DNA of 64,000 nucleotides from Flavobacteriales bacterium (GTDB lineage Bacteria; Bacteroidota; Bacteroidia; UBA10329), in assembly GCA_021739625.1 (NCBI GenBank), contig JAIPBJ010000005.1:1-64000 (forward strand). The letters are read 5' to 3'. The position numbers and the translations under genes were made by a program. Of the stretch, positions 1 through 64,000 are shown in pieces (position 1 is the first letter of the stretch; each line of letters opens with the position of its first letter). The notes beneath the pieces are model-generated. The model was not told where the DNA came from and searched no databases. It worked only from the letters and a program-made list of their open reading frames with translations.

Positions 1-2659
1 CGGTATGGCTCTGTGCCGTTGCACCTTGAATGTCGCTGCCATCCAGCAACCATTGGTAATCAGCAAACGCCTCTGTGGTCAGCACAGGGCCGTTCTGCGT
101 TATGGTAGGTTCTGGCAGGTCGTGCACCGTCAAGACCAGTGTGCGGGTGCTGTCGCAACCGTTGATGGAGGTGAACACATCGGTGTAGGTGCCAGTAGCG
201 GTATATCCCGCAAAACTTTCCCCGATGCAGATGGACTGACTCAGGTTGGTCTGTACCTGTGGTAGCACGGTGAGCGTGAGCGTCCGCGTGCTATCGCAAC
301 CATTGGCGGCCACGAACACATCGGTGTAGATGCCCGTTGCTGCATATCCTTGGAAGCTTTCCCCAAAGCAGATGGACTGTGCGATGCTGGACTGGTTGTC
401 GGGAAGCACAGTCAAGGTCAGCGTGCGCGTGCTGTCGCAACCATTGGCGACCACGAACACATCGGTGTAGGTGCCCGTAGCGGAGTAGCCTGCAAAGCTC
501 TCCCCGAAGCAGATGGTCTGCGCAATGCTGGCTTGGCCTACGGGCAGCACGGTAAGATTCAACGTGCGCGTGCTGTCGCATCCATTGGCGGCTGTGAACA
601 CGTCCGTATAGGTGCCCGTAGCGGAGTAGCCTGCAAAGCTCTCCCCGAAGCAGATGGACTGTGCAATGCTGGACTGGTTGTCGGGAAGCACAGTCAAGGT
701 CAGCGTGCGCGTGCTGTCGCAACCATTGGCGGCCACGAACACATCGGTGTAGGTGCCCGTAGCGGAGTAGCCTGCAAAGCTCTCCCCGATGCAGATGGAC
801 TGGCTCAGGTTCGTTTGCACCTGTGGCAACACAGTTAGGGCCAATGTGCGGGTGCTGTCACATCCGTTGGCTGCTGTGAAGACATCGGTGTAGGTGCCAG
901 AAGCAGAGTAGCCTGTAAAGCTCTCCCCGAAGCAGATGGTTGCCGTCTGGGTGTTCACGATGGATGGAAGCACTGTCAGACCGAGCGTCACCACGCTGTC
1001 GCAAGCCCCCACGAGGACAGTCTCTACAAATGTGCCTGTCGTTTTTCTATAGACACCTCCAAACAGCACACTGTCTCCGGCACACAACGTTTCGGCAATG
1101 GCATTTTGGATCGTGCATGGAATGTATTCTGCGGCACCCACATCTCTTCTGCCTCCTTGAATGGCTCCATTCTGCGCATCCGTAAGATCAATAGGAGTGC
1201 CCATGTCTATGGCTGTACTTCCTTGGTTGGGCATCATTGTAGGAGTATGACCGCCATAATTGCCAATTGGCCGAAGATCAACGGCAGCAGTGCCGATGCC
1301 CAACTGATCGGTGCCCGCACTACCGAGAACAGATGCTTCTCCGAACACGTTGTAGCCGAGGGAATTGATCGGGCTTGTCGGGGCGAAGCTCATCATATTG
1401 ATTCCCGAATTGCCCGTTACGATACTGCTCTTTACACCAAGATAGGATGTGGCAGCCAATTTTCCCCTCGAGAAGATTCCACTGACGCCCTCATCAGAAA
1501 CATTGTTCACCACAGTGCTGTTAGTGACCAGCACATGGCTGCTGTAGTCATAAGAGGAGCCGAGCACCGACCCCACAGAGTAGATTCCACCGAAAGACCC
1601 GGCCAAACCTCCGTTATTGGCTATGGTGGAAGTGGTGACCGACACAGTGCTCGCGGCATTGGCACTCGAAGTGGTGGCGTAGGAAAAGATGCCGCCCAAA
1701 GAATTGCTGTGAACCGAACTGTTGACCAGGTCGAAATCGGTGGAGACATTGGTGGAATTGTTCAACGTAATGAATGACACGATACCGATGCCTGTGTTCT
1801 GTGCTACGGTAGTGTTGCCGATATACCCGACAATACGGGGAATGGAACTGCGCAATTCAGCATGAATAATGCCTTTGTAAACTCCTCCATTGCATGAATT
1901 GAGATTTACCGTGCAGCTGTCCATATAGAAGTTTCGACCCTCCAGAAAGATGGCCGCCCCTTCCGTGCCCGAAGTGTTCTGATTGATTACAGACCTTATC
2001 ACTTCAAAAGTAGAGGTGAGCCCTCCGCCCTTTGAATAGATGGCACCGCCCTTCTGTCCTGAACTGTTATTGTCGAGCGTAGCGTTGTAGAGGTGGAAGT
2101 CCTTGCCTATTTCATAATAAATGGCCCCGCCTTCGATGGTAGCGGAGTTGCCGTTCATAGATGTGCCATGCAGTTCCAAGTAGCCGCTTGTGAAGTAGAT
2201 GGCTCCGCCCCGTTGCGTTGCGACATTGTTCCCGAAGTAGCAATTTCGGCAAACAATGGAAGTGTTGCCACCTGGTGAATAGATGGCACCACCCATGGTT
2301 GCCATACCATTGATCATGGCCATCTGTTCCAGCACCAGACTCGATGTGCTTACAAACAGGACCCTGTGGGCATTCTCTCCACTGATGAAAATGGTGCCAT
2401 TATCATCGTTGAGCCCGATGATGACCAGATCGTGAGCTATTCCCAATCCTGACGCGAGATGTATCGTATTGTCGCCACCGAACATAGCAGCGGTGAACAT
2501 TATCGTATCGCCTGATGCTGAAGCAGCGATTGCATCGCGTAGCGACCCTGCTCCCGAATCATTGGTATTGGTCACCAACAAAGTAGTTGAGAACGCATTT
2601 TCAGAGAGCAGCGCAAAACACACTGGCAAGAGCATCCAGCAGATCGATCTTTTCATCAT
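1..2659 (-). CDS. Secreted beta-helix surface protein with 47-residue tandem repeats (3' end outside window)
   Basis: Reading leftwards from ATG at 2659 (or the adjacent in-frame ATG at 2656), the frame stays open to the window edge, so the C-terminus is missing. A signal peptide of about 24 residues (MKRSICWMLLPVC...) is followed by an NTNDSGAGSLRDAI segment typical of polymorphic-outer-membrane/right-handed beta-helix proteins. About 450 residues of short helix coils follow (many GGAIY and NTS motifs). Next comes a choice-of-anchor-Q-like stretch (GNYGGHTPTM, GSTAIDMGTP, RRDVGAAEY), then seven tandem CDSTRTLxLTV units. The family is normally exported by T9SS, and the sorting tail would lie beyond base 1. 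Function is likely adhesion or surface structure, but no ligand can be named. Confidence 0.85.
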   Translation of the reverse strand, partial: MMKRSICWMLLPVCFALLSENAFSTTLLVTNTNDSGAGSLRDAIAASASGDTIMFTAAMFGGDNTIHLASGLGIAHDLVIIGLNDDNGTIFISGENAHRVLFVSTSSLVLEQMAMINGMATMGGAIYSPGGNTSIVCRNCYFGNNVATQRGGAIYFTSGYLELHGTSMNGNSATIEGGAIYYEIGKDFHLYNATLDNNSSGQKGGAIYSKGGGLTSTFEVIRSVINQNTSGTEGAAIFLEGRNFYMDSCTVNLNSCNGGVYKGIIHAELRSSIPRIVGYIGNTTVAQNTGIGIVSFITLNNSTNVSTDFDLVNSSVHSNSLGGIFSYATTSSANAASTVSVTTSTIANNGGLAGSFGGIYSVGSVLGSSYDYSSHVLVTNSTVVNNVSDEGVSGIFSRGKLAATSYLGVKSSIVTGNSGINMMSFAPTSPINSLGYNVFGEASVLGSAGTDQLGIGTAAVDLRPIGNYGGHTPTMMPNQGSTAIDMGTPIDLTDAQNGAIQGGRRDVGAAEYIPCTIQNAIAETLCAGDSVLFGGVYRKTTGTFVETVLVGACDSVVTLGLTVLPSIVNTQTATICFGESFTGYSASGTYTDVFTAANGCDSTRTLALTVLPQVQTNLSQSICIGESFAGYSATGTYTDVFVAANGCDSTRTLTLTVLPDNQSSIAQSICFGESFAGYSATGTYTDVFTAANGCDSTRTLNLTVLPVGQASIAQTICFGESFAGYSATGTYTDVFVVANGCDSTRTLTLTVLPDNQSSIAQSICFGESFQGYAATGIYTDVFVAANGCDSTRTLTLTVLPQVQTNLSQSICIGESFAGYTATGTYTDVFTSINGCDSTRTLVLTVHDLPEPTITQNGPVLTTEAFADYQWLLDGSDIQGATAQSHT
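17..1003 (-). repeat. Seven tandem 141-bp coding repeats (47 aa each)
   Basis: The codons for Cys-Asp-Ser recur every 141 bp (first at 1003, last at 157). Each unit reads CDSTRTLxLTVLP, then a variable stretch, then ICxGESFxGYxATGTYTDVF. Units 3 and 5 are nearly identical, as are units 2 and 6, while unit 4 is intermediate. The first and last units are the most diverged, as expected for an array growing internally. Confidence 0.85.
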
Positions 2660-2688
2660 GCACTCATTCTGGGGGGTGAAACTGGGCG

Positions 2689-2720
2689 CAAACCTATTTC
2701 CTAATATTGGGGCGGTCAAA
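2689..2720 (-). promoter_or_regulatory. Promoter of the beta-helix gene
   Basis: On the minus strand, TTTG (2717-2720) and TAGGTTTG (2689-2696) are separated by 20 bp. This matches the Bacteroidota consensus TTTG-N19..21-TAnnTTTG. The start codon at 2659 lies about 30 bp downstream. Confidence 0.6.
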
Positions 2721-2781
2721 TGAGATTGGCACAGGAAATATGAATCATTGTTGCCGTATGACGCTTAGACCTTAGGTCAGC

Positions 2782-4278
2782 ATGAGGAAGCAGGACAGAA
2801 TACTGGCGCTCATCCGATCGCTTGATCAGGGCGAAAAGAAATACTTCGTTCAACGCAGCCGGTCGGGCAGCAAAACGAAAGGCTACATCAGATTATATGA
2901 ATTATTATCGGCCAAGGAAAGCTATGACCCTGATGAACTTTGCCGACAGCTGGGGAAGGACAAGACAGGATTGGCGAACGAGAAGAAGTATCTGGAGAAG
3001 CAATTGCTCTCTGCCTTGCGCGAGTACCACGAGGCCCATCCGCACATAGCTGCACTCAACCGAATTGCCGAAGGTGTGCTGCTGATGGAGCGGAACCTGA
3101 ACGATCTGGCCGAGGCATCGCTGGCAAATAGCATCCAACGCAGTTCAACATCGGGATTGCTGCCATTGGAGTGGCACGCCCACGGGCTTATGCTCACGCT
3201 CTGCGGTCATCCGTTCGCAGCGGTGCCCAAAAAGGCTGATCATCACCTTGAGCAACTGCAACAGCTTGCCGCTCGGATAAAACTCTCTGCCGATTTTGAA
3301 TGGTTGAACAATGAAGTATTCGCGGCCTACGAAAAACGGAAGGTAGATATCACAGACAGGCACCGGAATGAGACCCTGAGGCTGCTCAACCATCGCCTGC
3401 TGCGAAAGGATTACGATTACTTCCTGTTTGCCTCATACAAGCACAGTCTGCAATCACTGCTCTACAGTCGCATGGGCAACATTGAGGCCAACATTGAAGC
3501 GAACAGGAAGCTTGTGGCCCTATTGGAAATACAACCAGAGATCGATGCGATGGCCTATTGGTCGGCCATTGCCAATCTCACGCAGTCCATCATTGCCGGA
3601 GGCGACAAGCACGAATACGATCTGTGGATGGACCGGCTACAGAGCCGCTACTACAGAAAGCTTCCGGTCGATGCCGACTACGTTGAGCAATTGTTGATCC
3701 AGTACAGGAATATCTTCCGATCGGGTGTCCTGTTCCGTCAGCTTTTCAGCGGAGAGGTGCCAAGGGAGGAAGTGCATGACCTCACAGAAACACTCTTGAC
3801 GGGCATAGAAAGGGAAAAACGGAACACTCCACCGTTTCACTACACCTCCACATTCTACAAAGCTGCGGCCTGCGCGTTGGTCTCGGGCTATGTGGACAAT
3901 TGTGTCGAATTGCTGAACATCCTTTTGAATGACGTTGAGACACAGGTCAATGCCACAGCAAATAAGAATGCACGGCTGTTGTTCATCATGGCCCATATCC
4001 AGAAGCAGAACCTCACGCTTCTGCCCTCGCTCATAGGCAGCATGTCGCGCCATCTGAGAAAATCAAATGAGGATCACTCGGTTGAACTGGTGCTGTTGAA
4101 ACAGTTTGAAGAACGTGTCAACGTTCACAACGATAGGGGTTTCAGAAAGTGGCTGTCAGATTTTAAGAAGGCATTGAAGGAGCTGGAGCAGCAGACTACT
4201 GGCAAAAAGCTGTTGAACATGATACCCATATTGGCATGGATAAGGAATCTGGAGAAAGCTGGTCAGAACCCGTCCTGA
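2782..4278 (+). CDS. Helical-repeat (TPR-like) cytoplasmic protein, function unknown
   Basis: 498 aa with no signal peptide or membrane segment. The N-terminus reads MRKQDRILALIRSLDQGEKKYF, and the rest is predicted almost wholly helical with alternating Leu/Ala-rich helices, suggesting TPR-like superhelical repeats. The opening (SLDQGEKKYF then basic SGSKTK) resembles that of the protein at 62384-63835 (SLTSAEKESF then KTSKRKS), and length and helical content agree, so the two look like members of one family. Similar proteins are found next to secreted T9SS proteins in Bacteroidota, and both copies here sit by such genes. No catalytic motif is visible. A role as scaffold or regulator is only a guess. 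It is transcribed divergently from the beta-helix gene. Confidence 0.8.
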   Translation: MRKQDRILALIRSLDQGEKKYFVQRSRSGSKTKGYIRLYELLSAKESYDPDELCRQLGKDKTGLANEKKYLEKQLLSALREYHEAHPHIAALNRIAEGVLLMERNLNDLAEASLANSIQRSSTSGLLPLEWHAHGLMLTLCGHPFAAVPKKADHHLEQLQQLAARIKLSADFEWLNNEVFAAYEKRKVDITDRHRNETLRLLNHRLLRKDYDYFLFASYKHSLQSLLYSRMGNIEANIEANRKLVALLEIQPEIDAMAYWSAIANLTQSIIAGGDKHEYDLWMDRLQSRYYRKLPVDADYVEQLLIQYRNIFRSGVLFRQLFSGEVPREEVHDLTETLLTGIEREKRNTPPFHYTSTFYKAAACALVSGYVDNCVELLNILLNDVETQVNATANKNARLLFIMAHIQKQNLTLLPSLIGSMSRHLRKSNEDHSVELVLLKQFEERVNVHNDRGFRKWLSDFKKALKELEQQTTGKKLLNMIPILAWIRNLEKAGQNPS

Positions 4279-4459
4279 ATGTGCGAACATCTTTAAAGGA
4301 GCATCTTCTCTCCCGGGCATTTTTGAGGCCTTGATAGCGGCCATCAAAGCATCGGGATGCGATCAATCGCGTCTGCGCAGATCCGCATTCATTTCAAGAG
4401 TGGATCGTATCTACCTCAGCCACCGCAGCGGGTGCGGCAGTTCGGGGCTGCCCATCCGC

Positions 4460-6283
4460 TCATTGCGCGTCCCTCAGCGTCACTATCTCATAGCGGATAT
4501 CGTCCACGTGGATGACATCGCTGCCTGTGGTGTAGGGATAGACCACCCAGACATCTTCGGGAGATCCGGCATCGGGAAGTTCGGCCACGGTGCGGACCTG
4601 CGTCCAGGTCTGTTGCCCGATGACCTGGTCGCCACACGGCAGATAGGTGTGTCCGTAGTGCCTTTCGCCCGCGCTGAACGAATAGGCGAATGAAAGCTGC
4701 GGCATCTCCACCTCGCTCCACACCATCATGGTGGCCACCAGCACCCGCTTTCCCTGCGGCCCCATGGCCTTCCACGGAATGCCTATGGTGGTCCCATAAG
4801 GATTGTCAGCTCCCATTCTGCACGAGAACGTGCCCGAAAAGGCCCGCTCTTGGTTGCGGCCCTGTGTTCCCCATTCGGGCAGAAGCTGCTCATGGTCGGT
4901 GGCGGCCACATAACTGCTCTCCGTCATTTCGGCCGTAGGGGCCACGGGTTCCGTGCGATAGAACACGCCCTGCAGCCGGGCATCTGTGCGCAGGAACACC
5001 TGCCAGTACCTGTCGTTGTCCATGCTGTCCCAATGCAGGATGAACTTGTTGTACTGATAGGACTGCACCAGATTGTGCGGCACGGCCAACATTCCGAGCA
5101 TGACCACTGCGGCACGCGTCCATCCACTGAGCGCATGCAGCAGATGGGCCATCAGCAGGATGAAGAACGGCAGATGGTCGATCATGGCCCTCATGCCCAT
5201 ACTTGCCCCATAATACCAGCACCACCATGACGACACCACATAGACCGCCAGCGCGAGGAATGCCAGCAGCCACAAGGCCCGTTTCCGATCGGCCCCGAAC
5301 AGTGGGACAAGACCGAATAGGGCCAGCAATGTCCATGGGTAATAGACGAACAGCCCTTTCTGGTAGGAGAAGAGCACATTGACGATCTGTGGGTCGAGGA
5401 AGTTGAAGCCCTCCTCGCCATACGACCACACGAAGGGCTTCCCCACCTGCAACCAGTAGAGCAGCGGTTGAATGGAAACGACCGCCAATGTGGCCAACGA
5501 TGCCGCAACGAGCGCGCCCCTGCTGTCGAACAGTGTTCTGATGAACACCTTGAACGGGCCCCAGCCTCCGGCAATGAAAGGAAGACTGGCCACAATGACC
5601 GCATTGGTGGGGCGCACCAGCACCACAAGCCCGGTGACCACTGCAAGCGGAATCAGGGCACGCCTTGAAACATCGGTCATCGCCCTGTCGGCCAGGAAAA
5701 TGAAGGCGCAGAAAAGAAAGAAACTGTAGGCGTGCGACATGCCCGGCTCAAAGACCGTGTAGAAGAACACTCCAGTGCCGGCAAAGCATCCGAAGATGGA
5801 AAAGGCCACGGCATGCCATGCGATCCCCTTGCGCTGCATGAACCTGCCCAGCAGATACAGCCCTGCCATCACATACGTAAGGGCCGACAGCATCATGCCT
5901 GCCTGAAACGGCAGCGAATAGCCATCGACCGGGCTGCCTGTGGCCCAGGCCGCTGCACACGAAAGCAGGAAGAAGGGCAGCATGAGCACTGCGGTGCCCG
6001 CATAATACTTGTTGACCCTTCCGAATTCGGTCACGACCGTGAAATCGGCACCACCGCCACCGAAATAAGTGTCGCGGTATCCGGCCATCACCTGCTCCCA
6101 ATGGAACGAATGCTCGATGAAGATGGCCACCAGATAACCGTAGTAGCCCTGTGCATCGGCATGAAGCAGCCCATACATGGCCAGATTGTGGAACTCGCGC
6201 TGCGAGGCCACCGACAGGGCCAGTAGGGCACATGCGGCCACGGTGGCGGGCAGCGTCCACCAATGTCTGCTGTTACTCTGCAT
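4460..6283 (-). CDS. Multi-pass membrane protein with C-terminal beta domain, GT-C glycosyltransferase-like (paralogue 2)
   Basis: 607 aa. About ten hydrophobic helices occupy residues 1-420, and a soluble segment of roughly 170 residues ends in VDDIRYEIV, a terminus often seen in jelly-roll carbohydrate-binding domains. An acidic pair after the first helix (HADAQGYYGY) and the conserved stretches YGEEGF, NVLFSY-KGLFVY and SSWW-WYYG are shared with the gene upstream, so the two are tandem paralogues. The layout fits GT-C enzymes, which use polyprenyl-phosphate sugars outside the membrane, but no named family is certain. It overlaps the upstream gene by 11 bp and is the last gene of a five-gene operon. 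Confidence 0.8.
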   Translation of the reverse strand: MQSNSRHWWTLPATVAACALLALSVASQREFHNLAMYGLLHADAQGYYGYLVAIFIEHSFHWEQVMAGYRDTYFGGGGADFTVVTEFGRVNKYYAGTAVLMLPFFLLSCAAAWATGSPVDGYSLPFQAGMMLSALTYVMAGLYLLGRFMQRKGIAWHAVAFSIFGCFAGTGVFFYTVFEPGMSHAYSFFLFCAFIFLADRAMTDVSRRALIPLAVVTGLVVLVRPTNAVIVASLPFIAGGWGPFKVFIRTLFDSRGALVAASLATLAVVSIQPLLYWLQVGKPFVWSYGEEGFNFLDPQIVNVLFSYQKGLFVYYPWTLLALFGLVPLFGADRKRALWLLAFLALAVYVVSSWWCWYYGASMGMRAMIDHLPFFILLMAHLLHALSGWTRAAVVMLGMLAVPHNLVQSYQYNKFILHWDSMDNDRYWQVFLRTDARLQGVFYRTEPVAPTAEMTESSYVAATDHEQLLPEWGTQGRNQERAFSGTFSCRMGADNPYGTTIGIPWKAMGPQGKRVLVATMMVWSEVEMPQLSFAYSFSAGERHYGHTYLPCGDQVIGQQTWTQVRTVAELPDAGSPEDVWVVYPYTTGSDVIHVDDIRYEIVTLRDAQ

Positions 6284-8063
6284 GGATGAAGATCACTTTC
6301 ATGTCGTCAATGTCGAGGGCCGAGGGGTCGGTCTTGTGCAGATAGGCCTCCAACCGGCCGCCCGGGGCCTGTGGGCCAACCTTGAAGACGTGGCTCACAC
6401 GCTGCCATCCGCGCCCCTTGAGCTGCGGGCTGATGGGCAGCAGGGCCCAGAAGCGCACCCCGACCGAATCCTGAATGGAGACCACCCAGCCTGCACCTGT
6501 CCTGAAATCCTTTACGCGCACCATGGCCTCGACCCGCACGGTGTTCATGCCCTGCGGCCCCACCCTGTCCAGTTCGGCAGCGAAGACCGGCCCGAAACCG
6601 CTGAGCCTGCCGAATTCCACATATCTGCTACCGGAATGGGCATCGCCCTCCACTGCGGTCTCCTCGTTCTTCCAGCCCTGCAGCTGTTCAAAATCGTGGG
6701 AGAATGTCAGGCTGTCAACACCCGTGTAGGCCCACTTGCCCGGCCAGTCGTTATAGTAGCCGATGAGGGCGCGGTCCGACCTGAGGAACGAGCCCCAGTA
6801 CGATTCCTTGGTCATGCCGTCCCACAGCAGGATGTTCTGCTGATACTGGTAGCTCTGCACCACGTTCACATACATGAGCACTGCCAACAGGGCCATGAGC
6901 AGGCGCCTTGGCCATCTGCCGACCGCATCCCACAGCCACACGATGCCCATCAGGAACAAGGGCATGAATTCAAGAAAGGGCCGCATGCCGAAACTGCCTC
7001 CGTAGTACCACATCCACCACGAGGAGATTACCCACGTGATGATGGCCAGGAATCCCAGAGCACTGAGGGCCTGAAAGGCATTCTTCCTTGCGTGATAAAG
7101 GAGGCCCACAAGGCCGAGCAGCGCCACGGGCGTGTAAACGAAAAGGCCCTTGCGATAACTGAACAGCACATTCATCACCTCGGGACGGGCGAAATCGAAG
7201 CCCTCCTCACCATAGGACCACACCCAGGGCGACCCGGTCTGCCACCAGTAGATGAAGGGCTGGACGCTGCAGATGGCAGCGAACACCAGAGCGGCAAGCA
7301 GCCAATGGAGCACGTTTCCTTTCTGTGGAAGGTGTGAACGGAACTGGCCGAGGTCGGCAGCCGCCAAGGGAAGCGCCAGGGCAAAAAGGCCGTTGATGGG
7401 CCGGATGAGTACCATCAGTCCCATTACTGCCCCGAGCAGCACAAAGTGCTTCAAGGCGCCATGCTCGAAATAGCGCTGCGCGGCATAGAGTGCGGCACAG
7501 ACCGTGAAGAGCGAATAGACATGCGACATGGTGGGCTCGGCCATGGCATAATAGAACAGGCCTGTGGCGAAAAGCAATGCCACCACTGCCCAATTTCGGC
7601 CACCGGCATCATGTTGCCTGTTCGCAAGGAAGCGATGGAACAGCCATGCCCCAAGGAAAAGCCAGAACACCGCCCCTATGACCATGGCCATCTGGTAGGG
7701 CCACGAATAGCCATCGGCAGGCGACCCATTGAGATGGGCCGCCAAGTGGCCCAGCACGAAGAAGGGCGACATGAGCACGGCCGTGCCCACGAAATACTTG
7801 TTCACCGTTCCCTGTGCGGTCTGCAGTTTGAATTCGACCCTGTGCGATGGTTCGTAGTACTTGGCCTCATAGTCGTCCACAAAGCCGAAACTCAGGTCGT
7901 GATGTATGAGGATGGCGGGCAGATAGGCGTAATAGCCTTTGCCGTCAGAGTCGATGATGGGATGATGGGCGATGTTGCCCCAGCGCATGAGCATGCCCAC
8001 CACCAGATAGACCAATAGGCACGGCAGCAGAAGCCGATGTGTGCTGCCCTTGGTCATCGCCAT
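6273..8063 (-). CDS. Multi-pass membrane protein with C-terminal beta domain, GT-C glycosyltransferase-like (paralogue 1)
   Basis: 596 aa from ATG 8063; a second ATG at 8057 is equally possible. An upstream extension would run into the preceding gene, so the start was placed just after that gene's stop at 8068. The membrane region has the same motifs as its neighbour: DSDGKGYYAYLP after helix 1, NKYFVGTAVLM, YGEEGFDF, NVLFSYRKGLFVY and SSWWMWYYGGSFGMRP. The C-terminal ~150 residues form a soluble, beta-rich domain ending IDDMKVIFI. Location next to two GT2 enzymes that resemble dolichol/polyprenyl-phosphate sugar synthases supports use of a lipid-linked sugar donor. Substrate unknown. Confidence 0.8.
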   Translation of the reverse strand: MAMTKGSTHRLLLPCLLVYLVVGMLMRWGNIAHHPIIDSDGKGYYAYLPAILIHHDLSFGFVDDYEAKYYEPSHRVEFKLQTAQGTVNKYFVGTAVLMSPFFVLGHLAAHLNGSPADGYSWPYQMAMVIGAVFWLFLGAWLFHRFLANRQHDAGGRNWAVVALLFATGLFYYAMAEPTMSHVYSLFTVCAALYAAQRYFEHGALKHFVLLGAVMGLMVLIRPINGLFALALPLAAADLGQFRSHLPQKGNVLHWLLAALVFAAICSVQPFIYWWQTGSPWVWSYGEEGFDFARPEVMNVLFSYRKGLFVYTPVALLGLVGLLYHARKNAFQALSALGFLAIITWVISSWWMWYYGGSFGMRPFLEFMPLFLMGIVWLWDAVGRWPRRLLMALLAVLMYVNVVQSYQYQQNILLWDGMTKESYWGSFLRSDRALIGYYNDWPGKWAYTGVDSLTFSHDFEQLQGWKNEETAVEGDAHSGSRYVEFGRLSGFGPVFAAELDRVGPQGMNTVRVEAMVRVKDFRTGAGWVVSIQDSVGVRFWALLPISPQLKGRGWQRVSHVFKVGPQAPGGRLEAYLHKTDPSALDIDDMKVIFIHAE

Positions 8064-8067
8064 GCGA

Positions 8068-8790
8068 CTATTTGCTGAACAGGTTGTACTTGAGAATGCA
8101 GTAGATGGCCCTGAAACCATCGCGGGCGCCTATCTTCTTGCCGTCCTCGTAGGTGCGGCCATAATAGCTGATGCCCACCTCATAGATGCGGATCTTGGGA
8201 ATGCGCGAAATCTTGGCCGTTACCTCGGGCTCGAAACCGAAACGGTTCTCCTTCAACTTCAGCGATTTCACCATCTGGGCATCGAAGAGCTTGTAGCAGG
8301 TCTCCATGTCGGTCAGGTTCAGGTTGGTGAACATGTTGCTGAGGAAGGTGAGGAACCTGTTGCCGATGGTGTGCCAGAAGAAAAGGATGCGGTGGGGGTT
8401 CCCGCCCATGAACCGGGAGCCGAACACCACATCGGCATTCCCCTCCACCACAGGCTTCAAGAGGTCGTTGTATTCGCGCGGATCATATTCGAGGTCGGCA
8501 TCCTGAATAAGGATGTACTCGCCCGTGGCCAGCTCGATGCCCTTGTGCAGGGCCGCTCCCTTGCCCATGTTCACGGGCTGCGAGAAGAACCGGATGTCCA
8601 TGGTCGGGTTCAATGCCATGTAGCGGTTCACTGCCTCCACGGTGTCGTCCTTCGAGCAGTCGTTGACGATGATGAGCTCCTTGGCGATGTCATTGACCAG
8701 ATCGACCGCTTTGATGCGGTCAAGGATCATGTGTATGGTCTTTCCCTCGTTGTAGGCGGGAATGACGATGGAGAGTTTGGAGATGCTCAT
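8068..8790 (-). CDS. GT2 glycosyltransferase, dolichol/polyprenyl-phosphate mannose synthase-like
   Basis: 240 aa. GT-A fold motifs in order: [14 protein letters not shown] at the N-terminus, [12 protein letters not shown] (nucleotide-binding Asp), [11 protein letters not shown], and the metal-binding [11 protein letters not shown] (QDAD). There are no membrane helices, so this is the soluble DPM1-like type. This family transfers a hexose from a nucleotide sugar to a polyprenyl phosphate at the cytoplasmic membrane face. The start ATG overlaps the stop of the upstream GT-C gene (ATGA), implying translational coupling. It probably supplies the donor for one of the adjacent membrane proteins. 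Confidence 0.9.
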
Positions 8791-9977
8791 TCAGTCTTGT
8801 GGGGTATGGGGTCTTCGGAGGTGGGCAAAGGAGCGGGTTGCTCATTGGGAACCCCATTGCCTCCCTGTTGTGATGTCAAAGTTCCGTAAAGGGCCCTGTT
8901 GCTGTTGATGAGCACAAGCACCGGAAGCAGGGCGAGCAGCACCATCATCGCTTTGCGATAGCGCTGAGATACCTGATGATAACCGTTGTGCAGTCCTTCG
9001 GCAACGGCCATGATGATGAATGGGACCACGAACACGAGCGTCTGCGGTGGAGGGAGTTTTCCGGCCAGCCCCACATAGCCGAAACTTACCAGTACCATGA
9101 TGACCGCCTGCGACATGAAAGGCCCCTTCCATTCGCGCTGCAGCCAGATGGCGATGAAGGCGAAGGGGATGAACAGCCCCGCGATGAGCGCATCCATGGC
9201 CGAAAGGACCGAACGGGCATGGTCGGCCACCCCCGCAAGGGTGAAATTGGCCAGGTCATACTCGCGGATGACGAAATTGTCGGTGAGGGCGGTGATCGGG
9301 TTGTTGAGCAGCACCGGCAGATAGAACACCACGGCCAGCGCAACGGCAAGGCCGAGGTTGATCCCATGCCGAAGTGCCAGCTCCCTCTTGCGGGTGAGCA
9401 GATATTGAGTGATCACCGTGAGGGTTATCGCAATGAAGGGGAGCACGAAGGTGGGCACTGTGAGAAACCCGAGCGCGCAGGCCAGCACGAAGACCGCAGA
9501 CCATTTGGCAGTGCCGGGTGCGCCATTGTCAATACGCAGATAGGCATAGTAGGCGGTGAGCGCAAAGAATGCCACGAGGGCGTGGCCCCGTGCCACCGAA
9601 CCGCTGTACAGCGCCCCTAATGAACCCATCCACACCGCAGCCGCGAAGAATGCGAAGCGGGCGCTCTGTTCGCGCAGCACCATTCTGAACACGATGAGCG
9701 CAGAGGCCAGCGAGGCCAGCAGGGCCGTTACCCTGAGGGCCAGCACATCGGGCAGGGGGAGCGCCATGGAGATCCTTGCCAGCAGCGAATGCAGCACGTG
9801 ATTGTGAGGCGAGGAATAATCGGTGAGGGCCGCCTGCCAGCCCGGAACGATGAAGCGGTGGAGCATTTCAATCTCCTCTGCCATCAGTGGCAGTTCCAAT
9901 ATGAACCAGAGGCGGTTCGCAGCCGCCAACAGGATCAATAGGACAACCCCCAGTATCAAACGTTTCTTACCACCCAT
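8787..9977 (-). CDS. Polytopic GT-C (ArnT/PMT-like) glycosyltransferase
   Basis: 396 aa from ATG 9977, which overlaps the stop of the upstream GT2 gene by one base. A longer frame to 10133 exists but its extra residues are low-complexity basic sequence inside the preceding gene. About ten transmembrane helices are visible. The first periplasmic loop carries an acidic pair (LMAEEIEM) followed by [15 protein letters not shown], the usual place for the catalytic acid in GT39/GT83 enzymes; [15 protein letters not shown] follows. It probably transfers a sugar from polyprenyl phosphate to an extracytoplasmic acceptor. The acceptor cannot be deduced. Confidence 0.75.
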
Positions 9978-10921
9978 CAGTCCTTTCCCGTTCGTATTTC
10001 CTTTTCCCTGATAAGATACAGCGGTCGCTGTTTCACGTTGTTGCTTATTCTGCCGATGTACTCCCCGATGATGCCTACTGCGATGAGTTGGATCCCTCCG
10101 ATGAAGAGCACACTGAGCATCAGCGATGTCCAACCCGGTTCATAGACCTTCCAAACGAACCGCGACCAGAGCGCATAAATCATCAGCACAAAGGAAATGA
10201 ATGATACCAAGAAACCCGATATGGTCGCCACTTTGAGTGGAAGATCGGAAAACGAGGTGATTCCGTCCAGCGCAAAGCCGATCATCTTGCGGTAGGTGTA
10301 GCCCGTGTCACCGGCCTCCCGTGCGGCCCGGTCATACGCAACAGAGGTCTGACTGAAGCCCATCCATGCGATCTGTCCTCTCAGGAACTTCTCGCGTTCG
10401 GGCATCTGACGCAGCACCTCGACCACCCTGCGCGACACCACACGGAAATCGCCCGTGTCCACGGGGATGTCCACCGATGTGATACGCGACAGCAGACGGT
10501 AGAACAGAGAGGCGGTCCAGCGTTTCATGGTGCTTTCGCCCGCCCTTGCCCTACGTTTGGCATAGACCACGTCATGGCCCTCGTCCATTCTGAGGAGCAT
10601 TTCGGGTATGAGTTCTGGCGGATCCTGCAGATCGCAGTCGATGATGATGACACGGTCGCCCGCTGCATGGTCGAGCCCAGCGCACACGGCCACCTGATGC
10701 CCGAAATTGCGGCTCAGGTCAAGGTAGCTCACATGCGGGTCGGCCGCTGCCAGACCTTTGATGATGGGAAGGCTGCGGTCGCTGCTGCCGTCATTCACAA
10801 AGAGGATCTCATGGTCGTCAGAGCCAGAAGAGACCTGTTGCAGCACCGCAGACAGCCGCTGATGGATGGCAGCAAGGTTGCCCTCTTCGTTGTAAACAGG
10901 TATGACGGTGCTGATGCGCAT
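9977..10921 (-). CDS. GT2 glycosyltransferase with two C-terminal membrane helices (GtrB/ArnC-like)
   Basis: 314 aa from ATG 10921, where the fold begins (MRISTVIPVYNEEGN); upstream in-frame residues look non-coding. Motifs: ILFVNDGSSDRS, LDLSRNFGHQVAV, and IIDCDLQDPPE (DxD/QDPPE), diagnostic of the GtrB/ArnC/DPM1 clade. Two hydrophobic helices follow near residues 235-300, ending in GEYIGRI. Family members load glucose or a modified sugar onto undecaprenyl phosphate for extracytoplasmic GT-C enzymes. It is the first gene of the leftward operon running to 4460 and is divergent from the TonB receptor. Confidence 0.88.
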   Translation of the reverse strand: MRISTVIPVYNEEGNLAAIHQRLSAVLQQVSSGSDDHEILFVNDGSSDRSLPIIKGLAAADPHVSYLDLSRNFGHQVAVCAGLDHAAGDRVIIIDCDLQDPPELIPEMLLRMDEGHDVVYAKRRARAGESTMKRWTASLFYRLLSRITSVDIPVDTGDFRVVSRRVVEVLRQMPEREKFLRGQIAWMGFSQTSVAYDRAAREAGDTGYTYRKMIGFALDGITSFSDLPLKVATISGFLVSFISFVLMIYALWSRFVWKVYEPGWTSLMLSVLFIGGIQLIAVGIIGEYIGRISNNVKQRPLYLIREKEIRTGKD

Positions 10922-11024
10922 GGCGTGCAGCAAATAACGGGGATTATGGTGATGCGGAAAAATGGCTGACAACTATATGGAGCATCCGCTTATGACATCT
11001 TGTCAACTCTTGACCTTTGATCTA

Positions 11025-11054
11025 TTGCATGAATTGGACACATCCTTACTTTCG
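11025..11054 (+). promoter_or_regulatory. Promoter of the TonB receptor gene
   Basis: TTG (11025-11027), a 19-bp spacer and TACTTTCG (11047-11054) match the Bacteroidota sigma consensus at all but one position. The ATG lies 20 bp downstream of the -7 element. Confidence 0.55.
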
Positions 11055-11074
11055 TCCCCGCCCAATCCATTAAC

Positions 11075-13363
11075 ATGAGATTAAAACTACTCCTGTCCTT
11101 GACGCTGACGGTTATGTGTCAGGGCCTTGTGGCACAGACCATTTCTGGCAAGGTCACAGACCGGTCCAACGGAGAGACCCTTCCCGGGGTCAATATCGTG
11201 GCCACCGATGGCCGTGGCACGGTGACTGACCTGAACGGGGCATACGAACTTCCTTTGAAGGCGGGCAGTCATGAGATCACCTTCAGCTTCATAGGTTACG
11301 AGAAGGTGACCCGCCATGTGACGCTCATCGAGAACCAGCAACTTGTACTGAGCATCAAAATGGGCATCGAGAGCCGCACCATGGACGTGGTGGTGGTGAG
11401 CGGAAGCCGATATGAGAAGAACATCAGTCAGGAAATGGTGACCATTGATGTGGTTCAGAACTATATCATTGAGAATACCGCAGCTCCCGATCTGAAAGCG
11501 GCCGTGTCGCGCGTGCCCGGAGTAACGATCCTGGATGGGCAGGCATCCATCCGAGGTGGCAGCGGATACAGCTATGGCGTGGGCAGCCGCGTTGCATTGG
11601 TGGTGGATGACATTCCCCTGCTCACAGGCGACCTGCAGGACATCCAATGGAGCGCCATCCCCATGGAGACCGTGCAGCAGCTGGAGGTCGTGAAGGGGGC
11701 TTCCAGTTCGCTCTATGGGTCGGGAGCCATCAATGGGGTCATCAACGTGCAGACCGGTTATGCTTCAGACAAACCGGAGACCGAATTCCGCATCTATCAG
11801 GGCGTGTACACCAATCCCCGTGTTGACGAGGCCCGCTGGTGGGACAAGTCCAACGCGCCAGTGATGATGGGCGCCTTCTTCTCTCACCGCCAACGATGGA
11901 AGAACTTCGATCTGGTGGTGGGAGCACACGGAAGCTCTGAGCTGACCTACCTGCAGGCCGGGCAACGGCAGGCCTTCCGTCTCAACTTCAAGACCAGGAT
12001 CAAGAGCGAGAAGGTGCACGGACTGTCATACGGCCTCAATGCAAACGGTCAATATCAGCAGTCGGGAAGATTCGTGCTGTGGCAGAATAACAAGGAAGGC
12101 GCCTACAAACCCTTGAGCGGCACATCGAGTGAGGACAAGTACACATTTGTGAACGTGGACCCATGGGTGCAGTTCGTGCATGACAAGGCCGGTATCCACA
12201 CGCTCAGAACCCGCTATTTCAGGGTCGAAAGACGCAATGTGGACTGGGAGGACCCCTCTGTGTCCAACGTCTGGTTCATGGACTATCGGGCCCAGAAGGA
12301 ATTCAAATACTCCTTCGTGCTCAACGCAGGCCTGCAGTATCAGCACATCTGGTCCATGAGCAGCCTGTATGACGAGTTTGCAGTGACAGACAATCCTGCC
12401 ATCTTCGGCCAGGTGGAGAAGAGTTTCTGGAAACGGCTCACACTGCTGTTCGGGGCACGCAGCGAGTGGAACGTTGTGCGTGGACTTGGCACGCAGGCCT
12501 CTGGGCCGATATTCAGGGCAGGTGCCAATGTGAAAGCGGCCGAGAAGACCAACATCAGGGCCAGTTTCGGGCAGTCGTTCAGATTTGCGAGCATCGGTGA
12601 GAAATACATCAACGCCAGTCTGGGCCCCATCAGCATCTTCCCCAACCCGGACCTGCGTCCGGAACGCGGCTGGAGTGCAGAGCTGGGAGTGAAACAGGGA
12701 TTCCGCATCTCCAAATGGAACGCCATGGCCGATGTGGCCCTGTTCTGGATGGAGATGAAGGACATGATTGAGTATCCCATCGGGCTCTATGACGTGGATG
12801 GAGAGATGAAGCTGGGCTTCAAACCGCTCAATGTGAGCCGTGCGCGTGTGGCCGGTATCGAACTGGGGCTGTCGGGCGATGGCAGCATCGGACCCGTTCC
12901 GGTGAGACTCTACGTGGGCTACACTTTCAATTATCCCGCAGATCTGGAGGACGATACCACCCAGCTCAACGTGAACGTCTATATGCAGAACCTCTTCACC
13001 AGCATCAGCAATCCTGACTCACTTTCTTCGCAGAGCATCCTGAAATACCGCATCGCCAATGTGTTCAAGGCCGATCTCGAATTCGATCTCTGGAAATTCA
13101 CGCTTGGCTTCAGTTCGGAATACAACAGCTTCATGGACCGCATAGATGCCGAGTTCGAATCGCTGCTTCCCGGCATTTCAGACTATCGCGAACTCAACGA
13201 CAGAGGCATCTGGCGTATTGATGCCCGTGTGTACTATCGCATCGACAAGCGGCATTCTGTGGGCTTCGTTGGACGCAACCTGACCAACGAGTTCTTCTCG
13301 CTGAGACCGGGCATCATGGAGGCTCCGAGGAGTTTTACGATCCAGTACAAGTTGAGCATCTGA
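11075..13363 (+). CDS. TonB-dependent outer-membrane receptor
   Basis: 762 aa. Signal peptide (residues 1-20, ending GLVAQ), then a carboxypeptidase-D regulatory-like domain (TISGKVTDRSNGETLPGVNI, GYEKV). The plug domain is at about 115-240 (SRVPGVTILDGQASIRGG, VVKGASSSLYGSGAINGVI). A 22-strand barrel follows, with C-terminal strands VGFVGRNLTNEFF and RSFTIQYKLSI. It imports a TonB-energised ligand across the outer membrane. There is no adjacent SusD-like gene, so a glycan-uptake system is not indicated; siderophore, cobalamin or peptide ligands are all possible. It is monocistronic, with its own promoter, and converges on the gene at 13374. A short hairpin at 13360-13377 spans both stop codons. 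Confidence 0.93.
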   Translation: MRLKLLLSLTLTVMCQGLVAQTISGKVTDRSNGETLPGVNIVATDGRGTVTDLNGAYELPLKAGSHEITFSFIGYEKVTRHVTLIENQQLVLSIKMGIESRTMDVVVVSGSRYEKNISQEMVTIDVVQNYIIENTAAPDLKAAVSRVPGVTILDGQASIRGGSGYSYGVGSRVALVVDDIPLLTGDLQDIQWSAIPMETVQQLEVVKGASSSLYGSGAINGVINVQTGYASDKPETEFRIYQGVYTNPRVDEARWWDKSNAPVMMGAFFSHRQRWKNFDLVVGAHGSSELTYLQAGQRQAFRLNFKTRIKSEKVHGLSYGLNANGQYQQSGRFVLWQNNKEGAYKPLSGTSSEDKYTFVNVDPWVQFVHDKAGIHTLRTRYFRVERRNVDWEDPSVSNVWFMDYRAQKEFKYSFVLNAGLQYQHIWSMSSLYDEFAVTDNPAIFGQVEKSFWKRLTLLFGARSEWNVVRGLGTQASGPIFRAGANVKAAEKTNIRASFGQSFRFASIGEKYINASLGPISIFPNPDLRPERGWSAELGVKQGFRISKWNAMADVALFWMEMKDMIEYPIGLYDVDGEMKLGFKPLNVSRARVAGIELGLSGDGSIGPVPVRLYVGYTFNYPADLEDDTTQLNVNVYMQNLFTSISNPDSLSSQSILKYRIANVFKADLEFDLWKFTLGFSSEYNSFMDRIDAEFESLLPGISDYRELNDRGIWRIDARVYYRIDKRHSVGFVGRNLTNEFFSLRPGIMEAPRSFTIQYKLSI

Positions 13364-13373
13364 GCTTTGCGGC

Positions 13374-14237
13374 TCAGAAACTGATGCCGGTGCGCAGCAG
13401 GGTCGCAGAGGCAAGGATGACCAGGGCCAGCACGATACCGGACACGATCGGCCAACGTTCCCAGTTGGTCTGACGGGGAACCTGCATGGGGCCCAACAGC
13501 ATGGCACGGGCGATGGCGAAGACCAGTGCAAGACCGATGCAGGCGAAGCCCAGCACGTTGGGCACCACATTGTGGGGGAAGGTGATCGCCAGAACGATGC
13601 CCGAACCGAGCATATAGGGCAACATGATCTGATTTCTGAGAAAGACCACCCTGTTGTTCTCAGAACCGATCTGCTCGCTCGACCAGGCGGTCTGGAGGAA
13701 AGGTTTGCCCAAGAAGAATCCTGCGGCCATCAGCAACAGAACGCCCAGCGCTGCGAGGAAGGAATAAGTGGTCGGGGCATAGTACATGTAGGCCCCGAAG
13801 ACCGACAGTTCCATGCCCAGTTCGCCCAACTTCCGGAACTCGAAATTGCCCGAGAACAGCACACCCACAAGTCGCTGTGCCACCATGCTCAGGGCCACGG
13901 TGCTCGACCACAGCAGCAGCAGCCTTATGAAAATGAGCTGCTTGCGGTACACCGCATAAAGACCGTATGAGACCACCGAAAGCGATGCCATGAACAGCAG
14001 CCCGACAAGGAAGGTACGTTTGACCGCGTGGGGATACCAGAGATGACCGCTGGAATAACTGATGCCACGGAGTCGCAGCACAGGGTCGAGACCGAAATGG
14101 GCCGCAGCTGCCGCAGTAGCTCCCTGATAGGCGAGATAGAGCAGCAGATAGACCGCTGCGAACATGAAGGCCGAACCCAGAAGCTCGGGCCAGAAGAATA
14201 CCTTATACTCAGATCCGGGAGCTCCCTTTTCAGGCAT
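13374..14237 (-). CDS. Hypothetical polytopic membrane protein
   Basis: 287 aa from ATG 14237, overlapping the end of the helicase gene by 8 bp; a frame extending to 14270 is less likely. Six or seven hydrophobic segments are seen, with a polar loop (YSSGHLWYPHAVKRT) after the first. No domain is recognised. Its coupling to a UvrD helicase is probably only operonic. It may be an exporter or channel component; nothing supports a specific role. Confidence 0.7.
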   Translation of the reverse strand: MPEKGAPGSEYKVFFWPELLGSAFMFAAVYLLLYLAYQGATAAAAAHFGLDPVLRLRGISYSSGHLWYPHAVKRTFLVGLLFMASLSVVSYGLYAVYRKQLIFIRLLLLWSSTVALSMVAQRLVGVLFSGNFEFRKLGELGMELSVFGAYMYYAPTTYSFLAALGVLLLMAAGFFLGKPFLQTAWSSEQIGSENNRVVFLRNQIMLPYMLGSGIVLAITFPHNVVPNVLGFACIGLALVFAIARAMLLGPMQVPRQTNWERWPIVSGIVLALVILASATLLRTGISF

Positions 14238-16563
14238 TCCTACTTTGGCCAACGATGCGCAGTTTGGCAAATTTCAGAAGCAACTGCTTGTTGCCGGCCC
14301 CTTGGAAGAAGACCGTGGCCTTGAGGTTGGGCGCAATGCCCTCAAGGGCCACTACCTGACCTTTCCCGAATTTGTCGTGGATCACCTGTGTTCCGACCAC
14401 GATCTTGTCGATGTTGTCGCTATTGCCGGCAGAGGTGTCAACAGCCCCGTCAACCCGGCTGTCGTCATACTTGGTGAGATTCTTGGGTCGCATGGTAGGA
14501 CGTTGGTTCTGCGGAGCAGAAGGTTTTTCGGCCTTGTCGCTCCAACTGCGCGAAGGTACGGCTTTCTCTGGCAGCGGTCTGTCCTGTGCCATCGAAACGT
14601 CAAGATATTTGGCGGGGATCTCCTCAAGGAATCGGCTCGGTTCGCCATGCACCAGCTGCCCCCAACGGAACCGGCTCAAGGCATAGCTTAGCGTCACCGT
14701 CTTTTCGGCCCGGGTGAGGGCCACATAGAACAGTCTGCGCTCCTCCTCCAGATCCTGTCGTGCGCTCAGCGAGAGCTGTGACGGAAAGAGATTCTCCTCC
14801 AGACCTGCGATATGCACATAAGGGAACTCAAGTCCCTTGCTTGAATGCACGGTCATCAATGCCACACGCGGCACATCCTCCTTGTCTTTGTCAGAATCGG
14901 CATCGGTGAGCAGGGCCACATCGGCCACAAAACGGTCAAGGCTTTTGGCGTTGTCCTCCACAACCTCGTCCTCGCCCGGTGTATCCTCCACGAATTCTTT
15001 GATACCATTGAGCAGTTCCTGGATATTCTCATAGCGGCTCACACCCTCAGGGGAACGGTCGGCATAGAGGTCTTTCAGAATTCCTGATGAAGTGGCGATG
15101 CGGGTCGCCAACTCAAACGCATCCAGCTTGTGAAGTTCCACCCCGAAACTGCGGATCATGGTGCAGAAAGCATCCAGTTTGGCGTTGGTTCCCGCATTGA
15201 ACTGCGTGCCGCGCACTTTGGGGTCGGAGATCACGGTCCACAGGTCCATGTTCCAATCGTTGGCCAGCACGATGGCCCGTTCCAAAGTGGTCTTGCCGAT
15301 GCCTCGGGCGGGATAATTGACAATCCGCTTGAGGGCCTCCTCGTCCTTCGGGTTCACCACCATTCGGAAGTAGGACAGCAGGTCTTTGACCTCCTTGCGC
15401 TGATAGAAACTCTGGCCGCCATAGATCCGATAGGGGATGTTCATTTTGCGAAGGGCCTCCTCCAATGCCCGCGACTGGGCGTTGGTGCGGTAGAGAATGG
15501 CAAACTCGTCCTCCTTGGACTGGTTGTTCATCTTGGTCTCGAAGATGGAACGGGCGATCATCATTCCCTCCTCGTTGTCGGTCAGTGCCCTCATCACACG
15601 GATGGGTTCACCTTCGTCATTCTGCGTCCAGACCGTCTTCTTGAGTTGGTCCTTGTTCTGAGCGATCACGCTGTTGGCCGCGTTCACAATGTGCTGGGTG
15701 CTGCGGTAGTTCTGTTCCAGCTTGAACACTTTCACATCAGGGTAGTCCTTTTTGAAGTTCAGGATGTTCTCGATGTTCGCCCCTCTGAACGCATAGATGC
15801 TCTGTGCATCATCGCCTACCACACAGATGTTCTCAAGTTTGGCCGCCAAACGTTTCACAATGAGATACTGTGCATAGTTGGTGTCCTGATACTCGTCCAC
15901 CATCAGATAATGGAACCTGTTCTGATACTTGCTGAGAACGGCCGGGAAATCGCGCAGCAGCACGTTCGTCCAATAGAGCAGGTCATCAAAGTCCATTGCT
16001 CCGCTCTTGAAAAGTCGGTCGGAGTATTTCTTGTAGATCTCTCCCAATCGTGGTTTGGCACTCATGCGATCCTCTGCAAGGACTTGATCATTGCGCAGAT
16101 ACTCATTGGCAGAAATGAGATTGGTCTTGGCAGATGATATCCTGCTCAGCACCATGCTGGGCTTGTAGGTCTTGTCGTCCAACTGTTCCTCCTTCAGAAT
16201 GTCCTTGATGAGGTTCTTGCTGTCGGCCGAGTCGTAGATGGTGAAGTTGGACGGATAGCCGATCTTGTCGGCCTCGGCCCTCAGGATGCGTGCGAACACT
16301 GAGTGGAAGGTTCCCGCCCAGATATTCCGTGCTTCGGCCCCCACCATTGTCTCAATGCGCTCGCGCATCTCTTTCGCAGCCTTGTTGGTGAATGTAAGGG
16401 CAAGGATGCGGAACGGGTCCACGCCTTTGTTGATGAGGTGCCCCACCCGATAGGTGAGCACCCTTGTCTTGCCCGATCCCGCCCCAGCGATGATCATCAC
16501 CGGGCCTTCCGTATTCTCCACCGCCAGCCGCTGCTGAGGGTTCAATTCCTCCAGATATTTCAT
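14230..16563 (-). CDS. UvrD/PcrA/Rep-family SF1 DNA helicase
   Basis: 777 aa from ATG 16563 (MKYLEELNPQQRLAVE); the longer frame upstream lacks helicase sequence. Motifs in order: Q-motif LNPQQRLAV, Walker A AGAGSGKT, Ia TFTNKAAKEM, II VDEYQDTNYAQY, III VVGDDAQSIYAFRGA, IV KLEQNYRS, V ALMTVHSSKGLEFPYV, VI LFYVALTRAEK. The C-terminal tail ends with a KFGKGQVVALEG segment, as in PcrA. It acts as a 3'-5' helicase in nucleotide excision and mismatch repair and in clearing replication blocks. Key residues are intact. uvrD versus pcrA naming cannot be decided from sequence alone. Confidence 0.95.
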   Translation of the reverse strand: MKYLEELNPQQRLAVENTEGPVMIIAGAGSGKTRVLTYRVGHLINKGVDPFRILALTFTNKAAKEMRERIETMVGAEARNIWAGTFHSVFARILRAEADKIGYPSNFTIYDSADSKNLIKDILKEEQLDDKTYKPSMVLSRISSAKTNLISANEYLRNDQVLAEDRMSAKPRLGEIYKKYSDRLFKSGAMDFDDLLYWTNVLLRDFPAVLSKYQNRFHYLMVDEYQDTNYAQYLIVKRLAAKLENICVVGDDAQSIYAFRGANIENILNFKKDYPDVKVFKLEQNYRSTQHIVNAANSVIAQNKDQLKKTVWTQNDEGEPIRVMRALTDNEEGMMIARSIFETKMNNQSKEDEFAILYRTNAQSRALEEALRKMNIPYRIYGGQSFYQRKEVKDLLSYFRMVVNPKDEEALKRIVNYPARGIGKTTLERAIVLANDWNMDLWTVISDPKVRGTQFNAGTNAKLDAFCTMIRSFGVELHKLDAFELATRIATSSGILKDLYADRSPEGVSRYENIQELLNGIKEFVEDTPGEDEVVEDNAKSLDRFVADVALLTDADSDKDKEDVPRVALMTVHSSKGLEFPYVHIAGLEENLFPSQLSLSARQDLEEERRLFYVALTRAEKTVTLSYALSRFRWGQLVHGEPSRFLEEIPAKYLDVSMAQDRPLPEKAVPSRSWSDKAEKPSAPQNQRPTMRPKNLTKYDDSRVDGAVDTSAGNSDNIDKIVVGTQVIHDKFGKGQVVALEGIAPNLKATVFFQGAGNKQLLLKFAKLRIVGQSRNA

Positions 16564-16568
16564 AGTCC

Positions 16569-16576
16569 CAAACTTA
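16569..16576 (-). promoter_or_regulatory. -7 element abutting the helicase start codon
   Basis: TAAGTTTG on the minus strand ends 5 bp before the ATG at 16563. If used, transcription would start at or within a few bases of the start codon (leaderless mRNA). No well-spaced -33 TTG was found (nearest at 24 bp). Confidence 0.35.
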
Positions 16577-16695
16577 CGGATTTGAATGTGGACGATCGTC
16601 CAACAGGACGTGATTTCAGCCATCGGATCTTCAGCTGTTCGGCACAACCCAAGGCACCCTGTCAACGTCCATCAGAGCGGCTGATACTGCGCAGG

Positions 16696-16724
16696 TTGCG
16701 CGTTTGTCCAAATTGATAGTTTTG
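16696..16724 (+). promoter_or_regulatory. Promoter of the SprB-repeat protein gene
   Basis: TTG (16696-16698), an 18-bp spacer and TAGTTTTG (16717-16724), a full match to TAnnTTTG. The start codon at 16765 is 40 bp further on. Confidence 0.55.
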
Positions 16725-16764
16725 TTGCTTGTCTCGGCCCATGCCGAGCTTTACTTATCCTCAC

Positions 16765-19700
16765 ATGAGAAAAGGCCTACTTTCCCTTGCCATTGCTGCA
16801 TCTTCAGCGCTTTTCACAGTAGATGCGAACGCCCAATGTGGAACAACTCCTCATGCCGGTGACCTCATCATCAGCACGAACACATCACTTTCAGGAATAC
16901 ACAATGTGGCGGGAACTTTCCGGGTCCAGGCGGGAGTAACAGTTACCGTGACCCCATATTCCAGCGGTGGGTGTGGCGAATTGGTCATCAATGCAGCGAA
17001 CATTGACATCATAGGAAGCATTGTGGCGGATGGTGCCGGTTATCCGGGCGGAACAGGCGGTACAGGTTCCACAACAGGTAACAATTCAAGTGCCCTTTCG
17101 GGTTGCCTGAGCAAGGATGACTGTATGGTCGTAGAGGTGGATCCCGGTCAGCCCGGTGCGCCCGGTGGTGGTCCTGGCGCAGGGACTGCGGGGGTGGCAG
17201 GAACCCTGGGCCGTGGCCCCAAACAGCAATGCCAGAACTGGGGAGACAGTTACGGATTTGTGGCCGGTGGCGGTGGCGCTGGCGGTGCCGGAGGCGGAAG
17301 TTATGGAGGTGCGGCCCTCAATGGGGGCACAGGAGGAAGTGCAGCAGCATACAATGCCGGACTCTATTCAGGGGCGAGCATTGCCACGTGTACGTCCCCA
17401 TCAACCGGTACTGGAGGTGCAGGCGGTGGTGTCGGAGCAGGATATGGAACGGCCGCTGGGACTGATATCGCCCTTGGTTCGGGTGGTGCAGGTGCAGGTG
17501 GTGGTGGTAAAAGTGCTGGCAACGGGGCCACAGGTGGTGTGGGCGGTGCAGGTGGTGGCATCATCACCCTCAATTCGACCGGCAGTCTGTCCATTCTTGG
17601 GACCATCTCAGCACTTGGCACCTCAGGCGCAAATGGCGGTGCAGGTGGCAATGGCGGTCGGTCTTCAGACTGTTGTAGTGACGGTTGCAGCGGCTGTGAC
17701 GAGCGGACCTATTCTTCTGGTGCAGGCGGTGGAGCAGGAGCCGGTGGGGGTGCCGGTGGTGGCATCCTGATCACAGCGAATGGATTGGCCACTATCACTG
17801 GCACATTGCGCACCTCTGGTGGCAATGGAGGCGCGGGTGGTGCCGGAGGCGATGCATCGTCCTCCTCATGCAGCCACTCGGCACTCTTCTGCTCCAGCAC
17901 AGGGGGCTCGGCCACCAATGGCAATTCCGGTCAGCAGGGCGGTGGAGGTTCGGGTGGTCGGATAAAGGTTTTCACCAACCCGTGCTATGCCAACAACGTC
18001 ACCCCGACCACCTTGGTCAATGGTGGCAGCGGTCAGGGCGGTGCGGCAGGTGTGGGTACGGTCAACATTGCTTCTCTTCCGGGCGTGGTTCCGCCCACAA
18101 CAGCTTTCACTTCGGTTGATGCCCTTTGTTTCGGTGATGCCAACGGTCAGGCAACGGTCACCGTTAGCGGTGGAACTGCTCCTTTCACCTTCACTTGGCC
18201 GGTTGGCGTATCATCGACATCTACCGCCACGACCACCACAGCGACCGGTCTCGCTGCCGGCACCTATGATGTGACCGTTCAGGACAATGGTGGTTGCGAT
18301 GTGCTTCAGACAGTTACCGTGACTGAACCCACGCTGCTCACCGGTCAGATATTCGGAACCATCGATGCGGACTGCTACGGTGCGGGAACAGGAGAGGCAT
18401 CAGTTACCGGATTGGGAGGGACAGGAGGCTACTCCTATCTGTGGAATGATCCTGGTACACAGGTCACCGCCACGGCCACGAACCTGCCGTCTGGCACATG
18501 GACGGTGCAGATCACTGACGGCAACAACTGCACCGCAACGGCCTCGGTCACCATCGCTGACCCGGCCCCATTCGCGGCCACCGTATCCATCGATCAGCAT
18601 GTGAGCTGCAATGGTGCCGATGACGGTATTGCCACCGTCAATGTAGTGGGAACTCCAAGCTTTACCTTCCTGTGGAACGACCCTCAGTCACAGACCTCGG
18701 CAACGGCCGGCAACCTCCCTGCCGGAACATGGCAGGTCATTGTGGCCAGCTCGTTGACCTGCGACACCATCGTCAGTGTCACCATCACAGAGCCGGGCGT
18801 GCTTGTTCCCATTGCGGTGCAGACCTCGCAGGTGTCCTGTTCGGGCGGCAGCGATGGCGTGGCAAGCGTGACACAGACAGGCGGAACCGGGCCGTTTCTT
18901 TATCAGTGGGATGATGTGAACCTTTCCACAACAAACGTGGTGACCGGTCTGCCTATCGGCACATATAACGTCATTGTCACCGACTTCAACAGCTGTACGG
19001 CCAACGCCTCGGTGACCATCACCGAACCGTTGCCCATCAATATTGCGTTCGACATTACGGATGCGACATGCTTCGGCATGGCCAGCGCGCAGGTAACCGC
19101 GAACGTGTCTGGCGGAATTGCACCATACACTTACGCATGGAGTCCCGGTGGTCTGACAGGACAGACAGCGAATAACATCACTGCCGGAACTTACAGCGTC
19201 ACTGTGACTGACGCCAACAGCTGCATCGGCACCTTTAACAACATCATCGTAGGTCAGCCCACAGCAGTGGTCATCAACTCAACGCAGATTACCAATATCA
19301 CCTGCAACGGGGCCAATGATGGCAGCATCGCTACCACTGTGAGTGGTGGAACTGCGCCATATACCTATCAATGGAACGACCCCACCGTGCAGACCTCGGC
19401 CACGGCCACCGATCTGGGCCCCGGCAACTACGGGGTTGTGGTGCTCGATGCCAACAACTGTCCTGCCACAGCGGCCGGGCTGGTCATTGCCGAGCCTGAT
19501 GTATTGGAGGTGATTGTTAGCAGCACGACACCGATCACCTGCGAAGGCGGTGCTGACGGGGTTGCCGATGCTGCGGTCACAGGAGGAACGCTCCCGTACA
19601 CCTATTTGTGGTCTGACGGCCAGCAGACTGCAACTGCAACCGACCTGCCGCAGGGCAGCTACGTGCTTGCCGTGACCGATGCCAATGGCTGTTCAGGTTC

Positions 19701-20307
19701 GGCCACGGCCGACATAGGTGCCCCAGTGGTGCCATTCATCGCAGGATTCACCATCAGTCCCGAGACCGGCCTTCAGCCGTTGGACATCACCATCACCAAC
19801 ACCAGCATCGGGGGCACCTCCTACGAGTGGCATCTGGGTGACGGAACGGTCATCACCACCAACGACCTTTCGGATGTGATCTACATGTATGCCGATTCCG
19901 GCTCCTTCGATGTGATGCTGGTGGCCGTGGATGCCAGCACGGGCTGTGTCGATACTGTTCTGGTAAATGGGGCGGTGTATATCACTCCGACCTCAAGGCT
20001 CAATGTTCCGAACGTGATCACTCCCAATGGTGACGGTGTGAACGATATGTTCCCCATCGATCCCACGCAGAACAACTTCTTCCCCTTCGAGATTCGGAAC
20101 ATCAAGGATTTCCGTGGTCGCGTCTTCAACCGGTGGGGTCAGCTGGTGTATGAGTGGACCATGCCGCTCGCAGGCTGGGAAGGCCGCACTCTGAGTGGTG
20201 TTCCTGTGGAACCTGCCACCTATTATTATGTGATCACAGCTGTGGGCATCGATGGCGATGCCCTCACCGAGTACGAATTGAAAGGTTCGGTGCTGGTGGT
20301 CAGATGA
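16765..20307 (+). CDS. Large T9SS type B cell-surface protein: Gly-rich region, seven SprB repeats, PKD domain
   Basis: 1180 aa from ATG 16765 (MRKGLLSLAIAASSALF), chosen because the signal peptide (cleaved after VDANA) starts there. Residues ~80-430 are extremely Gly-rich (GGAGGAGGG runs) with scattered Cys pairs. Seven SprB-type repeats of ~78 residues follow, each with a Cys near the start, GGTxPYTYxW, a GxYxVxVTDxNxC segment and an end in TEP/ADP. A PKD-like domain (EWHLGDG) comes next, then a CHU_C/gliding-type C-terminal domain (LNVPNVITPNGDGVNDMF, RVFNRWGQLVYE). SprB family proteins are gliding adhesins or surface filaments exported by T9SS. No protease or glycosidase domain is seen. 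The gene is monocistronic and flanked by a promoter and a strong terminator. Confidence 0.9.
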   Translation: MRKGLLSLAIAASSALFTVDANAQCGTTPHAGDLIISTNTSLSGIHNVAGTFRVQAGVTVTVTPYSSGGCGELVINAANIDIIGSIVADGAGYPGGTGGTGSTTGNNSSALSGCLSKDDCMVVEVDPGQPGAPGGGPGAGTAGVAGTLGRGPKQQCQNWGDSYGFVAGGGGAGGAGGGSYGGAALNGGTGGSAAAYNAGLYSGASIATCTSPSTGTGGAGGGVGAGYGTAAGTDIALGSGGAGAGGGGKSAGNGATGGVGGAGGGIITLNSTGSLSILGTISALGTSGANGGAGGNGGRSSDCCSDGCSGCDERTYSSGAGGGAGAGGGAGGGILITANGLATITGTLRTSGGNGGAGGAGGDASSSSCSHSALFCSSTGGSATNGNSGQQGGGGSGGRIKVFTNPCYANNVTPTTLVNGGSGQGGAAGVGTVNIASLPGVVPPTTAFTSVDALCFGDANGQATVTVSGGTAPFTFTWPVGVSSTSTATTTTATGLAAGTYDVTVQDNGGCDVLQTVTVTEPTLLTGQIFGTIDADCYGAGTGEASVTGLGGTGGYSYLWNDPGTQVTATATNLPSGTWTVQITDGNNCTATASVTIADPAPFAATVSIDQHVSCNGADDGIATVNVVGTPSFTFLWNDPQSQTSATAGNLPAGTWQVIVASSLTCDTIVSVTITEPGVLVPIAVQTSQVSCSGGSDGVASVTQTGGTGPFLYQWDDVNLSTTNVVTGLPIGTYNVIVTDFNSCTANASVTITEPLPINIAFDITDATCFGMASAQVTANVSGGIAPYTYAWSPGGLTGQTANNITAGTYSVTVTDANSCIGTFNNIIVGQPTAVVINSTQITNITCNGANDGSIATTVSGGTAPYTYQWNDPTVQTSATATDLGPGNYGVVVLDANNCPATAAGLVIAEPDVLEVIVSSTTPITCEGGADGVADAAVTGGTLPYTYLWSDGQQTATATDLPQGSYVLAVTDANGCSGSATADIGAPVVPFIAGFTISPETGLQPLDITITNTSIGGTSYEWHLGDGTVITTNDLSDVIYMYADSGSFDVMLVAVDASTGCVDTVLVNGAVYITPTSRLNVPNVITPNGDGVNDMFPIDPTQNNFFPFEIRNIKDFRGRVFNRWGQLVYEWTMPLAGWEGRTLSGVPVEPATYYYVITAVGIDGDALTEYELKGSVLVVR

Positions 20308-20328
20308 CTCCGGTCCATAGATAGCTTG

Positions 20329-20365
20329 AAAGGAGGCCTTCAGCGTGGAGGCCTCCTTTTCTTTT
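20329..20365 (+). terminator. Rho-independent terminator after the SprB-repeat gene
   Basis: A perfect 10-bp stem (AAAGGAGGCC at 20329-20338 with GGCCTCCTTT at 20350-20359) has an 11-nt loop and is followed by TCTTTT. It begins 21 bp after the stop codon. Confidence 0.85.
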
Positions 20366-20404
20366 GTCCAAAAGTGTTTGACGGGGTTATTGTCCTGTCA
20401 CCGC

Positions 20405-20830
20405 ATGTGTGCAGGCTCTCAGACGGTTTGCAGCTCATCGGAAACGATCACTGTGCCGGGCATAAGCAACCCTGCCGATATCTGCTATGCGACAGCGACC
20501 GATACTTTGGCCATTCCGGGGGGAAATCAGGTGTTGTTCGTGGGATTCGAGACAAGCGTGGTCTGGATGGGAACGGTCAGCGCGTCTGCACTCGATATCC
20601 GATACGTTGGAGGCCTTCCACAGGTGATCTTCACTTTGGGCAGGCCGCAGACCGTGACCATTGATATCATCGATGTGGGCGGCCGTGTTGTCCATACCGC
20701 CATGGAAGGCCCTCAGACCACTGGAAAGCAGACGGTGGTGCTCGGTGCAATAGGTCTGGAGAGCGGGGCATACGTGTGCCGCGTTAGTTCAGGGGAGGTG
20801 AACGCCATGGAGCGTATCGTAATCCCATGA
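20405..20830 (+). pseudogene. Orphan T9SS type A sorting-domain fragment
   Basis: The open frame (ATG 20405; the frame extends back to a GTG at 20345 inside the terminator) encodes about 141 residues with no signal peptide. The C-terminal half is a clear Por-secretion tail: VTIDIIDVGGRVVHT, then GLESGAYVCRV and a terminal MERIVIP. A sorting domain without a signal peptide or passenger cannot work alone, so this is probably the 3' remnant of a deleted or rearranged secreted-protein gene. The alternative is a second C-terminal tail separated from the upstream gene by recombination. Confidence 0.6.
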
Positions 20831-20916
20831 ACCAGTAGGCCCCCGGCCTGTGCAATCCGGTTCTGTTCAATCTTACTTAGGCATAAAGCATTTCCCAAAC
20901 ACTAGGGAGCGGATTG

Positions 20917-22338
20917 TCAAGTGTCAGTGCCACTGTCAGCAGGCAACAGGAGCCGTATTACTGAGACTGATAAAAAGAGCAGACAGGCCCCGTCAACGGT
21001 GGCCACGAACCTCACGTCACCATAGAACATGACCAGTACAGGCACAATGCTGAAGACCATTAGCCCAGCAGGCCAAAGCTCTTGTCGCAAGCGTCTGCGC
21101 AGGAGCAGGGCGAGCAGAACCAGAAGGGCGGGCAGGAACAACCACGGCCATGCTCCGATTCCGTTGTACAACTTGGCCCAAGTGATGCGCAGGCCGAGCA
21201 AGGGGTGCTCCGCGTAGAACCGCAGCAGTTTGGCGTTCTTGTCCATGGAGGGCAATCCGTTGTAGAATGATGTGCGGATGATGCGCCACTCTGGATGGAA
21301 GTCGCCATCGGTGCAATACTCGTTGTGTACATTCAGGATGTTGTAGTCGCCCAGTTGATTGGTGATGATTACGGGGTCGTTCTCCAGCGCGTGCTGATAC
21401 TGATGGAACAGCAGCAGTTCCATCACCACATCATGGCGCGGCTCACCATCAGGGCCGAAGATCTCACCGTGGGTGTTCAGTAGCAGGCCATGGGAAGCCT
21501 CGCGCAGCATGCGGCTGAACTCGGTGCGTTCTGGGATGTTGCCCTGGATTGCAGTGTTGATGTGCCAGATCCATGGGACAAGCGCAAGGGCCACACCTGA
21601 TGCAAAGGCCATGACCGGGCGGAGACCGTTCCCTACCGACCCCTTGAGAAAAGGAAGCATGTACATGAACGAGATGCCTGCGATGGCCAATGCAAAATAG
21701 CCTTTGGTGAGCACCAGAACCGCAAGGGATGCCCCGAAAACGAAGTGTTTCCAAGGTCTGTTTCCTCCCCATGCGGCCATGCCTGCCACCGAGGCCATCA
21801 TTACGAGTGTTTTGGTCAATGTCTCTGCTGTCAGATGTTGAATAGGCGCAGACTTGATCAGAAGTAGCAGAGGAACAACCGCCAATGCCATCAGCATTCC
21901 CCGTCTGCCGCGCGTCAGATATCCTGCCAGAGGGAGCGTGGCGGCCATGAGGGCCCAACACAACAGATTCAACAGATGAGCGGTTGACGGCCGCAGTCCG
22001 AAGATCCAGTATGCGGAACCGAGCACGAATGAATATACAGGCGGTTTGCTGGGAAATACGATGGGCGGGGCCTGTGCCAGTGTTCTGAAATAGGGAAGGG
22101 TGTCTGCCCGGTTGCACAGCATGTAGTCTTCCTTGGGGCCGATGAAGCCATAGATAGGAAACTGACCGTGCAATGCCAGATTGACTGCGGGAATATGGTA
22201 TTCCAACATGTCGCCCGGATACTGGTCGCAAAGGGAGAAATGCACCTGTGTGGACGCGGTGCCATGCCATGCCCTGAGCGCCCCGAAGGTGACGAGCGCT
22301 GTCAGCAACGCGATGATGGGAAGTTCAATCCTGCGCAT
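20917..22338 (-). CDS. Polytopic membrane glycosyltransferase-like protein (GT-C type)
   Basis: 473 aa from ATG 22338 (MRRIELPIIALLTALVTFG), overlapping the upstream gene by 14 bp; residues before it are read from the upstream gene's sequence. It has about ten membrane helices. After helix 1 comes a long loop with FSLCDQYPGDMLEYHIPAVNLALHG, where the Asp/Glu residues lie where GT-C enzymes keep the catalytic acid. A soluble segment (HGEIFGPDGEPRHD) follows the middle helices. It closes the operon headed by the Gfo/Idh/MocA gene at 26374. It probably adds a sugar to a lipid-linked or surface acceptor; donor and acceptor unknown. Confidence 0.72.
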   Translation of the reverse strand: MRRIELPIIALLTALVTFGALRAWHGTASTQVHFSLCDQYPGDMLEYHIPAVNLALHGQFPIYGFIGPKEDYMLCNRADTLPYFRTLAQAPPIVFPSKPPVYSFVLGSAYWIFGLRPSTAHLLNLLCWALMAATLPLAGYLTRGRRGMLMALAVVPLLLLIKSAPIQHLTAETLTKTLVMMASVAGMAAWGGNRPWKHFVFGASLAVLVLTKGYFALAIAGISFMYMLPFLKGSVGNGLRPVMAFASGVALALVPWIWHINTAIQGNIPERTEFSRMLREASHGLLLNTHGEIFGPDGEPRHDVVMELLLFHQYQHALENDPVIITNQLGDYNILNVHNEYCTDGDFHPEWRIIRTSFYNGLPSMDKNAKLLRFYAEHPLLGLRITWAKLYNGIGAWPWLFLPALLVLLALLLRRRLRQELWPAGLMVFSIVPVLVMFYGDVRFVATVDGACLLFLSVSVIRLLLPADSGTDT

Positions 22339-23554
22339 TGCCGGCAGTTGAAAGTGACTGTTGGAGCACGTCAGCCCAGTACATATTGCCTTTGGAATTG
22401 TGATGCCCGTCAAGCGGCCAGAACAGGGTATCAGGGTCGAGAAGGCCATTCGCCTTGTCATTGTGCATGATGCTGAACAGGTCGATGGTCTCCAGATGAT
22501 CCACATCCTGAAGACCAGTGGCCAACGCTTTCAACGCGAATGCATCGGTCTTGAGTTCGTTGGACAATGGGTGCAGAACCACAGCGATTACGAATCCGTG
22601 CTGTTTGGCCAATGGCACATACTGCTCCCGAATGCACTGCTCGATAAGGGAAAGTGCTCTTGCCTCTTCCTTTCTCCACGCTGCATCAGTCATCAGAAAA
22701 TGATTGAGACCCAGCACACCGTGCGCAAAGGCCCTGAATATGAACGATGCCCCATAGAGGGGGTCGAACCAGGGCGCAGACCGCCCACGCAGGTCGGCCC
22801 CGCCCGCGAACCGCTCGGATCCGCCATGGACGATGACATCGGAAATGGACGTGGCGTTGATGGCCAGTATCACCATGTCGGGCGTGCACTGCTGCATTGT
22901 TTTTTCGAGAATGATGAGGCCATCGAAAAGGTCGCGGCCGCTTATTCCGCCATTGACATAGACCGTGGGCACGCTTATTTGCTGCGCCAATAAGGCCAAC
23001 CAGCAGGAATCTTCAGGCGCACCGATACCTTCTGTGAAGGAAGCGCCAAGACCTACTATGACACGGTCTTCCTTGGAACAATCAGGCTCTGGGCCTTTCA
23101 TTCCCAGTGAATTGTACTGATATGAATAGGCGTATTCGGACGTACGGTAATCCACAATGCGGTCGGGCCATTTCACCAATCGCTCATAAAGCCCCCGATC
23201 GGTGAAGTGTTTGTTGAGAAAGTTCTGCATGCTCCAACGCGGATAGGGCGAAGTGTAGAAGAATCCGCCCGAACGCTCATTATAGCTCTGGTGATGTTTC
23301 AGCCCATAGCGCAATACCAGCTCGGCCGCAAACAGACAGACCACCACAGACACCATCATCAGCGTGAGACCCAACCTTCTCTCACGTTCATGCACCAGAA
23401 GGGTCAAAGTTCCCAGAGCGGCCATCAGCAGTGCTCCGTAGAGAATGATTGTGCTCAGGATGGAGAACATGCCGTAGGCGGCCAACAGCACATTTGCAGC
23501 AACAACAGCTGCTACGAGCACTATGAGCGGATATTTCCAGAGGCGTGAATCCAT
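22325..23554 (-). CDS. Membrane-anchored SGNH/GDSL-family hydrolase
   Basis: 409 aa. Three N-terminal hydrophobic helices (residues ~8-90), then an extracytoplasmic SGNH fold. Block I reads IVGLGASFTEG (nucleophile Ser; GAS replaces the usual GDS). Block II Gly is in VNGGISGRD and block III Asn in LAINATS. Block V Asp/His is in DGHHNSKGNMYWAD. The same DGHHN/DTHHN-SxG ending occurs in the SGNH protein at 33123. Family members are esterases or O-acyl-modifying enzymes of surface polysaccharides, which fits the neighbouring transferases. It lies 26 bp downstream of another SGNH gene. Confidence 0.8.
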   Translation of the reverse strand: MDSRLWKYPLIVLVAAVVAANVLLAAYGMFSILSTIILYGALLMAALGTLTLLVHERERRLGLTLMMVSVVVCLFAAELVLRYGLKHHQSYNERSGGFFYTSPYPRWSMQNFLNKHFTDRGLYERLVKWPDRIVDYRTSEYAYSYQYNSLGMKGPEPDCSKEDRVIVGLGASFTEGIGAPEDSCWLALLAQQISVPTVYVNGGISGRDLFDGLIILEKTMQQCTPDMVILAINATSISDVIVHGGSERFAGGADLRGRSAPWFDPLYGASFIFRAFAHGVLGLNHFLMTDAAWRKEEARALSLIEQCIREQYVPLAKQHGFVIAVVLHPLSNELKTDAFALKALATGLQDVDHLETIDLFSIMHNDKANGLLDPDTLFWPLDGHHNSKGNMYWADVLQQSLSTAGNAQD

Positions 23555-23580
23555 GGGTCTGGTGTGCCTTCAGTACTCAT

Positions 23581-24681
23581 TCAAGGCACGGAGGTGCTGT
23601 CGCGACACTCACCTTGGGCACGAAGGTGCTCTGCCAGATGCGTTGATACGATCTCGGCCACCTTGGCCGACCCTGCCTTGGAGAAATGCACGTGATCGTA
23701 AAAGTATTCCATCCGTTTGGGCATTTCGCCTGCGAGGTCGATGGCGAATGTTCCCGTCTCATCGGCCACCCGAAGTGTCACCTCGTTGAACAGCGTCAGC
23801 GCGCGGTCGAACAGTATTCCGTTCTCGGCCTCGCTCACCTTGATATGACCCATATAGGTGTGCAAAGCAGGTTCCGTCAGGTCGCCAAGCGGGGTCGGCT
23901 GGGTGATGAGCACCGGCTCAGCACCGGTCTTTCTGCAAGTGGCGATGAAATAACGCAGTCGTTGCGAATATCCTTCCAATTGCTGGGCGGTGATGCGGCC
24001 GACCACTTGCTGCATGGCGTTTTCGGCCAGCACCAGCGTGTCAGCATGGAGTGGGTCCATGTGGAAATGCCGGAATCCCTTTCCCACAGACCTGCGATAG
24101 TTGGCAAGATTGACCAACAGGTTGTAAACTTCGGAATGATGGAGCAGCGGTTTGGCGGTTCGTCCTTCCACTATCCCAATAAACTGTGGATAGGTGAGGC
24201 CCTCCTGTCCCATTTCATTTCTGCCCGCCAGCAGCAGCACCATGTCGGGACGGGTGGCTGCGGCAACATGATTGAGCATCACGGTGCAGCCCAAGGTCGA
24301 TAGGCCATCGATGCCGGCATTGTTCACCCATGTGGCGGTGCAACAGCCATCGAGAATGGTGGAGACCATGGCAGGCCAGTCTGCACCTTCGCTAAGTAGG
24401 CGACAGCCGGTTGTGCTTCCACCTATGGCAATGATACGGAGCTTGGAGAAGGCGTCCTGCGTCAGGTCAGGGCCCCTTAGCCCCATGTTGTTGTGCCGAT
24501 ACACCACTACGGTGTCGGTGCCGGGAATCCTGGGATTTGGGGTCAACGTGACACGGTCCTTGAGCAGACGGATCTCATTGCCCCTTATGCTGAACGGGAA
24601 TGGTGTCCAGACTTGGAGTACAGCCTCCAGCACCAGAAGTGCAAAGACAAGTCCCAGAAGCAGTGCCAACAGGTTTTTCAT
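23581..24681 (-). CDS. SGNH/GDSL-family hydrolase with N-terminal membrane anchor
   Basis: 366 aa from ATG 24681 (MKNLLALLLGLVFALLVLEAVL), overlapping the upstream GT2 stop codon (ATGA). One signal-anchor helix is followed by an SGNH domain. Block I is IIAIGGSTTGCRLL (Ser nucleophile), block III is LLLAGRNEMGQEG (Asn), and block V is DHVHFSKAGSAKVAEI (Asp and His). All catalytic residues are present, and the GRNE/DHVHF pattern differs from the other two SGNH proteins here, so they are not recent duplicates. Likely extracytoplasmic deacylation or acyl transfer on a glycan. Confidence 0.82.
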   Translation of the reverse strand: MKNLLALLLGLVFALLVLEAVLQVWTPFPFSIRGNEIRLLKDRVTLTPNPRIPGTDTVVVYRHNNMGLRGPDLTQDAFSKLRIIAIGGSTTGCRLLSEGADWPAMVSTILDGCCTATWVNNAGIDGLSTLGCTVMLNHVAAATRPDMVLLLAGRNEMGQEGLTYPQFIGIVEGRTAKPLLHHSEVYNLLVNLANYRRSVGKGFRHFHMDPLHADTLVLAENAMQQVVGRITAQQLEGYSQRLRYFIATCRKTGAEPVLITQPTPLGDLTEPALHTYMGHIKVSEAENGILFDRALTLFNEVTLRVADETGTFAIDLAGEMPKRMEYFYDHVHFSKAGSAKVAEIVSTHLAEHLRAQGECRDSTSVP

Positions 24682-25370
24682 CAAAGCTTGAAAGTAGTGC
24701 ATATCTGCCAAAGTCGGTACGTCTCACCTATTGCCATCCGCAGGGTGCGCCAGTTTCCTCCCTTGGCATTTCCATAGTCGCGTTGCAGATAGGAGGTGGG
24801 TATCTCGAGCGGATACACGTGGCACTTTGCCAATTTGGCTGTGATCTCGGTCTCGATGAGCGAACTGTGCAGCTTTGGGCGGGTCATTTCCAGATGCTCT
24901 CTGCGGTACACCTTCACCCAGTTCACATCGCGCAGAAAAATGCCGAGCACATGCTGGTTGAAGGCACGGTTGAGCCACGTCAGGGTTCTGCGATAAATGT
25001 TGTAACCGGTCTCCTCACGGTAATACGCGATGAACCGGTCGGTACCGAAAGGGGTGAGTTCCAGCAGGTCGGTGATACGGAACTGACCATCGCCCGGAAT
25101 GGCGCATACATAGTCGAGCCGCGCTTCCTGATACCCTGTGCGCAACGCTTCGCCAATCCCAAGATTGACGGGGTGGTGAATAGTCCGTACATGCCTGTTG
25201 TTGGCGCACAGCCGATCGCACAGCTCGCCTGTCCCGTCCGTGCTGCCATCATTCACCAGAATGACCTCATATTGCTCCGCGATCCCGTCCATCACCGTCA
25301 GCACATCTGCTACCACCCGTTGCAGGTTGCCCACCTCATTGAAACAGAAGATGATGATGGAGAACCTCAC
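24681..25370 (-). CDS. GT2 family glycosyltransferase, DPM-like
   Basis: 229 aa, starting with GTG at 25370 that overlaps the upstream stop (GTGA), a typical coupled start. Motifs: FSIIIFCFNEVGNL, VILVNDGSTDGTGEL, NLGIGEALRTGY and CAIPGDGQFRITDL (GDGQ in place of DxD). There are no membrane helices. The fold is that of polyprenyl-phosphate or nucleotide-sugar GT2 enzymes. GDGQ at the metal site is common in the DPM-like 'undecaprenyl-phosphate hexose' group. It lies between a dehydrogenase and two SGNH enzymes in one operon. Confidence 0.85.
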   Translation of the reverse strand: MRFSIIIFCFNEVGNLQRVVADVLTVMDGIAEQYEVILVNDGSTDGTGELCDRLCANNRHVRTIHHPVNLGIGEALRTGYQEARLDYVCAIPGDGQFRITDLLELTPFGTDRFIAYYREETGYNIYRRTLTWLNRAFNQHVLGIFLRDVNWVKVYRREHLEMTRPKLHSSLIETEITAKLAKCHVYPLEIPTSYLQRDYGNAKGGNWRTLRMAIGETYRLWQICTTFKL

Positions 25371-26374
25371 GCCAGCGGGATGACGGCACCGCCCTGTGCG
25401 AGCGATTCCTGTGCCTTTTCGAGTATGCGCACCACCCTCAGCGCATTGCGCCCGTCCGACAACGGCCGTTTGCCTGTTCGGACTGATGAGACGAATTCAT
25501 CCATCACGTTCTTGAGCGGTTCGCGCAATGAATGCTTTGGAATGGTGATGTCACCGAGCCGATAGTCCGTGAGGCGCACCTTGTTGCCATTCTCCTCGGC
25601 CTTCTGCCGCAGGTCGTACTCGTAGATCACAAGCTTGTTGGTGGGCTCAATGTCATCATAGATGATCATGCGCTTCTCGCCCCCGATGATCATCTTGCGG
25701 ATCTTGACCGGGCTGGCCCACGAGCTGTTGATGTGGACCAGCAGACCCGAGGCGTAACTGAGAAAGAGGTAGGTGAGGTCCTCAGCGCCATGGTCGGGGT
25801 TCACCCTGCCGATGGCCCGCACACTGATGGGCTGCTCGTCAATGAGATGCAGTATGATGGACAGGTCATGGCATGCAAGGTCCCACAGCACATTGGTATC
25901 GTGCTGATAGATGCCCAGATTGATGCGGGTGGCATCGATGTAGTTGACCCGCCCCACAAATTCCGGGGTGATGTAGGATCTGAGCTGCTGCACGGCCGGG
26001 TTGTACATGAAGATGTGATCGACCATCAGGGTCAGATTCCGCTGTTCTGCCAATGCGATAAGCTCCAGGGCATGCACTTCCTTGAGCACGAAAGGCTTTT
26101 CTACCAATACGTGCTTTCCTGCTTCCAGCAAGCGTTTCACCATCGGGTAGTGGACGGACGAAGGGGTGGCGCAGACCACGGCCTCTATCTCCGCGTGCGA
26201 CACCACCTCATCAAACGAATTCAATGCAACGACCTGAGGATATTTGCCCAGTGCGGCCTCCATTTTTGCTGGCGAGAGGTCGAACAGATGCACACGACCG
26301 ATGGCATCGGTCTCCACCATCGTCCTCAGCAGGTTGCTTCCCCAATAGCCATGTCCGATAAGGCAGATGTTCAT
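25367..26374 (-). CDS. Gfo/Idh/MocA-family NAD(P)-dependent sugar dehydrogenase
   Basis: 335 aa from ATG 26374, where the Rossmann fold begins (MNICLIGHGYWGSNLLRTM, with GHGYWG as the dinucleotide loop). The EKPFVL motif near residue 92 (HVLVEKPFVLK) and DLACHDLSIILHL near 175 are family hallmarks. It probably oxidises or reduces a nucleotide-sugar ring hydroxyl, as in UDP-hexuronic acid 3-dehydrogenases of O-antigen clusters. No aminotransferase or acetyltransferase follows, so a 3-amino sugar is not supported here. It heads the leftward operon to 20917 and is divergent from the Wzt-type gene. Confidence 0.88.
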   Translation of the reverse strand: MNICLIGHGYWGSNLLRTMVETDAIGRVHLFDLSPAKMEAALGKYPQVVALNSFDEVVSHAEIEAVVCATPSSVHYPMVKRLLEAGKHVLVEKPFVLKEVHALELIALAEQRNLTLMVDHIFMYNPAVQQLRSYITPEFVGRVNYIDATRINLGIYQHDTNVLWDLACHDLSIILHLIDEQPISVRAIGRVNPDHGAEDLTYLFLSYASGLLVHINSSWASPVKIRKMIIGGEKRMIIYDDIEPTNKLVIYEYDLRQKAEENGNKVRLTDYRLGDITIPKHSLREPLKNVMDEFVSSVRTGKRPLSDGRNALRVVRILEKAQESLAQGGAVIPLA

Positions 26375-26422
26375 GGTAGGGTCACGTTTTGCAGCAAGTC
26401 GGAATCCGGCACCTGCCTGCTG

Positions 26423-26452
26423 CAAAAATGAACATTCGCTGTGAGGTGACAA
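26423..26452 (-). promoter_or_regulatory. Possible promoter of the Gfo/Idh/MocA operon
   Basis: On the minus strand, TTG (26450-26452), a 19-bp spacer and CATTTTTG (26423-26430), one mismatch from TAnnTTTG. It leaves a leader of about 48 nt. Confidence 0.35.
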
Positions 26453-26596
26453 CAGATGCTCTGCTGGGTCGATGAGGTGGACGGAATCAGCAGCCTGCAC
26501 ATGCCCATCATTCAGGCAATGGCCAAGGACTCCCTCTCTTTTGCCCATCTTTGTGCTCCGATGGTTGATGCAGAGACGAACAGGGCTGGGAGGGTC

Positions 26597-27808
26597 ATGG
26601 AATTGGCCCTTGAGGTGAGGGGCCTGAGCAAATCATACCGTGTGAACACCGATGAGGGCGAGAAGACCATTGATGCCCTGAAGGACATCGACCTGACCGT
26701 GGAGCGTGGGAGCTGCCTCGGCATTGTGGGGCGAAACGGTTGCGGAAAGACCACCCTGCTCAGGATCATCGGTGGCCTGGTGAAACCGACCACCGGATCG
26801 GTCACCGTTCATGGGTCGCTGCTGGCCATTACCGATGTGGGCGGAGGCTTCGTACCCGACCTCACAGGACTGGAGAACATCCGTCTCAACGCAAGGATGT
26901 ACGGTCTGAGTGAGGCAGAGACAGACCGCATTCTCCCGCTGATTGCACAGTTCAGCGAGATAGAGGATTTCTTCCATGTGCCGGTCAAAAGCTATTCGCA
27001 GGGCATGTTCCTCCGTCTGGCATTCAGCACCATGATCCATCTTCCAGTGGACATCGTGCTGCTGGACGAGGTGCTGGCAGTGGGCGATGTGGCGTTCAGG
27101 GCCAAGTGCTTCAACAAGCTCCGAGAACTTTCGGCCGATGGTCTCACGGTGCTCATGGTGTCTCACACCTATGACGAGATAGCGGCCTTCTGCAATAGGT
27201 GTCTGGTCATGGATCATGGAATGGTGGTGGTACTTGGCCCGCCCGATGAGACTTTCCCGTTCTATCAGACAGCAAGTCGGGACATGAGCACGGTCAATGA
27301 AAACGACACGGCCCACATCAGCGACCACTTTCATTATCTGCGACCGGACTTTGTTCAGATTGAAGCTGTTACCATAGGAGCAAAGGGTGCACCGGGAGCG
27401 CGCATATCGGTCAACAGCCCTGTTGAGATAGGTATCCAATGGAAAAAGCTGATAAAAGGACATGAGGTTGCCTTCCATCTCTCTATTGCTGATGAAATGG
27501 GAAGAGCTTCAGTTGATACCGCCAATTTTTATGGAAAACCGGCAAATGTCATCGAGCAAGGGCAGTCAGATCGGGACGGTGTTTTCATAGATACTTGCAT
27601 CATACCCGAAAAACTATTGAACACCGGAGTGTTTCGATTGAAAATCTCGGTTACCGTCTATCGAACGGTTCGCGACTATTTCACGGTGTTGGAAACAGTC
27701 AAGGACTTCACATTCATCCTTTTTGATGAGATGTCCGATGGAGACCGGCTGTTCTGGACATACTCGCCCGCGCCCATCCGCACACCGTTCCACTGGAACC
27801 GTAGTTAG
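26597..27808 (+). CDS. ABC transporter ATPase of polysaccharide export (Wzt-type, with C-terminal domain)
   Basis: 403 aa from ATG 26597, preceded by GGGAGG; ATG 26561 is an in-frame alternative. Residues 1-235 form the nucleotide-binding domain: Walker A GRNGCGKTT, the degenerate signature YSQGM typical of Wzt/TagH, Walker B IVLLDEVLAVGD, and H-loop MVSHTYD. Residues ~255-403 match in size and beta content the Wzt C-terminal domain, which in E. coli O-antigen systems reads a terminal modification of the glycan before export. The permease partner is not adjacent; the only candidate in the window is at 46882. This points to ABC-dependent export of a glycan or glycolipid with a modified end. 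Confidence 0.9.
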   Translation: MELALEVRGLSKSYRVNTDEGEKTIDALKDIDLTVERGSCLGIVGRNGCGKTTLLRIIGGLVKPTTGSVTVHGSLLAITDVGGGFVPDLTGLENIRLNARMYGLSEAETDRILPLIAQFSEIEDFFHVPVKSYSQGMFLRLAFSTMIHLPVDIVLLDEVLAVGDVAFRAKCFNKLRELSADGLTVLMVSHTYDEIAAFCNRCLVMDHGMVVVLGPPDETFPFYQTASRDMSTVNENDTAHISDHFHYLRPDFVQIEAVTIGAKGAPGARISVNSPVEIGIQWKKLIKGHEVAFHLSIADEMGRASVDTANFYGKPANVIEQGQSDRDGVFIDTCIIPEKLLNTGVFRLKISVTVYRTVRDYFTVLETVKDFTFILFDEMSDGDRLFWTYSPAPIRTPFHWNRS

Positions 27809-27893
27809 TTGAGACCATTTCTTATCGAACAGGTACATTTGCCTTTCCCCGATCGCGCACGAGTTGGTGCCCCCTAAACCAATTGTTGAGAAC

Positions 27894-29456
27894 ATGCCGT
27901 TGAGAATCTGCCTGATCCGGCCACCCAAACTGATGGTCGAAGGCACTGTGAGGATGGAATCCCACCCGCCTCTGGGTCTGGCATTGGTGGGCGCAGCGCT
28001 CAGGGACGCAGGACACGATGTAAGCGCCATTGACGGGATTTCGGAGATCTTGGACCAATACAACCGCGAGAACATCGAACTGATAGGAACTGCCTTGCCA
28101 GCAGGTGTCAACTTTGTCACCATGGGACTTTCTTTCAGCCAGATTGAAGAAAGGATCCCACCAGGTGTCGACATCATTGCCATCAGTTCAATGTTCAGTA
28201 TCAACTGGCCAGCAGACAGAGCGCTGATCGCTTACCTCAGGACCAAAAGACCTGAAGCGGTGTTCATAGCCGGAGGTGAAAGCACCACGGGAATGTCGGA
28301 GGCGGTCATGAGGCAGAGTCCAGCTTTGTTGGCCTGCGTGCTGGGCGAAGGTGAGGAAACAGCCACTGAACTTGTAAATGCCATTGAACAGGGGACTGAC
28401 CTGTCCGATGTGAAGGGACTGCTTTTCAGAGCATCGGACGGAACATTCGTAAAGACCCCTCCGCGCAGCCGCATCAGGAATGTTGACGAGATGCCGATTC
28501 CAGCGTGGGACCTGCTCCCTGTGGGCAACTATCAGCGTCACACGGTCATACCCGGTGAAACGCCAAGAAAGACCCTTGCACTGATGGCCACACGTGGCTG
28601 CCCCTATCAATGCACGTTCTGCACCAGTCCAGATATGTGGGGCACGCGCTACTATATGCGCAGTCCCATGAATGTGATCAACGAGATCGAGTATGTGCGC
28701 GACCGCTATGGTGTGACCAATTTTGAATTTTACGACCTCACGGCCATCATCCAGAAGAAATGGATCATCGAGTTCGCGGGGCTGCTCATCAGCCGCAATG
28801 TGAACATCACTTGGAAGATTCCCGCAGGAACAAGAAGTGAGGCCATTGATGCCGAAGTGGCCGACCATCTCTATCGTTCCGGCTGTTACTTCATCACTTA
28901 CGCCCCAGAGTCGGGTTCACCGGCCCTGCTGAGAAAGATCAAGAAGAAAGTTTCGCTTCCCAGCATACTCGAGTCAATGGCACACACCAAAGGACAGGAC
29001 ATGCAGGTATGGCTGAACATGATACTTGCGCTGCCAGATGAGACACATGCAGATGTGTGGAAAACGCTTTGGTTCCTTGTCAAGTGCCGATTGAGGAATG
29101 TGGATGAGGTGTCCATTGCCATATTCAGGCCTTATGCTGGGAGCGCCCTCTTCGACAGACTTGTGGCAGAGGGCACTGTCAGTGTGGACGATGACAGCCA
29201 CATCGTGGAATCGATTCTGATCATTTCAGGACTTTCTGACCAGCGCATCTATAATCCACAGATTTCGAGGCCCGCGTATAAGGTGTATGCTGTGCTTTGC
29301 CATTTGGCCTTTTATGGCACCGGATACATCATTGAGCCAGTCAGATTGGTCAGAGCTGTGACCAATCTGTTCACTGGGAATCACGACAATCAGTGGGAGA
29401 AACGCCTCTTCAAGCGTAGGGAGCGGCTTGTCCGGTTGCCAGTGGAGGCCGCGTGA
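27894..29456 (+). CDS. B12-binding-type radical SAM protein
   Basis: 520 aa from ATG 27894 (MPLRICLIRPPK). An N-terminal cobalamin-binding-like Rossmann domain (residues ~1-150; SHPPLGLALVGAALRDAGH) lacks the DxHxxG axial-His motif, as in many members. The radical SAM core starts with RGCPYQCTFC (cluster Cys 236, 240, 243). A C-terminal helical region follows. The family includes C-methyltransferases and ring-rearranging enzymes acting on unactivated carbons of lipids, antibiotics and sugars. It lies 85 bp after the Wzt gene and 33 bp before a PhyH dioxygenase, so all three are probably co-transcribed. Substrate unknown; whether it needs cobalamin is not shown. Confidence 0.88.
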   Translation: MPLRICLIRPPKLMVEGTVRMESHPPLGLALVGAALRDAGHDVSAIDGISEILDQYNRENIELIGTALPAGVNFVTMGLSFSQIEERIPPGVDIIAISSMFSINWPADRALIAYLRTKRPEAVFIAGGESTTGMSEAVMRQSPALLACVLGEGEETATELVNAIEQGTDLSDVKGLLFRASDGTFVKTPPRSRIRNVDEMPIPAWDLLPVGNYQRHTVIPGETPRKTLALMATRGCPYQCTFCTSPDMWGTRYYMRSPMNVINEIEYVRDRYGVTNFEFYDLTAIIQKKWIIEFAGLLISRNVNITWKIPAGTRSEAIDAEVADHLYRSGCYFITYAPESGSPALLRKIKKKVSLPSILESMAHTKGQDMQVWLNMILALPDETHADVWKTLWFLVKCRLRNVDEVSIAIFRPYAGSALFDRLVAEGTVSVDDDSHIVESILIISGLSDQRIYNPQISRPAYKVYAVLCHLAFYGTGYIIEPVRLVRAVTNLFTGNHDNQWEKRLFKRRERLVRLPVEAA

Positions 29457-29489
29457 GCTGACACCTGTTCCACATCCAGACCAAGCCGC

Positions 29490-30338
29490 ATGTCAGCCCT
29501 GTTCATCGATTCGAAGAAGCAGCGACATTTCGATCGACTCGGGTTCGTCTCATTCCCACTGTTGGACAGCAGATGTGCGGATGATCTCAGGAGAACGTGC
29601 ATTTCACTTACCGAACGGCATGGCCAGCCCTCAGTCACATTCCGTAGCACCAGTGGTTCGGGCGACAGGGAACTTATCACCGAGGCCGACCTTCAGATAG
29701 ACAGGGCGGTCACGTCCCACCTGCCAGAGCACTTTAGCGATTACAATCTGCTCGGATACAATTTCCTTATCAAGGACAGTGGCGAGAGCTCGGCAGTGCC
29801 AGCGCATCAGGATTGGACCTATGTGGACGAGTCGCGCTTCGCATCACTGAACATCTGGGTCGCGTTGCACGATGTCTCCGAACGTGAAGGGTGCCTCTGG
29901 TTCGCGCCCAGATCGCATCGCATCGCATCGTTCCTACGGCCCGCCCCAGACTACCCTTGGCCTTTTGCGGGTGTGGCAGATACGCTCACAGCCATGAAGG
30001 TGGCTGTGCCATTGAAGGCGGGTGAATGCGTGTGTTTCAACAATGGAGTGGTGCATGGGTCATATCCCAACATCTCTGGACGGCAGCGGTTCTCGGCCGT
30101 GGGAACAGTTTATCCGCAGGCGGCCGCTCTCCAGCACTATTTCCAGAGGCCATCCCAGCCGACCGGAAGGCTGTGGAAATTCCATTTGGATGCAAAGACC
30201 TTCCTGAATCTGCATCGTGGCAGTGCACCCGCCAGTTACATCTCAAAAGAGGAGGTGAGCACCTTTTTTCCTGTAATAGACAGGACACAGCTTGTAGGAA
30301 GACTCATTGGCCTGCGCATTTCAGACCTGTGGGGCTGA
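29490..30338 (+). CDS. PhyH-family Fe(II)/2-oxoglutarate dioxygenase
   Basis: 282 aa. The N-terminus follows the family pattern FDRLGFVSFPLL. The iron triad is complete: HQD at 106-108, distal His 189 (VVHGSYPN), with Arg about 10 residues later (GRQR) for 2-oxoglutarate. NIWVALHDVSEREGCL forms the conserved core strand. Members hydroxylate or desaturate unactivated carbons; relatives include phytanoyl-CoA hydroxylase, ectoine hydroxylase and natural-product enzymes. It is the last gene of the rightward Wzt operon and converges, 9 bp apart, on another 2-oxoglutarate oxygenase. The sequence gives no clue to the substrate. Confidence 0.88.
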   Translation: MSALFIDSKKQRHFDRLGFVSFPLLDSRCADDLRRTCISLTERHGQPSVTFRSTSGSGDRELITEADLQIDRAVTSHLPEHFSDYNLLGYNFLIKDSGESSAVPAHQDWTYVDESRFASLNIWVALHDVSEREGCLWFAPRSHRIASFLRPAPDYPWPFAGVADTLTAMKVAVPLKAGECVCFNNGVVHGSYPNISGRQRFSAVGTVYPQAAALQHYFQRPSQPTGRLWKFHLDAKTFLNLHRGSAPASYISKEEVSTFFPVIDRTQLVGRLIGLRISDLWG

Positions 30339-30347
30339 ACCGCAGGC

Positions 30348-31160
30348 TCAGGTCCAATAAACGATATGGCCTTCTGTTCTGTGCAGGGCCATGAAACCGC
30401 CAATGGTGATGCGGTCGCGGCATCCGATGGCAGGCGGAACCACACTGTGCCAATGATTCCCACCTCTGAAGACCAGTAGGCTGCCTACGGGCGTACACAC
30501 CTTGATATGGTCGGTCCGTGTGGCATCTGTCAATGTGCCATCAGGAGCCTGAAGTGTGGTGTTGGCTATTTTGAGGTGCTGGCCATAACTGCTGTCCGCC
30601 ACCCACAGTTCGCCTCCTCGCTCGGGCTGTTGCAAGGTGAAGAACCAACTCATCATGGTGTCCGGGTCTATGGTCGTTCTAATCAACTCCTCCACGCTTT
30701 GGTGGATGATGGGCAACAGGTCTCCATCCTTATGGAGAGAAAGGCCGCCCATGCCAGCGAACACCACGCGGAAACTGAAAGGCAGCAGTGTTGCCAGAGG
30801 TTGGATGGAATATGGAACCAGCACCCTCGTCAGCGCTTTCTCCAAAAGGGATTGAAGTCCTCCACCGAACAGTTCTTCCGCATCCTGCACAAATGGACCG
30901 ATGTCATTGAAGTAATCTTCAACAGCGTGCATGTGCTGATGTTTGTGAAGCTGGCCGAACATGCCCGGCAGCGAGAATCCGTTGCCGTGATTCAGATCGG
31001 TACGGAAACGTCCGTTCAGAGGAACCATCAGCTCAAGGAGTTGCTGAACGGTTTCGGGCGCAAGCATATCTTCGATCACTGCACCGGTCAGGCTGCCCTC
31101 AAGCATTTTATCCACAATAGGGCCGAGATGAACGACCGGGCAGTGATGGAACTTCAGCAT
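30348..31160 (-). CDS. 2OG-Fe(II) oxygenase, prolyl-4-hydroxylase-like fold
   Basis: 270 aa. It is unlike the PhyH proteins nearby. The motif SLHKDGDLLP holds His-x-Asp, and GNHWHSVVPP followed by RDRITIGGF gives the distal His and the Arg that binds 2-oxoglutarate. Strand order HxD...H...R fits the P4Hc/2OG-FeII_Oxy class. Residues ~1-120 are helical with no known domain. The start overlaps the end of the double-PhyH gene by 7 bp, so two different oxygenase folds are translationally coupled. Likely a hydroxylase in the same pathway. Confidence 0.8.
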   Translation of the reverse strand: MLKFHHCPVVHLGPIVDKMLEGSLTGAVIEDMLAPETVQQLLELMVPLNGRFRTDLNHGNGFSLPGMFGQLHKHQHMHAVEDYFNDIGPFVQDAEELFGGGLQSLLEKALTRVLVPYSIQPLATLLPFSFRVVFAGMGGLSLHKDGDLLPIIHQSVEELIRTTIDPDTMMSWFFTLQQPERGGELWVADSSYGQHLKIANTTLQAPDGTLTDATRTDHIKVCTPVGSLLVFRGGNHWHSVVPPAIGCRDRITIGGFMALHRTEGHIVYWT

Positions 31161-32875
31161 GGCTCTGAAATGTCAGCAGGTGTCGTGCCGGTGAGGTTTC
31201 GAAGCATTTCAAGCAATTCTGCGTCCGACCGGTGTGTGTTCGCACCGGGCAGGATGCTGACAGGGTTACCCGATGGGCGGACGCCTCCGGCCAGTTGCGG
31301 CAGCCGACTGAACACATCGTCCTCCGATAGTGGATATACCTCTACTGTGCTTCCATTGCCATGGAAAAAACTCAATCCGGCACGCTCGTCACACACTGCG
31401 GCAATCACGGCCAGACGGTCGGCACTGCCTGCATTGGCGGGCGATCCGTGAAAGACTCCCGGATGATAGATGATGGCATCGCCCGCCTTCAATCGGAACT
31501 GTTGGACCTGTTCTTCCAATGATCCGAGCGGAAGGAAACGGATGGGGATGGTACCGCTTCTAAATCGGTTGATAGCCAGATGCGAGCGTGGCACCAGCGT
31601 GAGTCCCCCATTCTCAGGTCCCACATCGGTGAGCGCCACCCACACGTGTGCCACCCCGAAACGGTCCTCGTCCACAATGCCCCAGTCCTGATGCATGTCG
31701 AAGTGGTTGTCCTCGCCCGGGGCTTTCACCGCATAATGCGAAATGATGGGCCGGAATGAACGCAGCACTCCGTTCAGGGGCTTGGCAATGAGTTCGAATA
31801 TCCTATCACTCACCCTTCGGTTCTTCTGAAGGTCGCTGGTGAAATGCGTCACATACATACCGGACCGGGTGGTGTACTCCTGCCGATAGAAGGCTGTCAA
31901 TTCCGCTACTGTCGTGGCATCTATCAGCGCTGGGACCATCGTGTATCCGTCACGGACGTACCGCTCTCCCTGTGTCCCGTCACGGAAGATGCGATGAACG
32001 CGATTATTGAGCCGAAGGGATGCCTTCTGTGCCATGGCCTTGAAAAGCGGTCCGGCATCGAGGGCTGCACTCTGCACTCTGCCTACATCCTCGGCAGAGA
32101 TCTCGTGAAAAGGATGGTCGGTAAGAGTGCGCACCGGTGTGAGATGCGCAAGACGTGTGAAGAACGGTGTCCTCAAGAGATCGTTTACATCATTCAGTCG
32201 ATACTCTTCAAAAGGAGAACCTTCGGCCTCGGCAAAATAGTGTACCACGTCAGCCTCGGTCGGCACGGCCACAAGCGTTGCGGCAAGCCGTTGATGTGAC
32301 GACCTGTTGGGCAATGAATAGTGAAGCAGCCGATGGTCGTATATCACCGCCTCGCCCGCCTTCATCTGCAGGACGGTCCCGCACCGGTCCCGGATGTCAT
32401 CCGCATGATGCGCATAGTACTGCGGCAGGCGCACACCCCTGAGCTGGTTGGTCACCAGATGCGAGCGGGGCACTACCCCGAAGGCGCCATTCTCTTCCGT
32501 AGTGTCCACCAACGGGCACCAGATGTTGAGCGAAATGTGCTCCGGTTCGTCCACATATTGGAGGTCGGCATGCAGCGGCATGGCCTCGGCCCCGGCAGGC
32601 TTGGTGAAGAAATTGCCCCAGAATGGCCTGTAATCGGTGAAGAATCCGTTGAAAGATCTGGAGAAGGCATCCTTTATCGAAGCATCGACCCCGGTTCGAT
32701 ACGCCTCATCGCTGCAGGCGAATGTGGTGAACGCGTTTTTCTGTTCGCCATCGCCCGATCTGTGATAGGCATTTCTGAGTGCATTGACCTCCTCAGGGGT
32801 CAACCATGGCACAATCACATATCCTTCCTCAGCAAGCTGACGGTTCAGGTCGGGATCGGAGAGGATGATCTGCAT
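31154..32875 (-). CDS. Two-domain PhyH-family dioxygenase (tandem catalytic domains)
   Basis: 573 aa, twice the usual length. Domain 1 (~1-260) has HAD at 102-104 (PLHADLQYVDE), distal His 185 (LLHYSLPN) and Arg 196. Domain 2 (~295-560) has HQD at 395-397 (MHQDWGIVDED), His 476 (VFHGSPAN) and Arg 487. Each domain begins with its own GYVIVPWL/GYTMVPAL element, so both look catalytically complete. Possible roles are two consecutive oxidations or two sites on one substrate. A -7 element at 32918 suggests its own promoter. The gene is followed by the P4H-like oxygenase. Confidence 0.88.
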   Translation of the reverse strand: MQIILSDPDLNRQLAEEGYVIVPWLTPEEVNALRNAYHRSGDGEQKNAFTTFACSDEAYRTGVDASIKDAFSRSFNGFFTDYRPFWGNFFTKPAGAEAMPLHADLQYVDEPEHISLNIWCPLVDTTEENGAFGVVPRSHLVTNQLRGVRLPQYYAHHADDIRDRCGTVLQMKAGEAVIYDHRLLHYSLPNRSSHQRLAATLVAVPTEADVVHYFAEAEGSPFEEYRLNDVNDLLRTPFFTRLAHLTPVRTLTDHPFHEISAEDVGRVQSAALDAGPLFKAMAQKASLRLNNRVHRIFRDGTQGERYVRDGYTMVPALIDATTVAELTAFYRQEYTTRSGMYVTHFTSDLQKNRRVSDRIFELIAKPLNGVLRSFRPIISHYAVKAPGEDNHFDMHQDWGIVDEDRFGVAHVWVALTDVGPENGGLTLVPRSHLAINRFRSGTIPIRFLPLGSLEEQVQQFRLKAGDAIIYHPGVFHGSPANAGSADRLAVIAAVCDERAGLSFFHGNGSTVEVYPLSEDDVFSRLPQLAGGVRPSGNPVSILPGANTHRSDAELLEMLRNLTGTTPADISEPC

Positions 32876-32917
32876 GGAACATTGATTTCAGACCGATGAA
32901 TCACGGGCCGAGGCCGT

Positions 32918-32925
32918 CAAAATTA
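32918..32925 (-). promoter_or_regulatory. Possible -7 promoter element of the double-PhyH gene
   Basis: TAATTTTG on the minus strand is a full match to TAnnTTTG and lies 42 bp before the ATG at 32875. No convincing -33 TTG is present. The 247-bp gap to the upstream SGNH gene otherwise holds nothing recognisable. Confidence 0.4.
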
Positions 32926-33122
32926 GAGGTATTGCACGACCGACCTCATCGACATGGCCGGCAGCCGCCATATTTTTCGCCAGAAAGCTCGGCTATCGTG
33001 GCATGAAGGAATCTCGCATCCTGGATGCCACAGCAGTGCCGGAATTTGCACCGCCCATGACCGACCCTGAAATTGATCTGCCTGAAAAGCAGGCCGCTGC
33101 TGCGTGATCTTTCTGTGGGCCG

Positions 33123-34340
33123 TCATTCCAAATGGGCGGCAATGCAATCCGCCATCATGGCATAGCCCCTTGAGTTGTGGTGCGTGTCCTGATCCCAATA
33201 GAAGTGTCGATAGGAGTGGGCCGAAGAAGTGAAATGGGACTGATAGCACGGCATCAGATTCAAGCAGCTCACATGTCCGGTCCTCCCTATCATTTGCTCC
33301 AACGGCCCGAAATCATACATGTAGCGATCGGTCTCTGATTCCCATTGCAAGGGAAGTATGATGAACTGCGTGGTGAAACCATGGGCTGCACCAAGACTGT
33401 CATAGCGGTCAACGAGCTGCTGTTGGGCCTTCTCAAGTTCGTGAAGCAATCCGTCAGACCTGCCCAAGGGTTCCGACTCATCAATACCGAACATCATCAG
33501 CGTGAGCCGGACTATGCGGCTCAGCAGGGCAGGACAGACCCAGAGGGGCATTGGCCTTTCGTTCAGAAGACCATCGTGCCCGAATCGGTCAAAGCCACCT
33601 CGCACTGCAAGGTCTTTCAGCAGGTCGTGGCTGGATATGGTCTGAAGTACGATGTCGGGCTTCAGGTGGAGCAGGCGGTCCTGTAGGTTCCGGTAATTGA
33701 AAACAGGGTCGCTGCCGCAGATGCCTGCATTCAGCACCTCATACTTGGCATGGCCGGCCTTGCGGTTCAACAGATCCTGTAATAATTGTGGATAGGTGGA
33801 ATCCTGTGGCGCGCCATCGCCTTCTGTGAAACTGTCGCCCAGGGCCAGCACCCGCAGCGTGGCCTTTTTCCCTACCGCCCATTCCCTGTCCGGAAATCCG
33901 AGGCTGTTGGCCTGGCGCGGGTAACTGAATTCCGGTCTTTCCAGTGTATAGGATCCATCAGGTTTTCTGATGTGATAGAAATTGTCCTTGTCTGTCCTGA
34001 ACTGATCGAGCAGTTCCCGATCTGGAAACGGGGCGAACAACAATAGAAGGATTTCCAAGGCGCATAGCACGGAAACCGTGGTAAGAGCGGTGGTCATCGC
34101 CTTGGAAAAGCGCCAGATGCCAACATGGATCCCTGCGAAAAGAACAAGATACAGCACCACGAATGGAGCAAGATGCGTGTGCCATTTCACAGAATACCAG
34201 CCCTGCAGCTTGAACCAATGGGCCTCCCAGCAGAAATAGGCCGCAAGGGCCGATGCACAGAATGTGAGCATCAGCGTTCCATACGTGACAGTGATGGAGA
34301 AGCGGACGGTTCTATTGAAGAAGCTCATTCTGTGCTGCAT
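33123..34340 (-). CDS. Membrane-anchored SGNH/GDSL-family hydrolase
   Basis: 405 aa from ATG 34340 (ATG 34328 is an alternative). Three N-terminal membrane helices lie within residues ~10-115. The SGNH domain has canonical block I VLALGDSFTEGDG (GDS), block II Gly in LNAGICGSD and block V DTHHNSRGYAMMAD. Topology and the -THHNSRG- ending match the protein at 22325, so these two form one subfamily of anchored SGNH enzymes in the cluster. Block III Asn is unclear (TISSHD). It probably removes or transfers an acyl group on the exported glycan. It lies 57 bp after the cytochrome gene. Confidence 0.78.
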   Translation of the reverse strand: MQHRMSFFNRTVRFSITVTYGTLMLTFCASALAAYFCWEAHWFKLQGWYSVKWHTHLAPFVVLYLVLFAGIHVGIWRFSKAMTTALTTVSVLCALEILLLLFAPFPDRELLDQFRTDKDNFYHIRKPDGSYTLERPEFSYPRQANSLGFPDREWAVGKKATLRVLALGDSFTEGDGAPQDSTYPQLLQDLLNRKAGHAKYEVLNAGICGSDPVFNYRNLQDRLLHLKPDIVLQTISSHDLLKDLAVRGGFDRFGHDGLLNERPMPLWVCPALLSRIVRLTLMMFGIDESEPLGRSDGLLHELEKAQQQLVDRYDSLGAAHGFTTQFIILPLQWESETDRYMYDFGPLEQMIGRTGHVSCLNLMPCYQSHFTSSAHSYRHFYWDQDTHHNSRGYAMMADCIAAHLE

Positions 34341-34397
34341 CGAATTTCACATCGTCCAATCATCAACTCCACCTTTCTTACATGTTCCTAGGGGCCA

Positions 34398-35564
34398 TCA
34401 TTTCAGCGGAATTGTGCTCTTATGCCTGACAACACCCACGCTGTCATGTGTCCAATACTGTGGCTTGCTGAGTCCCGACACCTCCAATCGGAGGGTGGAA
34501 ATGTCCCATTTTCCTTCAAGTGCGATCTCTATCAAGGTGTCTGTTTCACCAATTACTGGCGATATGCCATTCAGACCGGGGAACATTTTACCATCGAACG
34601 CGCCCAACATGTTATCATCGTGAAGATTTTTCAGATTGAATCGGAGTTCCCCGGTTCCAAATGAATGGCCGGATGTGTCGGTCACCCTCATGTCGATCAC
34701 CATCTCGGGACACTCGCCAATGCGGTGTGGCATGTGGTCGTTCTTCCAACGCACAATCGCATTCCCGCCTTTCAGATGCACGCTCAAAGGTTCGTAGAAT
34801 CGTGACAGACGCTCGTTCACGGGCTTGTCCGTAGGGTCGTGCCGCCAATAGGTGTAGTGTGTGCTTCGGCCCTCACTGTCGAACTCTCCATGGCATGAAA
34901 TGCAGGTCTGGCCGTCATCGGCCCCCCGAAAGTAGATGTTGTCCATGTCGGCCATGTTGGAGGCATGACATGGCAGGCAGCTCTTGTCAGAGCTGAGCAG
35001 GGCAGATGCCCGAGGTGTGCACGACAACAAGGGGTCCATGCCCGGTGTAGGCATGAAGTCCTTTCCTGCCACCACATGTTTCCCATCATAATGACAGGTG
35101 AGACAGTCAACACCGGTGATCTGGGACGCTCTGTCTGCTCTTGCCTTTGGAAAACGCATGGAGCCATCGGCCGAGGCGACCCCCATTCCGTCCATTTCAT
35201 CAGTCGAGGTGAACCAGTTACCAAAAAGATTCTCTGTGGCATGGCATGCCATGCACTCGCGCTCACCCACCTTGTTCAGGAAATCCGTGTAGAATCGGTG
35301 AGGATATTCCGCTCCGTTGGACTCTTCTATATGGCCTGTCAGGTTCTTGTAGGCATTGGCGTGCGGTCCTGCCATTTCATTGGCATGCTGCTGCTGGTGG
35401 CAGCCTGCACAGACCATCACCTGCTGTTCGCGCCCCATTCCATCGAAGCCCTCCGGTAGGCCCGAAGCTTCATTGCCAACAAGTTTCGGCATGATGAGCA
35501 TGGCCGCTATCGCAATAGCTGCCAGCATCAGGGCCATCACAACGAACATTGTCCTATTTGCCAT
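34398..35564 (-). CDS. Membrane-anchored pentahaem c-type cytochrome
   Basis: 388 aa from ATG 35564, where an N-terminal signal-anchor helix starts (MANRTMFVVMALMLAAIAIA); the start overlaps the upstream radical SAM gene by 11 bp. Five CxxCH haem motifs occur: CAGCH 52-56, CMACH 104-108, CLTCH 154-158, CLPCH 196-200 and CISCH 221-225. The spacing resembles cytochrome c554-type proteins. Residues ~235-388 carry no haem motif and look beta-rich. It should face the periplasm and shuttle electrons. Respiratory partners such as nitrite or hydroxylamine enzymes are absent; its neighbours are radical SAM, SGNH and dioxygenase genes, an odd setting. Confidence 0.88.
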   Translation of the reverse strand: MANRTMFVVMALMLAAIAIAAMLIMPKLVGNEASGLPEGFDGMGREQQVMVCAGCHQQQHANEMAGPHANAYKNLTGHIEESNGAEYPHRFYTDFLNKVGERECMACHATENLFGNWFTSTDEMDGMGVASADGSMRFPKARADRASQITGVDCLTCHYDGKHVVAGKDFMPTPGMDPLLSCTPRASALLSSDKSCLPCHASNMADMDNIYFRGADDGQTCISCHGEFDSEGRSTHYTYWRHDPTDKPVNERLSRFYEPLSVHLKGGNAIVRWKNDHMPHRIGECPEMVIDMRVTDTSGHSFGTGELRFNLKNLHDDNMLGAFDGKMFPGLNGISPVIGETDTLIEIALEGKWDISTLRLEVSGLSKPQYWTHDSVGVVRHKSTIPLK

Positions 35565-36990
35565 TGCGCGGTGAACGGGTTTTCCAGAGCAGCAATAGTA
35601 AGGATTCGGCCAGTCGCATGCCAAGTGGCCTGCGATAAGGCGAATTCAACATTTCATCAGTCATCTTATTGCCGCATAGCATCCCGTTTCGCCTCCATTC
35701 GAGGTAAACCTGCCGATAGCAGATATTGAACAGGATGAATTCGATCTTTTCTGAAAATCCTGAAGGGAATGTCATTGCCCTATGCAGGATGGATGGGAGG
35801 GAATAGAATGAACGCACGAACAGGCGCAGGCCAGCGTAGGTCTCCTGTTCCGAAACCCCTTCGGGAAGGTACGTGAGGTGGTTGCCATCAAAACAGCGCA
35901 GTTCGTCTGTGAGGAAGCGCCCTTTCTTCTCATAGAAGGTTTTTGACCGTGTGCCGGGGTTGAAGGTCAGGAAGGTGAGTTTGACATACATGATGCCTGC
36001 CTCACGGAAGAAGGTCAGCGCATTCTCGTATGATTTCGCATGGGTTCCTTCCATTCCGAGAATGAATCCTGAAGCGACCCTGATCCCTTTGGCGTGGGCC
36101 TTGGCAATGATTCCCCTGTAGTTCTCGATGTGGTTGGTCCTGTCCTTGCCCACCGATCTGAGTGCGGTGGTCTCGATGGATTCCAGCCCGCAGTATATCA
36201 TGCGGCAGCGGGCCTTGTGCAATGCTTCAAGCACCTCGTCATTGTCCAACAGATCTATGCACATCTCGGCCATGAACCCGAGCGCATCAGAGTGTTGGAT
36301 GATGGAGCAGACCTGCTTCACATGTTCGGCACTCACCCCGAAATTGTAGTCGATGATGTTGATGTGGTTGCGCCCGATGGCCTTCACATCAGCCTCGATC
36401 GCCACCAGCGGGCGTGTGTGATAGTGCTTGCGCTGCATGACCAGCACCATGCAGAAGGTACAAGACTCGGTGCAGCCGCGCGAGGTCTCCAACGGCAGGC
36501 CCATGAAACGGTTGTAGCCGTTCGGCCAGTCGGTCCCGGTCCAAAGAGGCACTGCCCAGCTATCGGGCAGCACATCGTTCTTCCCGTCATATCGCTTCTT
36601 GAGGCGGCCCTGAAGCAGGTCGCTCACGAATTCAGCGGCCACAATGTCGAACAGGCCTTTTACGATGCAGTCGGCATGTTCGGCACAGACGTCTGGAAGC
36701 AGCGATGGAAATTCACCGCCCCAGACAATTGCGGTCCCGGGCCAGACCGTTTTGAGTTCGGCTGTCAGATTTTCGGCCAGATGATGATTCTGTGCACTCA
36801 CCTTCATGCCGACCATCACCGGCCTTTCGGTTCGGGCGGTTTGCATCAATTGACCCTCCGACATCATGTTCATGTCCACTATGCGCACCCGACAGGTGTC
36901 GCTTAGAAGCCCGGCCAGATAGGGCAGACTGAGCCCGACAGTCCCTTTGGGCAGAGTAGGCAGGTCTATGAGCAGGACAAGTGGCTTCAT
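35554..36990 (-). CDS. B12-binding-type radical SAM protein
   Basis: 478 aa. An N-terminal Rossmann-like cobalamin-binding-type domain (residues ~1-130; TVGLSLPYLAGLLSD, VWGGEFPSLLPD) precedes the radical SAM core, with cluster motif RGCTESCTFC (Cys 173, 177, 180). No DxHxxG motif is seen. Later strands (MIYCGLES, GFILGMEG) match the B12-rSAM family. C-terminal ~100 residues are helical and basic. It shares architecture with the protein at 27894 but little local sequence, so it probably performs a different step. First gene of the leftward operon, overlapping the cytochrome gene. Confidence 0.87.
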   Translation of the reverse strand: MKPLVLLIDLPTLPKGTVGLSLPYLAGLLSDTCRVRIVDMNMMSEGQLMQTARTERPVMVGMKVSAQNHHLAENLTAELKTVWPGTAIVWGGEFPSLLPDVCAEHADCIVKGLFDIVAAEFVSDLLQGRLKKRYDGKNDVLPDSWAVPLWTGTDWPNGYNRFMGLPLETSRGCTESCTFCMVLVMQRKHYHTRPLVAIEADVKAIGRNHINIIDYNFGVSAEHVKQVCSIIQHSDALGFMAEMCIDLLDNDEVLEALHKARCRMIYCGLESIETTALRSVGKDRTNHIENYRGIIAKAHAKGIRVASGFILGMEGTHAKSYENALTFFREAGIMYVKLTFLTFNPGTRSKTFYEKKGRFLTDELRCFDGNHLTYLPEGVSEQETYAGLRLFVRSFYSLPSILHRAMTFPSGFSEKIEFILFNICYRQVYLEWRRNGMLCGNKMTDEMLNSPYRRPLGMRLAESLLLLLWKTRSPRNGK

Positions 36991-37282
36991 TGGTTCGGCA
37001 GAGGTCGGGGATTCCCTTGACGTTGAGTGCGATCGCCCAAGGCAATTGACCCATCGACAGGGGAATGTCGGGATGGATGGTCCCTATCCTTATAGATTGT
37101 CATAGGTCTTGAACGGTAGCGATAGTGAATCTTGGCGAAGGTAGGGGTGTCCCATTCCCATGCACATGGCCATCACGGCAGATTTTTCAGCACCTTAGCC
37201 GCCATCACCAAAACTCCATGGACACACACCTGACAGGCATTGTTGGCGATACGGAGATGGGACAGCCATGTGAATCTGCCAC
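36991..37282 (+). other. Divergent intergenic region
   Basis: 292 bp between two divergent operons of the cluster (radical SAM leftwards, UbiA rightwards). I found no clear TAnnTTTG element, riboswitch or hairpin; an unrecognised regulator site is possible. Confidence 0.5.
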
Positions 37283-38086
37283 ATGAGCTCAGCATTGACC
37301 GTTCTACGCTTCATCTTTTTCCCGTTCGTCCATCGGCTGCGTATGGGCGAGGGCGGGCTGGTGCTGTTCAATGCCCTTCATGCCGCATTCGCATTTCCCG
37401 ATGACCCTTTCAGAGTTGTGGCAGAGACCATGATATCGCTGTTGGCGCTGATGGCGTTGTATGGTGTCAACGATCACGTGGACAGGCATCGCGACCTTGG
37501 CAATGCGAAGAAGGATGCGGTCTTTACAAGGTCGGTCATTGACCATGGATCTTTGTTCCTCGGTGTTCACGTGGTGTTGAGCATGGTGGCCGTTCTGCTT
37601 TCCCTGCTTGTTTCAGGCTCACTGCAGGGCATCTTGCTGATCCTGTTGCTGGGTGTGAACTCCGCTTATTCCCTGCGATTGAAATCGGTGCCGATCCTCG
37701 ACATCGTTGCAGTTGTTTTCTGGGGCGGGCTCTATGTGGGCATCACCGGAAATCCTGATCTGTTGCTGATGCTTGCCGCAGGCCTGATGACCGGGACCGC
37801 TCACGTTTTTCAGATGATCACCGACCGCGACACAGATAGCAGCACAGGTGTGAACACTACACTTGTGCGAATGCCCGGAAAGGTCATGGGCCTGCTTGTG
37901 ACCCTGTCAGGGCTGCTTGCCATTGCGGTCATGCCCCTTGTCCCTGTCATTTGGACAGTGCTGTGCCTTGTTCCTCCCCTGATGTTCGGCATCGGTAGTG
38001 GTGTCGTGGTCTCTTGGCATGTTTCCCGTCTCAGTTTCTCCATTCTTTGGATAGCATCACTATATCATCTCTATGGAGGCATTTAA
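37283..38086 (+). CDS. UbiA-family prenyltransferase-like membrane protein
   Basis: 267 aa with about eight membrane helices. The first Asp-rich motif NDHVDRHRD (Asn63, Asp64, Asp67, Asp71) matches the UbiA NDxxDxxxD signature, and a second acidic cluster TDRDTD (Asp181, 183, 185) lies where the second Mg-diphosphate site belongs. UbiA enzymes join a prenyl diphosphate to an aromatic ring or another small acceptor (quinones, haem O, archaeal lipids, decaprenyl-phosphoribose). It heads a rightward operon with a radical SAM protein, a JmjC-like oxygenase and a flippase-like protein. No quinone-pathway genes are near, so a cluster-specific prenylation is more likely. Confidence 0.82.
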   Translation: MSSALTVLRFIFFPFVHRLRMGEGGLVLFNALHAAFAFPDDPFRVVAETMISLLALMALYGVNDHVDRHRDLGNAKKDAVFTRSVIDHGSLFLGVHVVLSMVAVLLSLLVSGSLQGILLILLLGVNSAYSLRLKSVPILDIVAVVFWGGLYVGITGNPDLLLMLAAGLMTGTAHVFQMITDRDTDSSTGVNTTLVRMPGKVMGLLVTLSGLLAIAVMPLVPVIWTVLCLVPPLMFGIGSGVVVSWHVSRLSFSILWIASLYHLYGGI

Positions 38087-39077
38087 ACTGATGCAGATGG
38101 CCTCGGCCTATGGGCAAAGCCTGCTCTCCTACCATCTTGGCGGGGCCCCAAGTCCGTTCTCGGCCTCCTTTGCCGTGTCGAACCGCTGCAATCTGCGTTG
38201 CTCCTATTGCAATTTCCCACTGATGGAGGAGCCTGAACTCACCCTTGCTCAGGTGGACACGCTCTTCGACAGGCTGCGCGAAATGGGTGTGAGGCGTTTG
38301 GGGATCCTGGGCGGAGAACCGCTGTATAGAAGCGATATCATCGACATCATCCACCAGGCGAAAAAGAAGGACTTCTTCATCAGCCTCAACACCAATCTGC
38401 TGCTCTATCCCAAATTCAGGGACCGACTGGCAGATGTGGACCATTTCTTCACCAGTCTTGACGGTGACCCCGAGAAGCACGAATTGAACAGGGGAAAACA
38501 GAGCTACGACAAGATACTTTCTGCAATACGCGACATCGTGGGACGGGGGAAACCACTGACCGCGATCTGCGTGGTCACAGAGCCCGACAGGGCCATGGCC
38601 GACTACTTGCTCGCGTTGGCCGATAGGGAGCATATCCAGATCCATTTTCAGCCCGAATGCTTCGATACCGAGATTGTGCTGCGCTCGGCAGATGACAGTA
38701 TGAATCAGACCGCGATCCGCGAATTCTGGCACTATCTTGCCACCTGCAAGCGCCAAGGTGCATCGATAGCCAGCTCTGCCGACTATCTCGAATACATAGC
38801 CAACTGGGAGGATTTCCGGAAATCATCGGTCCTGGACATGGATTCGAAATGCGCTGCAGGCCGGGGATTCCTGTTTGTGGACAGCACCGGACACGCCTAT
38901 CCCTGCGCCTACACCAAGGGCAAGGCCGAAGGGGTGAATCTGCTGAGGGAGGATTGGAGGGGGACTTTCAAGCACACTCCGTGTACCCGATGCATAGTGG
39001 GCCCCATGTTGGAATTCAACCTACTTTTCAACCGGCCTGTCCGATCAGTGTTCAACGCTCTGAAACAGTATGGTTGA
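38073..39077 (+). CDS. Radical SAM protein with SPASM-like C-terminal cysteines
   Basis: 334 aa, overlapping the UbiA gene by 14 bp. The cluster motif is CNLRCSYC (Cys 39, 43, 46), followed by GGEPLYR (the GGEP SAM contact) and a standard partial TIM barrel. Four further Cys (260, 278, 304, 307) sit in a C-terminal segment like a SPASM/twitch domain, so an auxiliary Fe-S cluster is likely. Relatives include MoaA-like enzymes, peptide maturases and sugar dehydrogenases. There is no precursor peptide gene nearby, so RiPP maturation is not supported. Its coupling to UbiA suggests action on the prenylated product or its acceptor. Confidence 0.87.
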   Translation: MEAFKLMQMASAYGQSLLSYHLGGAPSPFSASFAVSNRCNLRCSYCNFPLMEEPELTLAQVDTLFDRLREMGVRRLGILGGEPLYRSDIIDIIHQAKKKDFFISLNTNLLLYPKFRDRLADVDHFFTSLDGDPEKHELNRGKQSYDKILSAIRDIVGRGKPLTAICVVTEPDRAMADYLLALADREHIQIHFQPECFDTEIVLRSADDSMNQTAIREFWHYLATCKRQGASIASSADYLEYIANWEDFRKSSVLDMDSKCAAGRGFLFVDSTGHAYPCAYTKGKAEGVNLLREDWRGTFKHTPCTRCIVGPMLEFNLLFNRPVRSVFNALKQYG

Positions 39078-39087
39078 GGGCCATCAG

Positions 39088-39879
39088 ATGAATTCCGAAA
39101 GCCCCAACATCCTACGGATCCCATGTCCTGATAACAGGACCTTCTTCAAGGATTTCGTAAATCCGGGCATCCCGGTCATCCTCACCGACCTGCAGAACGG
39201 ATGGAAGGCGCGTGAACTGTGGGATACGGCCTATTTGAGGATGATCTGTGGCGACAGCCGGGTAGGAACGATGCGCCTCACTGACGGCCTGTGCGATGTG
39301 GACACCTATTCTGAGCGGCCTGAACACAGGATGGCCCTCTCTGAAGTGCTCGATGCGGTGGATGCCGGAGTGCTTGATGGTGGAAGGGTCATCGCCTCAC
39401 CGACCGATAGTTTCGGCAGCAGGCTGATAGATGATTATTCGGTCCCGACCTACTGTGAAGGCAAGCGGTTCTTCCGTTCGAGGATCTATGTGGGACCGAA
39501 AGGAACTGTGACATCGCTGCATCAGGACCTGCCGGAGAATCTCTACACTTTGGTCCATGGCCGAAAACGCATAGCACTTTTTCATCCGAACGACTCAGGT
39601 CATCTTTATCGGAATCCGTTCTGGCATCGCCATCCCAATTTTTCACAGGTCGATCCCGAATGGCCGGATTCCGCCCGCTTCCCAAAGTTCAATCAGACGA
39701 CACCCATCACCGTTGACCTTGCTGCTGGCGAGACGCTCTATATCCCCGCACTCTGGTGGCACCACCTCCGGAATCTTGAACTGTCCATCGCCATGAGTTT
39801 CTGGTGGCCCGAGGGCTGGCGTCTCCCCATCGCTTGGGCCGCAGCCCGTTACAAGGCTCTGACCTCCACGAATGTATAG
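39088..39879 (+). CDS. JmjC/cupin_8-type Fe(II)/2-oxoglutarate oxygenase
   Basis: 263 aa from ATG 39088, preceded by GAGGG at a good distance; an ATG at 39070 inside the upstream gene is less likely. Fold marks: NPGIPVILTDLQNGWKA near the N-terminus, SLHQDLPENLYTLVHGRKR (His-x-Asp), and LYIPALWWHHLRNLE with the distal His. This is the factor-inhibiting-HIF/JmjC type, a third oxygenase fold in the cluster. Family members hydroxylate proteins, lipid-bound or small substrates. Its operon places it with the UbiA and radical SAM enzymes. Confidence 0.85.
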   Translation: MNSESPNILRIPCPDNRTFFKDFVNPGIPVILTDLQNGWKARELWDTAYLRMICGDSRVGTMRLTDGLCDVDTYSERPEHRMALSEVLDAVDAGVLDGGRVIASPTDSFGSRLIDDYSVPTYCEGKRFFRSRIYVGPKGTVTSLHQDLPENLYTLVHGRKRIALFHPNDSGHLYRNPFWHRHPNFSQVDPEWPDSARFPKFNQTTPITVDLAAGETLYIPALWWHHLRNLELSIAMSFWWPEGWRLPIAWAAARYKALTSTNV

Positions 39880-39930
39880 CTACAGCACAGCCTCCAGTGT
39901 TTACAGCCTCCATCCGTCCATCATAGAACA

Positions 39931-40962
39931 ATGAACCTGAGTCAGCTCATACCGAAGGCCCGTTGGCAGGATGTCATCGGGCTTGGCATCAGTGGTTTGT
40001 TGTTCTGGCTCACTTTCCGCAACACGTCCTCAGAGATATGGAACTTGAGGCTCACCCCCGGTCAGTTGTGCCTGCTGTCGGTCTCGATGCTCAGCTTTGT
40101 GCTCACCACGGCCGTGCAGGCCTATCGGATGCGATGGTTCATCGCCAATGATGGCCGACCGATGTCCAGCTCAAGCGCATTCAGCTCGCTCTACATCGGG
40201 GGCTTCTACAATGCCCTGCTGCCCGGCAATCTTGGTGAACTCGTCAAGGGCCGCCATTTTGCCATGAAGAACCGGATCCATTTCAGTACGGCAATGGCCT
40301 GCTGGGTGGCTGAGAAGTTCGCTGACGGCATAACGATGGCGGTATTGGCCACAGTTCTGCTTCTGTCCCCATTAGAAAGTACTCCCTTGCGCTGGGTCAT
40401 CCTGATACCGGTGGTGGGAGCTGCGGTCAGCATCGTGTTTCTGACTGTAGCTCTGGCCTCACCGGGCCTGTTGAAGCAGTTGTTCAGGCTCATCCCATCA
40501 AAGCGGTTGGCGGTGTTCATGCTACGGTCATTCCTGATCTTCAAGGGCCGGCTGTTCGGCAAGGACTGGAAGATCCCCGCTGTTTTCGTCTCCGGGGCTT
40601 TGCTGATGGGTGTTCTCAATGCCGTCAACTTCGGTCTGAACCTTCATGTGGCGGGAGTCCCGTCAGAGCTCATCACTCCGGGCAACCTGACGGTGTTTGT
40701 CCTGTTGGTTGCGGTGGTGATGTTCGTGCCCTCTGCACCCTCATCGGTCGGGGTGATCCACTTCGGCATCTATTCTGCCCTGGTCGTCATGGCCGAAATT
40801 GAGGGATTCGCCATCACTCAGGAACTGAAGGACACGTTCGTCTTCACCTCGGTGCTGTTCCACCTCTGCTATTTCATCCCGGAGACCCTTCTTGGAGCCT
40901 TTTTTGTCATCAAGGAACGGAGGGTCATCTTCTCGATGCGAAGCACCGAACCCTTGGGATAA
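39931..40962 (+). CDS. Flippase-like membrane protein (lysylphosphatidylglycerol synthase TM-domain family)
   Basis: 343 aa with eight or so membrane helices and no soluble enzyme domain. Motifs of the LPG_synthase_TM/UPF0104 family are present: FYNALLPGNLGELVKG and VPSAPSSVGVIHFG. Stand-alone members occur in glycan and hopanoid clusters (AglD- and HpnL-like) and are thought to move or modify lipids. As last gene of the UbiA operon it may translocate the prenylated product. That role is inferred from context. Confidence 0.85.
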   Translation: MNLSQLIPKARWQDVIGLGISGLLFWLTFRNTSSEIWNLRLTPGQLCLLSVSMLSFVLTTAVQAYRMRWFIANDGRPMSSSSAFSSLYIGGFYNALLPGNLGELVKGRHFAMKNRIHFSTAMACWVAEKFADGITMAVLATVLLLSPLESTPLRWVILIPVVGAAVSIVFLTVALASPGLLKQLFRLIPSKRLAVFMLRSFLIFKGRLFGKDWKIPAVFVSGALLMGVLNAVNFGLNLHVAGVPSELITPGNLTVFVLLVAVVMFVPSAPSSVGVIHFGIYSALVVMAEIEGFAITQELKDTFVFTSVLFHLCYFIPETLLGAFFVIKERRVIFSMRSTEPLG

Positions 40963-40994
40963 GTGGTGTGATCCATGCCGGCCGAGGCCGCCTG

Positions 40995-41849
40995 TCATGT
41001 GCGTTCACCTGTGCCAAGCCACGTCCTCAGTTTGGAGAGCAGCCCCTTGCCATCTTCGCTCCGGTCTGCAAGGAACGCTGGCATTTCGACCTCGGGCTGC
41101 GCAACCTCCTTCAACTTGGTCAATATCTCAGGCCCCTTCTGAATGTCACCTGTCATGAAGAACTCCACACTGCTCTCATAGACTTCCACTTTACCATCAC
41201 GGCCGAAATAGTAGAACATCTTCGCTTCATCGGGGATGATGCCGAACACGGCCGCCACGCGAAGCTCATCGGTGAGATTAGGATCTGAGGCATGGAACAG
41301 GCGGTGGTCGTAGATGAGTGCCTGACCCGCTTTCATGTGCAGCGGCACCATCCGCTTCCATATCTCTTCCTGCACCTGCTGAAATGCATCAGGAATGCTC
41401 GGGCCTCTGAAATTCCGCACCCACCCATGGCTGCCCGGCATCACACGGATGGCCCCGTTCCGCCCATTCAGATCCACAAGCGGCACCCAGATGTTGAAAG
41501 AGCGGTACTTCTCCTCATCCACAATGTTCCAGTCCTGATGCGGGTGAAGGCGGTCCTTCTGGGTGTTCGATTTCACCACGAACGACCCTCCCAATGCACG
41601 GCATCCGATGAAATACCGTGATATGGGCCTTTCGAATGCCTGTTTTATCCCGTCATTCATCCTGTTGCGGAATGGAATGTCGGCAGAGTGGGCGGTGGCA
41701 TAGAAGCCGTTGACCCCTTGCGGATGGTTTTCGAGGAAAAAAGCCTTTAGTTCCCGCACCGTATCCGCATCGAGGAACGGCACGACCACATAACCGTCCT
41801 TCAGAAGGGTGCTGTCCAGTTGGTCGTCACTCAGAATCCGTTGCACCAT
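40995..41849 (-). CDS. PhyH-family Fe(II)/2-oxoglutarate dioxygenase
   Basis: 284 aa. N-terminal element KDGYVVVPFLDADTV; iron ligands HQD 104-106 (HPHQDWNIVDEE) and His 186 (LFHASDPN), with Arg 197. NIWVPLVDLNGRNGAI gives the core strand. The C-terminal ~50 residues after the fold are charged and unlike the other copies. It is the last of five PhyH genes in one leftward run, 2 bp after the upstream stop. Complete active site, so probably functional. Substrate unknown. Confidence 0.88.
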   Translation of the reverse strand: MVQRILSDDQLDSTLLKDGYVVVPFLDADTVRELKAFFLENHPQGVNGFYATAHSADIPFRNRMNDGIKQAFERPISRYFIGCRALGGSFVVKSNTQKDRLHPHQDWNIVDEEKYRSFNIWVPLVDLNGRNGAIRVMPGSHGWVRNFRGPSIPDAFQQVQEEIWKRMVPLHMKAGQALIYDHRLFHASDPNLTDELRVAAVFGIIPDEAKMFYYFGRDGKVEVYESSVEFFMTGDIQKGPEILTKLKEVAQPEVEMPAFLADRSEDGKGLLSKLRTWLGTGERT

Positions 41850-41851
41850 TT

Positions 41852-42805
41852 TCAGTTGCTGAAAAATGAAGTGAGCCTTTTCAGGAACGAAGCACGTGCC
41901 ACCGGTGGTGCGAAATTGGTCTCAACAGCATCGTCCTCCATCGGCCCGTTCATCGCAAATCCTGCCCCTTCCTTCATTTCACGCAGTTTTTTCCGCAGTT
42001 CTTCCCTTTCAAGAATGGGAGAGACATAAGGGATGTGCCCGATCGGCCTGCCCATCGCGGGGCGCTGCATGATGGCCTCGGAAAAATTCTCGAAGCGGAT
42101 GAGGAAGTCATCGTCCATCTCGCGCACCTCCAGCTCCTCGCGGTCGGGTTCCCTGTAATGGAAATACATCTGCGCGCCTGCCGATTTCACCCCTGCGGTG
42201 ATGGCCTTGCGCACATTGCCGCTGCGGTTGGGCGGGCTGTAATGGATTACGCTCTGGTTGAGGATGACGGCCGTACCCGCCTTCACCTCCATCGGCACCA
42301 GTTCCTGCACCACCAGATCGTCATTGCCCGAGAAGAAGAACGGTACGGTAGGGGCGCGCACCACATTCAAATGGTCGAAATGACTGCCGGGCAATATCAT
42401 CAGCGCTCCGTTCTCCAGCGTCACATCGCAGAGTGGCACCCAGCAGTTGAGCGCCACGTGCTGCGTCTCGTCCACGATGGTCCAGTCCTGATGTGGGGCC
42501 AGTGCGCTGTTCTCGCCCGGCACCTTGTAGAGGAATGCCCCACCAAAGGGCGCGTAGTCCGTGAAAAGTTCCGCATACCTGCGGCTGAACACCTCCACTA
42601 TGGCATCGCTCGCCCGCTTCTTGTAGGAGAGATCGTTGCTGTAGCTGCCGCTGAAGAACCCGCTGCCGCCCAGTTCGGGGTGCAGTTCATCGAAGAGCGC
42701 ATCGAGCCGCGCCACCTCCTCCGCGCTCAGGAACGGCTGCACAAGGAAGCCCTGCCTGTCGAAGGTCTGCTGGTGGGAGTCGGAGAGGAAGATGCGTTTC
42801 GCCAT
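41852..42805 (-). CDS. PhyH-family Fe(II)/2-oxoglutarate dioxygenase
   Basis: 317 aa. FDRQGFLVQPFLSAEE at the N-terminus; ligands HQD 105-107 (APHQDWTIVDET), His 188 (VIHYSPPN) and Arg 199. A tail of about 70 residues (CVxP-poor, charged, ending FLKRLTSFFSN) resembles the tails of the two next PhyH proteins upstream (FFQRLKELVS and FSRLKKVFA), a shared short amphipathic C-terminus that may dock to a partner or the membrane. Its ATG overlaps the stop of the upstream gene (ATGA). Confidence 0.88.
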   Translation of the reverse strand: MAKRIFLSDSHQQTFDRQGFLVQPFLSAEEVARLDALFDELHPELGGSGFFSGSYSNDLSYKKRASDAIVEVFSRRYAELFTDYAPFGGAFLYKVPGENSALAPHQDWTIVDETQHVALNCWVPLCDVTLENGALMILPGSHFDHLNVVRAPTVPFFFSGNDDLVVQELVPMEVKAGTAVILNQSVIHYSPPNRSGNVRKAITAGVKSAGAQMYFHYREPDREELEVREMDDDFLIRFENFSEAIMQRPAMGRPIGHIPYVSPILEREELRKKLREMKEGAGFAMNGPMEDDAVETNFAPPVARASFLKRLTSFFSN

Positions 42806-43770
42806 CAGGAAACCAGTTCTTTCAAACGCTGGAAGAATCCCCGCCTCGGCTCAATTGCTACAGGCGTTTCCTCTGGGGCCATCCCCACTTTGGGCGCGGC
42901 CTCCTCAATGAGCCTGCGGGCATTGGTGCGGCCGAATTCGCGGTCCATGAACTCTACGGTCAGCTCGGGGAATTCGTAGTCCATCAGGCCGAGGGATTGG
43001 CCCACCTTGGGGCGGTCGTGGATGTTGCTGCCGAACTGCTCGAAGTCGGTCATAAAGGTGTCGCTCTGCGCGAAGAGTTCCACCTTGTCGGGGTGCGCAT
43101 CGGTGAAATAGCAGGTGCGGAACTCCGCGTCTTTGTGCGTGAAATAGGTGTTGGTGACGATGCGTGGACTGTCAGAGTAGTTGGGCGGTGAGAAATGGAT
43201 GATGCTTTGGTCGAAGAACACGGCCTGGCCCGCCTTCACCATCACGGGGTGGAGGTAATCTATCATCCCGTCCATCATGTTGCCGAACATGTCGCGTATG
43301 GAACTTCCGCGATAAGTGGGGTGGATGCGGTGGCTCTTGGGAAGCACGAAGAGGCCCCCGTTCTGCACCGTCAGATCGACCAGCGGCACCCAGATGTTGA
43401 TGCCCGTGAAGCGGCTCTCATCCACCAGTGTCATGTCCTGATGCACGCACATGCCGCTCTCGGCATCCGCCCCCTTGACGATGAAACTGCCGTTCATCAC
43501 CTTCACATCCATACAGTATTCGGAGATGGAACGTTGGCACATGCGCTGAATCTCGTGGTCGGCCGTCTGCCGATATTCCTTGTCGGGCGAGAAGGTGCTG
43601 GGGAAGAAGCCTTTCGCGTCCTGCGGGTGCAGGCGGTGGTAAAGTGCGGTGAGTTCCGCTATCTCCTCTGGCGTGTAGAACGGCAGGATGATGTAGCCAT
43701 CGCGCTCGAACCGCTCCTGATGCTCCTCGGAACGGAACACGCGCTTCATCTTCTCTGGGAACTGGAACAT
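42805..43770 (-). CDS. PhyH-family Fe(II)/2-oxoglutarate dioxygenase
   Basis: 321 aa from ATG 43770 (ATG 43749, at MKRVFRSEEH, is an alternative start). ERDGYIILPFYTPEEI; ligands HQD 110-112 (CVHQDMTLVDES), His 192 (IIHFSPPN) and Arg 203. The Trp usually after HQD is Met here. The tail ends in RGFFQRLKELVS. It is separated from the double-PhyH gene by 100 bp that hold a short repeat, the longest gap within the five-gene PhyH run. Confidence 0.88.
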   Translation of the reverse strand: MFQFPEKMKRVFRSEEHQERFERDGYIILPFYTPEEIAELTALYHRLHPQDAKGFFPSTFSPDKEYRQTADHEIQRMCQRSISEYCMDVKVMNGSFIVKGADAESGMCVHQDMTLVDESRFTGINIWVPLVDLTVQNGGLFVLPKSHRIHPTYRGSSIRDMFGNMMDGMIDYLHPVMVKAGQAVFFDQSIIHFSPPNYSDSPRIVTNTYFTHKDAEFRTCYFTDAHPDKVELFAQSDTFMTDFEQFGSNIHDRPKVGQSLGLMDYEFPELTVEFMDREFGRTNARRLIEEAAPKVGMAPEETPVAIEPRRGFFQRLKELVS

Positions 43771-43783
43771 CTTCTATTTATCT

Positions 43784-43837
43784 GCGAATTACGAATGTAT
43801 GTATCAACGAATTACGAATGAGAACGAATATACGAAT
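43784..43837. repeat. Intergenic ACGAATTACGAAT-type short repeats
   Basis: Between two PhyH genes, GCGAATTACGAAT (43784-43796), ACGAATTACGAAT (43807-43819) and ACGAATATACGAAT (43824-43837) recur in direct orientation at ~17-23 bp spacing. The same motif appears upstream of the last PhyH gene at 46729. Function unknown. Confidence 0.65.
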
Positions 43838-43870
43838 GGGTAGGGGCGCAGCAACCAGAAACATCGAACC

Positions 43871-45787
43871 TTAAACGCCTACGAGCCTCCGTTTCACCTC
43901 AGTCACGATATTCTTCGGGCTGTATTTCTCAAAGAAATTGCGGTCATCCACCCACACCCATTCCTTTTCGGGTTCGGGAGCAGTTTCTGGCATCGGTTCC
44001 TGTTTCGCTATCGGCTGTTCCTGCTGGGCCGCATTGATATTTCCGAAGGTAGCCGCCAGCTTCTCGCACATCGGCACGTTGTATTCATTCCCTGCCGCTT
44101 TGATGATGGCCACGAGTTCCTCGCTGGTGTAGTCGGTGAACTCGTAAGGCACTTCCACGGGTTTGCCATAGCCCTCGATCAGTTCGCCACGGTCGTACAT
44201 TTTCGACAGGGAGGCGTTCTCATACTTCAGGAAGAAATCGGGATCCACGTTGTAGCGCAGCATGGTCTTGAACTGGCCATCGGGCTTCATGTAATAGTGT
44301 ACGAGCTGCGCGTCCTTCTGCGTGATGCCCACGCCAGCGGCCAGACGCACGAAGTCTGTGGTGTTGGGCGGTGAGGCGTGGAATGTGCGGTTGTCGAACA
44401 TCAGAAGTTCACCGGCCTTCACATTCAGCGTGTGCAGGTAGGGGAATATGCTGAACATGTGGTCGCTGAGCGGCACAGGGGTCTGCGGGCTGGGCGATGG
44501 TCGCTTGTTCCGCATGAAACGGTGGCTGCCACGTATCACGCCCAGACCCCCATTCTCAAGGTCGGTGTCCACCAATGCGATCCAGCAGGTGATGGAGCAG
44601 AACCCGTCCTCCTCGCGGTCCACGAAACTCCAGTCCTGATGTGCGGGCACCACGCCTTTGGGGTTCGGTTCCTTCACCACAAAGCTGCTTACGAACGGCT
44701 TGAAGTCCTTCAGATGCTCCTCCATCCTTGGCAGGGCCACGCCCCAGATCTTTTCGCGCACCCTGCGGCACAGTTCCTTGTCGGCCTGATCCATGCTCAC
44801 ATGGAAACCGTAACCTTTCACGTCTGTGAGGTTCAGGGATTCATAATAGCTTTTCAGGTCGGTCACCTCGTCCGCGTTCAGCAGCGGGAAGACCGCAAAG
44901 CCTTCCTTCTCAAAAAAGATCTGCTTCTCGGCATCCCTGAACAGCGGAATCATCTTGTAGCTCATCATGGCCTGTTGTGTCTGGTAGTTATGCATGGCAC
45001 GCTGATACTCGCCCAGCGTCACGGCCTTCGGGGTGTAGGCGAAGGTATCGGTCTTTGTGCCGATGCTGGGCCGTTGGCCTATCTGCGTGTTGTATTCCTG
45101 AAAGAAATGGTCGGGCACAGCGAATTGCTCCACCTGACCCTCTTCGTTCCTGTGGTAGAAAAGCAGTCCGGCCTCTTCAGCGATGAGTCCGTAGGTCACT
45201 GCGATGCGGGGTTCGGCAGAGGTGTTGGGCGGTGAGGCGTGCAGCAGTGCCTGGTTGAAGATGATGGCCTCGCCCGCCTTCAGTGGCACGGTGCGGAGGT
45301 CGGGGCGCATCTCCGCGTGGATGTCGCGGAAAGGGTCGGGAAGTGTGGGCGACCGCAGCGCATCGCTGAAACGGTGACTGCCCGCAATGACCTGCACGGC
45401 CCCGTTCGCCTCGTCCGTGTCCTGCAAAGCGCACCAGATCGTGACCGAGCAGAACCGTGTTTCATCGACCATCGTCCAATCCTGATGGATGGGCATTTCG
45501 CCCTGCGGCCCGGGAGATTTGCTGAGAAAGCAACTTCCAAGTTTCCTTATCGGATTGAAAAGCCCCGAAACCTTGGGGCCGAACACCTCCTCCACGCGGT
45601 CGTTCACGCGCTGTTTCTCCTCCGTGTCCGTGCTGAAACTGCTGCTGTGGAAGCCTGCTGGAACCGTTGGGAGGGTTTCATGAAAGACCGCCCGCAGTGC
45701 GGCCACCTCCGCCTCCGACAGGAACGGCACGGTCACGTAGCCGTCAAGGGCGAAACGGGAGTTGAGGACGGGAGATTGGAAGAGCAT
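43871..45787 (-). CDS. Two-domain PhyH-family dioxygenase (tandem catalytic domains)
   Basis: 638 aa from ATG 45787, which overlaps the upstream stop (ATGA); a TTG one codon earlier is less likely. Domain 1: HQD 101-103 (IHQDWTMVDE), His 183 (LLHASPPN), Arg 194. Domain 2: HQD 383-385 (AHQDWSFVDRE), His 470 (TFHASPPN), Arg 481. Both sets of ligands are complete. After domain 2 an acidic, Gln/Pro-rich linker (~590-615) precedes a basic C-terminus (KNIVTEVKRRLVGV). This is the second double-domain PhyH gene in the cluster. Its domains differ from those at 31154, so the fusions may have arisen separately. Confidence 0.88.
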   Translation of the reverse strand: MLFQSPVLNSRFALDGYVTVPFLSEAEVAALRAVFHETLPTVPAGFHSSSFSTDTEEKQRVNDRVEEVFGPKVSGLFNPIRKLGSCFLSKSPGPQGEMPIHQDWTMVDETRFCSVTIWCALQDTDEANGAVQVIAGSHRFSDALRSPTLPDPFRDIHAEMRPDLRTVPLKAGEAIIFNQALLHASPPNTSAEPRIAVTYGLIAEEAGLLFYHRNEEGQVEQFAVPDHFFQEYNTQIGQRPSIGTKTDTFAYTPKAVTLGEYQRAMHNYQTQQAMMSYKMIPLFRDAEKQIFFEKEGFAVFPLLNADEVTDLKSYYESLNLTDVKGYGFHVSMDQADKELCRRVREKIWGVALPRMEEHLKDFKPFVSSFVVKEPNPKGVVPAHQDWSFVDREEDGFCSITCWIALVDTDLENGGLGVIRGSHRFMRNKRPSPSPQTPVPLSDHMFSIFPYLHTLNVKAGELLMFDNRTFHASPPNTTDFVRLAAGVGITQKDAQLVHYYMKPDGQFKTMLRYNVDPDFFLKYENASLSKMYDRGELIEGYGKPVEVPYEFTDYTSEELVAIIKAAGNEYNVPMCEKLAATFGNINAAQQEQPIAKQEPMPETAPEPEKEWVWVDDRNFFEKYSPKNIVTEVKRRLVGV

Positions 45788-46719
45788 CAAGCAAAAACTT
45801 TCTTCAACCTTGAAAAAATCCCGCCCGCTTCGGCTGTGGCTTCGGGCAGCTCATCGAACCTCGGACCTTTGAGCCGCTGGATGAACCCGGCCTCGTCAAT
45901 GAAGTGCGTGGTATGCGGAATGGTGCGCAACAGCTTGGCCCCTTCAGGCTTCTTCCAAGGGTTGAACTGCATGTAGAAGTCCACATCCACCTCCAGCACA
46001 TTCACGCGGTCCTGACTCACGGCCGGATCCATGTGATAGTGTATGCTGGGCATCTCCGAAGGGATGCAGATGAGCTGTATGGCGAGGCGCAGTCCCTCGG
46101 TGCGGTTCGGTGCCGAGTAATGCACGATGCTGTCGTCCAGGATCACGCAGTCGCCAGCCTTGGTCTCCAGCGGCACCAGATACTTGTCGATGATGGTCTG
46201 CCGGATGTTGTCCAACTCCCATGGAATCATGGGGCCGCGCAGCTCCCCGAATCGTTTGTGGCTGCCAGGGACGACCTGTAGTGTGCCGTTATCGACCGTG
46301 CCATCGACCAGCGGGCACCAGATGCTGACGGTGAAACACTTGCGCTCATCGGCAAAGGCCCAGTTCTCGTGCAGTGGCACCTCTCCGTCATTGGTCTGCT
46401 TGCGGATATAGTTGGCAATCACGGGCCGATAATCTGCCAGCAGCTCGTCCATCCGCTTCCTGAACCGCGCGGTGATGATGTCGAAAACGCGCTGCTTGTA
46501 CTCCACGCTCTTGTCGATGAAAGTGAAATCGTAGGTCACCAGACGGCTGTTCTCCACGCCTGTCTCTTCGGTGGTGATCTGCCCTCCGCTTTCGGGCAGG
46601 GTGTCGAAGAAGAGCTGTTTGAGCTCCTCCGCCTCGGCAGGGGAGATGAACGGGACGCGCACATAGCCGTCACGCACGAACTGGTCGTTGAGGGCGGGGT
46701 CGTTGAGGACTTTTCTCAT
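45787..46719 (-). CDS. PhyH-family protein with altered iron site (HEN instead of HxD)
   Basis: 310 aa. The fold is clear: VRDGYVRVPFISPAEA at the N-terminus, VSIWCPLVDGTVDNGTL core strand, distal His 200 (IVHYSAPN) and Arg 211. Where all other PhyH domains in the window read H-x-D, this one reads His117-Glu118-Asn119 (codon AAC at 46363-46365), so the Asp ligand is replaced by Asn. That could give a two-His iron site, use of another ligand, or loss of catalysis with a structural role. In known PhyH-like halogenases the same Asp is Ala or Gly, not Asn. It is the first gene of the PhyH run and shares the short amphipathic tail. Confidence 0.87.
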   Translation of the reverse strand: MRKVLNDPALNDQFVRDGYVRVPFISPAEAEELKQLFFDTLPESGGQITTEETGVENSRLVTYDFTFIDKSVEYKQRVFDIITARFRKRMDELLADYRPVIANYIRKQTNDGEVPLHENWAFADERKCFTVSIWCPLVDGTVDNGTLQVVPGSHKRFGELRGPMIPWELDNIRQTIIDKYLVPLETKAGDCVILDDSIVHYSAPNRTEGLRLAIQLICIPSEMPSIHYHMDPAVSQDRVNVLEVDVDFYMQFNPWKKPEGAKLLRTIPHTTHFIDEAGFIQRLKGPRFDELPEATAEAGGIFSRLKKVFA

Positions 46720-46728
46720 GGTCAGGGT

Positions 46729-46816
46729 TACGAATTACTAATTGGTACGAATATCCGCATTACAAATGGGCGTGGTTGCGAATTGATACGAATATCCGAA
46801 TTACGAGTGGCGAATG
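46729..46816. repeat. Intergenic ACGAAT-rich short repeats
   Basis: The 162-bp gap between the permease gene and the PhyH run holds repeated TTACGAAT, TACGAATATCCG and GCGAATTGATACGAATATCCGA units (two nearly identical TACGAATATCCG copies at about 46746 and 46787). It is related to the repeat at 43784. Confidence 0.6.
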
Positions 46817-46881
46817 CCTACGCCAAGGCATCGGCTAAGGTAATGCCTCGCAACGCGGAACAGAAAATGACCGGGGTCAGC

Positions 46882-47703
46882 TCAGAGGTAATCGATCATC
46901 TCGCCTTCGCGCTCCTTGAAGAAGTAGATGCCCGAAAGGGTGGTGGCAAGGCTGAGCAACGCACTCCATCCAATGGCCACGCCATTCAGCACATCATCGA
47001 AGAGTGCCCATCGGTAAAGATTGAGCACGCCTGTCATGGGATTGAGGTCGGCCAGCCAAGCATACTGTCCGGGGATGAGGGTCACGGGAAAGAACACGGG
47101 CGTGAGCCAGATGCCCAGACCGATAAGGCTCGGAACGATGTGGTTCAGATCCCAATAGCGGATGCTGGCCACATTGAGCCAGAGGATGATGCCCGAGGCC
47201 AACAGCACATTGAGCAGCACCGCCAGAGGCAGCAGGGCGAACTGAAGCGGAGGAAGGATGCCAAAGACCGCCATCAGCACCAACAGGATCGCAAACGTCA
47301 CAGCCCATTCGGTCAGCGCATTGGCAATGGACAGCAACGGAAGGATGAGCAGTGGGAAATTCATTTTCCGGACAAGGTTGGCATTGCCTTTCACGATGCT
47401 CATCCCATTGTTCACGATGCTGGAAAAAAGGCTCCACGACAGATGTCCCGAGAGGGCGAAGAGCAGATAGGGATAGTTGCCGGCCCTGATGTTCATCAGA
47501 TAGGAGAACAGCACCGAGAACACGCCCACCACCACCAGCGGACGGATGACCCCCCAGAGCAGTCCGAGCCGGGTCTGCACATACTGCTGCTTGATGTCGC
47601 GCACATACAGGGCCTGAAGCACATGGCGATGGTGCCATGTCTGGGCCAGATAGGCCCAATATGCCGGAGCTTTGGCGGTGATGGTCTTGGTGGGAACAGG
47701 CAT
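46882..47703 (-). CDS. ABC-2 type polysaccharide export permease (Wzm/TagG-type)
   Basis: 273 aa from ATG 47703; a GTG at 47712 falls inside the predicted -7 element. An N-terminal amphipathic segment (YVRDIKQQYVQTRLGLLWGVIRP) is characteristic of Wzm/TagG. Six membrane helices follow; GNANLVRKMNFPLLILP and WLTPVFFPVTLIPG match the family. It should form the channel with the Wzt-type ATPase at 26597, as no other ATPase is present. Separation of the pair by ~19 kb is unusual, since wzm and wzt normally abut. Confidence 0.9.
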   Translation of the reverse strand: MPVPTKTITAKAPAYWAYLAQTWHHRHVLQALYVRDIKQQYVQTRLGLLWGVIRPLVVVGVFSVLFSYLMNIRAGNYPYLLFALSGHLSWSLFSSIVNNGMSIVKGNANLVRKMNFPLLILPLLSIANALTEWAVTFAILLVLMAVFGILPPLQFALLPLAVLLNVLLASGIILWLNVASIRYWDLNHIVPSLIGLGIWLTPVFFPVTLIPGQYAWLADLNPMTGVLNLYRWALFDDVLNGVAIGWSALLSLATTLSGIYFFKEREGEMIDYL

Positions 47704-47711
47704 GGGCTGCA

Positions 47712-47719
47712 CAAATGTA
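47712..47719 (-). promoter_or_regulatory. -7 element of the permease gene
   Basis: TACATTTG on the minus strand (full TAnnTTTG match), 8 bp before the ATG at 47703, implying a very short or absent leader. It helps to reject the GTG start at 47712. Confidence 0.4.
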
Positions 47720-47763
47720 ACGGCTGCTTCGGCCGGCCGGCCATGTATGGAAGACCTGCCGGT

Positions 47764-48696
47764 TCAGACCTGTCTGTTGCCTCCGAATACCCGCTCCAGA
47801 TATCCATGGTCCACCTTTCCGCTGCGTTCCATTCGCTCAAACTTCTTGCGCAGCCTTGCCTGAACCACATCGGTGTGCTTCTCGCTGAGGCGGAACAGGC
47901 GCAGCATGAAATTGGGGAAGTAACGTTTGAGGCGGTACATGAACCGGGCATCCCAAGGCAGCACGATATGGAACCTTCCCCTTGCCGCCTGATGGAGCAC
48001 CCTTGCCGCCACCTCTTCGGGTGTGAGGGTGCTGGTGCCGAATATGAGCCGCGACATCTCTATGTGTTCGGCCTTCCCTCGGCTGTGCTGCATCACGGCC
48101 GTTTTGAAGAAGGTGGGCATGACCACCGACACATGTACGCCATGGTGATGCAGTTCGGCACTCATGGTCTCGGAGAGCGACAGCACGGCCGCCTTGCTCA
48201 CATTGTAGGCCCCCATGCGCGGCAGACTGGTGAATGCGGCCGCACTGGCGATGTTGATGATGGTGCCCGACCGCTGCGCCCGCATCGTGGGAATGAACAG
48301 GGCCGAACCATAGATGACCCCGTGCAGATTGATGCCCAACAGCCAGTCCCAGTTCTCGAGGCCGTAGTCCTCCACGTAGCCCGCATCGCCCACCCCGGCA
48401 TTGTTCACCAACAGGTCGATGCCGCCATGTCCGGTCAGGAAATTCTCCGCCACCTTCCGATAGGCGTCCTTGTCGGCCACGTCCAACTGATGGATGTCTG
48501 CTGTGCCTCCAAGTCGGTGAACGCCCTCTGCGCTCAGGTTCAGTTTTTCTGCACTGATGTCCGCCATGCCGATGACCCATCCTTCGCGGGCCAACTCCTC
48601 GCACAGTGCAAGCCCAAGACCCGAGGCGGCACCGGTGATGAAGGCCCGCTTCAGCGGGTAGGAGGCGGAAAGTCGGGCTGCGGGGGTCTGTTCCAT
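47764..48696 (-). CDS. Short-chain dehydrogenase/reductase (SDR)
   Basis: 310 aa from ATG 48696. Cofactor motif TGAASGLG at about residues 22-29, NNAG near 97, Ser in IINIASAAAF and catalytic YNVSK. Size and the ~60-residue basic C-terminal extension (YRLKRYFPNFMLRLFR) match classical SDRs of the lipid or steroid type. It oxidises or reduces an alcohol/ketone with NAD(P). It lies 60 bp upstream of the permease on the same strand, so it may belong to the cluster, though it has its own -7 element. Confidence 0.85.
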   Translation of the reverse strand: MEQTPAARLSASYPLKRAFITGAASGLGLALCEELAREGWVIGMADISAEKLNLSAEGVHRLGGTADIHQLDVADKDAYRKVAENFLTGHGGIDLLVNNAGVGDAGYVEDYGLENWDWLLGINLHGVIYGSALFIPTMRAQRSGTIINIASAAAFTSLPRMGAYNVSKAAVLSLSETMSAELHHHGVHVSVVMPTFFKTAVMQHSRGKAEHIEMSRLIFGTSTLTPEEVAARVLHQAARGRFHIVLPWDARFMYRLKRYFPNFMLRLFRLSEKHTDVVQARLRKKFERMERSGKVDHGYLERVFGGNRQV

Positions 48697-48700
48697 CACA

Positions 48701-48708
48701 CAAACATA
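48701..48708 (-). promoter_or_regulatory. -7 element abutting the SDR start codon
   Basis: TATGTTTG on the minus strand (full consensus match) ends 4 bp before ATG 48696. This suggests a leaderless transcript. Confidence 0.4.
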
Positions 48709-48762
48709 AGTGGAACCGCCTGTCGGACGGGGCATAAGCCATATTCTCGCACTTTTGCACCC

Positions 48763-50067
48763 ATGCGAATCCGTCTCCTCCGCTCCGTAATCCTGCTGCC
48801 GCTATTGTGGACGCAGTTGTCATCGGCCCAAACACCATCCCCGGCCAAACTCCCTGCAAAGGCCATCATACTGGCCGGTGCCACAGCCCACCTGGGCAAT
48901 GGCGAGGTGATGCCCAATGCCGCCATCGGGATGGAGCATGGAAGAATCACCTTCGTGATGCCCATCGCCAACATACGGCTCAACCCTGAGCAGGCCGACA
49001 TCATTGATGTGACCGGAAAGCACGTCTATCCCGGATTCATCAATCCCAACAGCACGCTCGGTCTCACCGAGGTGGATGCGGTGAGGGCCTCCCGCGATTT
49101 CAGCGAGACCGGCACTTTCAACCCCGAGATCAGAGCGCTCATAGCCTTCAATGCCGAGAGCAGGATCAACTACACTGTGCGCAGCAACGGGGTGCTCCTG
49201 ACGCAGGTGACCCCCCGCGATGGACGCATTGCCGGCACGTCAAGCATCGTCCATCTCGATGCTTGGAACTGGGAGGATGCTGTGGTGCTGGAAGATGACG
49301 GCATCCATGTCAACTGGCCGAAGCGTGTTGCACGCAGTGGCTGGTGGGCCGAGCCGGGAGGGGTCACCAACAACGAGAAGTATGCCGAGGAGGTGGCCGC
49401 CCTGCGCGATTTTCTCTTGCGTGCCAAGGCCTATTCCGAACAGGAGAAAAAGGACGTGAATCTGAAAATGGCCGCGTGTGAAGGACTCTTCAAGGGAAGC
49501 AAAAGGCTTTATCTGCGTGCAACGGACGCCAAGAGCATCACCGATGCTGTGCTGTTCGCGCAGGAGATCGGTGCGAAATTCCCCGTCATTGTGGGCGGGG
49601 CCGAGTGCCATCTGGTGACCGGGCTGTTGAAAGAGCGCAATGTGCCCGTGGTGTTGGAGAGGGTCCACGCACTGCCTGCCAATGCTGACGACCATGTCTA
49701 TCAGCCCTATCTCACGCCCCGAGCGCTGCATGAGGCGGGCGTACGGTTCTGTTTCAGCTATGAGGGCGACATGGAGGCCATGGGAGCCCGCAACCTGCCG
49801 TTCAGCGCAGGGACGGCCGTGGGCCACGGGCTGCCCTATGAGGCTGCCGTGAAGGCCCTGACCGGTGGCACGGCCGAGATCCTCGGCATCGCTGACCGAT
49901 TCGGCACGATTGCCGAGGGCATGGACGCCACCCTGTTCATATCCGCAGGCGATGCGCTCGACATGCGTACCAACAGGGTGGAGCGGGCCTTCATCCAAGG
50001 CCGTCCGATCGACCTTGATGACCCTCACAAGCAACTCTACAGGAAATACGGAGGCAAGGACGAGTAA
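48763..50067 (+). CDS. Exported amidohydrolase-superfamily protein
   Basis: 434 aa from ATG 48763 (MRIRLLRSVILLPLLWTQLSSA, a clear signal peptide); the frame stays open upstream by chance. ILAGATAHLGNGEVMPNAAI and VTGKHVYPGFINPNS give the composite beta-sandwich and barrel start of imidazolonepropionase-like amidohydrolases, but the usual HxH after PGF(I/V)D is FINPNS, so the metal His pair is missing. The end (EILGIADRFGTIAEGMDATLFISAGD) is typical. In Bacteroidota such genes often come in pairs with a second, intact copy; none is present here. It may be non-catalytic or use another metal site. Confidence 0.82.
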   Translation: MRIRLLRSVILLPLLWTQLSSAQTPSPAKLPAKAIILAGATAHLGNGEVMPNAAIGMEHGRITFVMPIANIRLNPEQADIIDVTGKHVYPGFINPNSTLGLTEVDAVRASRDFSETGTFNPEIRALIAFNAESRINYTVRSNGVLLTQVTPRDGRIAGTSSIVHLDAWNWEDAVVLEDDGIHVNWPKRVARSGWWAEPGGVTNNEKYAEEVAALRDFLLRAKAYSEQEKKDVNLKMAACEGLFKGSKRLYLRATDAKSITDAVLFAQEIGAKFPVIVGGAECHLVTGLLKERNVPVVLERVHALPANADDHVYQPYLTPRALHEAGVRFCFSYEGDMEAMGARNLPFSAGTAVGHGLPYEAAVKALTGGTAEILGIADRFGTIAEGMDATLFISAGDALDMRTNRVERAFIQGRPIDLDDPHKQLYRKYGGKDE

Positions 50068-50387
50068 GGCGATGTGAACCTTGCATGCCTTGTCCATCCG
50101 TAGAGGCATGATTCATCGCGTCCGGCCTACCATACACACCGCTTCTTTCCTGCCTTTCGCACCGGGTCGGTCATTGTGCCTACTTGGCGAGTGCGCATTC
50201 AATTCGACCTCCCGTGTGCGTGTCATTGGCCCGAAAGGCATCCGAATCTGAGGGTTCGTTTGTCTTTTGGTACATGTTCATGCGAATATCTCGGATTGAA
50301 CGTTCAAAGGCTTCCAAAGCATGGATGGTCTCTATAACTTTGCGCCCAGTTAACACTGAATTCACATTGGCTTAACATCTGACCGCG
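50068..50387 (+). promoter_or_regulatory. Intergenic region with promoter for the 50388 operon
   Basis: 320 bp with no gene. TAACTTTG at 50335-50342 is a full match to the Bacteroidota -7 consensus, leaving a leader of ~40 nt before ATG 50388. No clear -33 TTG is seen. The rest holds no recognisable RNA or repeat. Confidence 0.5.
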
Positions 50388-52034
50388 ATGACCAGGTTAC
50401 TGATCCTACTGGTATGTTCACTGTTGACCAGATCCTTGAATGCCCAGTGGGTGGAGGATCCTGCCGTCAACAACCTGATCTGTTCAAGGCCGCAGGATCA
50501 GCAGGATGCCCGCATCGTAACTGATGCGCAGGGCGGTGCCATCATCACCTGGGTCGATTTCAGGAACGATCAGAACAACACGACAGCCGACATCTATGCA
50601 CAGCGCATCAGTGCTGATGGCCATGTCCTGTGGACGGTCGATGGGGTTCCTGTATGTGTCAATGCTGCCGACCAGACCGCTCCAATGCTGGTCGAGGACG
50701 GGGCGGGCGGGGCCATTATCGTTTGGCAGGACTGGCGCAGTGGCGACCGCGACATCTACGCTCAGCGCATCGATAACCTGGGCAACGTGCTCTGGACGGC
50801 CAATGGCGTTGGTGTGGCCGTGAAGGTCAATGAACAGCGCGGACCCGTGGTGATTAGCGATGGGGCACAGGGTGCGGTCATCGTTTGGACCGATGCCGTA
50901 AGTGGCAACTGGGACATCTATGCACAGCGCCTCAACGCCAGCGGAACCGCGCAATGGGCCAACGGAGGTGTGGCACTGTGCAACGCCCCGGATGATCAGA
51001 TCAATCCCAAGGTGACCACCGATGCCACTGGAGCGGTCTATGTGACATGGCAGGACAGGCGCAACGCGCAGGACTATGACATCTATGCTCAGAAGTTGGG
51101 GCTGACAGGGGCCGTACAATGGGCCAACAACGGAGTGGCGGTGAGCACCGCCACCAACTCGCAGGTCAACCCCAAGATGGAGACCCTTTCCACGGGCAAT
51201 GTCGTCATCGCGTGGCAGAATTTCGTCACCGGTGCGGGCTACGACATCTATGCCCAGATGCTCAACGCCTCGGGTGTGGTGCAGTGGGCCAATGGTGGTG
51301 CGTCCGTCTGCGCGATGGCCGGCAACCAGAGTGCCATTGACATGACCACGGATGCAATCACCGATGGGGCCATCATCTGTTGGAAGGATGGACGCAATGC
51401 CAAAGTGAACATCTATTGCCAGAAGCTTGACCTGACGGGAGCGGCCCAATGGACCGCCAATGGAAAACTGGTGTCGGCAGCTGGCCGCGACCAGATCAAT
51501 CCCAATGTGGTGGGCGATGGCGATCAGGGGACCATCATCACTTGGCAGGATTCGGTGGCAGGGGTCTGGGACGTCTATGCGCAAAGGGTGGACGGTGCGG
51601 CAGGGAACACACAATGGGCGGCCGAAGGCGTGGCAGTAGGCGTGGCCACCGACAACCAGACCGGCCCCAAGCACGTGAGCGATGGCAATGGAGGGGCCAT
51701 CTTCAGCTTTCAGGACAAGCGTTCGGGCGATTTCGATATCTATGCTTACAAGCTGTCCGGCAACGGAGTGGTCAATTCGATCGGAGAGACGCAGGCCGAC
51801 AGTCAGGTGCTTCACGTGTTCCCCAATCCCTTCAGCGACCATGCATCGGTGACCCTCCCTGACGGAACGAACCACATCCGCCTGTTCGACATGGTGGGCA
51901 GACAGCTTCTGTCGGAAACAGTGGTCGGGGCGCAGCTGTTCGACATCCAGCGCGGGCCGTTGGCCAGCGGCACCTACTTCCTCACGGTGCAGAACGGGGA
52001 AGTGCAATACTCAGCGGTAATTATCACGGAATGA
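50388..52034 (+). CDS. Secreted repeat protein (beta-propeller-like) with T9SS type A tail
   Basis: 548 aa. Signal peptide (MTRLLILLVCSLLTRSLNA). Eight or so repeats of ~52 residues follow, each with a Trp-Asp/Arg strand (IVWQDWRSGDRDIYAQRI) and a QWANGGVAV turn, probably blades of a propeller. A type A sorting tail ends the protein (HVFPNPFSDHASVTL; GTYFLTVQNGEVQYSAVIITE). Surface-exposed or released; no enzymatic motif. It overlaps the next gene by 4 bp and leads the CotH operon. Confidence 0.85.
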   Translation: MTRLLILLVCSLLTRSLNAQWVEDPAVNNLICSRPQDQQDARIVTDAQGGAIITWVDFRNDQNNTTADIYAQRISADGHVLWTVDGVPVCVNAADQTAPMLVEDGAGGAIIVWQDWRSGDRDIYAQRIDNLGNVLWTANGVGVAVKVNEQRGPVVISDGAQGAVIVWTDAVSGNWDIYAQRLNASGTAQWANGGVALCNAPDDQINPKVTTDATGAVYVTWQDRRNAQDYDIYAQKLGLTGAVQWANNGVAVSTATNSQVNPKMETLSTGNVVIAWQNFVTGAGYDIYAQMLNASGVVQWANGGASVCAMAGNQSAIDMTTDAITDGAIICWKDGRNAKVNIYCQKLDLTGAAQWTANGKLVSAAGRDQINPNVVGDGDQGTIITWQDSVAGVWDVYAQRVDGAAGNTQWAAEGVAVGVATDNQTGPKHVSDGNGGAIFSFQDKRSGDFDIYAYKLSGNGVVNSIGETQADSQVLHVFPNPFSDHASVTLPDGTNHIRLFDMVGRQLLSETVVGAQLFDIQRGPLASGTYFLTVQNGEVQYSAVIITE

Positions 52035-52426
52035 TGAAGAACAGACCTCTACAACTGCTGTCCATCGCTTTTGTCCTGCTGCTCACCGCCTCGTGCGAGG
52101 AGGCCGGGCCGGGCGGCACCTCCACCATCACGGGCAAGGTCTTCGTGCAGGATTATTCCACCTCCGGCAATCTGCTTGGCGAGTTCTATGGTCCCGAGGA
52201 GCGCGTCTATATCATCTACGGGGACGGATCGGCCTTTGATGACGACACCCGCACCAGTCTGGACGGATCCTACAAGTTCGAGTATCTCAACAAGGGCAGC
52301 TACAGGGTCTTCTGCTATTCGAATTGCGACACGTGCGCATCGGGCACCCGGGCGGTAATCAAGGATCTGGAGATCACTTCCAGCAACTCGACCGTGGAGG
52401 TGGAGGACATGATCGTGAGGCGATGA
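52031..52426 (+). CDS. Small lipoprotein with carboxypeptidase-regulatory-like domain
   Basis: 131 aa. Lipobox LTASC at residues ~18-22 after a hydrophobic leader. The mature part starts STITGKVFVQDY and continues DGSYKFEYLNKGSYRVFCYSNC, the pattern of CarboxypepD_reg/CnaB-like beta-sandwiches. ATG starts at 52031 or 52034 are equivalent. It overlaps both neighbours by 4 bp, so it is translationally coupled within the operon. Confidence 0.78.
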   Translation: MMKNRPLQLLSIAFVLLLTASCEEAGPGGTSTITGKVFVQDYSTSGNLLGEFYGPEERVYIIYGDGSAFDDDTRTSLDGSYKFEYLNKGSYRVFCYSNCDTCASGTRAVIKDLEITSSNSTVEVEDMIVRR

Positions 52427-53208
52427 GCAACAGAGAGGCCGTACAACGTGCCACTGCGCTCCTTCAGGAGTTCAGGCCCATCGCCCTTCGGGAGATGGAC
52501 GGGGTGCAGCTGCTCAGCCGCATCGACACCAAGTATGTGTTCCCGGTCGCCAAGTTGGAGGACTTTCTGCAAAGGGTCAAGGACGGCTACCGTGTGCTGC
52601 AGACCAATCCGATGCGCTACACCGACTACGACTCGCTCTACTACGACACACCGGACTTCTTCTGCTTCCGCACCCATCACCGGGGGAAGTCAGGGCGCTA
52701 CAAGATCCGTTTCCGTGGCTATGAGGACACCCGCATGTTCTTTCTGGAGATAAAGCACAAGAACAACAAGGGACGGACAGACAAATCGCGGAGCCTGCGG
52801 CCGGGGATCGAACATGCGCTTTCGCCCGAATCGATGGACTACATAGCCACCAGGACCGAGATTGTCCCTCAGATGCTCGAACCGAAATTGCGGGTGCGTT
52901 TCTCGCGCATCACCATGGTCAACAATGCCGAGAACGAGCGGCTCACCCTCGATCTTAACCTCACCTTCGAGGCCAATGGCAGCAGGGTGGTGCTTCCCGG
53001 CATTGTGGTGGCCGAGGTGAAACAGGGCCTGTTCAATTCCAAGAGCGTGGCCATCAATGCCCTGCGCGACCTCAGGATACGCGCAGGCAACATGAGCAAA
53101 TACTGCATCGGTACGGCCATCATACACCCCGAGCTGCGCAGCAACAATTTCAAAGAAATTATTCGATCGATCAATGGAAGAGATTACAACGGAGTTGTTC
53201 GGAACTGA
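52423..53208 (+). CDS. VTC-domain protein (polyphosphate polymerase-like)
   Basis: 261 aa from ATG 52423, overlapping the lipoprotein stop (ATGA). VTC tunnel residues are visible: SRIDTKYVF (Arg/Lys), YYDTPDFFCF, GRYKIRFRGY, FLEIKHKNN and VAEVKQG. In yeast VTC proteins this domain polymerises polyphosphate from ATP. In bacteria it is regularly coupled to DUF4956 and CotH genes, as here. Whether the bacterial domain makes polyphosphate is not settled. Confidence 0.88.
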   Translation: MSNREAVQRATALLQEFRPIALREMDGVQLLSRIDTKYVFPVAKLEDFLQRVKDGYRVLQTNPMRYTDYDSLYYDTPDFFCFRTHHRGKSGRYKIRFRGYEDTRMFFLEIKHKNNKGRTDKSRSLRPGIEHALSPESMDYIATRTEIVPQMLEPKLRVRFSRITMVNNAENERLTLDLNLTFEANGSRVVLPGIVVAEVKQGLFNSKSVAINALRDLRIRAGNMSKYCIGTAIIHPELRSNNFKEIIRSINGRDYNGVVRN

Positions 53209-53842
53209 GCTCATAGACAGCACCGACCTGATTCAACTGGTTTTCCGGTTCCTGTTCAACGGGGTGTTCCTGTTCATTCTTGTGCGGCTGCTCTACTATC
53301 CGTCACAGAAGCGCAAGGACTTCCTGTTCACCTTCATGATCCTCAACATCCTCATCTTCTTCATCAGTTTTCTGCTCAGCAGTGTGAAACTGCAGTTGGG
53401 CTTTGCCTTCGGACTCTTTGCCGTGTTCAGTGTGCTGCGCTACCGAACCGAGGCCCTGCCCATCAAGGAGATGACCTATCTCTTCACCGTCATCGGTCTT
53501 GCGGTGATCAATGCGGTGTCGAACAAGAAGATCAGCTGGGCCGAACTCATGTTCACCAACATGGCCATTGTGGGGACCGTGTTCGTGCTCGAAAAGCTGT
53601 GGCTGCTGCGCCACGAGACCCAGCGGATGGTGATCTATGACAACCTCGAACTGCTGAAGCCCGAGAATGGCGAACGTCTGCTCGAAGACTTGCATCAGCG
53701 CACCGGTCTCAGGGTGACCCGCTATCGCATAGAGCGGTTCGACCTGCTGCGCGATGTGGCCAACATCTCCATCTATTACTTTGAGGACGGCAATACCGGT
53801 TATCAGAAGGCCGCAGGGGGCGATGATGATGATGAGGACTGA
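53174..53842 (+). CDS. DUF4956 membrane protein
   Basis: 222 aa with four membrane helices in residues ~20-145 and a C-terminal soluble part. GFAFGLFAVFSVLRYRTEALPIKEMTYLF is the family hallmark (loop RYRTE.I..KEMTYLF). The tail is acidic (GDDDDED). It overlaps the VTC gene by 35 bp. Function is unknown; the VTC/DUF4956 pairing is conserved. Confidence 0.9.
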   Translation: MEEITTELFGTELIDSTDLIQLVFRFLFNGVFLFILVRLLYYPSQKRKDFLFTFMILNILIFFISFLLSSVKLQLGFAFGLFAVFSVLRYRTEALPIKEMTYLFTVIGLAVINAVSNKKISWAELMFTNMAIVGTVFVLEKLWLLRHETQRMVIYDNLELLKPENGERLLEDLHQRTGLRVTRYRIERFDLLRDVANISIYYFEDGNTGYQKAAGGDDDDED

Positions 53843-54581
53843 GCGGTCGGGGGTGCTGCCCAAGGCAGTTGTCCCTTGGGTGCTGATGCTCCTCCTATCG
53901 GCCGGGGCAGTGGCGCAGTCCACCGATGTGCAGTCGTGGGTGTCGGCAGGCATCACCACCGACATCGGCAAGCGGTTCTCCGCAGGATTCCAGACCCAGG
54001 TGCGCGTCATGGACCGTTTCTCGCAGGTGGGCTCGGTGCTGCTGGAGCCCGAAGTGGCCTTCAAAGTCAACAAGTATCTCAAATTCGGTCTGGGCTACCG
54101 GTTCACCATACGTACGGGGATTGACGATTTCAACCGCACGGCCAACCGTTTCAACATCGATGCCGAGGGCAGGAAGAAGTTCGGAGATCTGGCCATCAAG
54201 CTGCGCGCCCGCTTGCAGCAGGGTTTTCCCGACCCCTATCTCAACGAGAACAGGGAGCCGTACTCCTATCCGCTGTACACCCGCGAGAAACTGTCGTTCG
54301 CCTACCGCGTCAGCAAACTGTGGAGCCCCTTCATCGAGGCCGAACTCTTCTTTCCGCTCAATGATGCCCGCAAGCCTGCCATGGACCGCTATCGCGTCAC
54401 AGTGGGTTCCTCATTCGACCTCAAGTATCGCAACGCGGTGGAGGTGTTCTTCCGCCTGCAGCAGGAGGTGAGCACCCCCGACCCTGAGACCGACCTGATC
54501 ATCGGCATCGGCTATACCTACGACCTCAAGCTGCCCAAATTCAAGAAGAAGAAAGACAAGAAGGATGGGAAAGGTCAATGA
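53823..54581 (+). CDS. DUF2490-like outer-membrane beta-barrel protein
   Basis: About 252 aa; four consecutive in-frame ATGs (53823, 53826, 53829, 53832) follow an AGGGGG ribosome site, so the exact start is open. Signal peptide ends SAGAVAQ; the remainder is alternating beta strands (GKRFSAGFQTQVRVMDR, LKFGLGYRFTIRTGIDDF) typical of DUF2490 barrels, with a lysine-rich terminus. It overlaps the DUF4956 gene by 20 bp and the CotH gene by 17 bp. Confidence 0.8.
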   Translation: MMMMRTERSGVLPKAVVPWVLMLLLSAGAVAQSTDVQSWVSAGITTDIGKRFSAGFQTQVRVMDRFSQVGSVLLEPEVAFKVNKYLKFGLGYRFTIRTGIDDFNRTANRFNIDAEGRKKFGDLAIKLRARLQQGFPDPYLNENREPYSYPLYTREKLSFAYRVSKLWSPFIEAELFFPLNDARKPAMDRYRVTVGSSFDLKYRNAVEVFFRLQQEVSTPDPETDLIIGIGYTYDLKLPKFKKKKDKKDGKGQ

Positions 54582-56643
54582 CAGGTTGGGACGTGCCGTG
54601 ATGCTGATGGCGCTGTTGCTGCAACTGCCCAGCAGCATGGCGCAGACCTTCAGCGGTGCGGTCGGAACCATTCTGGACGATGGCAGCCATAACCACTACC
54701 TCGCGCAGGTGAGCGGGGTGGTGCCTGCCGTGATGGACACGAACTATGGACTAGAGACCGTGTGCATCACCCTGACCCATACCTGGACCGATGACCTCGT
54801 GATCTCGCTCATTGCGCCCGATGGAAGCGAGTTTCTGCTGGCCGGCCGCAACGGGGGCGATGGCGACAACTATACCGCCACCTGCTTCAATCAGGATGCG
54901 GCCGTGCCCATCGACAATGTCGGGGCACCGTTCACAGGCACTTTCAGGCCCGAGGGCGCCATGGCCATGGTGAACAACGGCCAGGATCCGAACGGCACAT
55001 GGACCCTCCACATCTGGGACTCCTATCCATGGGCCGACACGGGCGACCTGCTGTCGTGGTCGGTGACCTTTGGCGACCAGCCCGCCACGCCTTTCCCATT
55101 CTCGGCCACCGTGCTGCCCCTGGTGGTGGTGAACACCCATGGGGGCCTTATTCCGGACGACCCCAAGGTGATGGTGGGCATGCGCATCATTCGCAATGCC
55201 GATGGTGCCCCCAACCGGCCCACCGACCCTGGCAATATCTATGACGGCCTCGCGGGCATGGAGACGCGCGGCAACAGCTCGAACGGCATGCCCAAGCGCT
55301 CCTACAACTTCGAGACCCGCAATGCCGACTCCACGAACCGCGATGTGGTGCTGCTCGACATGCCCCTCGATAACGACTGGTGCCTCATTGCCAATTATTC
55401 CGACAAGACCCTGATGCGCAACTGGTACAGCTATCACCTGTTCCGCAAGATGGGCCACTGGGCACCGCGCATGGAGTTCTGCGAACTGATGGTGGATGGC
55501 GAGTATCAGGGCATCTATCTCCTTGGCGAGCGCATCAAGAAGGGACCCGACCGTGTGACCATCGCCACGATGACCACCAGCGATGTAGAGGGGGCCGAGC
55601 TCACCGGGGGCTACATCTTCAAGGTCGATTGGGTTGACAATGGCGATGTGGTGTGGCAGTCGCAGTTCCCGGCCGTCAATGCCAGTGAGGGTCTCCGTTT
55701 CGTGCTCGACTATCCCAAGCCAGAGAACCTGCAGCCCCAGCAGCTCGACTACATCAGGGCCTACGTGGACAGCTTTGAGCAGGCCATGGACAGCCCCGAT
55801 TTCAGCGATACGCTCAGCGGGTTCAGGAACTTCATTTCGCAGGGCAGTTTTGTGGACTACATCATCCTCACCGAATTCACCAAGAACACGGACGGCTATC
55901 GCCTCAGCACCTTCCTGCACAAGGTGAAGAACGGGAAGATCAAGGCCGGCCCACCGTGGGACTACGACCTCTCGTGGGGCAATGCCGACTACATGAACGG
56001 TTATTATCCCGGAGGATGGGACTTCGAGACCCAGTCCGACCTTACCGACCAATGCCCTTTCTGGTGGTCGCGGTTCTTCGAGGACACTGTCTTCATGGAC
56101 CGCGTGCGCTGCCGTTGGCAGGAGCTTCGCGAGCATGCCTTCCATCCCGACACCATCAAGGCCGAGATTGATTCGCTGGCCGAACTGCTGGGCCCGGCCA
56201 TCGGCACCAATTTCACCAAATGGCCCATCCTTGGCACCTATGTGTGGCCCAACCCCAGCCCCATTCCCGATGACTATCCGGGAGAGATTGCCAAGCTCAA
56301 GGACTGGGCCGATTTCCGCATCACGTGGCTCGATGAGCACTGGCCGGGCACGTGTGCCGAGGTGGTGAACAGTGTGGGTGATGCCGGTGCAATGGGCCGT
56401 GGGCTGTCGCTCTATCCCAACCCCAGCAACGGGGTTTTCAGGGTGGCCGTGCCGCAGGGCGACAACACGGGCACACTGGTTGTGAGCACGATGGATGGGA
56501 GCATGGTGATGCGGCAGGGCCATGCGGGCACTGCGGCCATCGAAGTGAACCTTGGAGCCTTGGGTGCGGGCCTGTATGTGGTGACGTGGCAGACGGCCAC
56601 GGGCCTCTATCGCGCCAAGGCCAACGTGACGGGCTGGCGCTGA
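54565..56643 (+). CDS. Secreted CotH-family kinase with P-domain and T9SS type A tail
   Basis: 692 aa. Signal peptide ends SSMAQ (~27). Residues ~30-175 are a proprotein-convertase P-like domain (VCITLTHTWTDDLVISLIAPDG, DPNGTWTLHIWDSYPWADTG). The CotH kinase domain follows at ~190-580: METRGNSSNGMPKRSYNFE, KTLMRNWYSYHLFRKMG, GIYLLGERIKKG and the Mg-binding PPWDYDLSWG. A type A tail ends the protein (LSLYPNPSNGVFRVAV). CotH kinases phosphorylate secreted proteins. Motifs are intact. Last gene of the VTC/DUF4956/DUF2490 operon. Confidence 0.9.
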   Translation: MGKVNDRLGRAVMLMALLLQLPSSMAQTFSGAVGTILDDGSHNHYLAQVSGVVPAVMDTNYGLETVCITLTHTWTDDLVISLIAPDGSEFLLAGRNGGDGDNYTATCFNQDAAVPIDNVGAPFTGTFRPEGAMAMVNNGQDPNGTWTLHIWDSYPWADTGDLLSWSVTFGDQPATPFPFSATVLPLVVVNTHGGLIPDDPKVMVGMRIIRNADGAPNRPTDPGNIYDGLAGMETRGNSSNGMPKRSYNFETRNADSTNRDVVLLDMPLDNDWCLIANYSDKTLMRNWYSYHLFRKMGHWAPRMEFCELMVDGEYQGIYLLGERIKKGPDRVTIATMTTSDVEGAELTGGYIFKVDWVDNGDVVWQSQFPAVNASEGLRFVLDYPKPENLQPQQLDYIRAYVDSFEQAMDSPDFSDTLSGFRNFISQGSFVDYIILTEFTKNTDGYRLSTFLHKVKNGKIKAGPPWDYDLSWGNADYMNGYYPGGWDFETQSDLTDQCPFWWSRFFEDTVFMDRVRCRWQELREHAFHPDTIKAEIDSLAELLGPAIGTNFTKWPILGTYVWPNPSPIPDDYPGEIAKLKDWADFRITWLDEHWPGTCAEVVNSVGDAGAMGRGLSLYPNPSNGVFRVAVPQGDNTGTLVVSTMDGSMVMRQGHAGTAAIEVNLGALGAGLYVVTWQTATGLYRAKANVTGWR

Positions 56644-56650
56644 GGCGCGG

Positions 56651-57688
56651 TCAATAGGAGATGACCACGTTCTTGATCTGGTCCTGAAAGTCGATGTTGG
56701 TGGCCCCGCTCAGGATGCAGCTGTTGGGGTAGGAAGTCAGGTCGGGGGTCACTTCCCATTCCAAACGGTAAACCCGATTATAGAGCGTGCTGCCATGCAC
56801 ACAGAGGGCTGCGGTCTCATTGCCGAACAGGCATACCCTGTACAGTCCTCCGGCATCTTCACCGGTTGTCCAGATGCCTGCGGCAACGCTGTTGAGCGAT
56901 GTGCCCTCGGCACAGTGGTAGTAGAACCGCAGGGTGTGGTCAACATTGTTGGCCTGGCACGCCCCCGTGGGCTTGTAATAGATCTTCACCGAGATGCGGC
57001 CCGTGGCGGGGCCACTGCTGGCACAGGCGCTCTGGCAGGCCGATAGCGAGACATAGTCCGCCCCGCTGCTCACATAGCTGCAGTTGCCGCCCGAGCAGTC
57101 GTAGCCGGCACTTCCGCCTCCGCTGCACGCGCTCTGGCATTGGGTCAGCGAGGAGTAGGATGCGCCACTGGTGACGTAATTGCAACTGCCACCGGTGCAG
57201 ACATAGCCTGCCGAACCACCGTTGGCAACGCCTGTGGTGACCGTGGCCACGCTGCATGCCGCATCGGCCGACTCGCAGCTCGTGTAGCACATCTGAGTCT
57301 CGGAACAGAAGTAGGGGTAGGAGGGCGAGCAGCACAGGGAGGGTGCTACGGGGAAGTAGCCCTCATCGGTGCAATTGCCACCTCCGGTAAACACCTCGTA
57401 TTGACAGGCCCCGCCCCCGCAGCTGTTGTCGCAGTCGCTATAGGTAGCGTAGGTGCCATCGGTGAGCACATAGGTGCAGGACCCTGAAATGCAATCATAG
57501 CCTGCTGCGTTGTAGCTGTACTGGCATTCGCTGCCATAGTAGCCATCATAGCACTCGCAGGTGCCCGAAACGCACGTGCCGTTGCCGCAGTCCATGTCAA
57601 GGCAGGGGAAGCAGGATGGCAGCGAGCACATCGCCCCGATGACGAAGAAGGCGGAGAAAAAGGTGCGGAGGGAAGCGATGGGACGCAT
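56651..57688 (-). CDS. Cysteine-rich lipoprotein with EGF-like and three novel Cys repeats
   Basis: 345 aa from ATG 57688; an extension to 57775 lacks a sensible N-terminus. Hydrophobic leader with candidate lipobox LPSC, then an EGF-like segment (DCGNGTCVSGTCECYDGYYG). Three repeats follow of the form AGYxCxxGxCxYVxxGxxYxSxxxCxxxC, plus a different Cys-rich part between repeats 1 and 2 (CCSPSYPYFC). The C-terminal ~110 residues (GRISVKIYYKPTGAC) lack repeats and form a beta domain. It converges on the CotH operon, 7 bp away. Not recognised as any named family. Confidence 0.75.
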   Translation of the reverse strand: MRPIASLRTFFSAFFVIGAMCSLPSCFPCLDMDCGNGTCVSGTCECYDGYYGSECQYSYNAAGYDCISGSCTYVLTDGTYATYSDCDNSCGGGACQYEVFTGGGNCTDEGYFPVAPSLCCSPSYPYFCSETQMCYTSCESADAACSVATVTTGVANGGSAGYVCTGGSCNYVTSGASYSSLTQCQSACSGGGSAGYDCSGGNCSYVSSGADYVSLSACQSACASSGPATGRISVKIYYKPTGACQANNVDHTLRFYYHCAEGTSLNSVAAGIWTTGEDAGGLYRVCLFGNETAALCVHGSTLYNRVYRLEWEVTPDLTSYPNSCILSGATNIDFQDQIKNVVISY

Positions 57689-57869
57689 GGGCAGGCAGAT
57701 GTGGTGAATGGAGAGGTGACACAACCTGTGGCCCGTTGCAGGAGCAATAGTACGGTGAATGTCGTTCCCTTTCACATCTTCTGCCGGGGGACGGGGGACG
57801 GGCCATAGTCCATGGTCGATAGTCCATAGTCCACAGACGATCAGGCGGGGTCACCGTGAGCATGACGAA

Positions 57870-57907
57870 GGGGGCCGCCATCCGGTCCACACGGATGAAC
57901 GGCCCCC
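57870..57907 (-). terminator. Strong hairpin, possible terminator of the relic gene
   Basis: GGGGGCCG (57870-57877) pairs with CGGCCCCC (57900-57907); inside, CATCCG pairs with CGGATG. It lies 22 bp beyond the relic's stop codon. The T-tract is poor, so its terminator role is uncertain. Confidence 0.4.
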
Positions 57908-57929
57908 CGGGCACTGGCAGAACGCATCG

Positions 57930-58244
57930 TCAAGGCTTGGGCGGGGCAGGCATGAGGGCGAAGTCGTGAGTCTGATCCTCACCCGCTTTGATGGTGATGT
58001 TGCGGTTCTCGGAGGTGAGGTCGGGGGCCGAGGCGGTGATGGTTGCGGGAGTCGGGTCTGCGGAGACGGGGATGTCCTTGGAGTAGATGCCAGCGGGGCC
58101 TGAAGTGGCGTTGTAGGTCTGGGTGCCGACCGAGATGGCGATGGATGCGTCTTCGCGCCCCTGTCTGCCGTAGGCTGATTTGCGTGAACCCCTGTCATCC
58201 TGAGCTGTCCTCCTGAGCGGAGTCGAAGGACCTGCACGTTCGCA
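57930..58244 (-). pseudogene. 3' fragment of a carboxypeptidase-regulatory-like protein gene
   Basis: A minus-strand frame of 104 codons lies between TAA (58245-58247) and TGA (57930-57932) with no usable ATG. Residues after GREDASIAISVGTQ look like a genuine beta-sandwich protein end (ATSGPAGIYSKDIPVSADP, NITIKAGEDQTHDFALMPAP). The 5' part runs into the palindromic repeat at 58191, which seems to have truncated it. Confidence 0.5.
58191..58232. repeat. Palindromic dispersed-type intergenic repeat
   Basis: CTGTCATCCTGAG...GGAGTCGAAGGACCTG contains the inverted arms GTCCT and AGGAC. Sequences of this kind recur between genes in many bacterial genomes; only one copy is visible here. Confidence 0.4.
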
Positions 58245-58393
58245 TTACCTGCCCCGCCCCCACCCACTGTGGTCTATGGCCTATTGGTCTGAAAGCGGCT
58301 TATCCGTAGTGGATACGGGAAGTTGCGTACAGAATAGTCAGACCTGAGTCTCTTTCAGTAAATTGGCGGTCACCAATCAACTCCCGACTTCGC

Positions 58394-59806
58394 ATGAAAC
58401 GCTCTATCCTCTCCCTATTGATGCTGGCGCAACTTGCATTCTATTCTGTTGCGCACGGTCAGAACTGCTATTCGGATCCCCAGTTCATATCAGAGAACAT
58501 TGGCATCTATCCGCTTGGTCCCATGCAGATGGATTGCGGAGGACTGACTTCCTCAAAGACCATTTCAACAAGGCCGGACACCACGGTGTTCATGATTGAT
58601 TCGCTGACCTTTCATATTGAACTCACCCGGATAGACTCAGTTGGAGGATTGCCACCCGGCCTGTCGCTGCAGACGGATGTGATGAATACCGCCACAACAG
58701 AGTTTCCCTATGGTGTCTGGGCCAATCCGGGCACCCCGTTCGACCATGAGCCCATCGTAGGGTGCATCAGTATTGTAGGTTCGGCCAGCGCGTGGAATGC
58801 CGCCAGTACGGGAGGACCGAACAATGATGGCATTTATCCGTTGACCATCAGACTGATCGAACTTGTTGATACCGTCTCTTCCAGCGACCCTCTCAGTTCA
58901 ATACTCGGTGCCGTGGTGTTGGCATCCGGCACTTGGTCTCCCAATGCAGTCGGCCTAAACCCGCGCTCCGTTCAGCTACAGCTGCGGGTGAATGAATCGG
59001 CCTGCAATGGAGATCTTTCCGTTATGGTTGCGGTCGATGGTGATGACTCTTCCACTCCGGCATGTGATGGAGAGGTGGACGTTGAGGTGTTCTATGGTAC
59101 ACCTCCCTACACCTATACCTATTCCACAGGTGCTTCGGGTTCGGCCCATTTGAACAACCTCTGTACGGGGATATACACCGTTTCTGTGACCGATGCGGTC
59201 GGTTCTATCGGCACCTATGAGTTTGCTGTTCCGTCCGACACCAACATCTATTCGAACATTGTTCCCGGATTGCCGGCCTGGGTCGATACACTTTACGACA
59301 GTTATCCGAGTTGCACACTCGACTTCTTTGCGCCCATCGACAGTTTTGAGATCACCAGCGCTTACGCTCAGGCAGGAGATACCCTTGTTGTTTTCTGGTT
59401 GGTATGGCAGAACGGCAACCCCTATACGCTGGCCAGCGAATACCTGTATATGACAAATGACCCGGTGATCCTCTGCTTTGTCGTCTACTGCGAGAATGGG
59501 CGTTCGCAACCTGGCGTGTTCCAATTGTTCGAGTATTTCGATCCGAGCACGCTGGGACTCAATGATGTTCAGGTTGTGGAGATGAACATCTACCCCAACC
59601 CTACCTCATCCTCCATCACGCTCCAAAGCCACACCCCGCTCTCGCACGCATGGCTCACCGACCTTGCCGGCCGAAGGCTGATGCCGCTCCGACCGAACGA
59701 CACCCAATGGCATGCCGACCTGAGCGCGCTGCCAACAGGCATGTATCTGGTAGAGGCCATCAGCGAGGATGGTAAACGGGGAGTCAACAAGGTGGTGAGG
59801 GAATAG
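58394..59806 (+). CDS. Secreted protein with one SprB-like repeat and T9SS type A tail
   Basis: 470 aa. Signal peptide MKRSILSLLMLAQLAFYSVAHG. The first ~200 residues have no recognised domain (CGGLTSSKTISTRPDTTVF). A SprB-like unit spans ~205-280 (CDGEVDVEVFYGTPPYTYTYSTG, CTGIYTVSVTDAVG). The C-terminus is a Por tail (MNIYPNPTSSSITLQS, GMYLVEAISEDGKRGVNKVVRE). It is monocistronic, followed by a terminator. Confidence 0.85.
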   Translation: MKRSILSLLMLAQLAFYSVAHGQNCYSDPQFISENIGIYPLGPMQMDCGGLTSSKTISTRPDTTVFMIDSLTFHIELTRIDSVGGLPPGLSLQTDVMNTATTEFPYGVWANPGTPFDHEPIVGCISIVGSASAWNAASTGGPNNDGIYPLTIRLIELVDTVSSSDPLSSILGAVVLASGTWSPNAVGLNPRSVQLQLRVNESACNGDLSVMVAVDGDDSSTPACDGEVDVEVFYGTPPYTYTYSTGASGSAHLNNLCTGIYTVSVTDAVGSIGTYEFAVPSDTNIYSNIVPGLPAWVDTLYDSYPSCTLDFFAPIDSFEITSAYAQAGDTLVVFWLVWQNGNPYTLASEYLYMTNDPVILCFVVYCENGRSQPGVFQLFEYFDPSTLGLNDVQVVEMNIYPNPTSSSITLQSHTPLSHAWLTDLAGRRLMPLRPNDTQWHADLSALPTGMYLVEAISEDGKRGVNKVVRE

Positions 59807-59826
59807 GACCTGTCCTGCAACGAAAT

Positions 59827-59863
59827 GGGGCTGTCTCATAACTGGGCCAGCCCCTTTGTTTTT
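59827..59863 (+). terminator. Rho-independent terminator
   Basis: GGGGCTG (59827-59833) pairs with CAGCCCC (59848-59854), followed by TTTGTTTTT, 20 bp after the stop codon at 59806. Confidence 0.8.
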
Positions 59864-60091
59864 CTTGTCGGTTGTTGAAAATCCCTCCGCGCCAGCGTCT
59901 TCGCTGGTCGTCCTATTCGTGAGCGTCCGGATCACATTCACACCCGTCCGCCCAAGTCTTCCCATGCGCTCGTGCTACAGTTCCGCAGTCCGCTTCAGGC
60001 GCATGTTGCGGAACATCACGCGCACGGTTCTCAGCCTATGGCCGGGAGAACGCTGCGCTACGTTGAGAATTCTCAATACGCCTTTCCATCC

Positions 60092-60099
60092 TACCTTCG
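60092..60099 (+). promoter_or_regulatory. -7 element abutting a lipoprotein start codon
   Basis: TACCTTCG (one mismatch from TAnnTTTG) ends 4 bp before ATG 60104, as in other short-leader genes of this window. The nearest TTG is 26 bp upstream, which is long. Confidence 0.35.
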
Positions 60100-60103
60100 C
60101 ACC

Positions 60104-60301
60104 ATGCGCACCATACTTGGCCTGCTTATCCTTGCCGCCTCGGCCCTGCCATCGTGCACAGAAGACTGCTATGACAAGGCATTGGAAGAAGCCTTCTACA
60201 CCATTGACTGCACAGCCGACTGCCCCGGGGTGGTAGGCTGCGATGGCAACACCTATTGCAACGAGTGCATGGCCAACAGCCAAGGCATAAGGGTGGAATA
60301 A
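60104..60301 (+). CDS. Small Kazal-like lipoprotein
   Basis: 65 aa from ATG 60104. Leader MRTILGLLILAASALPSC with lipobox LPSC. The mature part has CTADCPGVVGCDGNTYCNECMANSQGI, close to the Kazal protease-inhibitor core (C-P-x-V-x-G-C-D-G-x-T-Y-x-N-x-C). It is one of two consecutive genes with Kazal-like domains. Inhibitor activity is inferred, not shown. Confidence 0.7.
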   Translation: MRTILGLLILAASALPSCTEDCYDKALEEAFYTIDCTADCPGVVGCDGNTYCNECMANSQGIRVE

Positions 60302-60598
60302 CCCAGCCAGGCCGTGTGCGCCCAGCGAAACCCAGTCCGCAAAGGACGAACACCCCATTCCCTGCCTTCGCCCCATGGCCTTCACCTCCACGCAGACCGA
60401 TGAGATAGCCCGTGAGGCAGAGCAGTTCACTGACCCCTGTCTCCTGTCCCTATTCCCCTCATTCGCATATTCCCACATTGCTCTGCAATGAGCCATTGGC
60501 TTCGCGACCATCGGCCTGCGCCAACCCTTATATGATCTGTCCTGATAAGGCAACGCCACCACCGGGCACTGCGTTCTATGGATGCAAGACCTTCCACC

Positions 60599-62026
60599 AT
60601 GAGACGCTGTTACTTCATCCTTTTGCTGTGCTCCATTGCTTTTGCTGCCAACGCCCAGATTCCCAACAGCGGCATGGAGCTATGGAGCGAGGCCCCACAA
60701 CTCATTCACTGGCAGACCAACAGCTACCCCTTGACCCTGCCGCCCTACGACCCCTACATCGTGCGGCAGGACACAGATGCCCATGGCGGCCAGTATGCCG
60801 CCAATTTCTACGGCAATGGCGTGCTCAAGCCTTGGGCCACAACCACCTTTGCCATCGGCACCGCCCATCCTGCCCAGTTCAACTTCTGGTACAGAGTCAG
60901 CTTTGCACCCTGTGTCAACGATGAGGGATTCCCCGAACAGGACACCGTGAGCATCGATGTGGAACTATTGCTCAATGGTGACGTGGTCGATCAGGGCCAT
61001 TGGGAAAGCACGGTCCCGCAGATGGACTATGAGGCAGAAAGCGTACTCCTGAGCCAGAATGCCACCGAGTTCGATTCCTGCCGCATCACCATTCGTGGCG
61101 GAAAGGTCTATGGCGGATGTGGCATCATCGCTGCCCCCACCGAATTCCGCGTGGACGACCTTTCGCTCACCTATCCCAGTGGCAGCTGCATCGACCCCGA
61201 ACAGATCGACCCCGAGATGGGCTGCCTCGAGATCTATGACCCCGTGTGCGGTTGCGACAATGTCACCTATTCCAATGCGTGCTATGCCGAATTCCATGGC
61301 GGGGTCACCAGCTGGACCTTGGGCGAGTGCGGGACCTGTGTCGCGACCTTCGGTCATACGTCTTCGGCCACCACCGTCAGTTTCACAGACCAGACAGAAA
61401 GCACCGTCACATCGCATTCATGGGATTTTGGCGATGCTTCTGGAACTTCCACCGAGCCGAATCCCACCTACACCTACAGCCACTGGGGATGGTATGAGGT
61501 CTGCCTCACCATCACAGGCCATGATGATGATGGAAACGCCTGCACCGATATGGTATGCCACCCGGTCTATGCCACCGATGGGTGCGTGGACAGCAGCCTC
61601 ATCTGTCCGCCATGGGGTCTGTGCTGCGATGCCCCGCTCCTCGACACCGTGTGCGGCTGCAATGGCATCACCTATATGAATCCCTGCGTGGCCACCTACT
61701 TTGGAGGTGTGCTGGAGACCACGCCCGGCCCCTGCGACAGCATCCCGATTAGAATGGACTTGCGTGTCATCGGTCAGGTTTCACTGATGCCCAATCCTGC
61801 CAAGGACAAGGCAGTGCTCATGGTCGATGTCCTGCAACGGGCAACGTTGGTGGTCACTGTCCGAAACCTGTTGGGGCAGGAGATGTCGTCCACCATGGTG
61901 CCCCAACGCGACCAAGGCCAGCAACGGATAGAGTTGGAGACCGCCCATCTGCCTGCGGGCATCTATCTGGTCGAACTGCGCACTGACGGTCGGTTGCGGA
62001 CAGTGCAGAAGCTGATGAAGCAATGA
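60599..62026 (+). CDS. Secreted protein with two Kazal-like domains, PKD domain and T9SS type A tail
   Basis: 475 aa from ATG 60599 (MRRCYFILLLCSIAFAANA); an upstream ATG at 60578 would spoil the signal peptide. Residues ~25-200 form a beta domain like those of carbohydrate-binding or PCMD-type proteins (DTDAHGGQYAANFYG). The first Kazal-like domain (YDPVCGCDNVTYSNACYAEF) is followed by a PKD domain (SHSWDFGDASGTSTEPNPTYTY), then the second Kazal-like domain (LDTVCGCNGITYMNPCVATYF). A Por tail ends it (VSLMPNPAKDKAVL). Possibly shields the cell from host or predator proteases. Confidence 0.85.
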   Translation: MRRCYFILLLCSIAFAANAQIPNSGMELWSEAPQLIHWQTNSYPLTLPPYDPYIVRQDTDAHGGQYAANFYGNGVLKPWATTTFAIGTAHPAQFNFWYRVSFAPCVNDEGFPEQDTVSIDVELLLNGDVVDQGHWESTVPQMDYEAESVLLSQNATEFDSCRITIRGGKVYGGCGIIAAPTEFRVDDLSLTYPSGSCIDPEQIDPEMGCLEIYDPVCGCDNVTYSNACYAEFHGGVTSWTLGECGTCVATFGHTSSATTVSFTDQTESTVTSHSWDFGDASGTSTEPNPTYTYSHWGWYEVCLTITGHDDDGNACTDMVCHPVYATDGCVDSSLICPPWGLCCDAPLLDTVCGCNGITYMNPCVATYFGGVLETTPGPCDSIPIRMDLRVIGQVSLMPNPAKDKAVLMVDVLQRATLVVTVRNLLGQEMSSTMVPQRDQGQQRIELETAHLPAGIYLVELRTDGRLRTVQKLMKQ

Positions 62027-62114
62027 CCAGCCCGGATTCTTACGGTTGCAGGTAGCCTTCCCCGAAAATAGGGCAGTTTGAAAATAGAGTAACTTCAAAC
62101 CACAAACTGTCAAG

Positions 62115-62204
62115 ATGAAAAAGAGTCGATTCACAGAGACGCAGGCCCTGAGCATCACGCTTGAGATTGACTTTAAGGGGACGGGATCCGCTTCAGGCGG
62201 ATAG
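62115..62204 (+). pseudogene. Relic of an IS3-family transposase OrfA 5' end
   Basis: ATG at 62115 opens MKKSRFTETQALSITLE, the conserved start of IS3-family OrfA (HTH_Tnp_1), then leaves homology and stops at TAG 62202-62204 after 29 codons. The 60 bp upstream (CCCCGAAAATAGGGCAG) may be the element's left end. No orfB or right end is found. Confidence 0.6.
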
Positions 62205-62383
62205 GCGGCACGAGTGGAACGCCCGCGCCAGTGGGTGGTCAAATATCATCGCTAATATCAAACCCCTTTGTAAACAGCCAGAATGGGAATACTAAGAACT
62301 TCCATAAACCATCTGGGATGTACAGGGCGGCACCCATGCCACTTGTGGTGTCCACCACTCTGCGCCATTGACGCTGAAAGCGC

Positions 62384-63835
62384 TCAGGCTTCCATGACCT
62401 TCTGCGCATGCTCGTAGAGCCATGCCACATACTGAAAGTCGATATACTGCGGATGATTCCCGGTGAAGCGGTCGAGGGCCTCTGTCACTTTGCGCATTCT
62501 ATCCTTACGGTCTTCCTTGTCGGCAAGTGCAAGCCCCAGATAGAACAGCCGATAGGCCTGCGCCACCTCCTTCTCATGGAAAAAGTCGAGCTTTCCCTTG
62601 TGGTAATTGAAATAGGCAATGAAATTCTCGGTCTCGCGCAGCCCTTCTTCCACGTCATTGCACAGATAGGGCAGTATGCAGAAGATGAAGCGGAAGTAGT
62701 TGTTCTCCATCTCCGGGCGGTGGCCGATGTCCGCTGACAGGGTGGCCCTTGCCTTTTCGGGGTTGTTCATGAAGATGTGGACCATGGCAAGAAAACACTC
62801 GAACTTGAAACGAACCCTCGCATTGGTAAAAATGGTCTTGTGGTCTGCCATCAACTGTATGACCTCTTCATGGCGTCTCAGTTTCATCAGCGTACTGCAG
62901 TAGTTGTAGAGCACATCGTGCCGCAGGGGCAGACGCTCAGTTTCAGCAAAGCCCACCACATGCAGATAATGTTCAGCAGCCTCCTCGTACATCCGCAGTC
63001 CGAAGTAGGCCCCGGCCAGCAACGCCAGCCCGTCCAGCATGTGCTTTGGAAACAGATGTTGCAGCGTGCCTATCTGCGCCACGGCCTCATGCGCGTGGTC
63101 CACGCGGGCATGTCCCTCGGAGCCGTGGGCAAGGGCTACGGCCTCAAAGTATCGGATATAGGGGGTGCTTTCCGGCTCAGGAGCTGAGGCGGTCTCCGTT
63201 GCATGCCCGAATGTCCGCAACATGGCTTTCAGGGCGGCCTGCCCCTGTAGGTTGATGGCCAGCTCTGTGCGGTGATGGAGCTTCGAGTTGTCGGCATTAT
63301 CCTCCAGCAGATGTAACGCTTTTCGGACGCTCTCCGGGCGGATCTCCTTGTGCGTCATCACGTAGTTGAAATGCTGGTTGGACATGTCGTGGGCCGATTG
63401 GAAATCGAGCCGTTGCAAGGCGCGCTCATACAGCTTCTTGAACTGCGATTCGTATTCGGAATGGAGCCCACGCTTCAAGAGTCCCTTCAGCAGCATGTGG
63501 TCGGCATGGCCTGCCTGCTCATACAAAAATGCGGCATGCTCCTGCTCGGCAATGAATTCCGTAAGTCTGTCTGTAAGCAGCCTGAACTCGTTCCTGAGCA
63601 GGTAGTCCTTCTCAGCCGAATGCGGCTGCCCGAAGACATCGGCAAAGAGGGATGCCCTGTCGGGCGAATCCTCATCCAGAATTTCAGCATGTCCGAAGAG
63701 TCGGGTCAGGCTCTTTCGCTTGGACGTTTTCATCACTTTTTTGAAAGATTCCTTTTCAGCGGAAGTCAGCGACCGGTACATTTTGAAGGCTTTCGGGGTG
63801 CTCATGGGCGGGCGGTTGGCGATAGGAACATTCAT
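62384..63835 (-). CDS. Helical-repeat (TPR-like) cytoplasmic protein, paralogue of the one at 2782
   Basis: 483 aa from ATG 63835 (MNVPIANRPPMSTPKAF); GTG 63868 and ATG 63805 are alternatives. No signal peptide. The opening MYRSLTSAEKESFKKVMKTSKRKS parallels SLDQGEKKYFVQRSRSGSKTK of the protein at 2782. The rest is regular helices of TPR-like spacing (EEAAEHYLHVVGFAETE, RVDHAHEAVAQIGTLQ). Function unknown. It is divergent from a gene starting at the window edge. Confidence 0.8.
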   Translation of the reverse strand: MNVPIANRPPMSTPKAFKMYRSLTSAEKESFKKVMKTSKRKSLTRLFGHAEILDEDSPDRASLFADVFGQPHSAEKDYLLRNEFRLLTDRLTEFIAEQEHAAFLYEQAGHADHMLLKGLLKRGLHSEYESQFKKLYERALQRLDFQSAHDMSNQHFNYVMTHKEIRPESVRKALHLLEDNADNSKLHHRTELAINLQGQAALKAMLRTFGHATETASAPEPESTPYIRYFEAVALAHGSEGHARVDHAHEAVAQIGTLQHLFPKHMLDGLALLAGAYFGLRMYEEAAEHYLHVVGFAETERLPLRHDVLYNYCSTLMKLRRHEEVIQLMADHKTIFTNARVRFKFECFLAMVHIFMNNPEKARATLSADIGHRPEMENNYFRFIFCILPYLCNDVEEGLRETENFIAYFNYHKGKLDFFHEKEVAQAYRLFYLGLALADKEDRKDRMRKVTEALDRFTGNHPQYIDFQYVAWLYEHAQKVMEA

Positions 63836-63854
63836 CACAAATTTTGAAATTTCA

Positions 63855-63887
63855 TTTGAATGCTCCACACCCGTGGGAGTAATTTTG
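63855..63887 (+). promoter_or_regulatory. Promoter of the gene at the right edge
   Basis: TTTG (63855-63858), a 21-bp spacer and TAATTTTG (63880-63887), a full consensus match. It faces right, away from the helical-repeat gene. Confidence 0.55.
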
Positions 63888-63955
63888 GATGAAAGATGGC
63901 CGTGATGGACAGGTTAGGAAGTAGTGCAATGACAGGAACCAAAACCACAGGAAAG

Positions 63956-64000
63956 ATGAAAAAAGCAGTTGACCAAACGGTACGGGCAATCGGAATTCTC
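63956..64000 (+). CDS. Start of a rightward gene cut by the window edge
   Basis: ATG 63956 after AGGAAAG encodes MKKAVDQTVRAIGIL, open to the edge; an in-frame ATG at 63929 is possible. Too short to identify. Confidence 0.4.
   Translation, partial: MKKAVDQTVRAIGIL

Follow-up and report, generated by a model that had tools for sequence, protein, structure and literature searches.

A fixed set of five oxygenase genes with matching C-terminal tails, usually lying beside one half of a surface-sugar exporter, points to a possible new pathway for oxidising the outer sugar coat before its export. The genes lie in a 64,000-nt stretch of contig JAIPBJ010000005.1 (the window, meaning all of the DNA that was analysed), part of a 3.69-Mb, 179-contig Flavobacteriales genome (G000). 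The locus is probably a variable Wzm/Wzt surface-glycan locus with a conserved module that would oxidise a lipid-linked glycan prior to export, the oxygenases being membrane-tethered or co-docked. The conserved block, the metal sites, the shared tails, the exporter type and the allelic replacement can be read from the sequences themselves. Surface polysaccharides are normally varied through glycosyltransfer, methylation, acylation and epimerisation and, to our knowledge, reworking by C–H oxidation is so far familiar mainly from antibiotics. If true, an exporter-tied multi-oxygenase module would imply that certain bacteria use C–H oxidation to alter the carbon skeleton or hydroxyl pattern of a glycan ahead of its export.

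Pfam profile searches of the window genes identified nine PhyH domains in seven genes, each above cut-off, together with one WelO5-family and one Cupin_8/JmjC-like 2OG-type oxygenase and three radical SAM proteins, two of which have B12-binding domains. Nine of the ten PhyH matches of the 3.69-Mb genome fall inside 17.3 kb, an enrichment far beyond chance. The original prediction had counted eleven oxygenase domains: the nine PhyH and the JmjC-like domain were borne out, and the one described as P4H-like proved to be of the WelO5 family. Its three radical SAM proteins, two of B12-binding type (PF04055, PF02310), and its UbiA, flippase-like (LPG_synthase_TM), GT2, sugar dehydrogenase (Gfo/Idh/MocA), Wzt and Wzm proteins were all recovered by Pfam. 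However, it had treated 28 kb as one pathway of fixed composition, whereas only Wzm and five PhyH genes are conserved. This core, Wzm–PhyH7–PhyH6 (two domains)–PhyH5–PhyH4–PhyH3, runs from 47712 to 40995 on the minus strand and is operon-like:

46882–47712, minus strand: Wzm-type ABC-2 permease, first core gene (PF01061, E 1.4e-17)
45787–46719, minus strand: PhyH7, PhyH fold (PF05721)
43871–45790, minus strand: PhyH6, a single chain with two PhyH domains (PF05721 twice)
42805–43770, minus strand: PhyH5, core oxygenase (PF05721)
41852–42805, minus strand: PhyH4, core oxygenase (PF05721)
40995–41849, minus strand: PhyH3, last core oxygenase (PF05721)

Comparison of relatives showed that the block recurs in about 25 Bacteroidota MAGs, the order Wzm-7-6-5-4-3 being kept with a median intergenic spacing of 2 bp; PhyH4 overlaps PhyH5 by 1 bp, and the two form fusion ORFs in G001 and G002. 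Each of the six oxygenase slots (3, 4, 5, 6a, 6b and 7) forms one clade, and the slots are inherited together, with correlations of r 0.81–0.95 between the distance matrices of PhyH3 to PhyH7. The correlation between Wzm and the core PhyH matrices is lower (0.46–0.69) and the core-linked Wzm copies do not form one clade, at least four changes being forced on the tree; a single origin of core-linked Wzm is therefore unsupported, and the block has stayed beside differing Wzm lineages. Wzm, which is 75% identical in G008, lies immediately ahead of PhyH7 in 13 loci, and of 20 informative loci, 15 have wzm adjoining the core and five have the two apart (L046, L048, L050, L052 and L054). A plus-strand ORF at 46369–50067, which overlaps wzm and the neighbouring SDR gene, was treated as spurious over wzm because its only matches are short, amidohydrolase-like and limited to its final ~115 residues.

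Across an evenly drawn sample of the phylum the core is seldom present: PhyH5 was found in 2/396 genomes at E 1e-40, the second being a weaker match. PhyH7 is present in 10/295 genomes of the class, and PhyH5 occurs at 27 loci in GTDB genomes. The hosts are uncultured Bacteroidota, largely from environmental waters judging by record titles; all host data are from MAGs, and core-bearing hosts are almost all MAGs, which restricts any complete-genome search. That PhyH genes piled up by chance in a recombination hot spot, unrelated in function to the exporter, is highly improbable: the site is hypervariable, additional PhyH genes occur in many arrangements and PhyH copies also lie elsewhere, but the core keeps its fixed order, near-zero spacing, six slot clades, co-inheritance and shared tails across several Bacteroidota groups. 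For the core genes a chance neighbourhood is already unlikely; for some cargo genes it is possible. The recurring block offers defined genes in a defined order, with clear testable predictions.

The H-x-D...H metal triad and 2OG arginine of PhyH Fe(II)/2OG oxygenases are present in the core and invariant in slots 3, 4, 5 and 6b (triad in 19/19 sequences for PhyH3; triad and arginine in 26/26 for PhyH4 and in 23/23 rows for 6b, the second domain of PhyH6), and the first domain of PhyH6, 6a, keeps the triad except in one or two rows. PhyH7 lacks the standard triad: H117 and N119 (codons 46363–46371) form H-x-N in place of H-x-D in 22/22 sequences, a replacement invariant also in a 21-row alignment, with the distal histidine and the arginine kept. 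The top PDB folds for its AlphaFold2 model (pLDDT 87) are SnoK and SnoN.

SnoK and SnoN are the best PDB relatives of both PhyH6 and PhyH7, and EvdO2 is the top PDB match and nearest solved relative of PhyH5. EvdO2, SnoK and SnoN are enzymes of oligosaccharide or sugar-bearing antibiotics. EvdO2 and HygX (orthosomycin and related), PhyH-fold 2OG oxygenases like those of the core, act on assembled oligosaccharides, and SnoK and SnoN, the nogalamycin carbocyclase and epimerase, modify the sugar moiety of a glycosylated metabolite. However, EvdO2 and HygX belong to antibiotic clusters of Actinobacteria; orthosomycin-type oxygenases are marked by orthoester or methylenedioxy formation, whereas the core PhyH resemble them in sequence similarity only, with low identity, and SnoK and SnoN are single enzymes of an antibiotic pathway without a Wzm/Wzt link. 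PhyH enzymes have many kinds of small molecule as substrates, and the PhyH proteins match sugar-acting enzymes weakly in sequence (E 1e-6 to 1e-12), which limits the surface-glycan reading, as does the presence of Wzm/Wzt without the core in two genomes. The origin of EvdO2, SnoK, SnoN and HygX in antibiotic pathways, for which radical SAM and WelO5-like enzymes are also typical, would fit a core whose product is a secondary metabolite, diffusible or lipid-linked (for instance an orthosomycin-like oligosaccharide antibiotic or a polyhydroxylated lipid), with Wzm/Wzt as its exporter. We consider this quite improbable, since no PKS, NRPS or peptide precursor was seen among the genes scanned, the window Wzt aligns over its full length with O-antigen Wzt, and the locus acts as a serotype-type variable site between conserved flanks.

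Short C-terminal tails are common to the core oxygenases, occurring in 83/114 core proteins versus 3/127 background ORFs, a comparison that is partly circular, the tail pattern having been derived from the core proteins themselves. PhyH3 ends in GLLSKLRTWLG, PhyH4 in SFLKRLTSFFSN and PhyH5 in the type-A tail GFFQRLKELVS, and PhyH6 has a type-B tail (43877–43942). In a genome-wide search tail B was found in core PhyH only, and across the genus no further protein turned up with this kind of tail. Targeting to bacterial microcompartments was rejected as a role for the tails, the BMC shell family PF00936 being absent from all nine genomes of the genus in a search whose controls were positive. The shared tails also offer a way to study the organisation of a polysaccharide-modifying enzyme assembly.

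The exporter and the genes that accompany it are:

26594–27808, plus strand: Wzt-type ATPase, C-terminal beta-rich domain (PF00005)
24681–25370, minus strand: GT2 glycosyltransferase (PF00535)
25367–26548, minus strand: Gfo/Idh/MocA sugar dehydrogenase (PF01408)
47764–48735, minus strand: SDR-family dehydrogenase, adjoins Wzm (PF00106)

Wzm has NCBIfam matches to Wzm/RfbD and KpsM. The Wzt ORF opens at 26456 and its start is likely at 26594. Its top PDB sequence matches are the A. aeolicus O-antigen Wzt, and Foldseek aligned its AlphaFold2 model, of moderate C-terminal pLDDT, with full-length A. aeolicus Wzt (7k2t and 8dku) over the whole length (387–392 columns), C-terminal domain included; we class it as an ATPase with a putative C-terminal cargo-binding domain. 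A Wzm permease, a Wzt with a C-terminal domain, and glycosyltransferase and sugar-nucleotide genes, the marks of a Wzm/Wzt surface-glycan locus, are all present: the window has GT2 and MocA (top NCBIfam match UDP-GlcNAc 3-dehydrogenase, under cut-off), and related loci have DegT, UDP-sugar dehydrogenase, sugar C-methyltransferase, NTP-transferase and dehydratase genes. The Wzt fold and these sugar genes uphold the predicted surface-glycan export locus with many C–H oxidising enzymes. The placing of wzt and wzm on opposite sides, also predicted, recurs as a split wzm...wzt arrangement in related loci; because G000 carries three further Wzm homologues, the pairing of the core Wzm with the window Wzt is drawn from this recurrence only.

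At the same chromosomal site within the genus, the near-complete genomes G004 and G005 have adjacent wzt-wzm alone, without the PhyH core, whereas G001 and G002 have wzm-core-wzt; flanking genes are 54–84% identical between genomes, and Wzm 42–44%. The expected linkage of exporter and oxygenases in relatives is supported by the frequent adjacency of wzm and core, but G004 and G005 contradict the stricter idea that wzm/wzt occur only alongside oxygenases.

Export in which the Wzt binding domain reads a terminal modification is known, and such cap-reading is established for A. aeolicus (PMC9445017). The core PhyH might likewise make a terminal cap, or cap sugar, read by the Wzt C-terminal domain, and so control export and not chain decoration; the core adjoins wzm and lies upstream of wzt, and a methyltransferase gene, c2, follows it in 10 loci. 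This is conceivable but unlikely, as six domains would be a large number for a cap. The Wzt proteins of core-bearing loci, moreover, are divergent (27–33% identity to the window Wzt) and least alike towards the C terminus, whereas the core itself is conserved; a single fixed cap would predict the reverse.

For oxidation of the glycan itself, we infer the substrate, reactions, docking and step order of the core oxygenases as follows. On the inner side of the cytoplasmic membrane, glycosyltransferases would assemble a glycan linked to a lipid. The five core PhyH proteins (six domains), tethered together or to the membrane by their common tails, would oxidise C–H bonds of a single conserved sugar unit in this glycan through a series of Fe(II)/2OG reactions; the unit may be a repeat residue, linker or terminal cap. 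PhyH7, with its H-x-N, may serve as a partner subunit or else act as a non-standard catalyst. Once complete, the glycan would bind to the C-terminal domain of Wzt and be exported through Wzm/Wzt. Strain-specific variants would arise from cargo genes (WelO5-like, extra PhyH, radical SAM, methyltransferase), and UbiA and the flippase may be cargo for a polyprenyl-phosphate sugar. A more specific version, an undescribed assembly in which six distinct oxygenase domains with interchangeable docking tails and an H-x-N partner (PhyH7) make up a membrane-associated or co-docked complex, oxidise the glycan stepwise and hand it over to Wzm/Wzt, is put forward tentatively.

The best reading of the locus is of the ABC-transporter-dependent O-antigen type (A. 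aeolicus, E. coli O9a), with which it shares Wzm/Wzt with a C-terminal binding domain, GT2, methyltransferases, sugar-nucleotide genes and allelic variability inside conserved flanks. Unlike in O-antigen loci, here a conserved PhyH block splits wzm from wzt, and the locus is dominated by oxygenases and radical SAM enzymes. No such cluster or relative was found described when the searched library was queried for PhyH together with O-antigen, polysaccharide or glycan, in line with the original prediction of an undescribed pathway composition.

The rest of the cluster is variable cargo (Wzt, radical SAM, UbiA, sugar-nucleotide enzymes, methyltransferases and further oxygenases). In the window, the remaining genes are:

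6273–10972, minus strand: outer glycosyltransferase group, beyond the first limits of the cluster (PMT-like 6273–8120; GT2 8068–8790; Alg9-like 8787–10133; GT2 9977–10972)
20917–22506, minus strand: polytopic membrane protein with about seven hydrophobic segments, likened to GT-C by its size alone
22325–23554, minus strand: probable SGNH-like membrane protein (weak GDSL match; motifs GASFTEG and DGHHN)
23581–24711, minus strand: SGNH hydrolase (PF13472)
27864–29456, plus strand: B12-binding radical SAM protein 1 (PF02310 and PF04055; CxxxCxxC at residue 246)
29490–30338, plus strand: PhyH1, variable cargo oxygenase (PF05721)
30348–31160, minus strand: WelO5-family 2OG oxygenase (PF22814, E 1.8e-23; WelO5 PDB matches)
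31154–32875, minus strand: PhyH2, two-domain variable cargo oxygenase (PF05721 twice)
33123–34340, minus strand: SGNH hydrolase, N-terminal membrane segments (PF13472)
34398–35624, minus strand: pentahaem cytochrome (five CxxCH)
35554–36990, minus strand: B12-binding radical SAM protein 2 (PF04055 and PF02310)
37283–38086, plus strand: UbiA-family prenyltransferase (PF01040)
38073–39077, plus strand: radical SAM protein, SPASM/twitch-like Cys-rich end, read from sequence (PF04055)
39070–39879, plus strand: Cupin_8/JmjC-like oxygenase (PF13621, E 2.8e-43)
39931–40962, plus strand: flippase-like membrane protein, LPG_synthase_TM (PF03706)

The limits first drawn for the cluster do not hold: further GT2 and GT-C-like genes occupy 6273–10972 and may serve the same glycan, and the conserved unit spans only 40995–47712. 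The GT-C-like label of 20917–22506 is unproven, Pfam and NCBIfam searches giving no family match. Two of three predicted SGNH hydrolases exceeded the Pfam cut-off; the third (22325–23554) is without a Pfam match and has a weak NCBIfam GDSL match (E 0.005).

The WelO5-like protein is probably a hydroxylase rather than a halogenase, because its metal motif, assigned by position only, is H-x-D (H143-K-D145) instead of the H-x-G that leaves room for halide. The pentahaem cytochrome, predicted as such and confirmed by its five CxxCH motifs, is encoded by a gene that overlaps the 3' end of the B12-radical SAM 2 gene; the pair lies again beside PhyH3 in G008 contig C61, and B12-radical SAM 2 adjoins PhyH3 there and in L066. 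UbiA has a weak likeness to decaprenyl-phosphate phosphoribosyltransferase (NCBIfam E 2.9e-6). As in the DprE1/DprE2/UbiA decaprenylphosphoryl-arabinose pathway, UbiA is present at many loci, a DprE1-like and SDR pair lies beside the core in L066, and G008 C61 has a DprE1 relative; the DprE1 match reaches 188 of 500 bits, far under the equivalog cut-off, and a search of G000 gave no DprE1 match. UbiA and the DprE1-like genes are more suggestive of polyprenyl-phosphate sugar donors than of a prenyl glycolipid. The LPG_synthase_TM gene adjoins UbiA in G008 C17 too.

A Pfam domain search of the window bore out the gene inventory of the original prediction, which had described 20917-48696 as an oxygenase- and radical SAM-rich glycan cluster bracketed by a split Wzt/Wzm exporter. 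Nine PhyH domains are spread over seven genes, and two further oxygenases are of WelO5-family and Cupin_8/JmjC-like type. Of three radical SAM proteins, two also carry B12-binding domains. The UbiA, LPG_synthase_TM, SGNH hydrolase, GT2, Gfo/Idh/MocA and SDR families are represented, as are both exporter halves (Wzt-type ATPase, Wzm-type permease) and a cytochrome containing five CxxCH motifs. Nine of the ten PhyH matches in the genome (3.69 Mb assembly, 179 contigs) lie inside the window. Two labels proved weak: the 'GT-C-like' protein has no family match, and the third SGNH protein depends on a weak match and visible motifs. Glycosyltransferase genes also lie beyond the predicted limits, at 6273-10972. 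The flanks (16729-20307 and 50388-62026) encode CotH proteins and proteins of the SprB-repeat and Por secretion tail kinds, which are cargo for type IX secretion in a Bacteroidota host.

20917-22506, protein labelled GT-C-like
26594-27808, Wzt-type ATPase
30348-31160, WelO5-like protein
34398-36990, overlapping genes of a B12-radical SAM protein and a membrane-anchored pentahaem cytochrome
40995-47712, minus strand, core: PhyH7, 6, 5, 4 and 3 beside Wzm (PhyH6 has two domains, 6a and 6b)
46882-47712, Wzm-type permease

Of the nine genomes of the genus (G000, the source of the window, to G008), five (G000, G001, G002, G007 and G008) carry PhyH clusters and G006 carries a smaller one; G003, G004 and G005 are almost devoid of them. 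A search of GTDB genomes with the PhyH5 alignment, which covers PhyH5-bearing loci only, yielded 27 loci; as L045, L063 and L067 coincide in length and position with contigs of G008, G001 and G007, and as L050 and L051 share one genome, these represent about 25 genomes. All except one of the loci carry Bacteroidota titles, although these are MAGs with unreliable record titles; the exception, L056 ('Verrucomicrobia'), is a 10-kb contig that may be mis-binned. The order is Wzm–PhyH7–PhyH6–PhyH5–PhyH4–PhyH3 with a median spacing of 2 bp, and same-strand neighbours were counted 13 (Wzm–7), 18 (7–6), 24 (6–5), 23 (5–4) and 16 (4–3) times. Wzm adjoins a core gene in 15 of the 20 loci permitting judgement, and PhyH5 and PhyH4 form a single ORF in G001 and G002. 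A solitary PhyH5 orthologue (61%; L055, 10001-10975), with the other core genes not nearby, could reveal a separate role for PhyH5.

In a tree of the core domain positions (slots) built by a quick method, slots 3, 4, 5, 6a, 6b and 7 each fall on one side of a branch, with support of 99–100 save for 6a (60). Correlations between the distance matrices of the five PhyH genes range from 0.81 to 0.95, and those with the Wzm matrix from 0.46 to 0.69. Wzm proteins linked to the core fall into more than one clade, with at least 4 changes forced by supported branches. The five PhyH genes thus travel as a block, and their tie to a neighbouring wzm has persisted or been re-established with Wzm proteins of various lineages. 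We read this recurrent link as selection for joint function, which it suggests rather than proves.

One and the same site occurs in a core-bearing and a core-less state. G001, G002, G004 and G005 have orthologous genes (54–84% identity) flanking wzm on one side: sulfotransferase-like, KAS III, GT2, GNAT and a further one. In G004 and G005, wzt comes immediately after wzm and no PhyH core is present; in G001 and G002 the core lies between the two, and Wzm identity across the two states is just 42–44%. This is the pattern expected of serotype-type replacement between fixed flanks. It also settles the refuting condition attached to the original prediction: a wzm/wzt pair does occur with no oxygenases, but the oxygenase block is usually accompanied by wzm. 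In G405, and in G404 as far as its short contig extends, the core is not beside wzm, and a separate stretch combines wzt and wzm with PhyH and WelO5-like genes.

Slots 3, 4, 5 and 6b show no variation in the metal triad or the 2-oxoglutarate-binding Arg, and 6a departs from them in only one or two rows. In PhyH7, H-x-N replaces H-x-D in 22/22 rows (window H117-x-N119, 46363-46371), the second His and the Arg being retained; PhyH7 may be a pseudo-oxygenase, a partner subunit or an unusual catalyst. Its confident model (pLDDT 87) is closest by Foldseek to SnoK and SnoN, with HygX and EvdO2 also among the matches, at modest TM-scores. TlxI–TlxJ, whose entry 7vbq is among these matches too, is a natural case of a partner subunit with a damaged triad. 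PhyH5 is nearest to EvdO2 (E 3e-7 by single sequence, 1e-8 by profile) and PhyH6 to SnoK. EvdO2 and SnoK have oligosaccharides or the sugar moieties of antibiotics as substrates; the likeness to them is weak and does not define the core reaction. A secreted metabolite as the core product is one of two main rival readings. The WelO5-like protein is disfavoured as a halogenase and is likelier a hydroxylase, because it has H-K-D at the position of the halogenase H-x-G.

The core oxygenases (40995-46719 and orthologues) terminate, after a poorly conserved linker, in a short, basic and amphipathic tail of type A (for example GFFQRLKELVS) or type B (for example SFWEIYTPKNILREMKYKITG). The tails are interchangeable, a given slot bearing A or B depending on the taxon. 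L064, L065 and L068 each carry a nearly identical type-B tail on four different oxygenases, although the catalytic parts of the window's slots share only about 27–37% identity. Tail patterns, derived from the core proteins themselves, matched 83/114 core proteins and 3/127 background ORFs. When a 24-residue type-B tail was searched against the nine whole genomes, all ten matches (E <0.02) were core PhyH proteins and none lay elsewhere. Microcompartment shell genes are absent from the genus genomes. We infer that the tails act as a membrane tag or bind a shared docking partner.

Among solved structures, the O-antigen Wzt chains of A. aeolicus are nearest in sequence to the window Wzt. The model of the window Wzt (pLDDT 75.6, with a gapped C-terminal part of moderate confidence) could be aligned to full-length Wzt (7k2t/8dku) across 387–392 columns; the TM-score was low and the rmsd high, presumably from differing domain placement. 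In A. aeolicus, the Wzt C-terminal domain recognises a chemical alteration of the chain terminus (PMC9445017). Cap formation by the core oxygenases is the other main rival. Most likely, the core oxygenases oxidise a lipid-linked surface glycan before export: the glycan would be built in the cytoplasm, one conserved unit would be oxidised by the co-localised set, and Wzt would bind the product for export by Wzm/Wzt. The block, metal sites, tails and exporter type are read from sequence; substrate, chemistry, docking and order are inferred. We class the locus as an O-antigen-like ABC locus, the conserved oxygenase module being the new element; no such oxygenase/exporter cluster was described in the open-licence papers searched, which is not proof of absence.

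The cargo of related loci supports a glycan. It includes DegT aminotransferase, UDP-sugar dehydrogenase, NTP-transferase, sugar C-methyltransferase, dehydratase/epimerase, sulfotransferase and GNAT genes, those for SGNH, UbiA and Asp/Arg-hydroxylase families and for PMT-like TPR proteins, and a SAM methyltransferase gene (cluster c2) that immediately follows the core in 10 loci. UbiA lies within the Wzt loci of G000, G002, G005, G006, G007 and G008. A DprE1-like oxidase (188 bits; cut-off 500) with an SDR adjoins B12-radical SAM 2 and PhyH3 in L066 (14195-16442), and a DprE1 relative lies beside the same two genes in L044 (G008 contig C61, 3614-5032). Some loci thus probably make a polyprenyl-phosphate pentose donor; in the case of the window it is no more than a suggestion. 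In L044, a B12-radical SAM/pentahaem cytochrome pair (6538-9960) follows PhyH3 in one operon-like run. An additional oxygenase fold, the Asp/Arg beta-hydroxylase family, is encoded near the core in L054 (19707-20489), L045 (15232), L049 (18980) and L066 (19787).
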